From positions 1 through 64,000 of the forward strand of contig NZ_JAHRXF010000007.1 in assembly GCF_019104725.1 (NCBI RefSeq): 64,000 nt of DNA, read 5' to 3'. A program made the position numbers and the translations under genes. A model generated the notes under the pieces. That model worked only from the letters and a program-made list of their open reading frames with translations. It was not told the DNA's origin and did no database searches. Positions 1 through 64,000 of the stretch are shown here, piece by piece. The stretch's first letter is position 1; the number at the start of each line of letters is the position of its first letter. The DNA is from Streptomyces corallincola (lineage in GTDB: Bacteria > Actinomycetota > Actinomycetes > Streptomycetales > Streptomycetaceae).

Positions 1-33
1 AACTCCTAGTTTTCAATGGGTCTTTGAGTCTAT

Positions 34-1134
34 TTGTGGACTCTCTTGAATCAGGGGCATCGTCGACGGCGAGATCGTGTGCGGCTCGAGGCGCTGGACC
101 AGAACGTCCGCAACGTCACCGGAGCCTCACTCCGCAACGTCTTGGAACGAATTGGTCCTCCGCTGCGGTTTCGAGTCGACGAACGCAGCGCCATCGATCA
201 GGCCCGCCAGCAGTTGCTGGCCGAGGGGGAGGCCAGCGCGCTCCACGCCGAGAATCCCTGGTACAAGGAGTGGCTGAGCGGCCTAGCCTCTGACGGGACG
301 ATCACTGGGCTGATCAATAAGAAGGACGAACGCCTCCTCAGCCAGGCCATCCGCGTTCTGGAGTACCTCGATGCCCGTGCCAGCGGTTCGCCTCCAGTCA
401 TGCTGGCCGCCTTGGCCGACGCCACCACGGGAAACACCAAGGCCCTCAACCCTGGCCAAGGCTCGTTGCCGACCCTCGTACTCCGTGTGCTGGCAACAGC
501 ACGGGGAGTTCCGCTCGCGGCAGGAGCCGAGGCCCGGCGCGAGCTCTGGGACGCGTTCGACGTCATCGTCGACGACCTGGCCAGCCTCGTCCTCGTTCTC
601 AATCTGTCGGCGGCTGGTCGAGGGCTGGGGGAGTGGCTCACCGACGCGGCTCGATACGGCACCCCCTTCCACGTCACACTTCACCAACTGGTCACCCTGC
701 CTGTCACCGTTCACGTGCCGCGTGTGTACGTGTGTGAGAACCCAGTCGTCCTCCGCCGCGCCGCTGGAGAAATCGGCGCGAGCAGCCCGCCGTTGATCTG
801 CGCCGAAGGCCGACCGTCAACGGCCTTCCACCGACTGGCCCGCTTGATCGTCAACGGAGGGTGTCGGCTCCTCTACCACGGGGACTTCGACTGGCCGGGA
901 ATCGACATGACCAATCAGCTCATCGGCCGCTACGGAGCCGAGCCCTGGAAGATGAGCGCTGAGGATTACATGGAGGGGCTCCGGACCGAAGACGACCACG
1001 TTGCCTTGTCCGGGAAGGCCCTTAGCACTTCATGGGACCCGCGTTTGAGCAATGCGATGCAGGAGCATCAGGCGGCTGTCTACGAGGAAGGCGTCGCTGA
1101 CGCCCTCCTGGCGGATTGGGGTGACCAACTCTGA
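34..1134 (+). CDS. Wadjet JetD-like protein (TIGR02679/DUF2399), N-terminally truncated
   Basis: JetD is the Toprim-containing nuclease subunit of Wadjet plasmid-defence complexes; the TIGR02679 type belongs with a TIGR02680 SMC-like ATPase. Toprim-type signatures are visible: VYVCENPVV near residue 235 (the acidic Glu) and YHGDFDWPGI near residue 281 (DxD). The family similarity starts only around residue 15 and roughly the first 60-70 residues of a normal member are missing. A stop at positions 25-27 lies in the same frame just upstream, and the first 60 bp are unusually AT-rich, so the gene looks cut by a rearrangement. The TTG at 34 is only the first possible start and no ribosome site precedes it. 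None of the partner genes (jetA, jetB, jetC) is in the window. It may be a remnant, or partners may lie beyond the left edge. Family assignment is fairly sure; function is doubtful. Confidence 0.75.
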   Translation: MWTLLNQGHRRRRDRVRLEALDQNVRNVTGASLRNVLERIGPPLRFRVDERSAIDQARQQLLAEGEASALHAENPWYKEWLSGLASDGTITGLINKKDERLLSQAIRVLEYLDARASGSPPVMLAALADATTGNTKALNPGQGSLPTLVLRVLATARGVPLAAGAEARRELWDAFDVIVDDLASLVLVLNLSAAGRGLGEWLTDAARYGTPFHVTLHQLVTLPVTVHVPRVYVCENPVVLRRAAGEIGASSPPLICAEGRPSTAFHRLARLIVNGGCRLLYHGDFDWPGIDMTNQLIGRYGAEPWKMSAEDYMEGLRTEDDHVALSGKALSTSWDPRLSNAMQEHQAAVYEEGVADALLADWGDQL

Positions 1135-1317
1135 TCATGGGCGGGTGATGACCTGCTGAGCGGGCAGCCGACAGCCGCTGGGGCGGGATACCCACGGTAG
1201 AGCGGCAGAGACGACAGAGCCCTGCATGCCCCGTACAACGAGCGACTAGGCTTGATCGGCGCCCACGAATCTGGACCGGATGGCGCAGGGGTGCGTGTAA
1301 GGAGTGCTGAGCAACAG

Positions 1318-2487
1318 ATGACGGGGACGCCCGAGCGGATCGGCCGGTACACCGTGGCCAAGGAGCTGGGCTCGGGCGGCATGGGGGAGGTGTACCTCGC
1401 CTACACCCCGGGTGGTCAGCCGGTGGCGGTGAAGCTGATCCGGAGCGACAAGCTGGACCCCGTCACGCGGGCCCGCTTCGAAAAGGAAGCGCTGATAGCG
1501 CGCACCGTGATCGGTACCAACAGGGTGGCGCGGTTCCTGGAGGCCGACCCCTTCGCGGACCGCCCCTGGCTGGCGATGGAGTACGTGGCCGGACGCACCT
1601 TGCTGGCCTGCGTGGACCAGGACGGCGTTCTCCCCTTGCCGCTGGTCGCCAGTCTGGGCGCGTTGCTCGCCGAGGGGCTGAGCGCCGTGCACGCCGCGGA
1701 GCTGCTCCACCGGGATCTGAAGCCCCAGAACGTCATTATGGGCACAGAAGGTCCCATAATCATTGACTTCGGGCTCGGTGCGTTCATGGATGCCGCGAAG
1801 GAGTCCCTGTCCCACAGCGGGATGATCATTGGGACGGTGCGCTGCATGCCGCCGGAGCAGGCAAGCGGACATCCGAAGGTGACGCCAGCCGCGGACGTGT
1901 ACGCGCTGGGCACGGTTCTGCTGTATGCGGCGGCCCGCCACTACCCGTACGACGGTGCGGTGTGGGAAGCCGTCGCCATGCAGGTGGCGAATCCTGACAT
2001 CGGCCCGGATCTGAGCGGTGTGCCCGAGGGACTCAAGCAACTGATCGCCTGCATGCTCGCCCACGTTCCCGAGGACAGGCCGACGCTGGATGACGTTTCA
2101 AAGGCATGCTCGAAGCTTCTGAAGGCCGCTGGAAAGGCGCCGGCCGACGCACGACTTGCTCTGATCGCGCATACGGCCTCGGGCGGTACGCCGGATGCGG
2201 CCAAAGAGCCGTTGTCCCCATCGTTCGAGAAGCTGCTTGAGGACCAGGCCGAGATCACTGACGACGCGGGTCTCGACTCGCCGCTCGACAGTCCGCGAGG
2301 AGCTGCTGAGGCGGAAGAGCCGGAACCGGAGGAGGTGGCGCAGTACGAGCCGCACCCCGACGCCGCCGAGAAGGCCGTGAAGCCAAAGGCGGAGCCGAAG
2401 GCCAGGCCCAAGGCCGTAAGGCCGCCGGCATCGAAACGGGTCGCGGATGAGCTGAGGGCGGAGTACGCGGCGGATACCGCGCTTTGA
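1318..2487 (+). CDS. soluble Hanks-type serine/threonine protein kinase
   Basis: Predicted cytoplasmic Ser/Thr kinase of 389 aa. All core kinase motifs are present: glycine loop GSGGMGEVY (residues 18-26), ATP-anchoring Lys39 in VAVKLI, catalytic loop HRDLKPQN (131-138, Asp133), DFG at 150-152, and a PPEQ variant of the APE motif. The last 120 residues are acidic and rich in Ala, Pro, Lys and Glu, without recognisable domains. There is no transmembrane segment or PASTA repeat, unlike PknB. The ATG at 1318 is chosen because it follows AAGGAG (1299-1304) and gives the usual N-terminus; in-frame GTG 1291 and TTG 1252 are alternatives. It lies 128 bp upstream of the large helicase-methylase operon. 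Kinases are components of several phage-defence systems (for example PglW in Pgl/BREX), so a regulatory role there is possible but inferred. Confidence 0.9.
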   Translation: MTGTPERIGRYTVAKELGSGGMGEVYLAYTPGGQPVAVKLIRSDKLDPVTRARFEKEALIARTVIGTNRVARFLEADPFADRPWLAMEYVAGRTLLACVDQDGVLPLPLVASLGALLAEGLSAVHAAELLHRDLKPQNVIMGTEGPIIIDFGLGAFMDAAKESLSHSGMIIGTVRCMPPEQASGHPKVTPAADVYALGTVLLYAAARHYPYDGAVWEAVAMQVANPDIGPDLSGVPEGLKQLIACMLAHVPEDRPTLDDVSKACSKLLKAAGKAPADARLALIAHTASGGTPDAAKEPLSPSFEKLLEDQAEITDDAGLDSPLDSPRGAAEAEEPEPEEVAQYEPHPDAAEKAVKPKAEPKARPKAVRPPASKRVADELRAEYAADTAL

Positions 2488-2615
2488 TGGCCAAGCTGTC
2501 AGTGCCTGGTGGGAAGCTAGGCGGACGGGCGTATAGGTCGGCTTGGACGCTGTCCATACGATTCGTGAATGGTGAGCGGTGCGAAACGCGCCGTGGGTGA
2601 GGAATCGGAGCGGAC

Positions 2616-5600
2616 GTGAGCGTCGAGGCGGAAGCCGTGGGCGGGCAGAGCGATACGGCGAGGAACGCCCGGGAGCCGGACGAAGCCTCGTCGGCGAAGC
2701 GGCCGACTGACACTGGCGGATACGCGGCGGGCGCACAGGTCCTGATCCGAGACGAGCTGTGGCTGGTGCGCAACTGCAGGGACACCGACCGTGACGGATG
2801 GATGGTCGAGGTCACCGGCATCTCGTCGTTCGTCCGCGGGATCGACGCCACTTTCTACGACCGGCTGGATGTCGTCCAGGAGCTGGACCCGCGCGAGACC
2901 GAGCTGGTGGCAGACGACTCTCCGAACCACCGCAGGTCCCGTCTGTTCCTTGAGGCGATCATGCGGAAGACGTTCCTGCCGCAGACCGAGCACGGCCTGG
3001 CGCTGGCGGACAACTTCCTCATGGACCAGCAGGTCCACCAGCTGCGCCCGGCGGAGCTGGCGCTGTCGATGAAGAACCCGCAGCCGCGGATCCTGATCGC
3101 GGACGTCGTGGGTCTTGGTAAGACCCTGGAGATCGGGGTGCTGCTGGCGGAGCTGATCCGGCGGGGGCGCGGCGAGCGGATCCTGGTGGTGACGCCGCAG
3201 CACGTGCTGGAGCAGTTCCAGCGCGAGCTGTGGACCCGATTCGCGATCCCGCTGGTGCGGCTGGACTCGACCGGCATTCAGCGGGTGCAGCAGGACATCC
3301 CCGCGGGGCGGAACCCGTTCGCGTACTTCAAGCGCGCGATCATCTCCGTGGACACCCTGAAGAGCGACGTGTACGCCCACCACCTGGACAACACCGACTG
3401 GGACGCCGTCGTCATCGACGAGTCCCACAACCTCGTCAACCGCGGCACGAAGAACAACGCGCTCGCCCGTCTACTGGCACGCAAGACCGACGCGCTGGTG
3501 CTGGCCTCGGCCACCCCGCACAACGGCGACGCCACCTCCTTCGCCGAGCTTGTCAGGATGCTGGACGAGGCTGCGATCGCCAATCCGTCCCAGTACGAGG
3601 TGAAGGACCTCGCGCACCTCTACATCCGGCGCACCAAGACCGCGTCCGAAGTCCGCGAGTCCCTCAAGGGGACCTGGGCGGACCGCGGCCCGTCCCTGCC
3701 CCTCCACGCTCCGGCCACCGAGAAGGAACGCGCGGTCCTCCAGGAACTGGCCACACGCTGGATCCCGGCCGACCCGGCGACTCCGTCGGTGAGCCGGCAT
3801 CAGCTCGTCCCGTACCGGTTGCTGAAGTCGTTCCTCTCCTCGCACAAGGCGCTGTTGGCGACCATCAAGACCCGCATCGGAAACCTCGACAACCCGCCGC
3901 CCGACAAGCCCGACAACGGTTCGAAGACGCGGAAGCGGCCGGAGGACCCGGCGGTACGCGAAGCGGCACGGAAGGTCGAGCGGGCGGCCCTGACCGACCT
4001 GCAGCACCTCGCCGAGCAGATCGAGGACCAGGACTCGGCGAAGCGGGCAGCGCTGCTGGACGCGCTGCGGGAGCTGGGCGTCGGCCCAGGCTCGGACACC
4101 CGAGTGGTCGTGTTCTCCGAGAGCATCCCCACCCTGAAGTGGCTGGCGGAGACCGTCCCGGCCGCACTCGGCTTCCGGCACACCACCAGCCCGGACGAGA
4201 AGAAGCCCTGGCTGGGATACGGCGGAGCCGTACAGGTCATGCACGGCGAGGCCAGCACGGATCAGGAACAGCAGGACATCGTCGAGAAGTTCGGGCTGCG
4301 CGACGACCCGGTGCGCATCCTGTTCACCGGCGACGTCGCTTCCGAGGGCGTCAACCTGCATCAGCAGTGCCATCTGCTGATCCACTACGACCTGCCGTGG
4401 TCCCTGATCCGCATCGAGCAGCGCAACGGCCGTATCGACCGGTACGGGCAGGAACACCGGCCCGAGTTCCGCGCGCTGATCCTCACCAGTGACATCCCGT
4501 GGCGCACGGACGAGACGACCGGACAGCCGCGAACCCTGGACGACCGGCTGGTGGGCGAGAAGCTCCTCAGGCGTGAGGAGGAGGCTCACAAGATCGAAGG
4601 CTCGGCCGAGGCGGTCACCGGCCTGTACCGGGCCAAGGAAGAAGAGAACCGCCTCACCCAGGACCTGATCGCGGGCCGCACCGTCGAGGAGTCCATCAAG
4701 CAGTCCCAGCAGGGCGGCGCCGCCTTCCTCACCGGGCTTCTCGGCCAGGTGGGCGCAGTACACGAACACCCCGAAGTGGCCCGTGCCGTGGTACCGAAAC
4801 TCTTCCGGTCCACCGCCGACTACTTCGACGAGGCACTGCGGCAGATCTCCCGTCCCAACCCCGAGGACATGCTGTCGCTGCGGCGCGACGACGACGGCAC
4901 CATTGCCTTCGAGCCACCGCGGGACTTGCTGTACCGGCTCAAGGCACTGCCCAAGTCGTACCTGGACGAGCAGCAGATCCTGCCGCGCAAGACCGAGCCG
5001 GGACGCATGCGCATCACCTTTTCCAAGGACCTCGCCGCGGCGCGCCTGAAGGCGGCCCGGGAGACCACCGCGTCCCAATGGCCGAACGTCTCGTACGTCA
5101 CCGACGTCCACCCCGTCCTGGACTGGCTCACAGACAAGGTGCTCGTCGAGATCGGCCGCCACAAGGCCCCGGTGCTCGCCGCCACCGTGGACAGTCCGAC
5201 TTTCCTGGTCCAGGGCATCTACTCCAACGCGTTGGGCAAGCCCACCATCGTCGAGTGGATGGCCGTCTCCGGCCTTCCCGACAGCCCGCACGTCACAGCG
5301 CTGACCGCCGACGTACTGGAGAGCTACGGCGTAGGCCCGAACATGCCCGGCCGCGCCACACCGCGCGACCTGCCGGGCCTCAGCGCGCTTGTGCCCGACG
5401 CCATCGACGCCGCACAGCGACAACTCGCCCTCCTTGAAGGCGCGTACCGCGAGCAGATCGAAGAGACCCTTGCTCCCTATCGCAAGAAGGTCACCGACTG
5501 GCGGCAGGACGCCCTCTTCGCCAGTGCACGCCCGAAGGAAGCGGAGCTCGACCGCACGGCCAAGCGACAGCTGAAGCTGGTCAAGTCCCTGGAGACGGCG

Positions 5601-5672
5601 GGCGAACCGATGCTGCGCCTGCTGGCCGTCCTCGAACCGCACACCGCCACTGAAGGAGGCACCGAACGATGA
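2616..5672 (+). CDS. SNF2-type superfamily 2 helicase, DISARM DrmD-like
   Basis: Large helicase of 1018 aa, first gene of a four-gene coupled operon. Walker A appears as DVVGLGKTLEIG near residue 165, the DEAH-type box is VVIDESHN near 268, motif III is ASATPHNG, and motifs V-VI read GDVASEGVNL and RNGRIDRYGQ (around 603-612). This is the SNF2/RapA-like arrangement found in DrmD of class 1 DISARM, where such a helicase precedes an adenine methyltransferase, as here. The C-terminal 350 residues have no domain I can name. Start GTG follows GGAG with 5 nt spacing. Its stop overlaps the next start by 4 bp (ATGA, 5669-5672), indicating translational coupling. DNA translocation is well supported by the motifs; the defence role rests on the neighbours. 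Confidence 0.88.
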   Translation: MSVEAEAVGGQSDTARNAREPDEASSAKRPTDTGGYAAGAQVLIRDELWLVRNCRDTDRDGWMVEVTGISSFVRGIDATFYDRLDVVQELDPRETELVADDSPNHRRSRLFLEAIMRKTFLPQTEHGLALADNFLMDQQVHQLRPAELALSMKNPQPRILIADVVGLGKTLEIGVLLAELIRRGRGERILVVTPQHVLEQFQRELWTRFAIPLVRLDSTGIQRVQQDIPAGRNPFAYFKRAIISVDTLKSDVYAHHLDNTDWDAVVIDESHNLVNRGTKNNALARLLARKTDALVLASATPHNGDATSFAELVRMLDEAAIANPSQYEVKDLAHLYIRRTKTASEVRESLKGTWADRGPSLPLHAPATEKERAVLQELATRWIPADPATPSVSRHQLVPYRLLKSFLSSHKALLATIKTRIGNLDNPPPDKPDNGSKTRKRPEDPAVREAARKVERAALTDLQHLAEQIEDQDSAKRAALLDALRELGVGPGSDTRVVVFSESIPTLKWLAETVPAALGFRHTTSPDEKKPWLGYGGAVQVMHGEASTDQEQQDIVEKFGLRDDPVRILFTGDVASEGVNLHQQCHLLIHYDLPWSLIRIEQRNGRIDRYGQEHRPEFRALILTSDIPWRTDETTGQPRTLDDRLVGEKLLRREEEAHKIEGSAEAVTGLYRAKEEENRLTQDLIAGRTVEESIKQSQQGGAAFLTGLLGQVGAVHEHPEVARAVVPKLFRSTADYFDEALRQISRPNPEDMLSLRRDDDGTIAFEPPRDLLYRLKALPKSYLDEQQILPRKTEPGRMRITFSKDLAAARLKAARETTASQWPNVSYVTDVHPVLDWLTDKVLVEIGRHKAPVLAATVDSPTFLVQGIYSNALGKPTIVEWMAVSGLPDSPHVTALTADVLESYGVGPNMPGRATPRDLPGLSALVPDAIDAAQRQLALLEGAYREQIEETLAPYRKKVTDWRQDALFASARPKEAELDRTAKRQLKLVKSLETAGEPMLRLLAVLEPHTATEGGTER

Positions 5673-8600
5673 GCACCGACTTCGACTCCTTCGCCAACCG
5701 TGGCGAGTACCTGTCCGCGCACTACTTCGCCGACCAGCTCGGCACTGACCTCAAGAAGGGCCTGTTCGCCACCTGGGCGCAGCGCGAGGGTGACGAGAAC
5801 GACCCGCGCAAGACCCCGCGCGAGCTGCTGCGCACCCTGCGCACCCCCTACCTTGTCGAGGAACTGCGCGGCTACTTCGTCAAGACCACCCAGGCCGACG
5901 CCGAGGACGAAGCCCGCCTGAACACACACAACAACCCCGAGTGGACCAAGCGCCTCGCGGAGTGGCACCAGATGGTCCTGCGGGCCCTCGGCTACGACAC
6001 CTCCCCGGCCGAGCTCACTGTGCACCGCGCCGGCCGCGACCACACCCTGCCCGTCGCCTACCACGGCCATGGCATCGTCGCCCTGGACTGCGGCTGGACC
6101 GCGGCCAACGACGACGCCCTCGACCCCGACCGTGCCGGACGGCTCCTGTCGTCCGTGCGGGTCAGCGCGAGCGAGTCGTACGAGACGGGCGCGGCCCTGG
6201 CCTCTTGGCTCTTCCAGAGCGAACTCGGCGAAGTCGGTGGCCCGCACCCCCGCTTCGTCCTGCTGCTGTGCGGCGGCGTCATCCTGCTCGCCGATCGTCA
6301 GGCCTGGAACGAGGGCCGATACCTCGCGGTGAACCTCGACGCCGCCCTGGAACGCAATGACCGCGCCCAGCAGGGCGAACTCGCCACCATTGCCGCCCTG
6401 TTCAGCCTGGACATGCTCCGCCCCGGTGAGAATGACACCAGCCGCGGGATCGACGCTCTGCTCAAGTCCTCCGGTGACAATGCGGCCGGCGTCTCCGGCG
6501 AACTGCGCTACGGGTTGCAGCGCTCGGTCGAGATCATCGCCAACGAAGTGCTGCACCGGATGGCGGATCCGAAGAACAATGTCACCCCGGCCGACATCGA
6601 AAGCCCCAAGATCCCCTTCGCGCGCGAACTCACCCGCGAAGCGCTGCGCTACCTCTACCGCGTCCTGTTCCTGCTGTACGCGGAGGCCCGCCCCGAACTC
6701 GGCATCCTCCCTGCCGACGACGGGTCGTACGAGGCCGGCTACTCCATGGCCCGTCTGCGTGAACTCGTCGAGCGCGACGAGGAACTCGTCGAGGAGGAAG
6801 CCAAGAACGGCTTCCACCTCTTCCAGTCTCTCGACGTCCTGTTTAACAAGGTCAACTTCGGCCACCGTGCGTACGGCACCGAACCTGATGACGACCAGCC
6901 CGGCGACGATGAGGAGACCCGCAAGGCCAAGGAAGCCCGCCGCAGCGAGAACCGCGGCTTGCGCTTCGAGGCCCTGCGCAGCGAACTCTTCGAGCCGACC
7001 GCCATCCGCTTCATCGGCACAGGCGTCCTCGACCCGCGCAGCGACGAGGACAACGACCCCCGCTGGCTCGATCTGCGTCTGCGTAACGAAGCCCTCCACG
7101 AGGTGCTGCGGCTGCTGACGATGAAGAAGGGTAAGCGCGGCGAACGCGGTGGCTTCATCTCCTACCGCAACCTCGGCATCAACCAACTCGGCGCTGTCTA
7201 CGAGGGGTTGATGTCCTACACCGGCATCATCGCCAAGGAGGAACTGTGCGAGGTGGCCCGAGGCGGTGACCCGGAGCAGGGTTCCTGGCTCATCCCCTCA
7301 CACAAGCAGGACCAGTACCCCGACAAGACCCTCGTCCAGTACGGCGAGGACGACGCCCGTAAGGGCCTCCGCGGTCCGAAGAAGTACGAGAAGGGCTCGT
7401 TCGTCTACCGACTCGCTGGCCGTGACCGAGAGACTTCCGCCTCGTACTACACCCCTGAATCGCTGACCAAGGTCACCGTCGAGCTCACCCTCAAGAACCG
7501 CCTCGACCAGGAACGGGATGAGAATGGCGGCGTCATCAAGACGCGGGCGTCCGAGCTGCTGAAGTACAAGATCTGCGAGCCGGCGCTCGGCTCGGGCGCG
7601 TTCCTCAACGAGGCCATCAACCACGTCGCCGACGAATACCTGCGCCGCCGCCAGGACGAACTCGGCATCACCATCCCCGCGGCCGATGCGATCACCGAGA
7701 AGCAGAAGGTCAAGGCGTACATCGCCCTGCACAACGCCTACGGGGTCGACCTCAACGCCACCGGCGTCGAGCTGGCCGAGGTGTCGCTGTGGCTCAACAC
7801 GATGCACCCAGGCATGCGCGCGCCGTGGTTCGGGTTGCACCTGCGTCGGGGCAACTCGCTCATCGGCGGTCGCCGCGCGGTGTACGCAGGCGATGACGTG
7901 GCGGGCAAGGACAGGGCCTGGCTGAAGGCGAAGGGTGCCTTGGCACCAACACCGCTGCCTTTCATCAAGGACGGTGAGCTGCAGCCACTGCCCGACGACG
8001 CGGTGCACCAGTTCCTGCTGCCGAGCCCGGGCTGGGCCGCGGTTGCTGGCTCGAAAGAAGCCAAGGAACTCGCCAAGGAAGGCGTCGAGAAACTCGCTGC
8101 CTGGAAGAAGGGGATCCTTCAGCGCCCCAAGCGCAGCACCGCGCACCTCAATACGGACGGGAGCCCGAAGCTCAACCCCAAGAGCAAGGTACCGAAGCCG
8201 GAAACATCCTCCCAGTTCACGAAGCTGCGGGACGCTGCACGTCGGGTCGAGTTCCTGTGGGCGGCCGTCGTCAAGCGCATGGAACTCTCCGAGAAGGAGA
8301 TCGCGCGTCGGATCGACCTTTGGCAGGCCGATCCAACGGATCCCGAGTACGCCTTCCTCCAGCACCCCGATCAGGCGGTGCCGAAGGAGAAGGTCCTGGA
8401 GGACCTCTTCAATGCCGTCGACACTCCATACTGGCGGCTGAAGAAGGTCATGGACGCCTGGTGCGCCCTTTGGTTCTGGCCGGTTGACAAGGCTGGGCTG
8501 CTGGACGGCAGTGACGGTGAGTACGCGGCACGGACGGTCGTCAGTGACGCGGACGGCCTCAGTAAGGTGCTCGGAGGGGTGCCGCTGACCGGGGAGCGGC

Positions 8601-11164
8601 TTGAGCCCCAGGCCGCTCCCGAGCCGATGGCCCTTACTGCACCGACGCCCGCGCCGCGGTTCGTCGAGGCTACAGCTCTGTTCGCACTCGGCCCCGAGCA
8701 GACCTCCTTCGAGGACCTCGAACTGACCGCGGACGACGACGTGGTCGTGGAAGTGAGCCAGGTTGGACTGAAGGGGGCCAAGAAGGGGCCGGCCAAGCCG
8801 AAGGGGCCGGAACGGCGGTCCATCATCCCTCTCAAGGGACTCGACGATTGGCTGGAGTTCCTGGAAGCGATGCTGGGCACGGCCGATGTGCCTGAAGGCA
8901 CCCTCATCGACAGTTTCAAGAGCCTTGACGAACTGAAGAGCTTCGAAGAGACACTTCCCGGCTTTATGGGAATGGACATCGACAACCCGGAAGACCGGTT
9001 CCCCTGGCTCCGGACGGTGCGCGATATCGCGGATGAACAGGGCTTCCTGCACTGGGAGTTGGAGTTCGCCCTAGTCTTTGCCCGTGGTGGCGGCTTCGAC
9101 CTTCAGGTGGGTAACCCGCCGTGGGTACGGCCCCGTTGGAACGAATCGGCCGTTCTCGCGGAGCACGAGCCGTGGTTCGAGCTGGCGGACAAAGCGTCTG
9201 CGAGCGAAAGGGACCGTCGAAGCCGGGAGCTTTTGGAGTCCCCTGCGGCTCGCCGGTATGTGCTCGGCGAGCTGACGAACACGAGCGCGCAGGTCGCGGT
9301 GTTCGGTTCCCTGCAGATGTACCCGCTGCTGACGGGGACCCAGCCGGACCTATATCGGGCGTTCATGTCTCAAGTCTGGGCGCACACTTCGGCGTCCGGG
9401 ACCGCTGGGATGGTTCACCCAGATACGCACTTCACGGGAGACAAGGAGGGTAGCCTCCGGGAGGCTGCGTATCGTCGGCTTCGTATTCACGGCGACTTCG
9501 TCAACTCCGGCCAGCGGTTCTTCCCGCGACCGGTGGGTGATACCGCGCACTTCGGGGTGCACGTTTACGGTCGGCCTACCGAGATCGGCTTCGACCATCT
9601 CTCCTGGTTGGTCTCTGTGGACGCGCTGCGGCACTCTACCCAGCACGACGGCTCGGGCGAGGTACCAGGCGTCCGGTACCGAAACGGTGAGTTCGACGAG
9701 CGTCCGCACCGGGCCCGTGTTATCCGGGTGGACAGATACCTGCTGTCTGTCTGGCAGCGTCTCTTGGGCGAAGCCGACCAGCCTGTCGAGCAGGGCCGCC
9801 TATTGTTCCCGGTCAGCACGGCGGAAGCCTCAGCGATCGAGGCTCTGGCGGACTATCCGCTGCGACTTGGCCCGCATCCGCGGATCTCGTCGGGATATCA
9901 CGAGAGTGGGGCGAAAAAGGAAAATCTGATCGATTACAACCGTCCTGATCCCACCACGGGCCAGGAGTTCCAGCCGAACCATTGGCGCCGGGTGATTCTC
10001 AAGGGTACCCAACTGAGTGTCGCCACCCCGGTGTTCAAACGCCATGACGCCAACAGCAATGATCCGTATGGCGCGGATCTCGTCGCCCTCCCGCCGGACT
10101 TCGTACCCGATACGGCATACGTAAGAGCACACGGCAGAAGCCAGGCATACCTAGCCGAGCAGGAACGGTGGATCGACCACCGGGCTCTTGGGCGATTGAG
10201 GGCGTGTGATAAATCCGTTGCTCGTGCGCGGCAACAGATTGCACGCGTTGAACGTATCTCTGAGGACCTGGTCAATCCGACCAAGATCGATGACGTACTG
10301 GTGCAGAGAGCTCAACGACGGTACGTCACCTTCTACCGACTCGCGTGGCGATGCATGATCGCGCCGAATACTGAGAGGGCTCTTTATGCGGCCCTGGTTC
10401 CTCCGGGCACGGCATACGTCGACAACGTCCATAGCCTCGCAATGCCGAGCCGCCTCTCGACCGCTTTGGTCGGAGGTTTCTGGGCGTCGCTACCTCTGGA
10501 TTACTTCTTGCGGGCCACAGGGCGAGGACACCTGCGGGGTACTGGCGTAAAAGCCATGCCCGCCCCTGCCCTCGAACACCCGCTCGCCTCTGCCCTCCTC
10601 CTCCGCACCCTCCGCTTGAATTGTCTGACCCAGGCCTATGTCGATCTCTGGGCCGATCTCTTCGACCCCGCCTGGCCCGATCGCGAGCGCTGGGCCCGCG
10701 ACTGGCCCGGCCTCCAGCCCCTGGATGACGTGTCCCCGGACTGGCGCCCAGAAACGCCCCTCCGCAGTGAGCGCGCCCGCCGGTCCGCCCTGGTCGAGAT
10801 CGACGCCCTAGTCGCGGTTTGGCTTGGAATGGACGCCGATGCCCTACTTGCCGCGTACCGGGGCCGTTTCCCCGTACTCCAGAAGTACGAGGCTGTGACC
10901 TGGTTCGATGCCGACGGTTGGAAGCTTGCGGGCAACGCGCGCACGATCGGGCAACGGCAGACGAAGGAGACGTGGGCGCAGTTCGAGGCGTATCGAGCCG
11001 CCCCGGACAGTGCCCCCGTCCCCGACGGTTACACGGTCCCCTTCTACAAGGCGGACCGCGAGGCGGAGATGCGTGAGGCGCACGCCGTCTTTCAGAAGCG
11101 GCTCGATGAAGCGATCGCGCGCGGTGAGTGGGACCCGGTCAAGCAGGAGGTGCCGAAGCCGTGA
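5669..11164 (+). CDS. Eco57I-type N6-adenine DNA methyltransferase, very large (DISARM DrmMI / PglX-like)
   Basis: Predicted SAM-dependent adenine DNA methyltransferase of 1831 aa. Motif I is EPALGSGAFLNEA near residue 636, a VDLNATGVELAEVSLWLN segment follows near 693, and the catalytic NPPW box (VGNPPWVRPRW) is near 1149. The gap of about 500 residues between motif I and NPPW is far longer than in simple methylases and holds a Lys/Pro-rich stretch and unassigned sequence. About 600 residues upstream and 650 downstream would fit target recognition or a nuclease, but I see no clear PD-(D/E)XK signature there. Its start overlaps the helicase stop and its stop overlaps the next GTG start, both by 4 bp. 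In DISARM the matching methylase marks host DNA. A combined restriction-modification enzyme (type IIG/IIL) is the main alternative. Confidence 0.87.
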   Translation: MSTDFDSFANRGEYLSAHYFADQLGTDLKKGLFATWAQREGDENDPRKTPRELLRTLRTPYLVEELRGYFVKTTQADAEDEARLNTHNNPEWTKRLAEWHQMVLRALGYDTSPAELTVHRAGRDHTLPVAYHGHGIVALDCGWTAANDDALDPDRAGRLLSSVRVSASESYETGAALASWLFQSELGEVGGPHPRFVLLLCGGVILLADRQAWNEGRYLAVNLDAALERNDRAQQGELATIAALFSLDMLRPGENDTSRGIDALLKSSGDNAAGVSGELRYGLQRSVEIIANEVLHRMADPKNNVTPADIESPKIPFARELTREALRYLYRVLFLLYAEARPELGILPADDGSYEAGYSMARLRELVERDEELVEEEAKNGFHLFQSLDVLFNKVNFGHRAYGTEPDDDQPGDDEETRKAKEARRSENRGLRFEALRSELFEPTAIRFIGTGVLDPRSDEDNDPRWLDLRLRNEALHEVLRLLTMKKGKRGERGGFISYRNLGINQLGAVYEGLMSYTGIIAKEELCEVARGGDPEQGSWLIPSHKQDQYPDKTLVQYGEDDARKGLRGPKKYEKGSFVYRLAGRDRETSASYYTPESLTKVTVELTLKNRLDQERDENGGVIKTRASELLKYKICEPALGSGAFLNEAINHVADEYLRRRQDELGITIPAADAITEKQKVKAYIALHNAYGVDLNATGVELAEVSLWLNTMHPGMRAPWFGLHLRRGNSLIGGRRAVYAGDDVAGKDRAWLKAKGALAPTPLPFIKDGELQPLPDDAVHQFLLPSPGWAAVAGSKEAKELAKEGVEKLAAWKKGILQRPKRSTAHLNTDGSPKLNPKSKVPKPETSSQFTKLRDAARRVEFLWAAVVKRMELSEKEIARRIDLWQADPTDPEYAFLQHPDQAVPKEKVLEDLFNAVDTPYWRLKKVMDAWCALWFWPVDKAGLLDGSDGEYAARTVVSDADGLSKVLGGVPLTGERLEPQAAPEPMALTAPTPAPRFVEATALFALGPEQTSFEDLELTADDDVVVEVSQVGLKGAKKGPAKPKGPERRSIIPLKGLDDWLEFLEAMLGTADVPEGTLIDSFKSLDELKSFEETLPGFMGMDIDNPEDRFPWLRTVRDIADEQGFLHWELEFALVFARGGGFDLQVGNPPWVRPRWNESAVLAEHEPWFELADKASASERDRRSRELLESPAARRYVLGELTNTSAQVAVFGSLQMYPLLTGTQPDLYRAFMSQVWAHTSASGTAGMVHPDTHFTGDKEGSLREAAYRRLRIHGDFVNSGQRFFPRPVGDTAHFGVHVYGRPTEIGFDHLSWLVSVDALRHSTQHDGSGEVPGVRYRNGEFDERPHRARVIRVDRYLLSVWQRLLGEADQPVEQGRLLFPVSTAEASAIEALADYPLRLGPHPRISSGYHESGAKKENLIDYNRPDPTTGQEFQPNHWRRVILKGTQLSVATPVFKRHDANSNDPYGADLVALPPDFVPDTAYVRAHGRSQAYLAEQERWIDHRALGRLRACDKSVARARQQIARVERISEDLVNPTKIDDVLVQRAQRRYVTFYRLAWRCMIAPNTERALYAALVPPGTAYVDNVHSLAMPSRLSTALVGGFWASLPLDYFLRATGRGHLRGTGVKAMPAPALEHPLASALLLRTLRLNCLTQAYVDLWADLFDPAWPDRERWARDWPGLQPLDDVSPDWRPETPLRSERARRSALVEIDALVAVWLGMDADALLAAYRGRFPVLQKYEAVTWFDADGWKLAGNARTIGQRQTKETWAQFEAYRAAPDSAPVPDGYTVPFYKADREAEMREAHAVFQKRLDEAIARGEWDPVKQEVPKP

Positions 11165-14100
11165 GGCCGACGCTGGAAGCGCGCGGGCTCAAGGAGAGCC
11201 TGCTGCAGTATCTGTCGACGACGTATGCGTTGACGGACGAGGGCGCGCGGGAGGCGCTGCATCGGTTCCTCGGGGATGAGACGACGGGGATGTTCCGCGG
11301 GCCGTACCTGCGGATCCGCACCCCGTTCACGGCGGCCAGCGAAGGGTGGCGTAAGCACCTGGAGTGGCAGCGTGAAGGATTCACCCCGTACGCGCATCAG
11401 GCGGTCGCGTTCGAGCGGCTGACGTCGGCGAACGGGCACACGCCGCAGCCGACCCTCGTGACCACGGGGACGGGTTCGGGCAAGACGGAATCGTTCCTCT
11501 ACCCGGTTCTCGATCACTGCCGCCGGGAGCGGGAGGCGGGGAAGACCGGCGTCAAAGCAGTGTTCCTGTACCCGATGAATGCGCTCGCGACCGACCAGGC
11601 GCAGCGCATCAACGACCTGCTCACGCAGAACGACGAGGCTCTCGGCAAGCTCTGGGCGGGGCTGTACATCGGGGACCGGGCGGCGACCCAGTACGAGAAG
11701 GTGCGTACGCGGCGTTCGGACATGCAGCTATCACCGCCGGACATCCTGATCACCAACTACAAGATGCTGGATCTGCTGCTGCAGCGTGAGGACGACGCCT
11801 CCCTGTGGCGGGACGCGGACATCCGGTACGTGGTGGTGGACGAGTTCCACACGTACGACGGCGCGCAGGGCACCGACGTGGCAATGCTGCTGCGACGGCT
11901 CGCGTCCGCGGTCGGCATGTCCGAGAAGGGACGCCCGCTGGGACGCATCTGTCCGGTTGCGACCTCCGCGACGCTCGCATCTGGAACAGACGAAGACGGG
12001 GTGACGCGCCTGCTGGAGGTGGCGAGCGACGTCTTCGGTACGGAGTTCACGGCGGAATCCATCGTCGGAGAGAACCGGCTGTCGGTCGAGGAGTTCATCC
12101 CGCTGACCGACGTGAAGATGCAGGGACTGCCGACGCCCGACGAGCTGCTGGCTCTGCCCGATCCCGCTTCCGGCGAGGAGGCGATGCTCGACCTCATCAA
12201 AGCGGTGACCACGGTCCGGGATCCGGACCCGTTCCTGCTGGGTGAGAACCTGAAACGGCATCTGTTCACCCGCGCGGTGATGCAGGCGCTGGACGGCGAA
12301 GTGAAGACCAGCTCGGAAGTGCTGGACGTTATGTGGCGGGCCGGCGCTGCTGGTTGGGCGGAGGCGGTGGCCCGTCAGCCGGAGAAGGCGGCCGAGGCGC
12401 TTGCCCGGTTCGTGGCGCTGATGTCGTACGCGCGTGACCCCAAGTCACCTCCGGGGGAGCCGCGTCCGTTCGTACACGTCGAGGTGCACCAGTGGGCCCG
12501 GTCCGTGTCCCGGCTGCTGCGTGGCGTACTGCCGTGGCCGAAGGCCGAGTTCCGCTGGGACGCGGCCGGCATGGCGGACGCCAGTGCGACCGACGGCGGC
12601 CGAACGGCGCCGGTGACGACCGCGACGTCGGGGCAGAGCGCCAACCTTTTCCTGCCGGCCATCTACTGCCGGGACTGCGGGCGGTCGGGCTGGGCGGTGT
12701 TCTCGCCGGAGAGCGATGACCACGACGTCCAGTTCGACACTTTCAAGATCCGTCGCGCCTCGCTCGGCCAGGACAAGGCCCGGGTACGGAACCTGATCGC
12801 AGCGACCGAGCGGGAGGCGCGAGAGGGCTCCGGAGCGGCGCCGATGGCGGCTGGCGGCAGGGGTACGAGCGCTGCATCGCAGGGCTCGGGCGGTTTGCTG
12901 ATGGTGCTGGACGGCGCGCGCAAGCGGCTGCGGTTGCCCGATCCGCTCAACGACTACGACAAGGACACCAAGGAGCCGCGGCTGACCGCCCGCGACTCGG
13001 CGTTCGTGCTGGTCAACTTCGGTGGCACGGTGGCGAACACCGCGGCCAGGGAAGACTGGTGTGCAGCGTGTGGCGAGCGCAACGCCATCCGCTACCTGGG
13101 CACCGGTTCGGCCGCGATGGCCGCGGCGTCGATCACGCAGCTGTTCACGGGTGGGGAGCTCGACAAGAAGCTGCACGAGGACAAGACGCTGATGTTCAAC
13201 GACTCGGTGCAGGATGCCGCGCACCGGGCCGGGTTCGTCTCGAACCGTTCGTACACTTTCTCGCTGCGCGCCCTGCTGGCCAAGCACCTAAGGCACGACC
13301 AGCCGACGCCGCTCAACGACCTGATCGCAGGCGTGGTCGAGGCCACTACGGACAAGGACACGCTGGCTGCGGTGGTGCCGCCGGATCTGCACGGCTACAA
13401 GGGAGTTGATCGGCTGCTGTCCGGTGAGGGGCGCGGCGGAAGTCTGCCGACGTGGCGTCTCATCGGGCAGCGTCTCGCGTTCGAGGCGTTGATGGAGTTC
13501 GGCTTCCGCTCGCGCAACGGCCGCACCCTGGAGCTGACCAGGACCGCTTCCGCGCAGGTTCGTATCGACGATGCGGTGGCCGTCGTAGCCCTCGTCAAAC
13601 GGATCCACGAGGAGTGTGTGCGCGACGGTGTCCCGCTGATCGCTCAGGACGACGCACGCTATCTGGCGTTCGTACGGATCTTCTTGGAACGGCTGCGCAC
13701 CCGGGGTGCGGTGGCGCACAAGTGGTTGAGCAAGTACGTGGACGAGGCGGGTACCAGCCGGTACTTCATCTGGGGCAAGCGGGCGCCTGGCATGCGGGCT
13801 TTCCCGAAACGCGTCGCGGCCCCGGTGTTCCTGCTCAGCCAGCCCAAGAACGGCAGCGAGTTCGACTTCGCGACCGGGCGGTTGTCCTGGTACGAGCGGT
13901 GGGCAGGGCGCTGCCTCGGTCTCCCGCGCGAGATGGCGCCGGAGTTCTGGAGTGGACTGCTACCAGAGCTGGCCTCGCTCGGCCTGCTGTCGGTCCGTAC
14001 CCCGGCTGACACCTCGGTGCGGGTGTACGGGCTGAAGCCGGGCAACATCGAGGCCCAGCTGCTGGACGACGAGCAGGTACGTCACGCCTACGTGCGCTGC

Positions 14101-17100
14101 CCGGTGTGTTTCTGGGAGCAGACGGTCCACCCGTCCCTGCTTGACCAGTGGCACGAGCAGCCGTGCCCCTCTTACCGCTGCCGCAACGGCCGCCTGGTGG
14201 CCGGCGACCGGCCCGAGGGCCTGGGCGCGCACCACCGCGACCGCGACTACACCGACGACTACTACCGTCGTCTGTACCGCAAGGCGGGCACCTATCAGGT
14301 GGTCACCGCTGAGCACACCGGGATGCTCTCCCGTCCGGAGCGGGAGAATGTGGAGAAGGCCTTCAAGCGCCGCGAGGGCTTCAAGGACCCCAACGTCCTG
14401 TCGTGCACCCCGACACTGGAGATGGGCATCGACATCGGTGACCTCTCGGCGGTCGTGCTTGCCGCTCTGCCGCGTCGCCCTGCCAGCTACGCCCAACAGG
14501 TTGGGCGAGCGGGACGCCGTACGGGCAATGCGTTCTTGCTGACCATCCCCGACCGACGGCGCCGCGACCTGTACTTCCTGGAGCGGCCAAAGGATCTGAT
14601 CGCGGGCACGATCGTGCCCCCGGGCTGCCATCTGTCAGCCATCGAGATCCTGCGCCGCCAATATCTGGCGCACTTGCTGGACCTCGCGGCCGCCGGACGG
14701 CTGGTGCGTGCGGACGGCATCGTGCTGCGTGCGCTGCCGCACAAGGCGCCTCGTCTGTTCGGGCCTTCGGGCTACCTGGTTGACCTGGTGGAGCTGGCCA
14801 TCGCCCAGGGCGAGGAACTGGCGAAGGGGTTCTTGGAGTTGTTCCCCTCCGGTGTCAACGACCAGGCCAAGGCCGACCTGCGTACTTACGCCACCCACGA
14901 CCTGCGCGCCAAGGTCGAGGAGGCCGAACGGGAGTGGTTCCGCGGCCAGCGAGCACTGCGGTCTCGGCTGCGTGAGATCGATGATGCCCACGAGGAACTG
15001 CACGACTCCGATCCGGACCAGGCGCGGCAGAAGGCCGAACTGGACGCCGAACGACGTGGAGTTGGCCGCCGCCTGATGAACCTGGGCGAGACGTCGGCCC
15101 AGAGCGCTCTGTGCGACCTGGGGCTGCTGCCCAACTACGCGCTGATCGATTCCACGACCGTTCTGTCGGCGACGCTGTACGGCGAGGACGGGGTGGACGC
15201 CAAGACGGGGCAGGTGAAGTACACCTCCACCACCGATTCCTACGAGAGGCCGCGGCGTATCGCGCTGGAAGAGATGGCCCCGGGCAACACCTTCTACGTC
15301 AACGGCCACAAGCATCAGATCACCGGTCTGGAGATTGCAACCGGCGGCCGGCAGGAGTGGCGCACTTGGCGCGTATGCCCGGGCTGCGGATACGTGCGTA
15401 CCGAGGACGCCGCCGAGGACCGGTCGCCATGCCCGCGCTGCAAGACCAGTCACATCGCAGACGACGGCTCCTGCCTGTTCCAGATCGTCGAACCGGCGAC
15501 CGTGACCTCGCGGGACAAACGGGAAGACGCCCAGATCCGCGATGACAAGGACGACCGGGACCGCCGTTTCTACACGGTCGTGGACGCGGTCGACATCCCG
15601 GTGGAGGCCATTGAGCCGGGCTCGTGGCGGCACGACAGCCAGACGTTCGGCGTCGACTACTGCCGTAAGGCGATGATTCGCCGGATCAACGTCGGACCGG
15701 TCCGTTACGACGCTCCGAACCGCGACGACTTCGCCGGCCACCGGGTGCGCCTGAACCCGTTCCACGTGTGCACGGCCTGCGGCGCGGCCACCGCGGACGG
15801 CCAGCCGGTCTTCGACCACGACACTGACGCGCTCGACTCCCTCGCCGCTCGCAGCGGAGCACTCAAGCACCACCGTCCATGGTGCCCGTTGCGGCGCGGA
15901 AAGAAGGACGGCGTACGTCAAGAACCCGTCTTGCTCGCCCACAAGTTGGAGACCGAAGCCCTGCGGGTCCTCATCCCCGCCGCCACCGCAGACGTCGATT
16001 CCAAGGTGCACTCGTTCAGGGCCGCACTTCGCCTCGGCGTGGACCTTCACTTCGGCGGCGACCCTCAGCACCTGGCCACCACCGTCGCCTCCATGCCGGA
16101 CAACGAGAGCGGCGAGCGCCGCTGGTTCCTCGTGCTCTTCGACTCGCTGCCCGGTGGCACCGGCTACCTGGACCGGCTCACCGATCCGATCGCGTTCCGC
16201 GACACCCTGGCCAAGGCGTACGAGATGCTCAAGGAGTGCCCGTGCGCCGAGGAGCAGCGCCGGGCCTGCCACCGCTGCCTGCATCGCTACACCCCTGAGC
16301 CGTTCCAGGACATCGTCTCGCGCCAAGCCGCGCTGACGATGCTGGAATCCCTGCTGTTCAAGCAGGACGGCTCGGACGGCTGGGAGTGGAGCGAGGTCGA
16401 CCACACCGGACTGGTCGGCTTGGACGCCCAGGTCGAATCCGACCTTGAGGCGCGCTTCCTGGCGGCCCTGCGCGACTGGGTGAAGGTCACCGACGACGCC
16501 TCCCTCGACGAAGACGGCCATGCGAGCGGGCATCTGCGCTTCACCGACGGTCCCGGCGTCATGCACTGGCGCCTGACCGCGCAGCAGCAACTCCGGGGCA
16601 CCGTCACCGACTTCACCTTCACGCGCATCGACGGGCCGACCCAGAGCGTCAAGGTCTACCTCGAAGGCTTTCGCTTCCACGCCAGCCGCGAGCACAACCA
16701 GATCGCCACCGACGCGGCGAAGCGCACCCTCCTGCGCGCCGAAGGAGAGACCGTCTTCCAGATCACCTGGGCGGACATCGATCTCTTCGAGAAGCGGCCC
16801 ACCCGTACGCAGCCCGTATGGCCGCCGTACCGGGGCACGGCTCAGGAACAGGCCAAGACCGCGTACGAGCAGTACGGCGGCCAGCGCGCCCACTTCGCCG
16901 ATGCTGTCTTCGCCAACCCCATCGACACCTTGATCGCCTACCTGCGTGATCCGGATGCCGACCGCTGGGCCCGCCGGGCCCGCGCTCTGGTCACCGGGCT
17001 GACGGCCCAGCCAGGCACGGCCCCGGTTGCCGCGGCCGGACGCCGCAGCGAACTGGTGGCAGCCCTGCGCGGCCAACTGGCCACCTTCTCCGCCACCGAG

Positions 17101-17901
17101 CGCCACGACAAGCCGGTCGTAGCGGATGCCGCCGGCATCGGACCCGTCCATGTCTTCCGCACGCAGGACGAGACCGGGCTGCCGATCGTGTTCGCCCTGG
17201 ACGCCGCCGACCCCGAGGCCCTGAAATGGACCGCCCTCGCCGTGCTCGACGACTCCGAAGCCGTGCTGGACACGGACGAGCACAAGGAACGCTGGCGGTC
17301 CTGGCTGTACTGGACCAACCTCACCCAGTTCCTGTCTCTGGCCGGCGGTGACGGCGTCCAGCTCGCCACCAGCAAGGCCGCGGACTTCGAGGTCGAGGTT
17401 CTCGCGGTCTGCGGCGGGCTCGGCGAACTCGACTCGCTGATCGGCGCCCTCGCACCCGTCGTGCCCGAGGCGCCTGTGACCGTGGTCAAGCCCGTCGACC
17501 CAGACCCCGGGCACGACTCGGCCGCCGAGGCCGCCGTTGTCCAGGCGCTTCGCGACGCCGTCTGGGACGAGGACATCCTGGAGATCCTGCGCGAAGACGT
17601 GGATGAGGCACCGGACTTGCTCCGTCTCGCCGAGACACTTGCCGACCGCGGCAAGCAGGCACCCGTCTTTGGCTACGAATTGGGCACCAGCCGCTGGCAG
17701 GCCGACTTCGCCTGGCACACCTCCGCTCTCAAGATCGCCGTTGTCTCCGCCCACCAGGGCGACGACGACCCCGAGGCCCAGCGACGCGACGCCGCGTACG
17801 CCGAGGACGGCTGGACTGTGCGTACTGCCGCCGAATGGCTCGACCATCTCGACGAACTGCTCGACCAGCTCCCCGACACGGAAGAAGGCACGCTCCGATG
17901 A
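11161..17901 (+). CDS. giant DEAD/DEAH helicase with DUF1998 and nuclease-like C-terminus (DruE- or DrmA/DrmB-like)
   Basis: Superfamily 2 helicase of 2246 aa. Walker A TTGTGSGKTESF lies near residue 102, a DEFH box near 227, motif III as ATSATLA, and motifs V-VI as EMGIDIGDLS and QQVGRAGRR near 1113. Long insertions separate the RecA lobes and include Cys pairs (YCRDCG, WCAACG). A DUF1998 region with FDSLPGGTGY and zinc-type CPC...CHRC cysteines spans roughly 1590-1726. This architecture is that of Druantia DruE, or of DISARM DrmA and DrmB joined in one chain. Beyond it, residues about 1758-1876 (VTDFTF, VYLEGFRFH, ITWADI) resemble a Vsr-like PD-(D/E)XK fold, and the last 100 residues look like a second degenerate one. 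The GTG start follows AGGAGG (11145-11150) and overlaps the methylase stop. Helicase assignment is sure; the nuclease domains are inferred. Confidence 0.88.
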   Translation: MRPTLEARGLKESLLQYLSTTYALTDEGAREALHRFLGDETTGMFRGPYLRIRTPFTAASEGWRKHLEWQREGFTPYAHQAVAFERLTSANGHTPQPTLVTTGTGSGKTESFLYPVLDHCRREREAGKTGVKAVFLYPMNALATDQAQRINDLLTQNDEALGKLWAGLYIGDRAATQYEKVRTRRSDMQLSPPDILITNYKMLDLLLQREDDASLWRDADIRYVVVDEFHTYDGAQGTDVAMLLRRLASAVGMSEKGRPLGRICPVATSATLASGTDEDGVTRLLEVASDVFGTEFTAESIVGENRLSVEEFIPLTDVKMQGLPTPDELLALPDPASGEEAMLDLIKAVTTVRDPDPFLLGENLKRHLFTRAVMQALDGEVKTSSEVLDVMWRAGAAGWAEAVARQPEKAAEALARFVALMSYARDPKSPPGEPRPFVHVEVHQWARSVSRLLRGVLPWPKAEFRWDAAGMADASATDGGRTAPVTTATSGQSANLFLPAIYCRDCGRSGWAVFSPESDDHDVQFDTFKIRRASLGQDKARVRNLIAATEREAREGSGAAPMAAGGRGTSAASQGSGGLLMVLDGARKRLRLPDPLNDYDKDTKEPRLTARDSAFVLVNFGGTVANTAAREDWCAACGERNAIRYLGTGSAAMAAASITQLFTGGELDKKLHEDKTLMFNDSVQDAAHRAGFVSNRSYTFSLRALLAKHLRHDQPTPLNDLIAGVVEATTDKDTLAAVVPPDLHGYKGVDRLLSGEGRGGSLPTWRLIGQRLAFEALMEFGFRSRNGRTLELTRTASAQVRIDDAVAVVALVKRIHEECVRDGVPLIAQDDARYLAFVRIFLERLRTRGAVAHKWLSKYVDEAGTSRYFIWGKRAPGMRAFPKRVAAPVFLLSQPKNGSEFDFATGRLSWYERWAGRCLGLPREMAPEFWSGLLPELASLGLLSVRTPADTSVRVYGLKPGNIEAQLLDDEQVRHAYVRCPVCFWEQTVHPSLLDQWHEQPCPSYRCRNGRLVAGDRPEGLGAHHRDRDYTDDYYRRLYRKAGTYQVVTAEHTGMLSRPERENVEKAFKRREGFKDPNVLSCTPTLEMGIDIGDLSAVVLAALPRRPASYAQQVGRAGRRTGNAFLLTIPDRRRRDLYFLERPKDLIAGTIVPPGCHLSAIEILRRQYLAHLLDLAAAGRLVRADGIVLRALPHKAPRLFGPSGYLVDLVELAIAQGEELAKGFLELFPSGVNDQAKADLRTYATHDLRAKVEEAEREWFRGQRALRSRLREIDDAHEELHDSDPDQARQKAELDAERRGVGRRLMNLGETSAQSALCDLGLLPNYALIDSTTVLSATLYGEDGVDAKTGQVKYTSTTDSYERPRRIALEEMAPGNTFYVNGHKHQITGLEIATGGRQEWRTWRVCPGCGYVRTEDAAEDRSPCPRCKTSHIADDGSCLFQIVEPATVTSRDKREDAQIRDDKDDRDRRFYTVVDAVDIPVEAIEPGSWRHDSQTFGVDYCRKAMIRRINVGPVRYDAPNRDDFAGHRVRLNPFHVCTACGAATADGQPVFDHDTDALDSLAARSGALKHHRPWCPLRRGKKDGVRQEPVLLAHKLETEALRVLIPAATADVDSKVHSFRAALRLGVDLHFGGDPQHLATTVASMPDNESGERRWFLVLFDSLPGGTGYLDRLTDPIAFRDTLAKAYEMLKECPCAEEQRRACHRCLHRYTPEPFQDIVSRQAALTMLESLLFKQDGSDGWEWSEVDHTGLVGLDAQVESDLEARFLAALRDWVKVTDDASLDEDGHASGHLRFTDGPGVMHWRLTAQQQLRGTVTDFTFTRIDGPTQSVKVYLEGFRFHASREHNQIATDAAKRTLLRAEGETVFQITWADIDLFEKRPTRTQPVWPPYRGTAQEQAKTAYEQYGGQRAHFADAVFANPIDTLIAYLRDPDADRWARRARALVTGLTAQPGTAPVAAAGRRSELVAALRGQLATFSATERHDKPVVADAAGIGPVHVFRTQDETGLPIVFALDAADPEALKWTALAVLDDSEAVLDTDEHKERWRSWLYWTNLTQFLSLAGGDGVQLATSKAADFEVEVLAVCGGLGELDSLIGALAPVVPEAPVTVVKPVDPDPGHDSAAEAAVVQALRDAVWDEDILEILREDVDEAPDLLRLAETLADRGKQAPVFGYELGTSRWQADFAWHTSALKIAVVSAHQGDDDPEAQRRDAAYAEDGWTVRTAAEWLDHLDELLDQLPDTEEGTLR

Positions 17902-20204
17902 CCGCCCGGCTCAGCCTGTACCGCAAAGCCGAACAGGAGCTGTACAAGCTCGACCGCTCGGTCAAGGCCCAGTTCTACGACTTCTGCCACAACTTCCGGA
18001 ACAACCCTGATCTCCCGGGTCTCAGGAAGAAGAAGCTCAAGGGCGATTCCCGCATCTGGTCGGCTCGAGTCAACCAGGACTATCGGGCCCTGCTCACCCC
18101 CACCGGTGTCAACGCGGACGGTGCCGAGAGCTGGCTGGTCATCGCCGTCCGGCACCGCAAGGACGTCTACGAAGAGCTTCAGGTCGCCGTCAACCGCGTC
18201 ACCGGCGAGATCGAGTTCGTCGACCTCGCCGTCGTCGGCGACAGCGCTCTGCGCAGGGTCGGCATCACGCTCACTCCGGCCGAGCCGGAGGAGCAGGCGC
18301 CCAAGCCCGAGGCTGTCCCTGAACCCGAGCCTGCGGCGCCGGCGCTGCTCTCCGCGTACGACGCAGGACAACTGCGGTGGCTCGGCGTCGCCGAGCAGCT
18401 GATCGACCTGGCGCTTACGGTGACCACCAGCGCCGAACTCGACCAACTTGTCGAGAGCGCCCCGCTGCTGTCGAAGGACATCCTGTACGGTCTCGCCGCC
18501 GGGATGGACATCGACGATGTCCGTAATGAGATCACCGCACCGGTCAAACTCGACCAGCAGCCCGACCCCGACGACTTCGCTACAGCGTTCTCCCGCACCA
18601 AGGTCACCACAGTTGACGACGCAGTACGCGCAGTCATCGAGGAAGGCGACTTCCGTGCCTGGAAGGTCTTCCTGCACCCCACGCAAGAGCGCATCGTCCA
18701 CCGCCACTACAAGGGCCCCGCCCGCGTCTCCGGCGGCCCCGGCACCGGCAAGACGATCGTCGCCCTACACCGGGTCAAGCAGCTCGCTGAACAGCTGCCC
18801 CCTGGGCACAACAAGCCGATCCTGCTGACCACCTTCACCAAGAACCTCACCACTGACCTGCGCCTGCGGCTCGCCTCCCTCGTCGAACCGGAGTTGCTGG
18901 CCCGCGTCGACATCGCCCACATCGACCAGCTCGCCGCTCGCGTCCTAGGCGAAAACACTGCCCCCGGACGTGGCAAGCAGCGCGTCTACGACCACGTGGC
19001 CCTGAACGAGATGCGCCAACTGCTGGCCGAACTCGACGACCGACGCTGGGAGCCGGAGTTCCTCCTTGAGGAGTGGGAGCAGGTCATCCTCGGCCAGTCG
19101 GTCCCCACCCGCTCCGACTACTTCAAGGCCCGCCGCGCTGGCCGGGGGCGCGCGCTCACTCGCCCCGAGCGCAACCACATCTGGAAACTCATCGAGCAGT
19201 TCACCGCCCGCCTCGACAAGCTCGGCGTCGAAACCTGGGGCCAGGCCGCCGAACGCGCCGCCCGCTTCGAGATCGAGCGCGCCGCGAAGATCAGGGCCCG
19301 CCGCGAGTACAAGGAAAAGATCGGTGGCAAGGACCTCATCCACCGCGATGACAGCTCCGGCATGCGCTACATCGGATACCGCTACCGGCACATTGTCGTC
19401 GACGAGGCCCAGGACCTGCGCCCCGCGCATTGGAAGATGCTGCGGGCCATGGCCGACCCCGACCAGCCCAACGACATGTTCGTCGCGGGCGACACCCACC
19501 AGCGCATCTACGACCACCAGGTCGCTCTCGGCGCCCTCGGCGTCAACATCCGAGGCCGTGCCTCACGGCTGACCCTGAGCTACCGCACGACGAAGGAGAT
19601 CCTCGCCGAGGCCCTCCGCGTCGTTGACCCCAAGAGCAAGAACGAGAAGGTCACGTACGACGACCTCGACGACGGCACCGACACGCTCGCCGGATACCGT
19701 TCCGTCCTCCACGGTCCCAAGCCCGACTTCAACCGGTACGACACCTGGGACGACGAACTCGCAGGACTCGCCACGACGTTGAGCACGTGGCGCGAGGAAC
19801 TCTCCACCGACGAAAAGGGCGCCTCCCTCGACCCCAGCGGCCGCATCGCCGTGTGCGTGGCCGACCGCGACATGGTCAGCCAGACCATGTATTACCTGGC
19901 TACCAAGGCGGGCATCACCTGCGCCGAACTAACGAAGGACGGCCCCAAGGGCGACGGCGAAGTCCACGTCGGCACGATGCACCGCTTCAAGGGACTCGAA
20001 TATCAACGGCTTGCCATCGTCGGCGCCAGCGATGGCATCATCCCGCGCACCAGCGTCATCGAGCGCTACCGCACCGAAGACCCGCCCCGCTACGAACGCG
20101 AGCAGCGTAAGGCTCGCTCCTTGCTTTTCGTCGCCACGACCCGGGCCCGCGATGCCCTGAACATCAGCTGGCACGGCAAGCCCAGTCCCTACCTGCCGAT
20201 CTGA
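17898..20204 (+). CDS. UvrD/Rep-type superfamily 1 helicase with N-terminal RelE-like domain
   Basis: Predicted 768-aa protein. The first 100 residues follow the RelE/ParE toxin pattern (LYRKAEQELYKLDRSVKAQF, then SARVNQDYRALL and a VIAVRHRKDVYE strand). The rest is a UvrD-type helicase: Walker A SGGPGTGKTIVALH near residue 279, Walker B VVDEAQD near 500, QRIYDHQ, SYRTTKEI, the HRFKGLEY segment and a final VATTRARD motif. The start ATG overlaps the stop of the DUF1998 helicase (ATGA, 17898-17901), so it is the fourth gene of the coupled operon. A RelE-like fold fused to UvrD may bind or cleave RNA, or may only serve as a docking domain; the sequence does not decide. The helicase call is firm. 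Confidence 0.9.
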   Translation: MTARLSLYRKAEQELYKLDRSVKAQFYDFCHNFRNNPDLPGLRKKKLKGDSRIWSARVNQDYRALLTPTGVNADGAESWLVIAVRHRKDVYEELQVAVNRVTGEIEFVDLAVVGDSALRRVGITLTPAEPEEQAPKPEAVPEPEPAAPALLSAYDAGQLRWLGVAEQLIDLALTVTTSAELDQLVESAPLLSKDILYGLAAGMDIDDVRNEITAPVKLDQQPDPDDFATAFSRTKVTTVDDAVRAVIEEGDFRAWKVFLHPTQERIVHRHYKGPARVSGGPGTGKTIVALHRVKQLAEQLPPGHNKPILLTTFTKNLTTDLRLRLASLVEPELLARVDIAHIDQLAARVLGENTAPGRGKQRVYDHVALNEMRQLLAELDDRRWEPEFLLEEWEQVILGQSVPTRSDYFKARRAGRGRALTRPERNHIWKLIEQFTARLDKLGVETWGQAAERAARFEIERAAKIRARREYKEKIGGKDLIHRDDSSGMRYIGYRYRHIVVDEAQDLRPAHWKMLRAMADPDQPNDMFVAGDTHQRIYDHQVALGALGVNIRGRASRLTLSYRTTKEILAEALRVVDPKSKNEKVTYDDLDDGTDTLAGYRSVLHGPKPDFNRYDTWDDELAGLATTLSTWREELSTDEKGASLDPSGRIAVCVADRDMVSQTMYYLATKAGITCAELTKDGPKGDGEVHVGTMHRFKGLEYQRLAIVGASDGIIPRTSVIERYRTEDPPRYEREQRKARSLLFVATTRARDALNISWHGKPSPYLPI

Positions 20205-20205
20205 T

Positions 20206-20219
20206 GTGCCGTACGGCAC
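20206..20219. repeat. 14-bp perfect palindrome between convergent genes
   Basis: GTGCCGTACGGCAC is self-complementary and sits in the 32-bp gap between the convergent UvrD-like and Mrr-like genes, a few bases after the UvrD stop. It lacks a loop, so a classical terminator is unlikely; it might act as a protein site or be chance. Confidence 0.35.
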
Positions 20220-20236
20220 TCCCGGGCCGGAATTGC

Positions 20237-21295
20237 CTACGGGGCCCCAGCCCGGGACAGGGAACTCGCCTCATAGCGCAGCTGGTAGGCGCGTACGCCG
20301 GTGCCGTTCATGCGGTAGAGCGTGATCGCTGACAGGAACTGCTCTTTGACCTCTGCGGTGCGGTAGCGCTCCTTCTCTCCGATGCCGCTGATCCACTCCT
20401 CGATGTGCTCTGGGAGCTTGAAGGTGAGTTCGTAGGCGCCGACCGCGTCTGCCGGTGAGAGCGTCCATTCCGCCGCGGCTCCTACGCCCCGTCGTTTGAT
20501 CCGCACTGCATGGTCGGGCTTCGCCTCGGCGTACTCCAGGAACCCTCGGTGGTCATCGGCGGCGAGCGGCAGGATGAATGGCGCGGCAGGGAAACCGAGG
20601 AGCAGCTCTGCGTCGCTGTGCTGCCGGAGCACCGTGGCGAAGTCCTCAATCACGGTGCCGCCGGCCTGTTTGAACTTTCCCTCGGGGATGGAAACGGGTG
20701 GCAGCTCCAGCGGGGATGTCCCCAGCGCCTTCCGCAGCTCGGAGCGCATCCAATTCAGCGGAAACGGGGCCGACTTCGGCAGATGCTGCTGCGCCGTGCA
20801 CAGACTCGTCGCCGTAGCTCCGATGTGGCCAAGCAGCCAGGCGAAGGAGGCACCCGACAGATCCACGAGAGAGATCTGGTGGGCAAGCGCGTACTTCTGG
20901 GCGTCGGCGGTGAACCCACTCGCGGAGAACAACGCGTACGAGTATTTGTACCGCTGCCGGGGCCGCGTCCCGGTGCCCGTCATGAAGTTCTGGTTCACGT
21001 CGTGCACAACACCGTGGGCGTTCCGGACGACCTCCAACTCGCAGCGTGTCTGGTAGTACTTGGCTTCCAGAAACAGCCGCACCGGCATGGAGAACGCCGG
21101 GGTGAAGGCGAACTCTCCGAGAACGTCCACCTGGTGGAGCGCGCCCCGCCCTCGGACCCGTAGAGTCTGGCCCTCCGTCACCAATTCGACCGGATCTTGA
21201 TTTTCGTGGACGAGAAGCCGGTAGCCGCTGAAGCGCAGCAGCCAGGCCAGCGACTCTTCCAGTAAGTACCCCCGCAACGATGAGTCCTTGAGCAC
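20237..21295 (-). CDS. Mrr-type PD-(D/E)XK restriction endonuclease-like protein
   Basis: Predicted 352-aa nuclease. The N-terminal half has the Mrr-like PD-(D/E)XK pattern: GRGALHQVDVLGEF with Asp57, then RLFLEAKYY with Glu77 and Lys79, followed by VVRNAHGVVHDVNQ. These are the expected catalytic residues of a DNA-cleaving core. The C-terminal half (from about residue 190) has no recognised domain and may hold the target-sensing part. The GTG start has a strong purine-rich ribosome site (GGGAGGGAG). It converges on the helicase-methylase operon with only 32 bp between stops, so it may supply that system's nuclease or be an independent type IV-like enzyme. The nuclease call is good; the partnership is inferred. 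Confidence 0.82.
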   Translation of the reverse strand: MLKDSSLRGYLLEESLAWLLRFSGYRLLVHENQDPVELVTEGQTLRVRGRGALHQVDVLGEFAFTPAFSMPVRLFLEAKYYQTRCELEVVRNAHGVVHDVNQNFMTGTGTRPRQRYKYSYALFSASGFTADAQKYALAHQISLVDLSGASFAWLLGHIGATATSLCTAQQHLPKSAPFPLNWMRSELRKALGTSPLELPPVSIPEGKFKQAGGTVIEDFATVLRQHSDAELLLGFPAAPFILPLAADDHRGFLEYAEAKPDHAVRIKRRGVGAAAEWTLSPADAVGAYELTFKLPEHIEEWISGIGEKERYRTAEVKEQFLSAITLYRMNGTGVRAYQLRYEASSLSRAGAP

Positions 21296-22075
21296 CCTTG
21301 CACTCCCTCCCTCTGAGTCGATCAGGCGTAGACAAACGTGATCATCTCATCTGGTCGGCGGCAGGAGACGGTCGCGTTATGAGGGGCCTGGTCGGATATA
21401 CCCCATCGCCCGGCTCCAACGGCCGATGGTGGATCTGCTGGGCCGGCCGAGTCTCCCTGCACGGCGATGACGCGGCTTGCCGAACCCGTACGGCCATCTT
21501 GGTGGGCCGAAGTGCTGCTCGTCGGCCTGGCAGATTGCCTGGGCCTGTACGGGATCCCTGCTTCTCTGAGCGTCCGGAGTTCCTCAAGTGGTTCGAGGCG
21601 ATGCGCGGGGGCAGCCGCTTGGCCTTGCCCAGGTAGAGCAGCCGCTGTCCGCCATCGCTGGAGTTGGCGGGCCCTTGGAAGGCGGTCAGTACCTTCGGTG
21701 GTGCCCACCAGGCGTACAGACCGCCGTGACGGGCAGGACGGCGACTGCAGTGGCCAGGACGTGCGGCGCGGAGAACAGGTCCGCAGTGGCTTGCTGGACG
21801 GTCACGTCATCGGGCACGTGCGCACGCTAGGCCAAGTGGACTGGATCTGTCAGGACTTCAGCTGTTGGCGGCGGCTGCCGGTCGAATGGCGATCATCGAG
21901 CCGTCTGCGGCGCACTGGAGGCCCTGGAACGGGCCTGGTTCAGTCGTCCGACTTTCCTCCCTTCCCCTTGCCGTGCTTGCCCTCTCCTTCGCGGCCCTCC
22001 TCGTTTCCATGGTCCTGTGGCGACGGTGGCGCTGTGGACCGAGCCGCAGCCGACGGCGTGGCGTCGGTGGGAGCG
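21296..22075. other. decayed intergenic stretch
   Basis: Apart from the GIY-YIG remnant I see no intact gene here. Open frames exist on both strands but show no coherent codon bias or family resemblance. It reads as eroded DNA between the restriction-like cluster and the GerW-family gene. Confidence 0.6.
21540..21815 (-). pseudogene. remnant of a GIY-YIG nuclease-domain gene, frameshifted
   Basis: On the minus strand one frame reads [14 protein letters not shown] and then [19 protein letters not shown], the two halves of a GIY-YIG catalytic core (GLYAWW for GIY, LLYLGKA for YIG, then the conserved Arg and Asn-His). The upstream part (from about 21815) continues in a different frame with plausible sequence ending [11 protein letters not shown], so a single frameshift lies near 21725. 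After [10 protein letters not shown] the family pattern is lost. No intact reading frame spans it. It is a broken gene with clear family identity. Confidence 0.6.
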
Positions 22076-22366
22076 GAGATGATGGCCGTCGGCGAACTCC
22101 ACCGCGTTCTGTGGGCGGGCGGCCAACTGCGGTTCTTTGAGCACGTCCAGGCCGACTCACTGATGATGCGGCGCGTCCAGCGTGTGCTCGACGCCACCGT
22201 CTGGCCCCGGCTGATGGGCGGCTGTTACGCCGGGCGCGACACCCAGAAAGCCATTCCGGCCGCAGGCTTCACCGCCACCACCGTCGACCGGTTCCCCTTC
22301 CCTGCCACCCGCGTCCCCTCGCCGGCCGCCACTCACATCCTCGGCACTGCCGAACGCCTCGATATG
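22076..22366 (+). pseudogene. C-terminal remnant of a class I SAM-dependent methyltransferase
   Basis: The frame reads LHRVLWAGGQLRFFEHVQAD, then RRVQRVLDATVWPRLMGGCY and AGFTATTVDRFPFP. This is the C-terminal third of UbiE-like (methyltransferase type 11) proteins: the region after motif III, with the RVL-GG turn and the FEHV strand. The SAM-binding glycine motif and the whole N-terminal half are absent, and upstream sequence in this frame is not family-like. The frame runs without a stop into the GerW-family gene, but a separate ribosome site lies before that gene. It is taken as a fragment, not a fused protein. Confidence 0.65.
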
Positions 22367-22375
22367 GGAGGCCAA

Positions 22376-22792
22376 ATGAGCACGGGTGAAGACGCACCTC
22401 AACTCGTCCCACTGGCGGACATGACGACCGCCCATGCCTCGGTCAGCCTCCTGGAACGCCTAGCCGACAAGCTCGGCAACCGGGCCTCGGTGACCGCCGT
22501 CTACGGCGAGCCCGTGGTCGCCGAAGGCATCACCGTCATCCCGGTCGCCGAGGTCGGCTTCGGCTTCGGCGGCGGGGCGGGTCGCGAAGTCGGCAAGGAC
22601 AAGACCGGCGAGGGCGGAGGCGGTGGTGGGGGAGCCGGCGCCCGGCGCGTGGGCTTAATCGAGATCCAGGACGGCACGGCCACCTACAAGCCCCTCCGTG
22701 ACCCCTGGGTGGACGGCATCGTCCCGCTGGCCGTCGCTCTCGGGGGCCGGCATTCCCACGCCTCGCCTGCTGCCTCGCCAAGCGCCGCATGA
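22376..22792 (+). CDS. GerW/YtfJ-family sporulation-associated protein
   Basis: Small 138-aa protein of the GerW (YtfJ) family, named after a Bacillus spore protein; in actinomycetes its role is unclear. The family core is present: LLERLADKLGNRASVTAVYG, then EGITVIPVAEVGFGFGGG, a glycine-rich loop (many Gly between residues 65 and 90), and VGLIEIQDGTATYKPL. The C-terminal tail after about residue 115 is short and low-complexity. The ATG is chosen because GGGAGG (22365-22370) precedes it at 5 nt; the open frame continues upstream through an unrelated methyltransferase fragment. It appears intact although surrounded by decayed genes. Confidence 0.8.
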   Translation: MSTGEDAPQLVPLADMTTAHASVSLLERLADKLGNRASVTAVYGEPVVAEGITVIPVAEVGFGFGGGAGREVGKDKTGEGGGGGGGAGARRVGLIEIQDGTATYKPLRDPWVDGIVPLAVALGGRHSHASPAASPSAA

Positions 22793-22799
22793 GCTGACC

Positions 22800-23080
22800 A
22801 GGCAGGTCGGCCCTGTGATGCGTCGCCGAGCTGGTGGGTGCGGCCGTGCAGGTGCATAGGGAGCCACATGTCGAGGTAGATGCGCGGCCGAGTCGTACTT
22901 GTTTAAGTAGCGCGCGACCTGGTGGTTTTTGACGGGGAAGGTGTCGGTGTGGGTGATGGTCAGCTGATGGCCGCCGAGCTCTATGCGGTAGGCGGTGTCG
23001 CCGCCGACGTTGATGATGTGCAGGCGTACGGGCCGGTCCCAGTCACGCTCGTGCGGATGCGGCACGGGTGTCGGCTCGTC
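22800..23080 (-). pseudogene. remnant of a multicopper oxidase gene
   Basis: Two separate minus-strand frames carry multicopper oxidase pieces. One reads RPVRLHIINVGGDTAYRIEL then GGHQLTITHTDTFPV (about 22930-23045), matching the second cupredoxin domain. The other reads MWLPMHLHGRTHQLGD (about 22820-22870), matching the type 3/type 1 copper-binding HPMHLHGH segment with His-to-Leu and His-to-Arg changes. Most of the gene is missing and the frames disagree, so it is not functional. It lies directly downstream of the helicase-nuclease gene. Confidence 0.65.
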
Positions 23081-23088
23081 GAATGCGT

Positions 23089-26000
23089 TCAGGTGCTGCA
23101 GTACACGGTGAACGTGCCCCGGGTGAGGGCGTGGACGTACGTCTCGGCGCCGGCCAGTAGCCGCAGGTGTTCCTCGGTGCACGCAGATGCGGACAGCCCG
23201 GGCTGGGCGAGCACGGTGTGGAGGCGAGGACGCAACTGCGGGGCGAGTTCACGGATCCGGTAGAGCTCCTCGATACTGCCGACCTCGAAGGGCGAGACGC
23301 CGGTGCGGGCCCGGAAGCTTCTGGCGCGTCGGTCCAGATGGTTCAGGAGCGGAACCAGGTGGTTCTGCCGCCACTTCGCGCCACGGACGGCCTGGCCGCA
23401 CAGTTCATACAGGTCGGCCACCCGGCCGCCAGGGGTTGGTTCTGAGGAGTACTTGCAGTGGACCAGGGTGATGACGAGTTCGTCACCGTCGATCTTCATT
23501 CCGACCAGGTCGGCTGCCTCGCGAGCGCGGTCGTCGTCGATAAGGACGTCGAACTCCTGCGACTGCTGCAGGTGGGCGGATATGTAGGCCTGGATGGAGT
23601 CAGGTTCACGCGTGGCGGTCTGAGACTCTTTCTGGATGTCCACCCCGGCCCAGCTCAGGACGGTCAATCGTCTGCGGTCGAAGGGATCGAGATCTTTGCG
23701 AGGGGCGAGCAGCCTGTCCTCGGCGGTGATCATCTTGTCGCCCGCCAGGAACAGGATGGGCTTGTTCCGATTGATCCATTCCTCAAGCGAATACTCGTGG
23801 ATTCCGGAGCGGACACGCCCGTCCAACTCGTCGGGGGCGTAGGTCAGACCGGCGTCGGTGAAGGTGGCGCCGTAGGCGATCTGCCAGGCAGGAGTGGTTA
23901 GGCGGATCCGGAAGGGGCCGGTAGGGGAGTGGTCTGCCACTTCCAGGGCGACGTCGACGGCGGGGTAGGCGGTGCCGGCGTGGGAGATCTGTGGGCCGGG
24001 TCCGTTGCCGGTGAACAGCGGCCAGGGCCATTCGGCCGCGATGAGTACGCCCTCCGGGCGTTCGGTGAGGTCTTCGGGGAAGATGAACCCGTCCATGACG
24101 GTGGCCAGGTCGATGGTGGCGTCGGTGAGCTTGGCTCCCTGCTCGTCACACCAGTCGGTCCAGGCCTTGAGGCTGGGGGCGGTCTGCATCGACCAGAACC
24201 GTCCCGACAAGGCGGCGCTGATGGTGGTCTTCTCTCCGTTGCGGAATCCGGAGGCGGCGATGTGGGTCTGGCTCTTGCCCTGCCGGTCGGCGATGGTCAG
24301 CGCCTCGTAGACGTCGCTTCCCACATGCATGGAGAACCGGTTGAAGTGGTCCCGTGAATCCAGCAGGCCCACGTTGGTGGGGATCAGGCGCTCCATGTGG
24401 CCCAGCACCCTGAAGGTCGGCATACCGGTGACCGGCCGGGAGTTCACGCCCAGGACGGCCTGGGCGAGTTCGCGGTAGTCACCGGTGTTGTTCGAGCCAT
24501 GGATGTAGAGCAGGCCTCGGTCACGACTGAAGTACATGACGATCAGCTCGTAGGTGACCTGCTCCAGGGCCTGGGGGGCTCCCCAGCGGACTTCGCTGCG
24601 GTTCTCCACCACGAACCAGGCAACGCTGGAAGCCGTGTTGACCGCGATGGTGCTGTCCAGGACCCGTCCTTCGCCGTAGACGTCCAAGGCCCGTTCAGGA
24701 GTCCAGTTGTGACCAAGAACTCGGTGAGCGATGGCGCTCATTTTGGGTTCCAGCACCGCGACCGACACCTCTTCCGGGGTATCGGTGAAGGAGGCCTCGA
24801 AGTCGCTGATCTCCTCTACGCTGGCTGTGGCCCGTTCGGTGATGTCATGCAGGATCGTGTCCCAGTCAGCATCCTCGCGCAGCAGTTCACGCAGGGGCGA
24901 CAGCGCCACCGACGGATCACGGGCCACGAACACGGAGGCCGTTCCGATCGCAGAGTCCGCGGAAGTGGACCGGGTGAACCGTCCGATGAACTGGATCATC
25001 GGGCTGAGGCTCTTCTTCACGTCGTGCAGTGCGGCGATTTTCAGGGCCGGCAGGTCGAAGCCCTCACCGAGCATGTCGACGCAGACCACGATCCGGCATG
25101 ACCGATCTTCCAGGGCGGCCAACGCTGCACGACGCGCCTTGGCCGCCACCCTCTCGTGCAGAACGGTCGCATTCAGGTCCGGCGCGAGCGCCTGATAGAG
25201 CTCGCCGAGCTGTTTGGCCCGAGTGATGCTTCTCGCTCGCGCCATCACGATGTGATCCAGCCCTGCAGCCCGGTCCTCGCGCAGCTGTCTTACCGCCAGG
25301 TTCGCGAGCTCTCGGTCAGTGTCCTCCAGACTGAGCACGGCCCGGTAGTTGATGGGGGTGAAGTATCCATCCCGTTGGGCCTCCCGTAGCGGGAACCGAA
25401 AGATCGTCCGGCCGGGCACGGGCCGCCCGTCCTCTCTGAACGGGGTGGCGGTGAACAGCAGGACACGCCGGTCGGCGAAGGCGTCGACAATGCGTGACCA
25501 GCTGGGCGCCGGTGCGTGATGGGCCTCATCGACCACCAGGTGACTGAACGCGGCCAGTAGGGCGTTGCGAGCCCCCGGCTCGCAGGCCTGAAGTGCGTGC
25601 GGGGTTGCGACCACCACGTTGCAGGCAGAGGCGAACGCTGCAGCGTCGGCGGCGTCGTGGAGGCCGTGCTGGAGTTTTCCCACCACGGGGCGCATCACGC
25701 TCGGAGTGACAATCTGGTGCGTGTGCAAGATGCCGAGCGACTCGAACTTCGCCGCAATTTGATCACGCAGCGCCGCGGTCGGCACCAGCACCAGCAGACG
25801 CTCAGGACGGGCGGCCACAAGCAGCGCGAGCATCGTCTCAGTTTTGCCCGTTCCGGTCGGCATCACCACGATTCCCGGAGCCGTCACCCCAGAGGCCCAG
25901 TAGCCGATCACCGAGTGCAGGGCACCGATCTGGGGACGTCGCAGTGCGTGCGGTTCGGCGTGGTCGCGGAATCCGATGCCGTCAACGAACGAGGCCAGCA

Positions 26001-26262
26001 CCATCTGCGGCGAGCGAAGTACCGTGTCGCCGACCCAGCCCACGCGTCCGCCCGTTCTGACGGTGGGTATCACAGCCGTCAGTTCCTCGGGCTCCCCGCC
26101 TCCGGCGCCTATCGCCGGCCATCTGCCCTGGACGCTGGTCACCGCCAGCCCGGTGGGTGCCTCCACCACGCCCAGGGTGCCCGACGGCACCAGTAGCTGG
26201 CGCACCGCATTGCGACCGAACACGATCTGCTGAGCCCACACCTTGCTGGTCGTGACGTGCAC
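23089..26262 (-). CDS. DEAH-type helicase fused to a C-terminal PD-(D/E)XK nuclease
   Basis: Predicted 1057-aa helicase-nuclease. Residues up to about 110 form an N-terminal domain with no clear family. Walker A MPTGTGKTETML is near 133, DEAHH near 245, TATPFRED follows, and motifs V-VI are DMLGEGFDLP and QFIGRFTR. After a middle region of unknown fold, the C-terminal part has FDVLIDDDRAREAADLVGMK and ITLVHCKYSSEPTPGGRVAD (Lys near 934), a PD-(D/E)XK-like core with a Cys-Lys motif. The layout resembles ResIII-type restriction helicases. Start GTG at 26262 is preferred over the longer frame because AGGAG lies 5 nt before it. The gene stands alone between a degraded oxidase and a truncated ATPase, so it may be a single-gene defence enzyme. 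Confidence 0.83.
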   Translation of the reverse strand: MHVTTSKVWAQQIVFGRNAVRQLLVPSGTLGVVEAPTGLAVTSVQGRWPAIGAGGGEPEELTAVIPTVRTGGRVGWVGDTVLRSPQMVLASFVDGIGFRDHAEPHALRRPQIGALHSVIGYWASGVTAPGIVVMPTGTGKTETMLALLVAARPERLLVLVPTAALRDQIAAKFESLGILHTHQIVTPSVMRPVVGKLQHGLHDAADAAAFASACNVVVATPHALQACEPGARNALLAAFSHLVVDEAHHAPAPSWSRIVDAFADRRVLLFTATPFREDGRPVPGRTIFRFPLREAQRDGYFTPINYRAVLSLEDTDRELANLAVRQLREDRAAGLDHIVMARARSITRAKQLGELYQALAPDLNATVLHERVAAKARRAALAALEDRSCRIVVCVDMLGEGFDLPALKIAALHDVKKSLSPMIQFIGRFTRSTSADSAIGTASVFVARDPSVALSPLRELLREDADWDTILHDITERATASVEEISDFEASFTDTPEEVSVAVLEPKMSAIAHRVLGHNWTPERALDVYGEGRVLDSTIAVNTASSVAWFVVENRSEVRWGAPQALEQVTYELIVMYFSRDRGLLYIHGSNNTGDYRELAQAVLGVNSRPVTGMPTFRVLGHMERLIPTNVGLLDSRDHFNRFSMHVGSDVYEALTIADRQGKSQTHIAASGFRNGEKTTISAALSGRFWSMQTAPSLKAWTDWCDEQGAKLTDATIDLATVMDGFIFPEDLTERPEGVLIAAEWPWPLFTGNGPGPQISHAGTAYPAVDVALEVADHSPTGPFRIRLTTPAWQIAYGATFTDAGLTYAPDELDGRVRSGIHEYSLEEWINRNKPILFLAGDKMITAEDRLLAPRKDLDPFDRRRLTVLSWAGVDIQKESQTATREPDSIQAYISAHLQQSQEFDVLIDDDRAREAADLVGMKIDGDELVITLVHCKYSSEPTPGGRVADLYELCGQAVRGAKWRQNHLVPLLNHLDRRARSFRARTGVSPFEVGSIEELYRIRELAPQLRPRLHTVLAQPGLSASACTEEHLRLLAGAETYVHALTRGTFTVYCST

Positions 26263-26497
26263 ACGTGCTCCTGTTCTCACCAGTCGGGACTGGCAGCACA
26301 GTCGCCCCAGGCCCCCACCCAACCACCGCGCCCCTCACAACACGCCAGTAGGGATTCAACCGATATACCCCAAGAGTCGGCCACTGCACCCCAATATGGC
26401 GAGTGACCTGCTCCGGCCCATGCGCGGCTCGGCCCTCGCCGGGGGGTGTCGCGGACACCGCCGAGTCCGCGCAGACGATAGAAGGCGCCCTTGCTGG

Positions 26498-26884
26498 CTA
26501 CACGTAGTAGGCGTAGCGGGTGGCGATTCGTGCCTCAGGCGGGACGTGTTTGAGGATGGAGCCGACTCGGTAGGCGGTGCGCAGGGTGAGCGGGTCGCGT
26601 TCGTCGAGCGTGAGCCGCACCTCGAGGTCCCGTCCGGGCACACGGCCGTGACGTACGGGATTGGCAGCCAGCTCGGCGGTGAGGAGGGTCAGTGTCTCGT
26701 TTGCGGTGGACATGTAGGGGTGCCCCCACGCGTCGAGCCGGTCCGAGACCAGGCGGCGAGCGAGGTGGGCATCCCGGGGAGTCGAGCTGAAGCGCATGGT
26801 GAACTCATCTGTCAGGGTGTCCGCTTCTGCCGCGCCACGCGTTGCGGTCGCGCCAGTGGAGGTGGGTGAGTGCTCGCTGTTCAT
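26498..26884 (-). CDS. RsbW-like HATPase (anti-sigma-type), apparently C-terminally truncated
   Basis: Short 128-aa protein related to the stand-alone histidine-kinase-like ATPases abundant in Streptomyces. The region FSSTPRDAHLARRLVSDRLD and the N-box-like TAELAANPVRHGRVPGRDLE are clear. The G1/G2 boxes that complete the ATP site are missing: after LTLDERDPLTLR the sequence changes to an unrelated tail ending RYAYYV. It may be a deletion product that joined the N-terminal half to foreign sequence. The ATG has only a weak ribosome site. Function as a kinase or anti-sigma factor is doubtful. Confidence 0.6.
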   Translation of the reverse strand: MNSEHSPTSTGATATRGAAEADTLTDEFTMRFSSTPRDAHLARRLVSDRLDAWGHPYMSTANETLTLLTAELAANPVRHGRVPGRDLEVRLTLDERDPLTLRTAYRVGSILKHVPPEARIATRYAYYV

Positions 26885-27002
26885 GGCGCTTACGCTGCCG
26901 GGTACAACCTGATGTGCCCAGGGTCGGCGCGCACACAGCGAGCCGCCGTGGGCGACGGCGCGTGGCGTGTAAGCGCCGGTGTGCGGGCGGGCGTTCCCCG
27001 AT

Positions 27003-28415
27003 TTACTCCCCGTATTCCCTCAGCAGCTTGTTGAGGTTGCGGATCTTGTCCACGTCGCCCTTCGGCAGGGGATCGCTGCTGTTGAAGTGCATGACGTTGT
27101 TGCGGATTCGGCGGATCTCCTCAAGCCGCTCGATGAACACCTTGCGGTCGAGTGGCCATCCGAGTTGCTGCCACAGTTCGGGATGCTCCAGTACACGTTT
27201 GTAGTCGCCGATGCTCATGTCGCCGAAGGAAGTGATGCGTTCGCCCTTCGGGTCGCAGAGCTTCGTGACCTCGGGCAGGGTGAAGGCGCCCGCGATGACC
27301 TGCCGCAGCCTGCGGTCCATCTCCCCGATCAGGAGAAAGTGTCCGGCCAGATCACCGTAGGCCTGGGCCACGTCGGCGGCGGTGACGATGCCGGCGATGG
27401 CGTTCCGCTGGTCCCTGACGAGGACGAAGTCATGCTCGGCCAGTGTGGGCAGGACGTCGATCAGGTCGTGGTCGTAGCGGACGTCCCGAGCGTCCACGAT
27501 GGCCTGGGAGAGGCGGGCGCCGGGATCGGCGTGCCGGGCACGGGCTATCGACTTCCACGAGACGGACCCCCGCAGGTTGTGCGGACCGGCAAGGACCGGC
27601 AGCTGGGAGAAGTCGTGGAGCACCATCAACGTGATGACCTCCTCGAACGTGGCCGTCGGTTTGACGCTGATGACGCCGCCGAGCGCGGACGGCAGGGTGC
27701 CCACGGTCAGCCCGGTCTCGCGGGATTCCTGTTCCTCGGACGTGCCGGCCGGAACTGTGACGGCCGACGGCAACCCGGCGAGAGGAATGTTCTCGGCGTC
27801 TTCTTCCGCGGCCTTGACCAGGTGGACCGTCGCGGTCAGAGGGACCTTGTCGAATTCGGGCGACGTGATGAGGCTGTGGTTGGCGAGCTCGGCTTCGATC
27901 TGCTCGTTGACAAGTCCTCGGCCTGTCGCACCCCACCAGCCCAGCAACTCGTGCACGGACAGGGCGAACGGGCTTCCTGCCGCGGCCGACTCGCGGGCCT
28001 TCTTCAGCCGGGCGTGCCGCTCGCTGGGCGAGAGCGACGTCTGTTGTTGTTCCTCCGGTTCCGGGGGGTCGGCTTCCTCGGCGGCCCGGTCCAGCAGTTC
28101 CTGGCGCAACTGCGTCAGGAATCGGCCGTCGTCCACCTGCCACGCCTCCCACCCGTCGAATGTCCCATACCCGACAGCGACCATGGCCGCTTTGGATGGT
28201 GAACGGAACTCCTCCCCGTCCGCCAGCCGGATCCATCCCCGGGACGTGACCGTGGCCTCGTGCGTCTCGCCCATCCGGGGCCGTACGAACGTCAGATGTT
28301 CGCCCTCCGCGAGCAGCCCGGCGCTGAGCAGGTCGGTGGGTGTCACCCGCCGCCCGTCCAGGAGATAGCGGGCTCGGGACTGCGTCTCTGCGGGGCTGGC
28401 GGTGGAATCACTCAT
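27003..28415 (-). CDS. RAMA-CBS-CBS-HEPN domain protein
   Basis: Predicted 470-aa cytoplasmic protein, last gene of the Hsp70 cluster. Residues about 20-95 match the RAMA domain linked to modified-DNA restriction systems (AGLLAEGEHLTFVRP, ATVTSRGWIRLADG, SPSKAAM, GWEAW). Two CBS motifs follow at about 250-355, ending in LRGSVSW and IAGIVTAADV; such pairs usually bind adenine nucleotides. The C-terminal 100 residues look like a Swt1-type HEPN domain with an RNNVMH motif (Rx4H, about 438-443), the RNase signature of HEPN toxins. The ATG at 28415 is preceded by AAAGG and starts the family-like region; the open frame upstream is an artefact overlapping the Hsp70 gene. A nucleotide-sensing DNA reader coupled to an RNase is inferred. 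Confidence 0.78.
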   Translation of the reverse strand: MSDSTASPAETQSRARYLLDGRRVTPTDLLSAGLLAEGEHLTFVRPRMGETHEATVTSRGWIRLADGEEFRSPSKAAMVAVGYGTFDGWEAWQVDDGRFLTQLRQELLDRAAEEADPPEPEEQQQTSLSPSERHARLKKARESAAAGSPFALSVHELLGWWGATGRGLVNEQIEAELANHSLITSPEFDKVPLTATVHLVKAAEEDAENIPLAGLPSAVTVPAGTSEEQESRETGLTVGTLPSALGGVISVKPTATFEEVITLMVLHDFSQLPVLAGPHNLRGSVSWKSIARARHADPGARLSQAIVDARDVRYDHDLIDVLPTLAEHDFVLVRDQRNAIAGIVTAADVAQAYGDLAGHFLLIGEMDRRLRQVIAGAFTLPEVTKLCDPKGERITSFGDMSIGDYKRVLEHPELWQQLGWPLDRKVFIERLEEIRRIRNNVMHFNSSDPLPKGDVDKIRNLNKLLREYGE

Positions 28416-28486
28416 GTCAGCTGTGCCTTTGTCGGTGGAGAGGGTGCCGAGAAGTGTCTGCTTCAGGATGGTGCCCGATGTGGGCG

Positions 28487-30556
28487 TCACCTTCGCTGGA
28501 CAGGCGTCGCCGGATTGGGTACGCGCCGGTTGAAGACCCACACCCCCTGCGAGTGAGTGGCCCCCATGACCCTTCCCGCGTCCCGCAGCCACGGATTCGC
28601 CCGCTGGAACGGTGCGAAGTTGTCGTTGGAGACGATGACTCCGCCGACCTCGTGGGCGATGCTGATCACGAGTGCGTCGCCACGGCCCTCGGTTCCGGCC
28701 GGGGGCTGGACGACGGTGCCGTCGGCGATGGCCGCCTCCACGCGGGGCCGTTCCTCGGCGGACACGTCGTGGCGAAGGGTGGCGTCGACCACCACGTGGA
28801 TGTCGCGATCGGCGTGCTTGAACCGCAGCGACCGTACGGCGGCTTCCAGCGCCGCGAAGCTCGGCTTGCCGCCCGCCGTACGCGGTGGCCGCCCGTTCCA
28901 CGCGAGGTTGGATCCGTCGATGACGAGCGGCGGCGCGGCCGTGGGCGGGCCGGCCGTCGGTGGCGCGGAACGGGGAGGAGCGGGCTTGGCCACGCCGTTG
29001 CTCCGGGAGTTGGCGTTCGCCTGCTGGGGATGGGTCGGCGTGGTCGCGGCCCGGGCGGCCGGGGTGAGGGAGAGCAGCCGGTCGAGTTCCTTCTTCACCT
29101 CCGGCAGCACGTTCCCGTCCCCGAACACCTTCACCTCGCCGTCGAGAACCACCTCGCCGGTCTTCTGCAGGGTGGCCCTGACGGTCAGCAGGCCTTCCTT
29201 GCTGTATGTGTACTCCAGGTCGAAGACACCGTCCTCGGCTGTGCAGCGCCGCGGGTAGGTCAGGACGAGGTCGGTCAGTTTGACGTTGTCCGGGTGGTCG
29301 ACCTCGCGGTCCGGGTCTCCCTCCCAGACCTCGACGGTCAGCTGGGAGACGTTGTCCTTCGTCGGCTCGTACGACTTCACGCGCTGCTGCGGCAGGCGCT
29401 GGTTCCGGTCGATGAGGGCGCTGAAGCTCCGTCTGCCCTCGCGGTCTTTGGTGATCGTGCCCAGGGCATGCGTGTTGACCACCCGGATGATGCTTTTCAG
29501 CTCGCCGTCCATGGCCGCGGCACTGATGGCCGCCCCCTCGGCGACCGCGGTCATCGGGTCGCACAGCGAGGTGTCCACGAGCTCGCAGTCGAGCGCCTCC
29601 GAGACCGCGACGCGCACGGCCGGGATCTGGCTGCTGCCACCGATCATCAGCACCGCGGTGAGGTCCTGCGGGGCGATCCGAGCCTGCTCCAAGCATTCCT
29701 CCACCGGGTCGAGGGCCTGGTTGATGAGGTCCTGGATGGCCTCGGAGAACTCGTCCTGCCCGATCTCGACGGTGACATCATCGGGAGTTCGGACGCGGAC
29801 CGATTCCTGATGGGAGAGGAGGATCTTGGCCCGCTCGATCTCCAGGCTGAACATCCGCTTCTCGGAATCGCTCCACCGCCCACGCGCGGGCGCCCGGTCG
29901 AGAACCATACGGCGCAGCCGGGCGTCGATCTCCAGGCCGCCGAGGCGGTTGACGCCCCGGCTCGCCTTCTCGTCGAAGAACCCGTCGTCGTGCAGGAGGA
30001 GGGTGGCGTCCATCGTGCCGCCACCCCAGTCGAAGACCAGGAACTCGCCGTCGACCTCCATCTCGTGCGCGTACGCGATCGCCGCGGCCGTCGGCTCGTT
30101 CAGCAGAGTGCGGACCGTGAGGCCCGCGGCACGGGCGGCCTCGCGGGTTCGGAAGCGGGCCGCGCCGGTCGCGTTGGCGGGCACGGTGATGACGGCCTCG
30201 CGGATCTCGGTGGCGGCCTCCTCCTCAGCCGCGCCTGCGATGGCGTGGAAGACGCCGGCGGCGGCCGTGGTCGTGGCGAACCGCTGACCGCCGAGCGTGA
30301 CGAAGGGCTCCTCGCGCAGCATCCGCTTGCACGCCTCGACGGCCTGCTCGGAACGGAGTTTCGCCTCCCAGCCGAACAGGGTGCCCGGCCGCAGGGAACT
30401 CGTGCCGACGACCGAGGGGTAGAGCAGCTCGAACCCCCGGCGCCCCCAGTTCGCGTCCAGGCCCTGCCCGCCGATCTCCAGGACCTCGACGTACTCGCCG
30501 TTCCACTGGGCCGCGACCGAATTGGTGGTCCCGAAGTCGATTCCCGCTGCCGTCAT
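28487..30556 (-). CDS. Hsp70-family ATPase fused to a NYN/Zc3h12a-like ribonuclease domain
   Basis: Predicted 689-aa fusion. Residues 1 to about 370 form an Hsp70 nucleotide-binding domain: GIDFGTTNS (phosphate 1), FDWGGGTMDATLL (phosphate 2), LMIGGSSQIPAVR (adenosine). A shortened substrate-binding-like region runs to about 500, then a Pro/Ala linker. From about 544 the chain reads PLVIDGSNLAWNG, DIHVVVDATLRHDV, GRGDALVISIAHEVGG and VIVSNDNF, the acidic-residue pattern of NYN/PIN-like RNases related to Zc3h12a. It overlaps the upstream 210-aa gene by 4 bp (ATGA). This is not housekeeping DnaK: the C-terminal lid is absent. An ATP-controlled RNase is the likely activity; biological role unknown. 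Confidence 0.85.
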   Translation of the reverse strand: MTAAGIDFGTTNSVAAQWNGEYVEVLEIGGQGLDANWGRRGFELLYPSVVGTSSLRPGTLFGWEAKLRSEQAVEACKRMLREEPFVTLGGQRFATTTAAAGVFHAIAGAAEEEAATEIREAVITVPANATGAARFRTREAARAAGLTVRTLLNEPTAAAIAYAHEMEVDGEFLVFDWGGGTMDATLLLHDDGFFDEKASRGVNRLGGLEIDARLRRMVLDRAPARGRWSDSEKRMFSLEIERAKILLSHQESVRVRTPDDVTVEIGQDEFSEAIQDLINQALDPVEECLEQARIAPQDLTAVLMIGGSSQIPAVRVAVSEALDCELVDTSLCDPMTAVAEGAAISAAAMDGELKSIIRVVNTHALGTITKDREGRRSFSALIDRNQRLPQQRVKSYEPTKDNVSQLTVEVWEGDPDREVDHPDNVKLTDLVLTYPRRCTAEDGVFDLEYTYSKEGLLTVRATLQKTGEVVLDGEVKVFGDGNVLPEVKKELDRLLSLTPAARAATTPTHPQQANANSRSNGVAKPAPPRSAPPTAGPPTAAPPLVIDGSNLAWNGRPPRTAGGKPSFAALEAAVRSLRFKHADRDIHVVVDATLRHDVSAEERPRVEAAIADGTVVQPPAGTEGRGDALVISIAHEVGGVIVSNDNFAPFQRANPWLRDAGRVMGATHSQGVWVFNRRVPNPATPVQRR

Positions 30557-31185
30557 GCTTCCTTCCCCGCCTTCACATCCGCCGGCCGGGCGATACGCCG
30601 CAGTTGGCCCGCGAGGATGACCTTTCCTGTCAACTCGTCCACATACGCCGGACTCAGCAGTTCGAAGGCGTCTCCCTCGCCCTCCGTCACCACGAACCGG
30701 TCGCTCTCCTCGGGCTCCGTCACCCGCAGCAGCCGCAGTTCCCGCAGGTGCGCCCTCATCGCGCCCTCGACGGTTTCGCGGCTGTCTCCCGCCCGGGACC
30801 AGAGCAGCGCGTCGATCTCGGCGAGACGACCGGCGAACTGGGCGCGCGTGCGGAACTCGTCCAGGACCGCCCTGCGCACCGCTGCGGTGAGCGCGCCGGC
30901 CGGGGGCACCTCGTCGGCTCCGGCGGCCTGCAGTGCCTCCGGTACGCGGGCCGCCACCCCTTTGATGACCGTCATCGCGTCGATCGGATCAGGACGAGGA
31001 GGAGCTTCGGCGACACCAGTCTCCGTGGGATTGTCCCCGGCATCCGTGTGCCGTCCCCGGCGGCGCTTGAGGCCTCCGGGTTTGTGCGGTGGCGGTGCGC
31101 CCTGCGCTCCGGGTTGCGTCTGGCCGCACGCGGGGCACGGGCGGTGTGCTCGCACCCTCTTGGGAGTCTTCTTCTTCGGAGGCAT
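30553..31185 (-). CDS. small zinc-type protein, possibly GrpE-like, coupled to the Hsp70 gene
   Basis: Predicted 210-aa protein. A basic N-terminus (PPKKKTPKR) leads to CPACG (Cys17, Cys20), then a disordered Pro/Arg stretch, a helical middle part, and a C-terminal region ending LAGQLRRIARPADVKAGKEA. The last part vaguely resembles the end of GrpE, where a glycine-rich turn precedes LRPAMV. With an Hsp70 directly downstream and overlapping by 4 bp, a nucleotide-exchange or adaptor role is attractive. The resemblance is weak, only one CxxC is seen, and a DNA- or RNA-binding adaptor is equally possible. Gene reality is well supported by coupling. Confidence 0.6.
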   Translation of the reverse strand: MPPKKKTPKRVRAHRPCPACGQTQPGAQGAPPPHKPGGLKRRRGRHTDAGDNPTETGVAEAPPRPDPIDAMTVIKGVAARVPEALQAAGADEVPPAGALTAAVRRAVLDEFRTRAQFAGRLAEIDALLWSRAGDSRETVEGAMRAHLRELRLLRVTEPEESDRFVVTEGEGDAFELLSPAYVDELTGKVILAGQLRRIARPADVKAGKEA

Positions 31186-31238
31186 CAGGGCTGCTCTACT
31201 TCATTCGGCTCGGACGGTTGGTCAGGACTACGACGCGG

Positions 31239-32933
31239 TCATCCCGTGGAACTGTGGCGGTCCAGGCGCGGCGAGGTGGTCCGGAAATCATCGAGCAGTT
31301 CGACGGCGGCACGGGCACGGACAGCCTCCAGCTCGCCGCCACTGGTGACCGGAGTCCGGCGGGGCAGGGCCGCCACCGGGGGCACCAGATGCTCGGGCAC
31401 CTGGGAGGGCATGACGTATCGCGACCGGTCGAGCGGCAGCTGGTAGAAGACGTCCCAGCCCGCCTCGCCGCGCAGCGCGCCACGGATGCGTTCCTCGGCC
31501 ATGTTCAGTTCCGACTGGGCCCTGGCGTCGCCCTCGCGCTCCCGGAATATCTCCCGGCAGCGCTCCTCCCACCCGCCGCCCCCGTGATCGAAGCCGATGT
31601 CGAGGAACGGATTGTTGAACGGACCGCGGTCGTTTTTTCTCGTCCCCCTCCAGGCGCGAAGGAGCCGGAGGTTGCGTTCGGCGACGTCCCCTCCCTGCGC
31701 GGCGGCCTTACCGGCCTGCTCCTCAGCGGAGTCGAGAAGCCTGTCCCGCCCCCCGGGCGAATCGAGCCGTTCGCTCTGGACCACGGCCACGTACGCCCCA
31801 AGGGCGTGGGCCTCCTGCACCAGGTCCGCCGGAACCTTGCGGTTGCCAGTGCTGTCCCGGGTGAGGGAGCGAGCCTGCTCGGCCGCCGCCTCCAGGTCAC
31901 CGGCCTTCACGAGGTCGTAGGCGCGGTTCAGGGCGACGAGGGCGTAGAACGGACTGCGTCCGGCGTCGACAAGGTCCCTTGGGTGCCACAGGGTGGCCAT
32001 CAGCAGCCAGAGTCCTCGGTCCTCGGTCATGCTCAGCGGCCACTGCCCGGACAGCGCACCCGACTTGAGGTCGCGAAGCTCGATCTGCTGGGGCCGGGGC
32101 AGTGCCGCGTCGAGTGCGCTGATGGCTGTTACGTCGCCGTCCATGACGACGTCGTACAGCAGGTCCCACACGTCGTCCGGTTCCTGCCGTACGAGGGTCT
32201 CACCGAAGAGGAAGGACTGCCGGCGCAGGTACGCCTGCCATGCGAGGCGCTCGGCCTGCTCGCCGGTGACCCCCGCTGGTGCGAGACGCGCGCGCAGGTA
32301 GAGGCCTTCCTCGGCGTCCCGTCTCGTCCAGGGGGCGTCCTCGGGCATGAGGCCACCGTGGTCGATCAGATCGTCGATGACGGACAGGGGCGCCCACGGG
32401 AGAAGCTCGTCGAGAAACCGGTTCGGCACGGGTATCGCCCCGCGAGTGGCCGCGGTCGCGAAGAGACTGAAGGCGGGTCCGCCCGAGACGGCGTGGGAAC
32501 GCTTGCTGACCAGGTCCAGGCTGGGCGCCGTCGAACACAACACCCTGCACCGCTCCAGGCCTGCCTCGTTGAGCCATCGCACGCCGTTGGCCCAGAGGTT
32601 CCGCAGATGGCCGAGAATCGACTCCGCCGACAGGAGACTCAGCCCCGCGTGCACAGCGGGCAACAGGCTCTCGCGGTCCGGATCGCCTTCGAGGGCCTGC
32701 GTGAGGACAGCCCGTTCCGCCTCGGGTATTCCGGCGGCGGCCGCTGTCTCCGTGAGCATGGCCAGCACGGTTTCGACCGCCTCGCCGCCCCCGACCCCGA
32801 GCCAACGCCACTTGCGCTGAACGAAACCGCTCACGCCCGAGGAACCCTGGCTCTCCCTGCGTTCACGCGCACGTCTCAGGCGCTCTTGTTCAGCGGCTTT
32901 CGCCGCCTGGCGAGCGACTACCGGGTCCGTCAT
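31239..32933 (-). CDS. large helical protein with possible degenerate J-like segment, first gene of Hsp70 cluster
   Basis: Predicted 564-aa soluble protein, rich in helices and Ala/Leu/Arg, without signal peptide or membrane segment. I do not recognise a catalytic motif. Around residues 440-485 the sequence NPFLDIGFDH, WEERCREIFREREGD and SELNMAEERI has the spacing of a J-domain (helix II, loop, helix III), but the HPD tripeptide is absent. Its place upstream of the GrpE-like and Hsp70 genes, with 53 bp between, supports a co-chaperone or substrate role. The ATG at 32933 is chosen over GTG 32942; neither has a strong ribosome site. Function is inferred from context only. Confidence 0.65.
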   Translation of the reverse strand: MTDPVVARQAAKAAEQERLRRARERRESQGSSGVSGFVQRKWRWLGVGGGEAVETVLAMLTETAAAAGIPEAERAVLTQALEGDPDRESLLPAVHAGLSLLSAESILGHLRNLWANGVRWLNEAGLERCRVLCSTAPSLDLVSKRSHAVSGGPAFSLFATAATRGAIPVPNRFLDELLPWAPLSVIDDLIDHGGLMPEDAPWTRRDAEEGLYLRARLAPAGVTGEQAERLAWQAYLRRQSFLFGETLVRQEPDDVWDLLYDVVMDGDVTAISALDAALPRPQQIELRDLKSGALSGQWPLSMTEDRGLWLLMATLWHPRDLVDAGRSPFYALVALNRAYDLVKAGDLEAAAEQARSLTRDSTGNRKVPADLVQEAHALGAYVAVVQSERLDSPGGRDRLLDSAEEQAGKAAAQGGDVAERNLRLLRAWRGTRKNDRGPFNNPFLDIGFDHGGGGWEERCREIFREREGDARAQSELNMAEERIRGALRGEAGWDVFYQLPLDRSRYVMPSQVPEHLVPPVAALPRRTPVTSGGELEAVRARAAVELLDDFRTTSPRLDRHSSTG

Positions 32934-33124
32934 GTCGTACACGTCGTCAGGTTATCTGCGCGGTCTGACAATCCATACGGCCTCGTACATATCGTGACCT
33001 TGGGCGATGGGTGTTTCAGTGTCACCGGTCGAGTTCCGGCGATCCAGTATCCGCTGGTGGTGGCGGGCTTCATTCCCGCCGCGGCCGGTGTTGCCGTCGG
33101 CGCCGCCCGCGGAGCATCGCGACG

Positions 33125-33334
33125 TCAGTCCGTGCCATCCACACAGGGGCGAGCCAGGCGGCGCAGCGGAGACGTCTTGTCCCACACGTGCCAGCGTGCA
33201 CCGCACAGGGGGTCGGTCTCGTACGTCACCTCCGCCGGGAAGCCGTCGACCCTGACCCGCTCGGCCGGTGGGCCGGTGAGGGGCCTGCCGCAGCGGGGAC
33301 AGCGGTCCGGGGTCCGCATGGGGTGCATGCCCAT
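33125..33334 (-). CDS. small zinc-ribbon-like protein
   Basis: Short 69-aa protein with CPRCG (Cys12, Cys15) and two further cysteines (PLCGARWHVWD, RPCVDG) that could complete a zinc site. I cannot assign a family. The ATG at 33334 is preferred because AGGAG lies 8 nt upstream; ATG 33340 is too close to it. It lies upstream of the Hsp70 cluster in the same direction, about 190 bp away, and may or may not be co-transcribed. Confidence 0.5.
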   Translation of the reverse strand: MGMHPMRTPDRCPRCGRPLTGPPAERVRVDGFPAEVTYETDPLCGARWHVWDKTSPLRRLARPCVDGTD

Positions 33335-33371
33335 CGTCATCGCTCCTGCCGTACGCCGGCGCTCATGTACA

Positions 33372-33824
33372 TCAGCGGTCGTCGAAGCGGCGGTCTGACG
33401 GGGCGCTCCAAAGGCCGTCGCCGGTGCCGTCGGCCGGAGGAAGCCGTGACGTTCGGCCGCTCCTGGCGAACACCGCCCATCCACTCACGGCGGAGGTGTC
33501 GCTGTCGCACGCCGATACACGCCATGCGTCGGGAGTCCAGACGAAAATCGCATCCTGACCGAAGCGCCGCCCCAGTTCGCGCGCCGCGCCGTCGCTAATG
33601 CCGACGACGGCGACGCTCTCCTCGACGTGCGTGCCGTACGCGTCGCCTCCTGCTGCGGGCCACCAGGTGAGCGGCCGTCGGTCAAGCTCATCGAGCAACA
33701 AGCCCTGGGCACGGGCGTTGAACTCGGCGGAGGCGGTACGGCCGCGAGGATTCCAGGCCGTGATCACATGAAGGGTGGCGCTGCCGGCCAGTTCCGGGAA
33801 GGATCCCTCGGCCGTGCTGGCCAC
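33372..33824 (-). pseudogene. DUF3293 protein, N-terminally truncated
   Basis: The 150-residue frame matches DUF3293 proteins: LHVITAWNPRGRTAS, then LTWWPAAGGD, HVEESVAVVGIS and RRFGQDAIFVWTPDAW. Family members normally carry about 30 further N-terminal residues (a WxxY segment). Here an in-frame TAA directly precedes the GTG at 33824, and the upstream DNA shows no homology in any frame, so the 5' end has been lost. The C-terminus also runs on into low-complexity sequence. The family has no known function. It lies at the edge between the accessory island and the conserved region. Confidence 0.6.
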
Positions 33825-33991
33825 TTAGGGGGCACCCCTCCGTGAAGGCTGACGGATACTCAGGTTCCCTGACGTGTCGTCAACCATTCAAGATCATCTT
33901 GCACGTGCGTTGCACAAGGTACTGAAAAACAACAGTGATCAATGGAGAGCTGTGAAGGTGAGTACTCGCAGGTCAGCTGGCATGTTGAAGT

Positions 33992-34021
33992 GTCGTGCCC
34001 CTTGCCTCCAAGGGGCACGAC
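33992..34021 (-). terminator. rho-independent-type terminator of the murA-like gene
   Basis: A perfect 13-bp inverted repeat (GTCGTGCCCCTTG and its complement) with a CCTC loop lies 10 bp beyond the stop of the HTH-MurA gene. It has no T-run, as is common for Streptomyces hairpin terminators. Confidence 0.85.
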
Positions 34022-34031
34022 ACCCCACCCC

Positions 34032-35561
34032 TCAAATGTCCCGGAAGATCTCGATCTGCGCCCCGATCGAGTTCAACCGCTCCGCCAGATCCTCGTACCC
34101 CCGGTTGATGACGTAGACGTTGCGGAGGACGGAGGTGCCCTCGGCGGCCATCATGGCGAGGAGGACGACGACGGCGGGGCGGAGGGCCGGGGGGCACATC
34201 ATCTCGGCGGCGCGCCAGCGGGTGGGGCCCTCGACCAGGACGCGGTGGGGGTCGAGGAGTTGGAGGCGGGCGCCGAGGCGGTTGAGGTCCGTGAGGTAGA
34301 TGGCGCGGTTGTCGTAGACCCAGTCGTGGATGAGGGTCTGGCCCTGGGCGACGGCCGCGATGGCGGCGAAGAAGGGCACGTTGTCAATGTTGAGGCCGGG
34401 GAACGGCATCGGGTGGATCTTGTCGATCGGCGCCTCCAGCTTGGAGGGGCGGACCGTCAGGTCAACCAGCCGGGTACGGCCGTTGTCGGCGTAGTACTCG
34501 GGGCCGCGGTCGTGGTCGAGGCCCATCTCCTCCAGCACGGCCAGCTCGATCTCCAGGAACTCGATGGGCACCCGGCGGACCGTCAGCTCGGACTCGGTGA
34601 CCACGGCCGCCGCGACCAGGCTCATCGCCTCGACCGGGTCCTCCGAGGGGGAGTAGTCCACGTCCACGTCGATGTCCGGCACGCCGTGCACGGTGAGCGT
34701 GGTGGTGCCGATGCCCTCGACCCGGACGCCCAGCGCCTCCAGGAAGAAACACAGGTCCTGGACCATGTAGTTGGAGGAGGCGTTGCGGATGACGGTGACT
34801 CCGTCGTGCCGTGCGGCGGCCAGCAGCGCGTTCTCGGTCACGGTGTCGCCGCGCTCGGTCAGCACGATCGGGCGGTCCGGGCGAACGGTGCGGTCCACGC
34901 GGGCGTGGTACTGGTTCTCGGTCGCCGCGATGTCCAGGCCGAACCGGCGCAGCGCGATCATGTGCGGCTCGATGGTGCGGGTGCCCAGGTCGCAGCCGCC
35001 CGCGTACGGCAGCTTGAACTGGTCCATGCGGTGCAGCAGCGGGCCGAGGAACATGATGATGGAGCGGGTGCGGACGGCCGCCTCCGCGTCGATGGCCGTC
35101 ATGTCCAGCTCGGCCGGGGGGACCAGCTCCAGGTCCACCCCGCCGTTGATCCAACGGCTGCGCACACCGATGGAGTTGAGGACCTCCAGCAGACGGTAGA
35201 CCTCCTCGATGCGCGCCACCCGGCGCAGCACCGTACGGCCCTTGTTCAGCAGCGAGCCGCACAGCAGCGCGACGCAGGCGTTCTTGCTGGTCTTGACGTC
35301 GATGGCGCCGGAGAGCCGACGCCCGCCGACGACACGCAGGTGCATCGGACCCGCGTAGCCCAGCGACACGATCTCGCTGTCCAGGGCTTCCCCGATGCGG
35401 GCGATCATCTCAAGGCTGATGTTCTGGTTGCCGCGCTCGATACGGTTCACCGCGCTCTGGCTGGTGCCGAGCGCCTCCGCGAGCTGCGTCTGGGTCCAGC
35501 CCCGGTGCTGCCGGGCGTCGCGGATGAGCTTGCCGATGCGTACGAGGTAGTCGTCTGCCAT
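34032..35561 (-). CDS. murA: UDP-GlcNAc 1-carboxyvinyltransferase (MurA-like) with N-terminal XRE HTH
   Basis: MurA transfers enolpyruvate from PEP to UDP-GlcNAc in peptidoglycan synthesis. This 509-aa protein has an extra N-terminal XRE helix-turn-helix (residues about 8-60, WTQTQLAEALGTSQSAVNRI) before an EPSP/MurA fold from residue 74. Key residues survive: KTSKNA (Lys93, Asn95) and the PEP-reactive Cys190 in AGGCDLG. The same HTH-enzyme fusion is known in other Streptomyces next to aconitase, beside a normal MurA elsewhere. It could be an enzyme, a metabolite-sensing repressor, or both. A TATCTC-N6-GAGAT palindrome lies 12 bp upstream of its start and a similar one is in front of acnA, suggesting auto- and cross-regulation. 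Confidence 0.9.
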   Translation of the reverse strand: MADDYLVRIGKLIRDARQHRGWTQTQLAEALGTSQSAVNRIERGNQNISLEMIARIGEALDSEIVSLGYAGPMHLRVVGGRRLSGAIDVKTSKNACVALLCGSLLNKGRTVLRRVARIEEVYRLLEVLNSIGVRSRWINGGVDLELVPPAELDMTAIDAEAAVRTRSIIMFLGPLLHRMDQFKLPYAGGCDLGTRTIEPHMIALRRFGLDIAATENQYHARVDRTVRPDRPIVLTERGDTVTENALLAAARHDGVTVIRNASSNYMVQDLCFFLEALGVRVEGIGTTTLTVHGVPDIDVDVDYSPSEDPVEAMSLVAAAVVTESELTVRRVPIEFLEIELAVLEEMGLDHDRGPEYYADNGRTRLVDLTVRPSKLEAPIDKIHPMPFPGLNIDNVPFFAAIAAVAQGQTLIHDWVYDNRAIYLTDLNRLGARLQLLDPHRVLVEGPTRWRAAEMMCPPALRPAVVVLLAMMAAEGTSVLRNVYVINRGYEDLAERLNSIGAQIEIFRDI

Positions 35562-35572
35562 GAGGCTGAGGT

Positions 35573-35590
35573 TATCTCAGATATGAGATG
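35573..35590. promoter_or_regulatory. palindromic operator candidate, TATCTC-N6-GAGAT, in the murA promoter
   Basis: ATCTCA and TGAGAT form an inverted repeat separated by GATA, within GTTATCTCAGATATGAGATG. It starts 12 bp before the HTH-MurA ATG. The same half-sites with identical spacing occur before acnA (37544-37561). The binding protein is unknown; the adjacent XRE-domain protein is a natural candidate. Confidence 0.6.
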
Positions 35591-35626
35591 TCGCCGCGCA
35601 GGGGGGTCCGTTCGGGTGACGCCTCG

Positions 35627-35827
35627 TCAATGGTGCTTACGGGTACGGGTGCGCCGCCACCCGAAAGGCCCCGGCAAATCTACCGATGTCGTACTACGGC
35701 CCGTGCTGCTGTGGGTCTGACGCGGGCCGTGCTTGCCGCCCCCGGTCGTGATGGACCAGGAATGCCGGTTGATGTTCAGCCGCACTCCGGGCAATATCCG
35801 GAAGCTCTTGCGAAATGTCAGCGGCAT
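35627..35827 (-). CDS. DUF4236-family small protein
   Basis: Predicted 66-aa protein that starts MPLTFRKSFRILPGVRLNIN and continues with a Gly/Thr-rich strand pattern ending in VDLPGPFGW. This matches DUF4236, a short beta-rich family found at the N-terminus of larger proteins or alone, with no known function. The ATG follows a strong ribosome site (GGAGGAGGGG, 4 nt away). It is divergent from nothing obvious and lies between the HTH-MurA gene and the coiled-coil gene, all on the minus strand. Confidence 0.65.
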   Translation of the reverse strand: MPLTFRKSFRILPGVRLNINRHSWSITTGGGKHGPRQTHSSTGRSTTSVDLPGPFGWRRTRTRKHH

Positions 35828-35972
35828 GATTCCCCTCCTCCATTCGGTGCCGGGCGGCCCGGTCGGACCTCCGGCTCTCCTTCGCTCCGGTCGGATACCC
35901 CGAACTCGGCCGGGAATCCGCGGCAGGAAAAGAACGGGTGCCGGGAGAAACGGGGCAACCGGGAAGAACGGG

Positions 35973-37052
35973 TCAGTTGGTGCTCGCGTTGGTCAGGTGT
36001 TCGCCGAAGAACCCGATGACGACCAGACCGCTCCGATCGGTGTCGTCCAGATAGTGCAGGCGTGGGGCGGGTGGGGCGCCGTCGCCGATACGGATGTGTT
36101 CCACCATCACCGCGTATCCCGAGGGAATGATCTCCACGGGGACCCGGAATTTCCTGTCCGCCTTGCCCCGCGGGCTGCTGCTGGCGAACTTTCCCTCGCT
36201 CAGGATCACCTTGGCCGGGGAGAGCGTCGGGAAGGAACGGCTGTCGCAATACGCCTTGAGATTGGCGAGACCGGGGCCCGCTCCACGGCCGTGCGCCCTG
36301 GCCAGGCTCTTGGCCTCGGCGTAGGCGTGCAGGGTCGCCAGAGCTGCCGCCAGGCGCCTCCTCCAGTGCGGTGCCTTCCGGTGGTGCTCAAGCCGCTCGG
36401 CCGCGTCCGGGTCGGCGGTGACGACCAGCAGGGAGCAGTGCCGTCCGGCCCGTTCCAGAACGCCGCGGAGCGTCGGTGCCTCCAACTCCCCTTGCAGAGA
36501 ACCGGATTCGCCCGGCGGAGTGCCGTCGCTCCGGCGCGGTCGCAGCCGGGCCATCGTGGAGTCGCGGGCGCGCAGAGCGGCGTCCCGGGCGCGCAGGGCG
36601 GCGTCGCGCTCCTCCTCGGCGGTCCTCAGCAGCTCGGCGATCCCGTCCCGCTCCCTCTCCGCCGCGTCCAGCCGGGCCCTCAGTTCGTCGGTCTCCGCCG
36701 GGTCCGGCCGGGGTGCCGGTTCGCCCCTCTCCGGGTCCGCGGCCGGGTGTCCCATTTCCCGCGCCGGGCCGGGGGCCGTATGCCGATCGGCCGATTCGGC
36801 ACAGGACTTCGCCCGCGCCTCGGCCGCACGGCGCGCGGTCCGTTCCCTTTCCGCGAGGTCCCGATTTCTCGCGGCCTCCTTGCGGTACCTCGCGGCCTCC
36901 TCCTTGTACTTCTCCGCGAGTCTGTCCTTCTCCGCGAGCGTCTTCGACAGTTCCGCGCCCCGCCTGCCGAGCGGCATCAGCTCCGCGTGGGCGGTGACGT
37001 CGCAGCGCTGCTCCGCGGCAGGACCGAACGGGCTTCGCGGCATCCTGTGCAT
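35973..37052 (-). CDS. coiled-coil protein with C-terminal domain of unknown function
   Basis: Predicted 359-aa soluble protein. Residues about 30-75 are a Lys/Glu/Arg-rich coiled coil (KDRLAEKYKEEAARYRKEAA), a second charged helical region lies near 125-170, and the C-terminal 150 residues form a globular part with KAYCDSRSFPTLSPAKVILS, VMVEHIRIGDG and a terminal GFFGEHLTNASTN. That ending is seen in small plasmid- and phage-associated proteins of unknown role. I do not recognise an enzyme motif. Start ATG 37052 has a GGGGGGACGG stretch just upstream; the open frame extends to 37184 but that part looks non-coding. It interrupts the murA-acnA pair I remember from S. coelicolor. Confidence 0.65.
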   Translation of the reverse strand: MHRMPRSPFGPAAEQRCDVTAHAELMPLGRRGAELSKTLAEKDRLAEKYKEEAARYRKEAARNRDLAERERTARRAAEARAKSCAESADRHTAPGPAREMGHPAADPERGEPAPRPDPAETDELRARLDAAERERDGIAELLRTAEEERDAALRARDAALRARDSTMARLRPRRSDGTPPGESGSLQGELEAPTLRGVLERAGRHCSLLVVTADPDAAERLEHHRKAPHWRRRLAAALATLHAYAEAKSLARAHGRGAGPGLANLKAYCDSRSFPTLSPAKVILSEGKFASSSPRGKADRKFRVPVEIIPSGYAVMVEHIRIGDGAPPAPRLHYLDDTDRSGLVVIGFFGEHLTNASTN

Positions 37053-37199
37053 TCCGTCCCCCCTGGATCGGGTGCGTTCGATCGTAGGGGCCGGGGTGAC
37101 GCCGGGCGACGGCCTGACAGAAGCTGAGGAATTACCGACGCATACGAGCTCCTGCCCGACGAATACGGGCCCCTGTCTGCTCATTGGTGTCCGAGCCGG

Positions 37200-37331
37200 G
37201 AATCCGGACCGACCTCTGCCAGGAATCCGGACCGACCCCTGCCGCGAATCCGGACCGACCCCGACCTGGGAAATCTCGACCGACCCCGAGCCGCGAATCC
37301 GGACCGCCCCCGAACCGGAATCCGGAACGCG
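37200..37331. repeat. degenerate tandem repeat, about 23-bp unit
   Basis: Five to six copies of a unit beginning GAATCCGGACCGACC follow each other at 37200, 37223, 37246, 37270 (diverged), 37295 and 37318 (partial). Spacing of 23-25 bp is roughly two helical turns. It lies upstream of both the coiled-coil gene and acnA. It may bind protein or be simple slippage. Confidence 0.7.
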
Positions 37332-37543
37332 CGGACCTGAACGTCACCCCGCCCCCCTACGTGCGACGGGAGGTCCCCGCCCCGCCCCGCCGCCCGCTTC
37401 GGGCCGGAGGACTGCCACGGCGCCGGCCGGACGCCGACCCGGCGCGGACGCCGATCCGGCGCGTCGAAACGGCCCCCGGAGCCGCCGCCCCGCGCGGGAC
37501 ACCCCCGTCCGGGCATGACCAGCCGCGCCCCATGTACTAGAGT

Positions 37544-37561
37544 TATCTCGACATCGAGATA
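37544..37561. promoter_or_regulatory. palindromic operator candidate, TATCTC-N6-GAGATA, upstream of acnA
   Basis: ATCTCGA and TCGAGAT form a near-perfect inverted repeat (TTATCTCGACATCGAGATAT), 132 bp before the acnA start. It shares half-sites and spacing with the palindrome in front of the HTH-MurA gene. The regulator is not known to me; joint control of these two neighbours is inferred. Confidence 0.65.
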
Positions 37562-37593
37562 TCTGCCGAGGCGCACCGCAGCCGTCACTCCGG

Positions 37594-37612
37594 TAAGGCA
37601 AGCCTAACTTAG
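37594..37612 (-). promoter_or_regulatory. iron-box-like site (DmdR/IdeR type) upstream of acnA
   Basis: Read on the minus strand, CTAAGTTAGGCTTGCCTTA agrees with the IdeR/DmdR consensus TWAGGTTAGSCTWACCTWA at 16 of 19 positions. Iron-dependent control of an Fe-S enzyme gene would make sense, but binding is untested. Confidence 0.6.
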
Positions 37613-37662
37613 CCTGACCTCACTGGACGGGCCAAGACCCGGTGACGGCAGGATCGTGGTGA

Positions 37663-40407
<2,745 letters not shown>

Positions 40408-40447
40408 CACGCGAGCGGGCGCGCTGCCCGCGAGCACGCGGAGACGA

Positions 40448-40480
40448 GGGCCGTATCCCCGGTGGACGGGGGTGCGGCCC
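40448..40480 (+). terminator. hairpin terminator of acnA
   Basis: GGGCCGTATCCCC pairs with GGGGGTGCGGCCC (two G-T pairs) across a 7-nt loop, 41 bp after the acnA stop. Confidence 0.7.
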
Positions 40481-40510
40481 TTCGCCGTGCGCGCGCGACG
40501 GAGTGCGTAC

Positions 40511-40580
40511 GACCGCACACGACGGACCGCACACGACGGACCGTAAAGGACGGACCGCACACGACGGACCGCACGCGACG
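40511..40580. repeat. 14-bp tandem repeat, five copies
   Basis: Five consecutive units of GACCGCACACGACG run at 40511, 40525, 40539, 40553 and 40567. Copies 1, 2 and 4 are identical, copy 3 has three changes (GACCGTAAAGGACG) and copy 5 one. It lies between the acnA terminator and the GH92 operators. A variable-number repeat without evident function. Confidence 0.85.
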
Positions 40581-40624
40581 ACCGCGTACGACTGACAGGG
40601 TCGGCTTGTGCCCCCGTGGTACGC

Positions 40625-40636
40625 GACAACGTTGTC
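40625..40636. promoter_or_regulatory. LacI-type operator candidate 1 before the first GH92 gene
   Basis: GACAACGTTGTC is a perfect 12-bp palindrome with the central CG typical of LacI/GalR operators. It is followed by a second imperfect copy 48 bp on. The same sequence lies before the other GH92 gene (48032-48043). Confidence 0.75.
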
Positions 40637-40684
40637 CGGTCATCGCGTCTACGATGACCTGTGCATGACTTTATTGCCCCAACG

Positions 40685-40696
40685 GACAACGATGTC
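40685..40696. promoter_or_regulatory. LacI-type operator candidate 2 before the first GH92 gene
   Basis: GACAACGATGTC differs from the perfect palindrome at one base. Centres of the two sites are 60 bp apart, allowing looping by a tetrameric regulator. No lacI gene is in the window. Confidence 0.65.
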
Positions 40697-40848
40697 AACC
40701 CAGTTCGTCCGACCCGTCCGGGTGAATCCGCTCCCGCCTGCGGGAACCCGAGGCGCCCTTTCGCCCGGCCGGTGGGACACGTTACTGTCCCTGCGGCTTG
40801 TGCGACCTGTGGTGCGCGACCCGTCCCCATCCGAGGAAGGGCCGCGTC

Positions 40849-43800
40849 ATGCGTTTCCGTCCCCTGTCCCTGCTGCTGGCCGCCGCGCTCGCGGCCGGTG
40901 GCGCCACCCCCGCCCTCGCGGCGACGGCGGCACCCCCCGAGCTGGTCAAGGACCCCACCGGATACGTCGATCCGCTCATCGGCACCAGCAACGGCGGCGA
41001 CACCTTCCCCGGTGCCGTGACCCCCTTCGGCATGTTCTCCTTCAGCCCGGAGAACACCCGGGGCGACGCCACCCGCACCGCCGCACCCGGCGGCTACCGG
41101 TACGACGCCACCCGCATCAGAGGCTTCAGCCTCACCCACATGTCAGGCACCGGGTGTGCGGGCGGCAGCGGCGACATCCCGCTGTTCCCCTACGCGGGCA
41201 AGGTCACCACCTCCCCGGCGAGCGACACCAAGGACGCGGTCTACGCCTCGGACTTCGCACACACCGACGAGACCGCCGAGCCCGGCCACTACAAGGTCGG
41301 CCTCGCCTCCGGCGTCACCGCCGACCTCACCTCCACCGCCCGCACCGGCTCGGCCCGCTTCACCTACCCGGCCGGAAAACCCGCCTCGCTGCTGATCCGC
41401 ACCGCCAACTCCGAGGTGGGATCGGAGGATTCGACGGTCACGATCGACCCGAAGACCCGTACCGTCGCCGGGTCCGTCACCTCCGGCAACTTCTGCGGCT
41501 ACCTCGACCCCGAGGGCCGCCGCGCCTACTACACGCTCCACTTCACCGCCCGGTTCGACCGGGACTTCACCGCCTCCGGCACCTGGCAGGACGACAAGGT
41601 CACCCCCGGCTCCACCACCGCCTCCGGCGGCACCGGCGGCTTCGCCAAGACCGGCTGGCCCACCGCGGGCAAGGGCGCGGGCGGCTACGTCGAGTTCGCG
41701 CCCGGCACCGGCCCGGTCGGCGTCAAGGTCGGCATCTCCTACGTCAGCCGGGCGGGCGCCGAGGCCAACCTCAAGGCCGAGAACCCGCCCGGCCGTTCCT
41801 TCGACGCGGTCCGGGACGCGGCCCGCAGGGCATGGCGGGACCGGCTCGCCCAGATCCGGGTCGGCGGCGGCACCGACGCCGAGCGCACCACCTTCTACAC
41901 CGCGCTCTACCACGCCCTGCTGCACCCCAACGTCATCAGCGACACCGACGGCCGCTACAGCGGCAGCGACGGCAGAACGCACCGGGTCGCACGCGGCCAC
42001 CGCGCCCAGTACGGCACCGTCTCCGGCTGGGACATCTACCGCGACCAGTTGCAGCTACTCACCCTGCTCGACCCGCGCACCGGCTCCGACATCGCCCAGT
42101 CGCTGTACGAACTCGCCGGGCAGAACGGCGGGATCTGGGACCGCTGGCTGCACGGCTCGGGCGGCACCCACGTCATGAACGGCGACCCCGCGCCCACCGC
42201 GCTCGCCGCCATCCACGCCTTCGGCGGCCGGGACTTCGACCTGAAGGGGGCCCTCGACTCGCTGCTCAAGGCGGCCACCGTGCCCACCGCCAAGGACCTG
42301 TCACCCGCGGGCAAGCCGGTGCTGTCGGCCGGTCAGCGGCCCTCGCTCGACAAGTACCTCAAGCTGCACTACATGCCGAGCGTCTCCAACGCCTGGGGCG
42401 GCGCCGCCGAGACCCTGGAGATGTCCACCGCCGACTTCTCCCTCTCCCAGCTCGCCGCGCTGACCGGGCGCAAGGACACCGCCGCCGAGTTCGCCGGACG
42501 CGCCCAGTGGTGGCAGAACAACTTCAACATCGCGGCCGACCCGACCGGCGGCTACATCGCCAACCGCAAGGCGGACGGCAGCTGGGTCACCGGTTTCACC
42601 CCGGACACCGGCAACGGCTTCGTGGAGGGCACCTCCGCGCAGTACACCTGGATGGTCCAGCACAACCCGGCCGGACTCTTCGCCGCGATGGGCGGCACCG
42701 GCAAGGCGCTCGCCCGGCTGGACGACTTCTTCCACACCGCCGACGGCCAGTGGGCCTTCACCGGCCAGGGCGGGACCAAGTCGGAGCTGGACAACGAGCC
42801 CTCGCTGAACGTCCCCTACCTCTACGACTACGCGGGCGCCCCCTACAAGGCGCAGGAGACCGTGCGCGCCGCGATGCGGCAGCTGTGGACCACCGAGCCC
42901 GGCGGCATCCCCGGCAACGACGACCTCGGCGCGATGTCCGCCTGGTACGTCTTCTCCGCGATGGGCATGTACCCGCAGGTCCCCTCGCGGGCCGAACTGG
43001 TGCTGTCCTCCCCGCTGTTCGAGCGCGTGGAGATCAGCCGCCCGCACGGCAACGACATCTCGATCCGGGCGAAGGGCGCGGCCGGCGACGCCCCGTACGT
43101 ACGGTCCCTGAAGGTGGACGGCCGCTCCAGTGACCGCCCCTGGCTGCCCGCCTCGTTCGTCCGGGACGGCGGACGGCTCGACTACACCCTGTCCGCCACC
43201 CCGGACCGCACCTGGGGCGCGGGCAGCCCGCCGCCGTCCTTCCGGGCGGGCGAACAGCCGTACCAGATCGGTGTCGGCCCGACCGCGGCCACCCTCGCGC
43301 CCGGCGAGAGCGCCAAGGTCACCATCCAGGCCCGCGCGCTGTCCGGCGGCACCGGACCCGACGTCCACTTCACCGTCCGCACCCCCGACGGCGTGACCGC
43401 CACTCCGGCCGAGGGCACCGTCACCGGCGGCAGCCGGGAGATCACCCTCACGGCCGCCGACGACGTGAAGCAGGGCTTCTTCACCGTCCAGGTCGGCGTC
43501 ACCTCCGGCTCCACCTCCTACGAGCAGCCGGTCGCCCTGACCGTCGCCGCCCCCGGCACCCTGCTCGCCGCCTACGACAACACCGGCGTCTCCGACGACC
43601 AGGGCGAGCACGACGAGGCCGACTACGACGGCGGTGGCTGGAGCTACTCCCGGCAGGCCCTCGCGGCGGCCGGTCTCACCGCCGGAGCCCACGGCACGGC
43701 CGCCGGACTCGGCTTCACCTGGCCCGACTCGCCCGCCGGGCGCCCCGACAACGCCTCCGGCGCCGGACAGACCGTCAAGCTCCCCGCGGGCACCCGCACC

Positions 43801-44115
43801 CTCTCCTTCGTGGGCAGCGCGGTCAACGGCAACCAGCAGGCCGGGGCCACCGTCACCTACGACGACGGCAGCACCGGCACCGCCGACCTCTCCTTCACCG
43901 ACTGGACCGTCGGCGGCGGGGGCGGCACCGTCCAGTTCGGCAACGAGATCGTCGCCAAGACCGCGTACCGCAATGTCGCGGGCGCCGACAAGGACCCGGT
44001 CTCCGCGTACGTCTTCGCCACCAAGCCGTTCACCGCGCCGGACGGACGGACCGCGGTCGGGGTGAAGCTGCCGCAGAACAGCAACGTGCACGTGTTCACC
44101 GTCGCCACCGGCTGA
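40849..44115 (+). CDS. secreted GH92 alpha-mannosidase-type glycoside hydrolase
   Basis: GH92 enzymes are calcium-dependent exo-alpha-mannosidases. This 1088-aa protein has a Sec signal peptide (MRFRPLSLLLAAALAAGG... cleaved near residue 24 after an Ala-Leu-Ala type site). The N-terminal GH92 domain opens YVDPLIGTSNGGDTFPGA; the catalytic (alpha/alpha)6 part includes WDIYRDQLQLL and GNDDLGAMSAWYVFSAMG. From about residue 805 a NEW3-like beta domain (LAPGESAKVTIQA) is followed by a carbohydrate-binding-like domain to the end. The ATG is chosen because GAGGAAGG lies 8 nt before it and it starts the signal peptide. It is preceded by two LacI-type sites and converges with the second GH92 gene on a shared terminator. 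Mannan or glycoprotein N-glycan trimming is likely. Confidence 0.92.
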   Translation: MRFRPLSLLLAAALAAGGATPALAATAAPPELVKDPTGYVDPLIGTSNGGDTFPGAVTPFGMFSFSPENTRGDATRTAAPGGYRYDATRIRGFSLTHMSGTGCAGGSGDIPLFPYAGKVTTSPASDTKDAVYASDFAHTDETAEPGHYKVGLASGVTADLTSTARTGSARFTYPAGKPASLLIRTANSEVGSEDSTVTIDPKTRTVAGSVTSGNFCGYLDPEGRRAYYTLHFTARFDRDFTASGTWQDDKVTPGSTTASGGTGGFAKTGWPTAGKGAGGYVEFAPGTGPVGVKVGISYVSRAGAEANLKAENPPGRSFDAVRDAARRAWRDRLAQIRVGGGTDAERTTFYTALYHALLHPNVISDTDGRYSGSDGRTHRVARGHRAQYGTVSGWDIYRDQLQLLTLLDPRTGSDIAQSLYELAGQNGGIWDRWLHGSGGTHVMNGDPAPTALAAIHAFGGRDFDLKGALDSLLKAATVPTAKDLSPAGKPVLSAGQRPSLDKYLKLHYMPSVSNAWGGAAETLEMSTADFSLSQLAALTGRKDTAAEFAGRAQWWQNNFNIAADPTGGYIANRKADGSWVTGFTPDTGNGFVEGTSAQYTWMVQHNPAGLFAAMGGTGKALARLDDFFHTADGQWAFTGQGGTKSELDNEPSLNVPYLYDYAGAPYKAQETVRAAMRQLWTTEPGGIPGNDDLGAMSAWYVFSAMGMYPQVPSRAELVLSSPLFERVEISRPHGNDISIRAKGAAGDAPYVRSLKVDGRSSDRPWLPASFVRDGGRLDYTLSATPDRTWGAGSPPPSFRAGEQPYQIGVGPTAATLAPGESAKVTIQARALSGGTGPDVHFTVRTPDGVTATPAEGTVTGGSREITLTAADDVKQGFFTVQVGVTSGSTSYEQPVALTVAAPGTLLAAYDNTGVSDDQGEHDEADYDGGGWSYSRQALAAAGLTAGAHGTAAGLGFTWPDSPAGRPDNASGAGQTVKLPAGTRTLSFVGSAVNGNQQAGATVTYDDGSTGTADLSFTDWTVGGGGGTVQFGNEIVAKTAYRNVAGADKDPVSAYVFATKPFTAPDGRTAVGVKLPQNSNVHVFTVATG

Positions 44116-44136
44116 CGGCCGCACGGCACGCACGAC

Positions 44137-44169
44137 GAAGGGGCGGGTCCGCTGCGGACCCGCCCCTTC
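44137..44169. terminator. bidirectional terminator between the two GH92 genes
   Basis: A perfect 15-bp stem (GAAGGGGCGGGTCCG and complement) with a CTG loop lies between convergent stops, 22 bp after one and 31 bp after the other. It can serve both strands. Confidence 0.9.
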
Positions 44170-44199
44170 GGCGTTACCTGTCGTGCCGGGTGCCGGGCG

Positions 44200-47100
44200 T
44201 CAGCCCAGCAGCTCCAGCTCCGCCAGCGTGGACTCGCCGTCCAGCACCAGCCGGTACTTCGTGTACGACCCCGGCGAGGCGATCGTGAACGCCCGGGTCT
44301 GCTTGTCCCAGGCGAAGGACTCGCCCGAGCGCCGGTCCAGCGTCTGCCACGTGGTGCCGTCCGAGGAGCCCTGGAGGGTCCAGCCGGTCGGCGCCTTGGT
44401 GTGGTCGGCCCCGGAGGTCAGCGTGTACTGCGCCGCACGCGTCGCCGCCGCCACCGGCAGGTCCACCGAGGTCACGGTGGCGCTGGTCGCCGAGGTGTTG
44501 TCGAACAGCGGCCCGTCGCCCTTGAGGACGTCGGCGCGCGGGGTGGGCACCTTGTCGTCCTGGGTGACCGAGACGGGCGCCGCGTCCTTGCCCGAGCCCC
44601 ACGCCGACGGCTTGGAGCCCATCGTGAACTGGAGCACCCCGCCCTTCTCCAGCATGGAGTGCGGCAGCGCGGTGGACTTCCAGGGGCGGCCGTTGAAGGT
44701 CACGCCCTGGACGTACACGTTCTTCGCGCTGTTGTTGGGGGCCTTGACGACGAGGTCGCGGCCGTTCTCCAGGTGCACGGTGGCCTTCTTGAACAGCGGG
44801 GAGCCGATCGCGTACTCGCCGCCGCCCATGACCAGCGGGTAGAAGCCGAGCGAGGAGAACAGGTACCAGGCCGACTGCTCGCCGTTGTCCTCGTCGCCGT
44901 GGTAGCCCTGCCCGATCTCGCTGCCGACGTACAGCCGGGACAGCGCCTCACGCACCTTGGCCTGCGCCTTCCAGGGCTCGCTCGCCGCGTCGTACATGTA
45001 GATGACGTGGTGCGCGACCTGGTTGGAGTGGCCGTAGTTGCCCATCCGCACGTCCCGGGCCTCGGTCATCTCGTGGATGACACCGCCGTAGGAGCCGACG
45101 AAGTCGGTGGACGCGGTCTCCGGGGTGGAGAAGTAGGTGTCCAGCTTGTCACCGAGTCCGGCGCGGCCCCCGTACAGGTTGGCCAGGCCCCGGCTGTCCT
45201 GCGGCGCGGTGAACGCGTAGCCCCAGCCGTTGGTCTCGGTGTAGTCGTAGCCCCACACCCGCGGGTCGTACTTCGAGGAGTCCAGCCGCCAGTTGCCCTT
45301 GGCGTCCTTGCCCTGGAAGAAGCCGGCCTTCGGGTCGAAGAGGTTGACGTAGTCGCGGGCCCGGTTGAGGAAGTACTCGGACTCCTCCTTGTACCGCTTC
45401 TCGCCGGTCTTCTTGTAGAGGGCCTCGCCCATCTTGGCGATGCCGTAGTCGTTGACGTAGCCCTCCATCGCCCAGGACAGGCCCTCACCGGTGGCGGTGG
45501 AGGTGTAGCCCAGGAACGGGGAGGTGGCCATGCCCTTGCGGCCGACCCCGGAGGCGGGCGGGACGACGGTGGCGTTCTTCACCGCCGCGTCGTAGGCCGC
45601 CTTGGCGTCGAACTTCACGCCCTTGACGTAGGCGTCGGCGAACGCCACGTCCGAGGAGGTGCCGGTCATCAGGTCGGCGTAGCCGGGGGAGGACCAGCGC
45701 GAGGTCCAGCCGCCGTCCTTGTACTGCTGGACGAACCCGTCCACCATCTCGCCCGCCTGGGACGGCGTCAGGAACGAGTACGCGGGCCAGGTGGTCCGGT
45801 AGGTGTCCCAGAAGCCGTTGTTGACGTACACCTTGCCGTCCACGATCTTCGCACCGGTGTGCGTCGGCGTGTCCTGGCCGGTCATCGCGGAGAACGGGGA
45901 GGCGTACTGGTCCTTGCCCGCGACCTTCTCGAAGCCGGAGTTCGGGTAGAGGTACAGCCGGTACATGCTGGAGTACAGCGTGGTCAGCTGGTCGGGCGTG
46001 GCGCCCTCCACCTCGACCTTGCCGAGCAGCTTGTCCCAGGCGTGCCGGGCCCCCGCCTTGACGGCGTCGAAGGAGGTGCCCGTCGGGATCTCCTGGCGCA
46101 GGTTGTCCTTCGCCTGGTCCACGCTGATCAGCGAGGTCGCCAGGCGCAGCGTGACCCGGTGGTCCGAGCCGGTCCTGAACTTCAGGTAGCCCTTGACGCC
46201 GCTGGAGGAGCCGTCGGTGACCCGCTGGTCGAAGACGCCGTACACGAACAGCCGGGTGGCGCCCGTGGACAGGCCCGACTTCACGTCGGAGTAGCCGGTG
46301 ACGATCCCGTTGTCCTTGTCCAGGGTCAGCCCGGCCTGCTCGGTCACGTTGTCGAACACGACGCTCGCGTCGTCACCCGGATAGGTGAACCGCATCGAGG
46401 CCGCGTGGTCGGTCGGGGCTATCTCCGCCTTCAGCCCGTTCTCGAACGTGACGCCGTAGTAGTACGGACGCGCCGTCTCGTTCTCGTGCCGGAAGGCGAG
46501 CTGGCGGGCCTCCCGGCCGGTGTCCGGGGTGCCGGACGCGGCGGACGGCATCAGCTGGAAGGTCTGCCGGTCGCCCATCCACGGGCTCGGCTCGTGGCTC
46601 GCGCTGAACGCCTGGACGGTCGGCAGATTGGCGTCGTTGTTCGCACGTGCGTACTCGTAGAGCCAGCTGAGCGACGACGCGTTGGTGACCGGCGTCCAGA
46701 AGTTGAAGCCGTGCGGCATCGCGGTCGCGGGGAAGTTGTTGCCGCGCGAGAAGCTGCCGCTGGAGTTGGTGCCGCGCGTGGTCTGCGCGTAGTCCGCGAG
46801 ATGCGCCTTGGGCTTCTCGGGGGCGACCCGCCGGATGTCGATGTCGTCCACCCAGCCCCGGAACTTCGCCGGGCCCTTGGGGGAGTCGTAGGCGAGCAGC
46901 ACCCGGTCGATGGTCTTCCCCGCCGCGACCGAGCCGATCCGGGACGCCACGCTGTTCCACTGGTTGACGTACAGCGCCTTCGCGTCGCCCTGACCGCGCG
47001 GGGTGAGCGGGAACCCGTGCTGGTCGAGCGCGCCCAGTCCGCTCAGGTACGTGCCGTCGGTGAACGCCAGGTCCACGGACACGTTGGTCGCGTCGTAGTC

Positions 47101-48003
47101 CAGGTCGCCGTCCGCCATCGACGGGAACAGCTTGTACGACAGCTGGGTGTCCCGGCCGACCTTGACGTTGACGTCGAAGACCTTGTTGTACGAGTAACCG
47201 CGCCCCTCGGCCGTGTGGCGCCCCGCGTAGCGCAACGCCCGCGTGCCGGTGAAGCCCGCGCGGGCCTTCGCGGTGGGCGAGCCGTTCGGGCCGCCGTCCA
47301 CCAGGGTCACCATGTCCGGCGGCACCGAGGTGTCGCCGGAGCCGGTGGAGAGCTGGAGGTCGGCGAGCTGGAGGAGGTCCGGAGCGCCCGCGTTCTTCGT
47401 CACGTTCAGCCGGAAGTGCTGGTACTCGGCCGGTTCCGACACCTCGTAGGACTTCGTCTGGAACCGGTTGGCGAACGTCTCGCCCGACCGGGTGTCCAGC
47501 GTCTTCCAGTCCTTGCCGTCGGTGGAGCCCTGGAGGTTCCAGTCCTTCGGGTCGCGCTCGGCGTGGTCGTTGGCCGAGGTGAGCGCGTAGGCGGCCACCC
47601 GGACGGCCTTGTCGAGGTCGAACTCGACCCAGCCGGTGGGCTGGAAGGTGAGCCACTTGCTGCCCGGCTCGCCGTCGGTGAGGTTCTCCTTCACCTCGCC
47701 CGCGCTCGCGTTCTCGCCGCTCGCCCGCACATCGGTGACCCGGTCGTTGACGTTGCCCGGAATGCCGGTGCTGTAGCCGCCGTCCACGCCCGAGGCCCGC
47801 TTGCTGCCGTCCCGCGCGGTGTCCACGGTGCTCAGCCAGTCCGGTGCCGGGTCGCCCGACTCGAACGAGGACGCGAAGTCGCGGTCCGGTGCCGGGTGCT
47901 TCGCGGGCAGAGCCACCGCGGCCCCCTGGGTTCCGACAGCCAGCGCAAAGCCGACTGAAAGGACCAGCACCGGCCCATATCGGTGCCGAGTTCTCCGGTA
48001 CAT
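44200..48003 (-). CDS. secreted GH92 alpha-mannosidase-type hydrolase with two F5/8-type C domains
   Basis: A 1267-aa modular GH92 enzyme. A signal peptide covers about the first 35 residues. A discoidin (F5/8 type C) domain spans roughly 84-218 (WVEFDLDKAVRVAAYALTSA, WNLQGSTDGKDWKTLD), then a jelly-roll region to about 395. The GH92 part runs from LADYAQTTRGTNSSGSF through HGDEDNGEQSAWYLFSSLGF near residue 1040. A second discoidin-like domain fills 1160-1267 (TLQGSSDGTTWQTLDRRSGE). The ATG has AGGAGGGG about 11 nt upstream. A perfect GACAACGTTGTC site lies 29 bp before the start, so it should be controlled with the other GH92 gene. The extra lectin-like domains suggest insoluble or cell-wall mannans as targets. 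Confidence 0.92.
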   Translation of the reverse strand: MYRRTRHRYGPVLVLSVGFALAVGTQGAAVALPAKHPAPDRDFASSFESGDPAPDWLSTVDTARDGSKRASGVDGGYSTGIPGNVNDRVTDVRASGENASAGEVKENLTDGEPGSKWLTFQPTGWVEFDLDKAVRVAAYALTSANDHAERDPKDWNLQGSTDGKDWKTLDTRSGETFANRFQTKSYEVSEPAEYQHFRLNVTKNAGAPDLLQLADLQLSTGSGDTSVPPDMVTLVDGGPNGSPTAKARAGFTGTRALRYAGRHTAEGRGYSYNKVFDVNVKVGRDTQLSYKLFPSMADGDLDYDATNVSVDLAFTDGTYLSGLGALDQHGFPLTPRGQGDAKALYVNQWNSVASRIGSVAAGKTIDRVLLAYDSPKGPAKFRGWVDDIDIRRVAPEKPKAHLADYAQTTRGTNSSGSFSRGNNFPATAMPHGFNFWTPVTNASSLSWLYEYARANNDANLPTVQAFSASHEPSPWMGDRQTFQLMPSAASGTPDTGREARQLAFRHENETARPYYYGVTFENGLKAEIAPTDHAASMRFTYPGDDASVVFDNVTEQAGLTLDKDNGIVTGYSDVKSGLSTGATRLFVYGVFDQRVTDGSSSGVKGYLKFRTGSDHRVTLRLATSLISVDQAKDNLRQEIPTGTSFDAVKAGARHAWDKLLGKVEVEGATPDQLTTLYSSMYRLYLYPNSGFEKVAGKDQYASPFSAMTGQDTPTHTGAKIVDGKVYVNNGFWDTYRTTWPAYSFLTPSQAGEMVDGFVQQYKDGGWTSRWSSPGYADLMTGTSSDVAFADAYVKGVKFDAKAAYDAAVKNATVVPPASGVGRKGMATSPFLGYTSTATGEGLSWAMEGYVNDYGIAKMGEALYKKTGEKRYKEESEYFLNRARDYVNLFDPKAGFFQGKDAKGNWRLDSSKYDPRVWGYDYTETNGWGYAFTAPQDSRGLANLYGGRAGLGDKLDTYFSTPETASTDFVGSYGGVIHEMTEARDVRMGNYGHSNQVAHHVIYMYDAASEPWKAQAKVREALSRLYVGSEIGQGYHGDEDNGEQSAWYLFSSLGFYPLVMGGGEYAIGSPLFKKATVHLENGRDLVVKAPNNSAKNVYVQGVTFNGRPWKSTALPHSMLEKGGVLQFTMGSKPSAWGSGKDAAPVSVTQDDKVPTPRADVLKGDGPLFDNTSATSATVTSVDLPVAAATRAAQYTLTSGADHTKAPTGWTLQGSSDGTTWQTLDRRSGESFAWDKQTRAFTIASPGSYTKYRLVLDGESTLAELELLG

Positions 48004-48031
48004 CTGGGGAATCCCCTCCTGCGCCCTGTGA

Positions 48032-48043
48032 GACAACGTTGTC
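48032..48043. promoter_or_regulatory. LacI-type operator candidate before the second GH92 gene
   Basis: The perfect palindrome GACAACGTTGTC repeats the site at 40625-40636. It lies 29 bp upstream of the ATG, in the divergent space shared with ngcE, so it could also affect that operon. Confidence 0.75.
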
Positions 48044-48346
48044 AATTTCCTGCGCAGCAACCAGTAGGTCGTCAAGTGACCCCTGATGTCAAGGGTGTTG
48101 GCTGTGGCATTCAGGCGCCTGTGCTGCGGATTTCCCCGGAACGGCCTTCGCGGGCCGCGCACATTTCCGGGAGGTCTCAACTCGGAAAAGACCGGGGCTC
48201 CGAGGTGCATTCGATCTTGCTCCGTCCGAGGGAAGTGGACTATACCTGTCGGCGTTTCCCCGCACGATTCGCACGACCCCGCACTACCCGACAGCGGTGC
48301 CGGGAGGATCCGGTTCACCGCCTGAGTCCTGGAAGAGGGCGAGGAC
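48044..48346. other. divergent regulatory region between the GH92 gene and ngcE
   Basis: No gene is supported. It holds the dre-like site listed separately and should contain the ngcE promoter; the GH92 operator lies just to its left. Confidence 0.55.
48234..48249. promoter_or_regulatory. dre-like (DasR) site upstream of ngcE
   Basis: AGTGGACTATACCTGT agrees with the DasR consensus AGTGGTCTAGACCACT at 12 of 16 positions, 98 bp before the ngcE start. DasR, the GlcNAc-responsive GntR regulator, controls chitin-sugar uptake in Streptomyces, so this fits the downstream transporter. Confidence 0.6.
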
Positions 48347-49798
48347 TTGAGCAAGGGATCCACTGCGCACCACGACGGCGAGGGCGTCGGCCGCCGTGAC
48401 CTCATCAAGCGCTCCGCGGCGATAGCCCTGGTGGCCGCCCCCGGAAGCGGCCTGCTCTCCGCCTGCGCGAGCAGCGGCGGCAGCGGGCAGAACAAGGCGA
48501 AGGGCGGCGAGAAGACCGCGAAGAACCCGCTGGGCGTGGGCGCGGACGCGGGGATGGAGTTCGTCCTCTTCGACGGCGGCTTCGGCAAGGAGTACGCCGA
48601 GGACGCGGTGAAGGTGTATCAGAAGGGCTTCCCCAAGGCGAAGGTGAAGTTCGCCGCCACCCAGAAGATCCAGTCCACGCTCCAGCCCCGCTTCAACCAG
48701 GGCAACCCGCCGGACCTCATCGACAACTCCGGTGCCGAGCAGATGGACATGGGCGTCCTGGTCGGCAAGAACCAGCTCGCCGACCTCACCCCGCTGCTCG
48801 ACGCCGCCTCCTACGACGACCCGTCGAAGAAGGTCCGCGACACGCTGCGCCCCGGCATCGTGGAGATGGGCCAGTTCGACGGCCAGCCGGTGTGGATTCT
48901 GTACTACGCCTACACGGTCTACGGCGCCTGGTACTCGCGGAAGGCGCTGGACTCGCTCGACGCGGAGTACCCCGAGACCTGGGACCAGATGCTCGCGGTC
49001 TGCGCCAAGGCCAAGAAGAAGGGCATGGCGGGCTGGACGTACGCGGGCAAGTACCCGTACTACATCCCGTTCTCGCTGTACCCGATGATCGGCAAGGTCG
49101 GCGGGCGCGAGGTGCTGGACGCCATCGACAACCTGGAGCCGAACGCCTGGAAGCACCCGGCGGTCAAGGCGTGCTTCGAGGCGTACTACGAGCTGTACAA
49201 GAAGGGCTACGTCCTCAAGGGCACCCCCGGTCTCGACCACATCCAGTCGCAGACCGCGTGGGCCAAGGGCGAGGCGCTGTTCATCCCGAACGGCTCCTGG
49301 GTGGAGAACGAGTCGGCCAACGTCATCCCGGCCGACTTCGACCTCGCCGTCTCCGCGCCGACCGGGATCGACTCTTCGGACAAGATGCCGTTCGGCACCA
49401 TCTGGGCGTCCGGCGGCGAGCCGTTCATCGTCCCGGCCAAGGCGGCGAACGCGCGGGGCGGCATGGAGCAGCTGCGCATCATGCTCTCCGAGGCGTCGTC
49501 GAGGAACTTCACGTCCAAGGTGAAGTCGCTGACCGCCTTCAACGGCGGCACCGACGGGATCAGCCTGACACCCGGTCTGAAGTCCGGTGTGGCGGCCCTC
49601 GACAAGGCCGGGGACAACGTGGTGAACCCCCGGCTCCAGGACTGGTACGTCCAGCTCCAGAAGGAGAAGATCGGCGTCGGCGGGCTGGGCGAGATGATGG
49701 CCGGCCGCCTCACTCCGGCCGAGGCGATCAAGAAGATCCAGGGCTTCGCCGACGAGGCCGCCAAGGACTCCTCGATCAAGCACTACAAGCACCAGTGA
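48347..49798 (+). CDS. ngcE: chito-oligosaccharide ABC transporter substrate-binding lipoprotein
   Basis: Extracellular sugar-binding lipoprotein of 483 aa, NgcE type (GlcNAc / N,N'-diacetylchitobiose uptake). The N-terminus has GRRDLIKRSAAIAL, a twin-arginine motif, followed by a lipobox LLSAC near residue 39, so it is probably a Tat-exported lipoprotein. The body has the family 1 binding-protein pattern (PDLIDNSGAEQMDMG, WILYYAYTVYGAWYSRKAL, GEALFIPNGSWVENE). The TTG start is supported by GAGGG 7 nt upstream and by the signal peptide. It is first of three genes with ngcF and ngcG; no ATPase is present, as usual for Streptomyces sugar systems served by a shared MsiK. Identity as the ngcE counterpart is from memory of S. 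coelicolor. Confidence 0.9.
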   Translation: MSKGSTAHHDGEGVGRRDLIKRSAAIALVAAPGSGLLSACASSGGSGQNKAKGGEKTAKNPLGVGADAGMEFVLFDGGFGKEYAEDAVKVYQKGFPKAKVKFAATQKIQSTLQPRFNQGNPPDLIDNSGAEQMDMGVLVGKNQLADLTPLLDAASYDDPSKKVRDTLRPGIVEMGQFDGQPVWILYYAYTVYGAWYSRKALDSLDAEYPETWDQMLAVCAKAKKKGMAGWTYAGKYPYYIPFSLYPMIGKVGGREVLDAIDNLEPNAWKHPAVKACFEAYYELYKKGYVLKGTPGLDHIQSQTAWAKGEALFIPNGSWVENESANVIPADFDLAVSAPTGIDSSDKMPFGTIWASGGEPFIVPAKAANARGGMEQLRIMLSEASSRNFTSKVKSLTAFNGGTDGISLTPGLKSGVAALDKAGDNVVNPRLQDWYVQLQKEKIGVGGLGEMMAGRLTPAEAIKKIQGFADEAAKDSSIKHYKHQ

Positions 49799-49827
49799 TC
49801 CACACCCCCTGACGCACCGGAGTGGCG

Positions 49828-50754
49828 ATGCAGCACGGCAAGTACCGGTTCATTGTGGGATTTCTGGCCATTCCACTCGGACTGTACGCGCTCTTCGTGA
49901 TATGGCCGTTCATCCAGTCCATCTACTACTCGTTCACGGACTGGACCGGCCTGAGCCCCGAATTCGAGATGGTCGGATTCGACAACTACACGAGGATGTT
50001 CCAGGACGAGATCTTCTGGAAGTCGCTGGAGCACAGCCTGCTGTTCGCCCTGGTGCTGCCGGTGGTGACGATCGGTCTGGCGCTGTTCTTCGCCTTCATG
50101 ATCAACGTGGGCGGACGGCGCCGGAGGGGTGGCCCCGTCATTACCGGGGTGCGGGGCTCCGCCTTCTACAAGATCGTCTACTTCTTCCCGCAGGTGCTCT
50201 CCATCGCCATCGTCGCGCTGCTGTTCGCCTTCGCGTACAACCCGGACAGCGGCGCGATCAACTCGCTGCTGCGCGGGGTCGGCCTGGACGGCCTCCAGCC
50301 GCTCTGGCTGGGCGACCCGGACCTCGCGCTGTGGTGCGTGATGGCGGTGCTGGTGTGGTCCACGGTCGGCTTCTTCGTGGTGCTGTTCTCGGCGGGCATG
50401 GCCTCCATACCGGCCGAGCTGTACGAGGCGGCGCTGCTGGACGGCGCCGACCGGGTCACCACGTTCTTCCGCCTCACGCTGCCGCTGCTGTGGGACACCG
50501 TGCAGTCCGGCTGGGTGTACATGGGCATCCTGGCGCTCGGTGCGGAGTCCTTCGCGGTCGTGCAGATCATGACGACCGGCCCCGGCGGGCCCGACTACTC
50601 GACGACCGTGATGGTCCTGTACGTGTACCAGAAGGCGTTCCGGGACGGTCAGGCCGCCTACGCCACCACCATCGGCGTCGCCCTGCTCGTCGTCACGCTC
50701 GCGTTCGCCGCGATCGTGATGCGGCTGGGCCGCCGCGAGCGGTTGGAGTTCTGA
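49828..50754 (+). CDS. ngcF: sugar ABC transporter permease (NgcF type)
   Basis: Inner-membrane permease of 308 aa (MalF/UgpA type) with six predicted membrane helices; the first starts FIVGFLAIPLGLYALFVIWP. The EAA loop that contacts the ATPase is EAALLDGADRVTTFFRLTLP near residue 200. The ATG at 49828 is chosen over GTG 49822 because GGAG ends 5 nt before it. It follows ngcE by 29 bp and precedes ngcG by 5 bp. Confidence 0.92.
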   Translation: MQHGKYRFIVGFLAIPLGLYALFVIWPFIQSIYYSFTDWTGLSPEFEMVGFDNYTRMFQDEIFWKSLEHSLLFALVLPVVTIGLALFFAFMINVGGRRRRGGPVITGVRGSAFYKIVYFFPQVLSIAIVALLFAFAYNPDSGAINSLLRGVGLDGLQPLWLGDPDLALWCVMAVLVWSTVGFFVVLFSAGMASIPAELYEAALLDGADRVTTFFRLTLPLLWDTVQSGWVYMGILALGAESFAVVQIMTTGPGGPDYSTTVMVLYVYQKAFRDGQAAYATTIGVALLVVTLAFAAIVMRLGRRERLEF

Positions 50755-50759
50755 AAGCG

Positions 50760-51683
50760 ATGACGACGACCGAGAGCCCCGCACCGCTGCCCGCCGGGCC
50801 GGGCACACCCGTCGCCAAGACCGACGCGTCCGGGCCCCGCCCCCGCACCGCGAAGAAGGAGGGCGGTGTCCTCAACGTCTTCTCGCACGGCGTGCTGATC
50901 ATCTGGGCGGTCATGGTCGTGCTGCCGCTGCTGTGGGCGGTGATGACCTCGTTCAAGGACGACAGCTCGATCTTCGGCTCGCCCTGGTCGCTCCCCGACC
51001 GGCTGCACTTCGACAACTGGTCGCGGGCCTGGACCCAGGCCAGCATGGGCGACTACTTCCTCAACACGATCCTGGTGGTCGCCGGTTCCCTGACCGGCAC
51101 CCTGGTGCTCGGCTCGATGGCGGCCTATGTGCTGGCCCGCTTCGACTTCCCCGGCAACCGGTTCATCTACTTCCTGTTCGTCGGCGGGATGAGCTTCCCG
51201 ATCATGCTGGCGCTGGTCCCGCTGTTCTACGTGGTGAACAACATGGGGCTGCTCAACACCATCCACGGGCTGATCCTGGTCTACATCGCGTACTCGCTGC
51301 CGTTCACGGTGTTCTTCCTGACCGCCTTCTTCCGCACGCTGCCGACCTCGGTGGCGGAGGCGGCCTTCGTGGACGGCGCCTCGCACTCCCGGACCTTCTT
51401 CCAGATCATGCTGCCGATGGCGAAGCCGGGCCTGATCAGCGTGGGGATCTTCAACTTCCTCGGCCAGTGGAACCAGTACATGCTGCCGACGGTGCTGAAC
51501 ACCGACCCCGACAAGAAGGTGCTCACCCAGGGGCTGGTGCAGCTCGCCGTCAGCCAGGGGTACAAGGGGGACTGGTCCGGGCTGTTCGCGGGGCTGGTGA
51601 TGGCGATGCTGCCGGTGCTGGCCGCGTACATCGTCTTCCAGCGCCAGGTGGTGGCGGGGCTGACGGCGGGGGCGCTGAAGTAG
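50760..51683 (+). CDS. ngcG: sugar ABC transporter permease (NgcG type)
   Basis: Inner-membrane permease of 307 aa (MalG/UgpE type). About 40 hydrophilic residues precede the first helix (GVLIIWAVMVVLPLLWAVMT); six helices in all. The EAA loop reads EAAFVDGASHSRTFFQIMLP. It starts 5 bp after the ngcF stop, so expression is coupled. It pairs with NgcF to form the channel. No clear terminator follows before the ROK gene. Confidence 0.92.
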   Translation: MTTTESPAPLPAGPGTPVAKTDASGPRPRTAKKEGGVLNVFSHGVLIIWAVMVVLPLLWAVMTSFKDDSSIFGSPWSLPDRLHFDNWSRAWTQASMGDYFLNTILVVAGSLTGTLVLGSMAAYVLARFDFPGNRFIYFLFVGGMSFPIMLALVPLFYVVNNMGLLNTIHGLILVYIAYSLPFTVFFLTAFFRTLPTSVAEAAFVDGASHSRTFFQIMLPMAKPGLISVGIFNFLGQWNQYMLPTVLNTDPDKKVLTQGLVQLAVSQGYKGDWSGLFAGLVMAMLPVLAAYIVFQRQVVAGLTAGALK

Positions 51684-52105
51684 CGCGGGCCGGGACGGAG
51701 GTGCCCCCGGAGTCTTCGCGTCCGCTATTTGCTCGCCGGGTGCCCATCGGCCGGTCACGGCCCGGCAAAGGTCCGGCCGCCCGGATTCCGCATCCGAACG
51801 GTCGGCGCCCCGCCGGCGCGGCTCTCCCGGTGCCCCCGGCGACCCGACCCGGGCCCCTCCCGGCCCTGCTCCCGGCACCCTCCGGAGGTGCTCCCGCCCT
51901 GCTCGGGAGTGGCGTCACCGTGGCCGGAGCGTGTCCGGCGGGCGACCCGGAGTGTGAGAACGATTTCCCTCAAGGACTTGACTGCGGCAACCCGTACAGC
52001 GGAGCTTGGAGTTCATAACTTGTAAGTGGCCCCGGTTCCGCAGATGTGACCCGGGCCACGGGTGGCACAGGGGCCGCCCGGCCGATGGCGGGAGTGGATG
52101 GGTCG
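51684..52105. other. intergenic region between ngcG and the ROK gene
   Basis: No convincing gene lies here. The last 130 bp include TTGACT (51978) and an AT-richer GTTCATAACTTGTAAG, possibly part of the ROK promoter, but spacing to a -10 is not clear. No strong hairpin terminator was found. Confidence 0.5.
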
Positions 52106-53317
52106 ATGGAGACTCCGGGGTCGCAGTCGTCGCTGCACCGAGCCAACCTGGAGCGGGTCGTACGGGCCGTACGGCTTGCCGGGTCGCTCACGCAGGCGGA
52201 GATCGCGCGGACTACCGGCCTGTCCGCCGCCACGGTCTCGAACATCGTGCGGGAGCTGAAGGACGGCGGCACGGTCGAGGTGACGCCCACCTCGGCGGGC
52301 GGGCGGCGGGCCCGCAGCGTCTCGCTGAGCGGGGACGCGGGCATCGTCGTCGGCATCGACTTCGGCCACACCCATCTGCGGGTCGCCATCGGCAACCTCG
52401 CCCATCAGGTGCTGGCGGAGGAGTCCGAGCCGCTGGACGTGGACGCGTCCTCCGCCCAGGGCTTCGACCGCGCCGAGGAACTCGTCTCCCGGCTGATCGT
52501 GGCGACCGGGGTGGACCGGACCAAGGTGGCCGGGGTCGGCCTCGGCGTGCCCGGCCCGATCGACGTGGAGTCCGGCACCCTCGGCTCCACCTCGATCCTG
52601 CCCGGCTGGACCGGCACCCGGCCCGCGCAGGAGTTGCGCGAGCGGCTCGGGGTGCCGGTGCACGTGGACAACGACGCCAACCTCGGCGCCCTCGGGGAAC
52701 TGGTCTGGGGCGCGGGCAAGGGGGTGCGCGACCTCGCCTACATCAAGGTCGCCAGCGGGGTCGGCGCAGGTCTGGTGATCAACGGCAAGATCTACCGGGG
52801 TCCGGGGGGCACCGCGGGGGAGATCGGGCACATCACGATCGACGAGTCGGGACCGGTCTGCCGCTGCGGCAACCGGGGCTGCCTGGAGACGTTCACCGCC
52901 GCGCGGTACGTCCTTCCGCTGCTCCGGCCGAGTCACGGCGGCGACCTCAGCATGGAGGGCGTCGTCCGCCTCGCCCGGGAGGGGGACCCCGGCTGCCGCC
53001 GGGTCATCGCGGACGTGGGGCGGCACGTCGGCAGCGGCGTCGCCAACCTCTGCAACGTGCTGAACCCGAGCCGGGTCGTGCTCGGCGGCGACCTCGCGGA
53101 GGCCGGGGAGCTGGTCCTGGCGCCCATCAGGGAGTCCGTGGGCCGCTACGCGATCCCCAGTGCCGCCCGCCAACTCTCCGTCCTTCCGGGGGCCTTGGGG
53201 GGCCGCGCCGAGGTGCTCGGCGCGCTCGCCCTCGCGCTGAGCGAAATGGGCGATTCGACCCTGCTTGACGGGTCCGCGATGGGCACCCTCTCGGTGGCCA
53301 CGCCCGCCTTCACTTAG
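52106..53317 (+). CDS. rok7B7: ROK-family transcriptional regulator
   Basis: ROK regulators join a winged helix-turn-helix to a sugar-kinase-like sensor. This 403-aa protein has the HTH at about 20-60 (LTQAEIARTTGLSAATVSNI), the ROK signature with GIDFGHTHLRVA and GVPGPIDVESG, and the zinc/sugar site GHITIDESGPVCRCGNRGC with Glu-Thr after it. The phosphate motif DFGHTH is altered from the kinase DxGxT, typical of regulators. It lies directly before xylFGH, as rok7B7 does in S. coelicolor, where it controls xylose uptake and affects antibiotic output. ATG 52106 is chosen; ATG 52085 is possible. Confidence 0.93.
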   Translation: METPGSQSSLHRANLERVVRAVRLAGSLTQAEIARTTGLSAATVSNIVRELKDGGTVEVTPTSAGGRRARSVSLSGDAGIVVGIDFGHTHLRVAIGNLAHQVLAEESEPLDVDASSAQGFDRAEELVSRLIVATGVDRTKVAGVGLGVPGPIDVESGTLGSTSILPGWTGTRPAQELRERLGVPVHVDNDANLGALGELVWGAGKGVRDLAYIKVASGVGAGLVINGKIYRGPGGTAGEIGHITIDESGPVCRCGNRGCLETFTAARYVLPLLRPSHGGDLSMEGVVRLAREGDPGCRRVIADVGRHVGSGVANLCNVLNPSRVVLGGDLAEAGELVLAPIRESVGRYAIPSAARQLSVLPGALGGRAEVLGALALALSEMGDSTLLDGSAMGTLSVATPAFT

Positions 53318-53318
53318 A

Positions 53319-53347
53319 TAACGAATGGCACCGTTGCCATCTCGTTA
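53319..53347. promoter_or_regulatory. inverted repeat between ROK gene and xylF
   Basis: TAACGA and ATGGCA are repeated as TGCCAT and TCGTTA around a CCGT centre, with one extra C. It begins 2 bp after the ROK stop and 93 bp before xylF. It may be the ROK operator for xylFGH or a terminator; the imperfect outer arm and central symmetry favour a protein site. Confidence 0.6.
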
Positions 53348-53439
53348 AGGATTTACTTCTTGACGCCGTGTGGTGCGGCCGAGTTGACTTCCAGCCACCT
53401 CGGCCGCAACGACGCGGCCTCGTCAGGGAGGTTTCTGAA

Positions 53440-54564
53440 GTGAACACGCGTATGCGTCGTGCCGCCTTTGCTTTCTCCGCCACCGCGATGGCCGTCTCGC
53501 TCGCCGCCTGCGGCAGCGCGAAGGAGTCCGGCGACAACCCCGACAGCGGCAAGAAGACCGCCGCCGCCAAGGGCGACGCCATCACCGTCGGCCTGCTGCT
53601 GCCGGAGAACCAGACCGCTCGGTACGAGAAGTTCGACAAGCCCATCATCGAGAAGCAGATCTCGGAGCTGACCAACGGCAAGGGCAAGGTTGACTACCTC
53701 AACGCCAAGCAGGACGCGACCCAGCAGTCGCAGCAGATCGACACCATGATCACCAAGAAGGTCGATGTCCTGATCCTGGACGCGGTGGACTTCAAGGCGG
53801 TCGCGCAGGGCGTCAAGAAGGCCAAGGACGCCGGTATCCCGGTCGTGGCGTACGACCGACTGGCCGAGGGCCCCATCTCCGCGTACACCTCGTTCGACAA
53901 CACCGAGGTCGGCAAGACGCAGGGCGAGGCCCTGCTGAAGGCTCTGGGTGGCAAGGCCAAGAGCGGCGAGATCGTCATGATGAACGGTGCCGTCACCGAC
54001 CCGAACGCCAAGCAGTTCAAGGACGGCGCGCACTCCGTCCTGGACGGCAAGGTGAAGATCGGCAAGGAGTACGACACCAAGGAGTGGAAGCCGGAGAACG
54101 CCAACGCCAACATGGAGGCCGCCATCTCCGCCCTTGGCAAGGACAAGATCGTCGGCGTCTACTCCGCCAACGACGGCATGGCGGGCGGCATCATCACCGC
54201 GCTCAAGGGCGCGGGCCTGAAGAAGCTTCCCCCGGTCACCGGCCAGGACGCCGAACTCGCGGGCGTGCAGCGCATCGTGACCGGTGAGCAGTACATGTCG
54301 ATCTTCAAGTCCTACCCGCAGGAGGCCGAGACCGTCGCCAAGATGGCCGTCTCGATCGCCAAGACCGGCAAGGTGGACAGCTCGCTGCAGACCTCCACGG
54401 TGGACAGCGGCACCGAGAAGGGCATCCCGTCCGTGATCGTGCCCGTCGTCTCGCTGACGAAGGACAACATCAAGGACACGGTCGTGAAGGAGGGTTACTA
54501 CACCCTCGACGAGATCTGCACGCCGAAGTACAAGTCGGCCTGTGACGCGATCGGCCTGAAGTAA
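53440..54564 (+). CDS. xylF: xylose ABC transporter substrate-binding lipoprotein
   Basis: Periplasmic-binding-protein-like lipoprotein of 374 aa (peripla_BP_4 family, XylF). The N-terminus has a signal peptide with lipobox SLAAC near residue 25. The sugar-binding fold shows VGLLLPENQTARYEKFDKP, KVDVLILDAVD and GVYSANDGMAGGIITALKG; these fit D-xylose binders. GTG 53440 is chosen because AGGGAGG lies 8 nt before. It is the first gene of xylFGH, with 211 bp to xylG that hold no clear gene. Confidence 0.93.
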   Translation: MNTRMRRAAFAFSATAMAVSLAACGSAKESGDNPDSGKKTAAAKGDAITVGLLLPENQTARYEKFDKPIIEKQISELTNGKGKVDYLNAKQDATQQSQQIDTMITKKVDVLILDAVDFKAVAQGVKKAKDAGIPVVAYDRLAEGPISAYTSFDNTEVGKTQGEALLKALGGKAKSGEIVMMNGAVTDPNAKQFKDGAHSVLDGKVKIGKEYDTKEWKPENANANMEAAISALGKDKIVGVYSANDGMAGGIITALKGAGLKKLPPVTGQDAELAGVQRIVTGEQYMSIFKSYPQEAETVAKMAVSIAKTGKVDSSLQTSTVDSGTEKGIPSVIVPVVSLTKDNIKDTVVKEGYYTLDEICTPKYKSACDAIGLK

Positions 54565-54775
54565 CACCGCCGGGGCCGCCCGCACGGCGGCCCCGTCACA
54601 CCTGCACGGAGGCACCGCGTCCCGTACGCGCGTGCCCCGTGTCAGCGCGTCCGGCGCCCCGCCGCCGACAGCCCCGCAGCAGAACGGCGGGGCGCCGGAC
54701 GGAACGCACCCCCCTCATTCTTCTTGTTCAACCTCCCGCCGGGGTCAGGCTCGGGCGGCGAAGGAGATGGTTCAC

Positions 54776-55558
54776 GTGTCCGCTACGCCCGTGCTGGCGT
54801 TGCGCGGGGTCTCCAAGCGATTCGGTGCCGTCCAGGCGCTCACCGACGTAGAGCTTGAGGTCCACGCCGGAGAGGTGGTCGCCCTCGTCGGCGACAACGG
54901 CGCCGGCAAGTCCACCCTTGTGAAGACGATCGCCGGTGTGCATCCCATCGATGACGGTGTCATCGAGTGGGACGGCCGGGCCGTCACGGTCAACCGGCCG
55001 CACGACGCCCAGAACCTGGGCATCGCGACGGTCTACCAGGACCTCGCCCTGTGCGACAACATCGACGTGGTCGGCAACCTCTACCTGGGCCGCGAGCTGA
55101 AGCGCCGCGGTGTCCTGGACGAGGTCGAGATGGAGCGCCGCTCGCGCGAACTGCTCCAGACGCTGTCGATCCGCATCCCGAGCGTGCGCATCCCGATCGC
55201 CTCGCTCTCCGGCGGTCAGCGCCAGGTCGTGGCCATCGCCCGCTCCATGCTCGGCGAGCCCAAGCTGGTCATCCTGGACGAGCCGACGGCCGCCCTCGGC
55301 GTCGAGCAGACCGCGCAGGTCCTCGACCTGGTCGAGCGGCTGCGCGAGCGCGGTCTCGCGGTCATCCTCATCAGCCACAACATGGCCGATGTGAAGGCCG
55401 TCGCGGACAAGGTCGCCGTACTGCGGCTCGGCCGCAACAACGGGGTGTTCGAGGTCAAGACCACCTCGCAGGAAGAGATCATCTCCGCCATCACCGGTGC
55501 CACGGACAACGCCGTGACCCGCCGTGCGGCGCGCAGCAACGCGGAGGCTCAGAAGTGA
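54776..55558 (+). CDS. xylG: xylose ABC transporter ATP-binding protein
   Basis: ATPase of 260 aa with one nucleotide-binding domain: Walker A GDNGAGKST, signature LSGGQRQ, Walker B LVILDEPTAAL and H-loop ISHNMAD. Members of this carbohydrate family in E. coli have two fused domains; the Streptomyces xylG has one, as here. GTG 54776 is preferred: AAGGAG (54761-54766) lies 9 nt before it but directly abuts the alternative ATG 54767. Its stop overlaps xylH by 4 bp. Confidence 0.93.
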   Translation: MSATPVLALRGVSKRFGAVQALTDVELEVHAGEVVALVGDNGAGKSTLVKTIAGVHPIDDGVIEWDGRAVTVNRPHDAQNLGIATVYQDLALCDNIDVVGNLYLGRELKRRGVLDEVEMERRSRELLQTLSIRIPSVRIPIASLSGGQRQVVAIARSMLGEPKLVILDEPTAALGVEQTAQVLDLVERLRERGLAVILISHNMADVKAVADKVAVLRLGRNNGVFEVKTTSQEEIISAITGATDNAVTRRAARSNAEAQK

Positions 55559-56847
55559 GCATCGACAAGTCCCAGGCCGCACCCGGCGACACCGTCGCCG
55601 AGGAGCCGGCCGTCGCGGCCGACGCGGCCCCCGCCGTGGACCCCCGCCTGCTCGTGCGCGAGCAGGGATTCGGCGGCTACATCACCGAGTTCAAGCGGAA
55701 GATGCGCGCCGGTGACCTCGGCGCCGTGCCGGTCGTCATCGGTCTGATCCTGATCTGCGCGATCTTCCAGAGCTTCAACTCGGCCTTCCTCGGCGCGGAG
55801 AACCTGAACAACATCTTCGTCGCGATGGTGGCCACCGGCATGATGTCGGTCGGCATCATCTTCGTGCTGCTGCTCGGCGAGATCGACCTGTCCGTCGGCT
55901 CCGTCTCCGGTGTCTCCTCGGCGATCACCGCCGTGCTGAGCGTCACCCACGGCGTCAACGAGTGGCTCGCCGTCCTGGTCGCCCTCGCCGCCGGTGCGGC
56001 CATCGGCGCCCTGCACGGCTTCTTCTTCGCCCGCATCGGCGCCCCGGCGTTCGCGGTCACCCTGGCCGGTCTGCTGTTCTGGAACGGCTTCATGCTCCAG
56101 ATCCTGGGCTCCAACGGCACCATCAACATCGACGACGACGGCGTGGTCGGCAAGCTCACCACGTACTACTTCTCCGACGTCGCCGCCGCCTACCTGCTCG
56201 CGGTCGTCGCGGTCGTGGGCTACTTCGCGTCGGCCTTCCTCGGCAACCGCCGCCGGGCCGCCGCGGGCATCCCGTCCCGCCCGCTCGGCGACATCGTGCT
56301 GCGCACGGTGCTGCTCGCGGTCGCCGCGTTCGCCGTGGCGGTCATGTTCAACCAGTACAAGGGCCTGCCGCTCGCGGTGCTGCTCTTCGCGATCGTCCTG
56401 GTCGGCAGCGACTTCGTGCTGCGCCGCACCGCCTACGGCCGCAAGGTGTTCGCGCTCGGCGGCAGCGTCGAGGCGTCCCGCCGCGCCGGTATCAACGTGA
56501 CCCTGGTCCGCGTCTCGGTGTTCGCCATCGCGGGTCTGTTCGCCGCGGTCGGCGGTCTGTTCTGGGCCTCCAAGATCGCCGCCGCCAACCAGAGCGCCGG
56601 TTCCGGCGACCTGCTGATGAACGTCATCGCCGCGGCCGTCATCGGTGGCACCAGCCTCTTCGGCGGCCGGGGCCGCACCTGGAACGCGCTGCTCGGTGTG
56701 CTCGTCATCACGTCGATCCAGTACGGCCTCGCCCTCCAGGGCATCGCCACCCCGATCCAGTACATGATCACCGGTGGCGTGCTGCTCGCCACCGTGATCA
56801 TCGACTCGATCACCCGCAAGACCCAGAAGTCGGCCGGCCGCGCCTAG
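55555..56847 (+). CDS. xylH: xylose ABC transporter permease
   Basis: Permease of 430 aa (BPD_transp_2 type) with about ten or more membrane helices; the motif [13 protein letters not shown] and the late [10 protein letters not shown] mark the ribose/xylose permease family. About 60 hydrophilic residues precede the first helix. The GTG start overlaps the xylG stop (GTGA, 55555-55558). With XylF and XylG it forms a xylose importer; a strong terminator follows. Confidence 0.93.
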
Positions 56848-56877
56848 GCACGGCATCCGGGGGCTTCACCACCCCCG

Positions 56878-56916
56878 CGACAGTGCCCGGCACCCGAAAG
56901 GTGCCGGGCACTGTCG
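56878..56916 (+). terminator. terminator of the xylFGH operon
   Basis: A perfect 17-bp stem (CGACAGTGCCCGGCACC and complement) around a CGAAA loop, 31 bp after the xylH stop. It separates the operon from dxs. Confidence 0.92.
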
Positions 56917-56992
56917 TGTCCCGCGAACGCGGAACATTAGACTCGACAGGCCCGGCAACAAGCTCGATCAGCTCTACTGCAAGGAGGCACGG

Positions 56993-58912
56993 GTGCCGCT
57001 GCTGACCCGCATCTCGGGACCCCGCGATCTGGACCGGCTCAGCCTGGAGGAGCTGGACCAGCTTGCAGAGGAGATCCGGACCTTCCTGGTCGATGCCGTC
57101 TCCAAGACCGGCGGCCACCTCGGTCCCAACCTGGGCGTGGTGGAACTGACCATCGCGCTGCACCGCGTCTTCCACTCGCCCGAGGACAAGGTCCTCTTCG
57201 ACACGGGCCACCAGTCCTATGTGCACAAGCTGCTCACCGGCCGCCAGGACTTCTCCCGGCTGAAGATGAAGGGCGGCCTGTCCGGCTACCCCTCGCAGGC
57301 CGAGTCCGAGCACGACGTCATCGAGAACAGCCACGCCTCCACGGTGCTCGGCTGGGCCGACGGCATCGCCAAGGCCAACGAACTCAAGAAGAACGACCGC
57401 CACGTCGTCGCGGTCATCGGGGACGGCGCGCTCACCGGCGGCATGGCCTGGGAGGCGCTGAACAACATCGCCGCCGCCAAGGACCGCCCGCTCGTCATCG
57501 TCGTCAACGACAACGAGCGCTCCTACGCGCCCACCATCGGCGGCCTCGCCAACCACCTGGCCACCCTGCGCACCACCGACGGCTACGAGCGCTTCCTCGC
57601 CCGCACCAAGGAGGTCTTGGAGCGCACCCCGGTCGTCGGCCGCCCGCTCTACGAGACCCTGCACGGCGCGAAGAAGGGCTTCAAGGACTTCATCGCCCCG
57701 CAGGGCATGTTCGAGGACCTGGGCCTGAAGTACGTCGGCCCGATCGACGGCCACGACATCGAGGCGCTGGAGTCCGCGCTGTCCCGCGCCAAGCGGTTCG
57801 GCGGACCGGTCATCGTGCACTGCCTCACCGAGAAGGGCCGCGGTTACCAGCCCGCCCTCCAGGACGAGGCCGACCGCTTCCACGCCGTCGGCAAGATCCA
57901 CCCCGACACCGGGCTGCCCATCGCCGCCTCCGGTGCCGACTGGACCTCGGTGTTCGGCGAGGAGATGGTGAAGCTCGGGGAGGAGCGGGAGGACGTCGTC
58001 GCCATTACCGCCGCCATGCTCCAGCCCGTCGGCCTGGACAGGTTCGCCAAGCGCTTCCCCGACCGGGTGTACGACGTCGGCATCGCGGAGCAGCACGGCG
58101 CCGTCTCCGCCGCGGGCCTCGCCCACGCGGGCGTCCACCCCGTCTTCGCCGTCTACGCCACCTTCCTCAACCGTGCCTTCGACCAGGTCCTCATGGACGT
58201 GGCCCTGCACAAGTGCGGGGTGACGTTCGTGCTCGACCGGGCCGGGGTCACCGGCACCGACGGTGCCTCGCACAACGGCATGTGGGACATGTCCATCCTC
58301 CAGGTCGTGCCGGGACTGCGGCTGGCCGCCCCGCGCGACGCCGACCAGGTACGCGCCCAGCTCCGCGAGGCCGTCGCGGTGGAGGACGCGCCGACCGTGG
58401 TCCGCTTCTCCAAGGGCGCCGTCGGTCCCGCCGTGCCCGCGGTCGGCCGGGTCGGCGGCATGGACGTGCTGCGCGAGCCCGGCACCGACCGCCCGGACGT
58501 CCTGCTGGTCTCGGTCGGCGCGCTCGCCCCGATGTGCCTGGAGATCGCCGCCCTCCTCGACCGGCAGGGCATCTCCACCACCGTCGTGGACCCGCGCTGG
58601 GTCAAGCCGGTGGACGAGGCGCTCCCCCCGCTGGCCGAACGGCACCGGGTGGTCGTCACCGTCGAGGACAACAGCCGGGTCGGCGGCGTCGGTTCGGCCG
58701 TGGCCCAGGCGCTGCGGGACGCGGGCGTGGACGTGCCGCTGCGCGACTTCGGCATCCCGCCGCGCTTCCTCGACCACGCCTCCCGCGCCGAGGTGATGGC
58801 CGAGATCGGGCTCACCGCGCCGGACGTCGCCCGCCAGGTAACCGGCCTGGTCGCCAAGCTGGACGGCCGGTACGACCACACCGGGGACGCGGTCGAGACC
58901 GCCCGCGACTGA
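56993..58912 (+). CDS. dxs: 1-deoxy-D-xylulose-5-phosphate synthase
   Basis: DXS condenses pyruvate and glyceraldehyde 3-phosphate to DXP, the first step of the MEP isoprenoid pathway and a source of thiamine and pyridoxal precursors. The 639-aa chain has the family order: [18 protein letters not shown] (His near the active site), GHQSYVHK, thiamine-diphosphate motif [15 protein letters not shown], and the transketolase pyrimidine domain with [12 protein letters not shown] start has AAGGAGG 6 nt upstream. It sits beside xylose import genes but after a strong terminator, so it is probably a separate transcript. S. coelicolor carries a second dxs; this corresponds in position to it. Confidence 0.96.
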
Positions 58913-58933
58913 CCCTCCCGCGCCGCGCCCCAC

Positions 58934-58973
58934 GGGCCGGTTCCGCCCCCGCTTCCGGTGGCGGAACCGGCCC
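58934..58973 (+). terminator. terminator of dxs
   Basis: GGGCCGGTTCCGCC and its exact complement form a 14-bp stem with a 12-nt loop, 22 bp after the dxs stop. Confidence 0.85.
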
Positions 58974-59058
58974 GGCTGCGTAAATCTGCCTGTGCCGGGC
59001 ATACGCGCTCCCGGTCCTCTCGACCATGTCGAGGACGACAAGCGTGGGAGGTAGGCAC

Positions 59059-60573
59059 GTGAGCACGCTCTTCAGGACGAAGAACGTCGAGCAGTCGATC
59101 CGGGACACCGAGGAACCGGAGCACGCGCTCAAGAAGTCCCTGTCCGCCCTGGATCTGACGGTCTTCGGCATCGGCGTCATCATCGGCACCGGCATCTTCG
59201 TGCTGACCGGACAGGTCGCCAAGAACAACGCGGGACCCGCGACCGCGCTCGCCTTCGTGGTGGCCGGTGTGGTCTGCGCCCTCGCCGCCCTGTGCTACGC
59301 CGAGTTCGCGTCCACCGTGCCGGTGGCCGGTTCGGCGTACACCTTCTCGTACGCCTCGCTGGGCGAGCTGCCCGCCTGGATCATCGGCTGGGACCTGGTG
59401 CTGGAGTTCGCGCTGGGCACGGCGGTGGTGGCGGTCGGCTGGTCGGGGTACATCCGCTCGCTGCTGGAGAACGCCGGGTGGAACCTCCCGGACTACCTCG
59501 CGGGCCGGGACGGCGCGCACGGCTTCGGCTTCGACGTGCTGGCCGCCGCGCTGGTGCTGGTGCTGACCGCCGTGCTCGTGCTGGGCATGAAGCTGTCCGC
59601 CCGCATCACCCAGGTGGTCGTCGCCATCAAGGTGGCCGTGGTCCTCGTCGTCATCGTCGCGGGCGCCTTCTTCGTCAAGGGCGCCAACTACAAGCCGTTC
59701 ATCCCGTCCCCGCAGCCCGTCGCCGCGGGCGCCGACCTCAAGGCGCCGCTGGTGCAGCTGATGTTCGGCTGGGCACCCGCCAACTTCGGCGTGATGGGCG
59801 TCTTCACCGCGGCCTCGGTGGTGTTCTTCGCCTTCATCGGCTTCGACATCGTCGCCACCGCCGCCGAGGAGACCCGCAACCCGCAGCGCGACATGCCGCG
59901 CGGCATCCTCGGCTCGCTGATCGTCTGCACCGTGCTCTACGTCGCCGTGTCCATCGTGGTCACCGGCATGCAGAAGTACACCCGGCTGTCCGTGGAGGCG
60001 CCGCTCGCCGACGCGTTCAAGGCCGTGGGGCATCCCTGGTACGCGGGCATCATCAGCTTCGGCGCCGCCATCGGTCTCACCACGGTCTGTCTGATCCTGC
60101 TGCTCGGGCAGACCCGCGTCTTCTTCGCCATGAGCCGTGACGGGCTGCTGCCGCGCTTCTTCTCCCGCGTCCACCCGCGCTTCAAGACCCCCTACCGGCC
60201 CACCATCCTGCTGGGCGTGGTCATCGCGGTCGTCGCCGGGTTCACCAGCCTCAGCGAACTCGCCGAACTGGTCAACATCGGCACCCTGTTCGCGTTCGTC
60301 GTGGTCGCCATCAGCGTGATCATCCTGCGCCGGACCCGCCCCGACCTGCCGCGCGCCTTCCGTACCCCCTGGGTGCCGGTCGTGCCGATCGTCTCGGTGT
60401 GCGCCACGCTCTGGCTGATGCTCAACCTGCCCGCCGAGACCTGGCTCCGGTTCGCCATCTGGATGGTCATCGGCTTCGCCGTCTACTTCCTCTACGGCCG
60501 CACCCACAGCCGTCTCGCCCGCGGCGAGGACACCCCGGCGACCCGCTCGGGCTCCTCCGGAGGCGCCGGGTAA
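59059..60573 (+). CDS. APC-superfamily amino-acid permease (cationic amino-acid transporter type)
   Basis: Membrane transporter of 504 aa with about 12 helices. The first helix has GIGVIIGTGIFVLTGQVA, the unwound glycine-rich segment shared by APC carriers; AGSAYTFSYASLGELPAWIIGW and FFAFIGFDIVATAAEETRNP are typical of the CAT/YfnA branch. It would import basic or small amino acids by proton coupling; the exact substrate cannot be read. GTG 59059 has GGGAGG 7 nt upstream. It stands alone after the dxs terminator. Confidence 0.9.
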   Translation: MSTLFRTKNVEQSIRDTEEPEHALKKSLSALDLTVFGIGVIIGTGIFVLTGQVAKNNAGPATALAFVVAGVVCALAALCYAEFASTVPVAGSAYTFSYASLGELPAWIIGWDLVLEFALGTAVVAVGWSGYIRSLLENAGWNLPDYLAGRDGAHGFGFDVLAAALVLVLTAVLVLGMKLSARITQVVVAIKVAVVLVVIVAGAFFVKGANYKPFIPSPQPVAAGADLKAPLVQLMFGWAPANFGVMGVFTAASVVFFAFIGFDIVATAAEETRNPQRDMPRGILGSLIVCTVLYVAVSIVVTGMQKYTRLSVEAPLADAFKAVGHPWYAGIISFGAAIGLTTVCLILLLGQTRVFFAMSRDGLLPRFFSRVHPRFKTPYRPTILLGVVIAVVAGFTSLSELAELVNIGTLFAFVVVAISVIILRRTRPDLPRAFRTPWVPVVPIVSVCATLWLMLNLPAETWLRFAIWMVIGFAVYFLYGRTHSRLARGEDTPATRSGSSGGAG

Positions 60574-60653
60574 CGCCCGCTTCCGCCCACCGGACCCCCG
60601 GCCCCGTATGTCCCGCTCCGTGCGGGTACGCGGGGCCGGATAGCGTGCGGTCC

Positions 60654-62120
60654 ATGCCCGTCGCCCCGCCCGCCACCGCACCCCCGGCCCCGCTCACCCG
60701 GACGGCGTACTGGAGACGGCTGGTTCCCGCGCTCGCCGTCCTCGCCGCCCTCACCCGCCTCCCCTCCTTCGCCCGGCCGCTGTGGAACCCCGACGAGGGC
60801 TACCTCGCCGTGCAGGCCCGCCTCCTCGCCCACGGCGGACAGCTCTACGAGACGGTCGTGGACCGCAAACCGCCCCTGGTGCCCTGGCTGTACGAAGGCG
60901 CCTTCGCCCTCTTCGGATCGGGCTCGCTGACCTCGGTCCGAGTGTTCGCGGTGCTCGCGCAGACCCTCACCGCCGTGCTGCTCGCCTCGACCGCCCGCGG
61001 CCGCTGGGGCGACACCGCCGGGCGCACGGCGGGCGTGCTGTACCTGCTGATCTCGGTCGGGCTCAACCCCGAGGACGCCCAGGCCGCCTCCTTCGAGCTG
61101 TTCATACTGCCGGGCACGGCCGCCGCCCTGTGGTGTGCCGACCGCCGCCGCTGGGGCGCCGCCGGGGCCGCCGTGGGCTGCGCGTTCCTCGCCAAGCAGA
61201 CCGGGGGAGCGGCCCTGCTGCCCGTGGCGTGGCTGCTGCTCCGCTCCGGTGCCCCGGCCCGCCCCGCGCTGCTCCGACTCGGCGCCGGGTGCGTACTGCC
61301 GGTCGCCCTCGCCGCCGTCCTCACCGACCCGGCGGGCTTCCTGTTCTGGACCGTCACCGGCTCCGCCTCGTACGCCGTCCTCAGCGGCCCGGCGGGGTAC
61401 GTACTGACCCGCTGCCTGGCCAACGCGGCGATCCTCGCCGTGGCCTGCGCGGGCCTGCTCCCGCCGGTCCTACGGGCCGTGCGGGCGGGTCGCGCCGGAA
61501 CGGCGGACCTGTGGCTGTGGCTCGGCGCCTCGGCCGTCGCGGTCGCGGCCGGATTCCACTTCTTCGGCCACTACTACCTGCAACTCACCCCGCCCGCAGC
61601 CCTGTTGGCCACCGCCGCGCTCCGCACCGCGCCCCGCGTCCACCGCGTACGGGCCGTCGCCACCACCGCCGGTGCCTGTGTGCTGTTCCTCGCCTGGGGC
61701 CTGCTCGCCCCGCGCCCCGAACTCGCCCACGCGCAGAAGCTGGCGGCGGCCCTCGCGGGCCGTACGGCACCCGCCGACCGGGTCCTGGTCTGGGGCATGC
61801 ACCCGGAGACGTACTGGCTCGCGGAACGCACCCCCGCCTCCCGCTACCTCACCGCCGGACTGCTCACCAACTACAGCGGCGGCCGGGCCGGACCCCGGGT
61901 CGGCGAACAGTACGCCGTCCCCGGCACCTGGCCCGTCTTCCGCGCCGAACTCACCCTCCACGCACCCGCGTTGATCGTGGACGACTCGCGGGGCCACCCC
62001 TACGCCCCGGCCCGCCTCCCCACCCTCCGCCGCATCCTCGCCGAGCGCTACGAGGAGGTGGGCCGGGTGGACGGAGCCGTGTTCTACGCCCCGCTGCCGG
62101 ACGAACCCGCCGGCCCGTGA
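60654..62120 (+). CDS. GT-C fold membrane glycosyltransferase (PMT/ArnT-like)
   Basis: Polytopic membrane protein of 488 aa with about ten helices and a soluble C-terminal part. The first outside loop has WNPDEGYLAVQARLLAHGG, the acidic DE motif found in GT39/GT83 enzymes that use polyprenyl-linked sugars; RKPPLVPWLY and FFGHYYLQLTPP also fit that group. Substrate is unknown: cell-envelope glycan or lipid modification is likely. ATG 60654 is chosen for the N-terminus; no strong ribosome site. Its 3' end overlaps the convergent NYN-domain gene by 37 bp. Confidence 0.82.
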   Translation: MPVAPPATAPPAPLTRTAYWRRLVPALAVLAALTRLPSFARPLWNPDEGYLAVQARLLAHGGQLYETVVDRKPPLVPWLYEGAFALFGSGSLTSVRVFAVLAQTLTAVLLASTARGRWGDTAGRTAGVLYLLISVGLNPEDAQAASFELFILPGTAAALWCADRRRWGAAGAAVGCAFLAKQTGGAALLPVAWLLLRSGAPARPALLRLGAGCVLPVALAAVLTDPAGFLFWTVTGSASYAVLSGPAGYVLTRCLANAAILAVACAGLLPPVLRAVRAGRAGTADLWLWLGASAVAVAAGFHFFGHYYLQLTPPAALLATAALRTAPRVHRVRAVATTAGACVLFLAWGLLAPRPELAHAQKLAAALAGRTAPADRVLVWGMHPETYWLAERTPASRYLTAGLLTNYSGGRAGPRVGEQYAVPGTWPVFRAELTLHAPALIVDDSRGHPYAPARLPTLRRILAERYEEVGRVDGAVFYAPLPDEPAGP

Positions 62121-62518
62121 GGGGAGTTGCCCCGCGCCTGCCCCAGTACCGTCCGGGGCCCCGCCACCTCGGCACCCAACGCCTCGACACGCGACCGGAG
62201 TTCACGGTCGGCCGTGACGACCAGACGGCGGCGGCCGGGATGGGACGCGGTGACCCGCACGATGTGGTCGTCGCCGCTGCCCGGAGCGGACTCGACCAGG
62301 ACGCCCGGCACCGACTCCACCCCGCGCGCGGCGCCCTCGACCACGAGCACGATCTCGACGGGCTCCACGGCACCGGGCAGCCCGTCGGCGGCCAGCCGGT
62401 CACGGAGGCGCTCGGCGGCGCCCCGCCGGTCGCGCCACCAGCCGTCCGGGCGGGAGCCCACCACGTTCGCGCCGTCCACGATCACCAGCGGCACACCGAG
62501 CGGATCAGGGTCGTCCAT
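62084..62518 (-). CDS. small NYN/YacP-like PIN-fold protein
   Basis: Predicted 144-aa protein with a PIN-like NYN fold: PLVIVDGANVVGSRPDGWW (first Asp and Asn), a middle DDHIVRVTAS (acidic pair) and RRLVVTADRELRSRVEALGA (third Asp). These fit YacP/NYN RNases; such proteins are often labelled NTP pyrophosphohydrolases in Streptomyces. The C-terminus after residue 125 is a short disordered tail overlapping the convergent glycosyltransferase gene. ATG 62518 is chosen because the sequence upstream is not conserved. Confidence 0.75.
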   Translation of the reverse strand: MDDPDPLGVPLVIVDGANVVGSRPDGWWRDRRGAAERLRDRLAADGLPGAVEPVEIVLVVEGAARGVESVPGVLVESAPGSGDDHIVRVTASHPGRRRLVVTADRELRSRVEALGAEVAGPRTVLGQARGNSPHGPAGSSGSGA

Positions 62519-62553
62519 CCCGCAAGGGTCCCACGCCCCCCACCGCCGGACAT

Positions 62554-62586
62554 ACGAAGGGCCCCCGCCGGGCGGGGGCCCTTCGT
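62554..62586 (-). terminator. terminator of the fatty-oxidation gene
   Basis: ACGAAGGGCCCCCGCC and its exact complement around one base form a long GC stem 19 bp beyond the stop of the 3-hydroxyacyl-CoA dehydrogenase gene; in practice the loop opens to 3-5 nt. It also lies before the NYN gene. Confidence 0.88.
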
Positions 62587-62604
62587 GCGTACCGGTGACG
62601 TGCC

Positions 62605-64000
62605 CTACGCGGGCACGCTCGCCACGCCCGGCGCCAGGAACGGCTTGCCGTTCACCCGCTCCGAGACGCCCTCGCGGTCCAGGTACGGCGTGATGCCGCC
62701 CAGGTGGAAGGGCCAGCCGGCACCGGTGATCAGGCACAGGTCGATGTCCTGCGCCTCGGCGACGACACCCTCGTCGAGCATCAGCCCGATCTCCCGCGCG
62801 ACCGCGTCCAGCACCCGCGCTCGCACCTGCTCCTCCGTCAGCACGCTGTCGCCCTGCTTCAGCAGCGCCGCGACCTCCGGGTCCAGCTCCGGCTTGCCGC
62901 TGTCGTAGACGTAGAAGCCGCGCTTGCCCGCCTCGACGACCGCCCTGAGGTTCGGGGAGACCGTGAAGCGGTCCGGGAACGCCCGGTGGAGGGTCTCCGA
63001 GACGTGCAGGCCGATCGCGGGACCGACCAGCTCCAGCAGCACCAGCGGCGACATCGGCAGGCCCAGCGGCTCGACCGCCTTCTCCGCGACGGCGACCGGG
63101 GTGCCCTCGTCGATGACGTTCTGGATCTCGCCCATGAACCGGGTCAGGACGCGGTTCACGACGAACGCCGGGGCGTCCTTGACCAGGACGGCCGTCTTCT
63201 TCAGCTTGCGGGCCACCGCGAACGCGGTCGCCAGCGAGGCGTCGTCCGTCTTCTCGCCGCGCACGATCTCCAGCAGCGGCAGCACCGCGACCGGGTTGAA
63301 GAAGTGGAAGCCGACGACCCGCTCGGGGTGCTTCAGCTTCGACGCCATCTCCGACACCGACAGCGAGGAGGTGTTGGTGGCGAGGATCGCGTGCGCCGGG
63401 GCGACCGCCTCGACCTCCGCGAACACCTGCTGCTTGACGCCGATCTCCTCGAAGACGGCCTCGATGACGAAGTCGGCGTCCGCGAAGCCCTCGGCCTTGT
63501 CCAGCACACCGGTGACCAGGGCCTTCAGCCGGTTGGCCTTGTCCTGGCCGATGCGGCGCTTGCCGAGCAGCTTGTCGATCTCGGCGTGCACGTAGCCCAC
63601 GCCCTTGTCGATGCGCTCCTGGTCGATGTCGGTCAGCACGACCGGCACTTCAAGGCGGCGCAGGAACAGCAGCGCGAGCTGGCTGGCCATCAGACCGGCG
63701 CCCACGACACCGACCTTGGTGACCGGGCGGGCCAGGTTCTTGTCCGGGGCACCGGCGGGCCGCTTGCCGCGCTTCTGCACCAGGTTGAACGCGTAGATCC
63801 CGGAGCGCAGTTCGCCGCCCATGATCAGGTCGGCGAGCGCCTGGTCCTCGGCGTCGTAGCCCCGCTGGAGGTCGCCGTCGCGGGCCGCGTCGATGATGTC
63901 CAGCGCGCGGTAGGCGGCCGGGGCCGCGCCGTGCACCTTGGAGTCCGCGACGAACCGGCCGCGCGCGACGGCCTGGTCCCAGCCCTCGCCCCGGTCGATC
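62605..64000 (-). CDS. multifunctional fatty-acid oxidation enzyme (FadB-type), N-terminus outside the window
   Basis: The 464 visible residues are the C-terminal part of a FadB/FadJ-like protein: a Rossmann NAD-binding motif VGVVGAGLMASQLAL, then ADFVIEAVFEEIGVKQ, ATNTSSLSVSEMA and FHFFNPVAVLPLLEIV, the hallmarks of 3-hydroxyacyl-CoA dehydrogenase; a second C-terminal domain follows. The open frame runs to the right edge, and the preceding residues (GWDQAVARGRFVADSKVHGA) are the linker after the enoyl-CoA hydratase domain expected upstream. It would oxidise 3-hydroxyacyl-CoA in beta-oxidation, normally with a FadA thiolase next to it (not in the window). Confidence 0.93.
   Translation of the reverse strand, partial: IDRGEGWDQAVARGRFVADSKVHGAAPAAYRALDIIDAARDGDLQRGYDAEDQALADLIMGGELRSGIYAFNLVQKRGKRPAGAPDKNLARPVTKVGVVGAGLMASQLALLFLRRLEVPVVLTDIDQERIDKGVGYVHAEIDKLLGKRRIGQDKANRLKALVTGVLDKAEGFADADFVIEAVFEEIGVKQQVFAEVEAVAPAHAILATNTSSLSVSEMASKLKHPERVVGFHFFNPVAVLPLLEIVRGEKTDDASLATAFAVARKLKKTAVLVKDAPAFVVNRVLTRFMGEIQNVIDEGTPVAVAEKAVEPLGLPMSPLVLLELVGPAIGLHVSETLHRAFPDRFTVSPNLRAVVEAGKRGFYVYDSGKPELDPEVAALLKQGDSVLTEEQVRARVLDAVAREIGLMLDEGVVAEAQDIDLCLITGAGWPFHLGGITPYLDREGVSERVNGKPFLAPGVASVPA

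Follow-up and report, generated by a model that had tools for sequence, protein, structure and literature searches.

ARMADA type II comprises ArmA-B-C-D, and its protection against phage has been shown in Escherichia coli (Bell et al., 2025 preprint, PMC12458937); the E. coli strains carrying type II in that work were NCTC 12900 and ATCC 8739. The features of type II also include a predicted active Vsr-type nuclease at the C-terminus of ArmC and, inside ArmC, a BrxA-like insert, a MarR-like domain, and zinc modules. A 2026 review gives the restriction mechanism of ARMADA as unknown (PMC12904381). ARMADA and class I DISARM have two proteins in common, of the DrmD and DrmMI types (PMC12458937). 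For Druantia III, a preprint proposes a helicase-nuclease core whose activation is set by subtype-specific partners (PMC13192584). In the Pgl system, the kinase activity of PglW is needed for resistance, and PglW is proposed to activate PglX (PMC4365076). PglW is described as a protein of 1400–1600 residues that unites sensor domains, a nuclease domain, and tandem kinase domains (PMC12839542).

We analyzed a 64,000-nucleotide stretch of Streptomyces corallincola DNA, hereafter the window, and compared seven proteins from positions 34–21295 with the profiles of Pfam and PADLOC-DB 2.0.0 (2023). The core of the locus consists of four genes.

2616..5672, plus strand: ArmA, a BrxHII/RapA-like SNF2-family helicase of 1018 aa (Pfam, PADLOC profiles, comparison with ATCC 8739)
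5669..11164, plus strand: ArmB, a PglX-like/type IIG-like N6-adenine methyltransferase of 1831 aa (CEPALGSG and NPPW motifs)
11161..17901, plus strand: ArmC, a YprA-family DEAD helicase with MZB/DUF1998, 2246 aa (Pfam, PADLOC, pairwise scores)
17898..20204, plus strand: ArmD, an N-terminal RelE/ParE-like domain fused to a GajB-like UvrD helicase, 768 aa

The genes are chained by three exact 4-bp stop/start overlaps (ATGA at 5669, GTGA at 11161, and ATGA at 17898), and both the ORFs and the overlaps were confirmed as given in the initial annotation. Their A-B-C-D order is that of ARMADA II in E. coli ATCC 8739, and the local identity to the four ATCC 8739 proteins is 29–34% across most of each protein. 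Additionally, all eight residues mutated by Bell et al. (PMC12458937) are conserved. A search for conserved neighborhoods, which the initial annotation had proposed, found the same operon order across relatives that span several genera and families, so the arrangement is not due to chance. Judged by sequence, the genes at 2616–20204 are an ARMADA type II operon of an actinobacterial lineage, which shares with the described system the four core genes, their order, their domain make-up, and the eight functionally tested residues. The view that the locus is undescribed does not hold for these four genes, which belong to a system published and phage-tested in 2025 (PMC12458937).

ArmA contains SNF2/Helicase_C domains and aligns with ATCC 8739 ArmA at 34% identity over 881 positions (E 1e-143). 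The Walker A and B helicase feature of ARMADA II is present, Lys169 and Asp268 are conserved, and the top PADLOC profile is DrmD (4.5e-75). For ArmB, the top PADLOC profile is type IIG (8.9e-266), and DrmMI also matches (1e-53). ArmB aligns with its E. coli counterpart in two pieces, at 33% and 31%, retains Gly641 and Asn1149, and carries the GxG and NPPW methyltransferase motifs of ARMADA II. In ArmC, the Pfam domains DEAD, Helicase_C, and MZB (DUF1998) all lie in one 2246-aa ORF whose top PADLOC profile is DruE (8.1e-89), which bears out the earlier description of a single DruE-like chain; Lys108 and Asp227 are conserved. Window ArmC aligns with ATCC 8739 ArmC at 29% over 1976 positions (645 bits), whereas the best piece against DruE of the ATCC 8739 Druantia III scores 115 bits; pairwise scores and DrmA profile scores place it closer to ARMADA ArmC than to DruE or DrmA. 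ArmD matches UvrD (1.7e-23) and, under the cutoff of that profile, ParE_toxin (8.6e-4). It aligns with E. coli ArmD at 31% over 774 positions; Lys285 and Asp502 are conserved, and Arg63 is present in 60 of 60 aligned ArmD proteins.

The DrmD and DrmMI matches to ArmA and ArmB agree with the earlier view of a multi-gene, DISARM-related defense operon, and they would suit a class 1 DISARM variant, as would the statement of Bell et al. that both proteins are shared by ARMADA and class I DISARM (PMC12458937). However, the window has a fused DruE/ArmC-type YprA helicase in place of separate DrmA and DrmB genes. ArmC also fits DruE far better than DrmA (7.6e-15), and the pairwise scores point to its placement outside DISARM. 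Moreover, the operon adds ArmD, which is not a DISARM gene, and a kinase. As the initial annotation had noted, DrmC is absent: Pfam finds no PLD domain in the scanned genes, and no DrmC occurs among the PADLOC matches listed, of which there are at most 25 per protein and where the single PLD-named profile, PLD_Helicase, covers the helicase part of ArmA. The RelE-UvrD fusion, earlier thought to stand in for DrmC, is ArmD. A class 1 DISARM variant is therefore very improbable, and a separate DISARM system is ruled out by the absent DrmC and the ArmC scores. Druantia shares with the locus the DruE-like YprA helicase; in contrast, no other Druantia profile, including DruH of type III, occurs for the operon genes among the matches listed.

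Directly 5′ of ArmA, the window encodes a kinase with a conserved C-terminal peptide.

1318..2487, plus strand: Hanks-type Ser/Thr protein kinase of 389 aa (Pkinase), proposed fifth component, provisionally named ArmK
2443..2484, plus strand: C-terminal peptide of the kinase (residues 376–389), candidate docking motif A-x-x-L-R-x-x-Y-A-x(4)-[LF]

The kinase matches Pkinase at 1.2e-33 and is separated from ArmA by 128 bp. Its kinase domain (about residues 1–262) is followed by a low-complexity, variable linker and the conserved peptide. All 23 aligned kinases share the catalytic residues Lys39, His131, Arg132, Asp133, Asn138, Asp150, and Gly152. In the tail motif, Tyr is conserved in 98/98, Arg in 96/98, and Leu in 90/98 kinase rows. 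The strict motif is found in 84 of 98 kinase rows and in one other ORF among 24,810, and this lone extra ORF is the end of a kinase truncated by a contig edge. The 98 rows of this motif count still include L150, which has a kinase-like match on the minus strand (30% across 216 residues) and was scored as lacking the kinase. In the position 5′ of ArmA, ATCC 8739 instead has Druantia III and Zorya II. Similar to the locus, Pgl (BREX type 2) encodes a Hanks kinase with a PglX-like methyltransferase in streptomycetes (PMC4365076). In contrast to the far longer, multidomain PglW, the window kinase is a single-domain protein with a short tail, and neither PglZ nor PglY/BrxC occurs among the Pfam matches or the PADLOC matches listed for the seven scanned proteins from 34–21295.

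The kinase lies directly 5′ of ArmA in 73 of 73 assessable relatives, a sample of loci chosen for their similarity to the window, and its earlier assignment to the operon is upheld. Seven of 80 genome loci were left out as unassessable for the kinase. ArmA lies at or over a contig edge in L033, L090, L095, and L102, and L060 and L106 start inside ArmB; the cut-off end of a kinase is visible in L095, and L033, from a metagenome assembly, is apparently rearranged. L054 has a truncated operon that lacks ArmA, the ArmB start, and the kinase despite about 10 kb of upstream sequence. A second draw comprised 40 stretches from genomes of the class, hand-chosen from the stronger matches, with weak PglX-like matches and short fragments of G340, G152, G260, and G182 omitted. 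Of the 24 loci here that fall in the same clade, 23 have the kinase, compared with none of 16 more distant actinobacterial loci. The one exception, L159, has a truncated operon that has lost ArmA and the first part of ArmB along with the kinase. As the two samples may share genomes, their counts are not fully independent.

On the ArmA tree, the presence (98) and absence (23) of the kinase require one change, compared with a mean of 21.3 after shuffling, and the branch of this change has full local support. A single gain, with no loss, suffices among the 98 rows with ArmA; L115 was set aside from the tree rows because its record begins 431 bp before ArmA. A generic kinase pattern, which recovers 91 of 97 positives, found no kinase-motif ORF in 24 loci without the kinase; in the Nostoc stretch L116, it missed a kinase that is annotated there but truncated by the end of the stretch, more than 7 kb from ArmA. 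Furthermore, no common substitute gene occurs 5′ of ArmA in the loci without the kinase, at most 5 of 23 sharing a family. The ARMADA kinases form one clade against 26 other kinases. On plasmids, the closest kinases occur on three molecules, which are precisely the three Streptomyces plasmids that carry ARMADA. Collectively, these sequence comparisons indicate that the kinase appears to have been acquired once, and then kept, in one actinobacterial lineage. The main text of Bell et al. (PMC12458937) does not contain the word "kinase", and the kinase as a part of ARMADA II appears to be new.

Two defense contexts share a Hanks kinase domain with the locus, PD-T4-6 and mad6 of MADS. Whereas PD-T4-6 acts as a single gene and MADS forms an operon of another kind, the window kinase is tied to ARMADA II. 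The top PADLOC profile of the kinase is PD-T4-6 (1.7e-54), as would be expected if it were an independent, toxic single-gene defense hitch-hiking before ARMADA II. However, the PD-T4-6 profiles are broad, this name being borne by 22 of the 25 profiles listed for the kinase. The history of one gain and zero losses also speaks against an independent kinase, as does a tail motif almost confined to ARMADA kinases. Moreover, a search of 296 genomes placed each of the 13 best kinase matches, among them that of the window, next to ArmB at an ARMADA locus. An independent defense is therefore improbable.

Alternatively, the kinase could control expression or a general immune response, for example by phosphorylating a repressor, while the core would still be ARMADA II. 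There is a precedent in CapK, which lies upstream of other immune operons and phosphorylates the repressor CapS (PMC13373217), and the gap between the kinase and ArmA could contain a promoter. Nevertheless, CapK is akin to anti-sigma-factor kinases rather than to Hanks kinases (PMC13373217). On the upstream side, conservation of genes ends at the kinase: each gene family farther out is limited to at most 6 of 66 loci, and no cognate regulator gene is conserved there. The C-terminal tail is, in addition, conserved like a contact surface. We regard control of expression as unlikely, though as a more serious candidate than an independent defense.

A putative nuclease at the ArmC end bears on how the core may act.

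16378..17898, plus strand: C-terminal region of ArmC (residues 1740–2246), predicted Vsr-like PD-(D/E)xK nuclease domain

The C-terminal 507 residues were modeled with a pLDDT of 88. The best matches in VIA were 3hrl and 3r3p, both at a modest Z of 6.7 with E2-like folds close behind, and Foldseek gave no match at E ≤ 0.001 (best E 0.029). The Vsr-like region has no Pfam match. A second, apparently degenerate domain follows the Vsr-like domain. The candidate active site, Glu1763, Asp1817, His1840, and Asp1851, is invariant in 41 of 41 aligned sequences.

With the homologous, tested systems of E. coli as a guide, incoming phage DNA would be recognized and processed by two motors, ArmA and ArmC, and by the methyltransferase ArmB, and protection would be direct and non-abortive. 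The Vsr-like nuclease may cut this DNA, and ArmD would also be required. We consider it probable that the kinase gates this ARMADA II core by docking on an Arm protein and phosphorylating one or more Arm proteins. Docking would occur through the C-terminal peptide, tethered to the kinase domain by the variable linker, and the complex might be set on or off upon infection, in a role akin to the proposed activation of PglX by PglW. A stricter form, to which we give slightly better than even chances, would make the kinase an obligatory, tail-held fifth subunit, with Arm phosphorylation licensing or activating the helicase-methylase-nuclease machine. The core reaction does not depend on the kinase, since the E. 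coli systems that were tested function in its absence. Operon sharing and the joint inheritance of the kinase and Arm genes are no proof of physical interaction, and the 128-bp gap allows the kinase and ArmA to be transcribed separately. Similarly, the kinase tree correlates with those of ArmA (r 0.92) and ArmC (0.95), for which joint descent alone suffices. Within ArmA-D, no large docking domain specific to the kinase clade was found, only short segments of 11–28 columns. That a kinase of single entry has been retained next to each intact ArmA examined in this clade suggests a step of control. If the kinase indeed gates the core, phospho-control, known from Pgl, would be a recurrent add-on to PglX-type methylase defenses. 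The 14-residue conserved tail offers a handle for finding the partner and testing the switch, and a natural comparison is available between sister systems that have the kinase and those that lack it.

The genes on either side were also considered as parts of the locus. Upstream, the Wadjet JetD gene (34–1134) was ruled out, as 5 of 72 loci have it no more than 1.5 kb from the kinase. The downstream neighbor is convergent.

20237..21295, minus strand: probable Mrr-type PD-(D/E)xK nuclease, non-core (LEAK motif, weak Mrr_cat)

An undescribed six-gene system that includes this nuclease, as the initial annotation had supposed, would be in keeping with the mixed outcome of the PADLOC comparison, in which the 2023 profiles matched bear the names of several different systems. 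Nevertheless, a published, tested system spans the four chained genes, and the six-gene unit is already refuted for them. While the convergent ORF is indeed present, its membership fails, for the Mrr-like gene occurs in 15 of the 42 loci with enough downstream sequence and was ruled out as a core part. We therefore find a six-gene unit the least credible explanation of all. The Mrr-like protein itself gave a model too poor for use (pLDDT 54) and a weak Mrr_cat match (E 0.0025), whose 18.4 bits fall short of the cutoff of 21, and its LEAK motif at residues 76–79 is invariant in the alignment.

According to the preprint of Bell et al. (2025; PMC12458937), ARMADA type II consists, in strict order, of ArmA (a BrxHII-like helicase), ArmB (a PglX-like methyltransferase), ArmC (a YprA-like helicase ending in a Vsr-type nuclease) and ArmD (a fusion of a RelE-like domain and a GajB-like helicase). 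There, the system of E. coli NCTC 12900 is reported to protect against 13 of 80 phages in a non-abortive manner that depends on all four genes, and the one of ATCC 8739 to be active in its native host. In protein comparisons with ATCC 8739, the four chained genes of the window align at 34% identity over 881 positions for ArmA (E 1e-143), in two pieces for ArmB (33% over 869 and 31% over 658), at 29% over 1976 for ArmC (645 bits) and at 31% over 774 for ArmD (E 1e-96). In contrast, the best piece of the alignment between window ArmC and Druantia III DruE from the same ATCC 8739 island scores only 115 bits. Moreover, the window shares all eight residues mutated by Bell et al. (ArmA K169 and D268; ArmB G641 and N1149; ArmC K108 and D227; ArmD K285 and D502), and their published numbering holds in the ATCC 8739 proteins. 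The initial annotation had proposed an undescribed defence system; its genes are all real ORFs, with overlaps and domain names correct, but the protein matches and the eight residues identify the four chained genes as the phage-tested ARMADA type II of that preprint, which is already known. PADLOC profiles, scanned singly from a 2023 library older than the preprint, returned names of several systems among matches to the operon genes. Close ArmA relatives belong to Streptomyces and neighbouring genera, with a top identity of 96% (S. ureilyticus, L078), which makes a Streptomyces host probable. The window starts where its 186-kb contig does, in a genome of 6.39 Mb and 111 contigs.

The new element, as judged from sequence, would be a Hanks-type Ser/Thr kinase as a fixed fifth gene of ARMADA type II. 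Bell et al. (PMC12458937) never use the word kinase in their main text, and none of the papers listed in literature searches describes such a gene in its title or the opening of its abstract. The kinase and its neighbours beyond the Arm genes are as follows.

34-1134, + strand: JetD of Wadjet (PADLOC JetD, 5.4e-109), at the contig start
1318-2487, + strand: the kinase, directly before ArmA
23089-26322, - strand: 1077-aa ResIII/DEAD helicase (1.2e-23), possibly another defence gene
44203-48588: GH92 glycosidase, whose presence points to an earlier end of the defence stretch

A census of ArmB relatives in 84,980 species genomes gave at least 590 stretches, at least 562 of them confirmed. Among the best 80 of these at least 562 relatives, a kinase ORF precedes ArmA in all 73 loci with the upstream stretch present; relative to the estimated start of ArmA, it ends between 76 bp inside and 230 bp ahead. 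Motifs of the VAIK, HRD and DFG types occur in 71, 70 and 70 of the 73, respectively, and only five other ORFs there match the kinase at E <= 1e-5. In L054, one of the seven loci set aside, about 10 kb of upstream sequence is present and ArmA, the ArmB start and the kinase are jointly missing. As a second draw, window ArmB (P0003) was searched in 394 class genomes, of which 86 matched, many weakly as PglX-like. The kinase is present in 23 of the 40 stretches fetched and absent in 16; the remaining one, L159, belongs to the same clade by ArmB and is without ArmA, the ArmB front and the kinase. The kinase loci of this draw show at least 44% local ArmB identity to the window, whereas loci at 42% or less have no kinase. 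On plasmids (a Microvirga locus not assessable for the kinase was left out), the kinase is present in Streptomyces and absent in Tsukamurella, Martelella, Nostoc, Aulosira, E. coli and Klebsiella; the Nostoc stretch does carry an annotated kinase more than 7 kb upstream, separated by other genes. A generic kinase pattern, which recovers 91 of 97 positives and missed a cut Nostoc kinase gene, has no match in 24 no-kinase loci.

Compared with 26 other kinases, of which the window's own genome supplied 20, the ARMADA kinases group as a single clade; the next best kinase in that genome is 43% identical. Six candidates per genome were scored in 296 class genomes, and the top 13 kinase matches (at least 208 bits, window included) all adjoin ArmB matches; below 208 bits, ordinary kinases are intermixed with more distant ARMADA kinases. 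A search of 396 phylum genomes gave four matches at E <= 1e-55, none of them new to this set. C-terminal to the kinase domain, a variable low-complexity linker leads to a conserved end, A-x-x-L-R-x-x-Y-A-x(4)-[LF], which lies at the C-terminus itself or a few residues short of it. Among 98 kinase rows (97 ARMADA kinases and the L150 flank hit), Y is conserved in 98, R in 96, the first A in 93 and L in 90; the motif closes with L or F in 95 of 97. In its strict form it is found in 84 of the 98 rows and, among 24,810 ORFs examined, in one other, a kinase end truncated where the L095 contig stops. A looser pattern finds 95 rows and 12 others. The motif is absent from the listed C-ends of the 20 other kinases of the window's genome. 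A short conserved peptide after a variable linker has the look of a docking motif, and we regard this tail as a candidate one.

On a quick FastTree tree of 125 ArmA rows, with local support only and a deep order that is unsure because long branches meet, kinase presence (98 rows) and absence (23) require one change (branch support 100), against a mean of 21.3 after label shuffling. Since the no-kinase side includes Pseudomonadota, Cyanobacteriota and other Actinomycetota, it is a plausible place for the root. The simplest history would be one kinase gain and no loss among the 98 ArmA-bearing rows. When genes within 4.5 kb before the kinase, taken from simple ORF calls, were grouped into families by blastp, the commonest family occurred in 6 of 66 loci; in the 23 no-kinase loci, no upstream family occurs in more than five. 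Collectively, these comparisons indicate that the conserved unit begins at the kinase and that the kinase belongs to the ARMADA unit in the window's clade. Kinase and Arm proteins show Mantel r values of 0.83-0.95 (48 loci), as expected from shared descent and not evidence of contact. In 5 of 72 loci, JetD sits within 1.5 kb of the kinase; JetA-C, if present in the window's genome, would fall beyond the contig end.

The closest functional model for the kinase is Pgl of S. coelicolor, in which resistance is reported to require PglW kinase activity and activation of PglX by phosphorylation was proposed (PMC4365076). A Druantia III preprint proposes a conserved helicase-nuclease core with activation set by subtype-specific partners (PMC13192584). 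By analogy with both, we propose that the kinase serves in this lineage to activate or license ARMADA. The main alternative is that it controls expression, for which CapK/CapS offers a described precedent; however, CapK is reported to resemble anti-sigma-factor kinases (PMC13373217), and no partner regulator recurs ahead of the window kinase, the top upstream family occurring in 6 of 66 loci. As an activation layer, the kinase would modulate rather than perform the reaction, since the E. coli systems have none. By homology to E. coli, where Bell et al. (PMC12458937) established the requirement for all four genes, the ArmA and ArmC motors and the ArmB methyltransferase would handle phage DNA and the Vsr-like ArmC end would cut it.

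Residues 1740-2246 of ArmC have a confidently predicted fold (pLDDT 88). Foldseek against the PDB gave no match at E <= 0.001, and nucleases such as TnsA, BsmI and Bax1 are among the weak top matches. VIA matched model residues 19-194 to 3hrl, a putative endonuclease, and residues 407-500 to 3r3p, the homing endonuclease I-Bth0305I, both at Z 6.7 with E2-like folds close behind. E1763, D1817, H1840 and D1851 are invariant in all 41 aligned ArmC proteins, from kinase and no-kinase loci; pairwise with E. coli ArmC, E, H and the last D are aligned (E1689, H1773, D1780), and D1817 is not exactly aligned. Vsr/EDxHD nucleases share an E-D-H-D motif pattern. The predicted end appears to fit this pattern and the statement of Bell et al. 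(PMC12458937), the fold match alone not being decisive.

Part of the kinase clade shows an insertion hot spot between ArmB and ArmC. Of the 66 loci whose stretch covers the two genes (ArmC falls outside it in 14 more), 19 have roughly 1.3-9.7 kb between them, among others at L082:15400-21300, L091:15000-24700, L059:15300-17500, L098:15000-16400 and L112:15050-24900. The inserts examined hold GmrSD with AAA/DUF3696, a caspase-helicase fusion with Beta protein, AbiEii-like AAA genes, or an NYN protein. On the Tsukamurella plasmid NZ_LR134452.1 (L114:6237-11146), DrmA (5e-244) and DrmB (4.5e-66) genes directly precede ArmA (11182)-ArmB-ArmC-ArmD, with no kinase. By its gene content, this resembles a composite DISARM-ARMADA locus, as if the DrmD/ArmA and DrmMI/ArmB subunits were common to both. 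Profiles were run on L114 only; by blastp families, L147, L148, L151 and L154 hold probable relatives of its DrmA gene. Many E. coli and Klebsiella plasmids carry ArmB relatives, these hosts accounting for 15 and 2, respectively, of 34 matching records (H7-H22, H24). The two such stretches read (L117, L120) carry the four Arm genes in order, and in the Klebsiella one, genes annotated like the ATCC 8739 Druantia III pair stand before ArmA.
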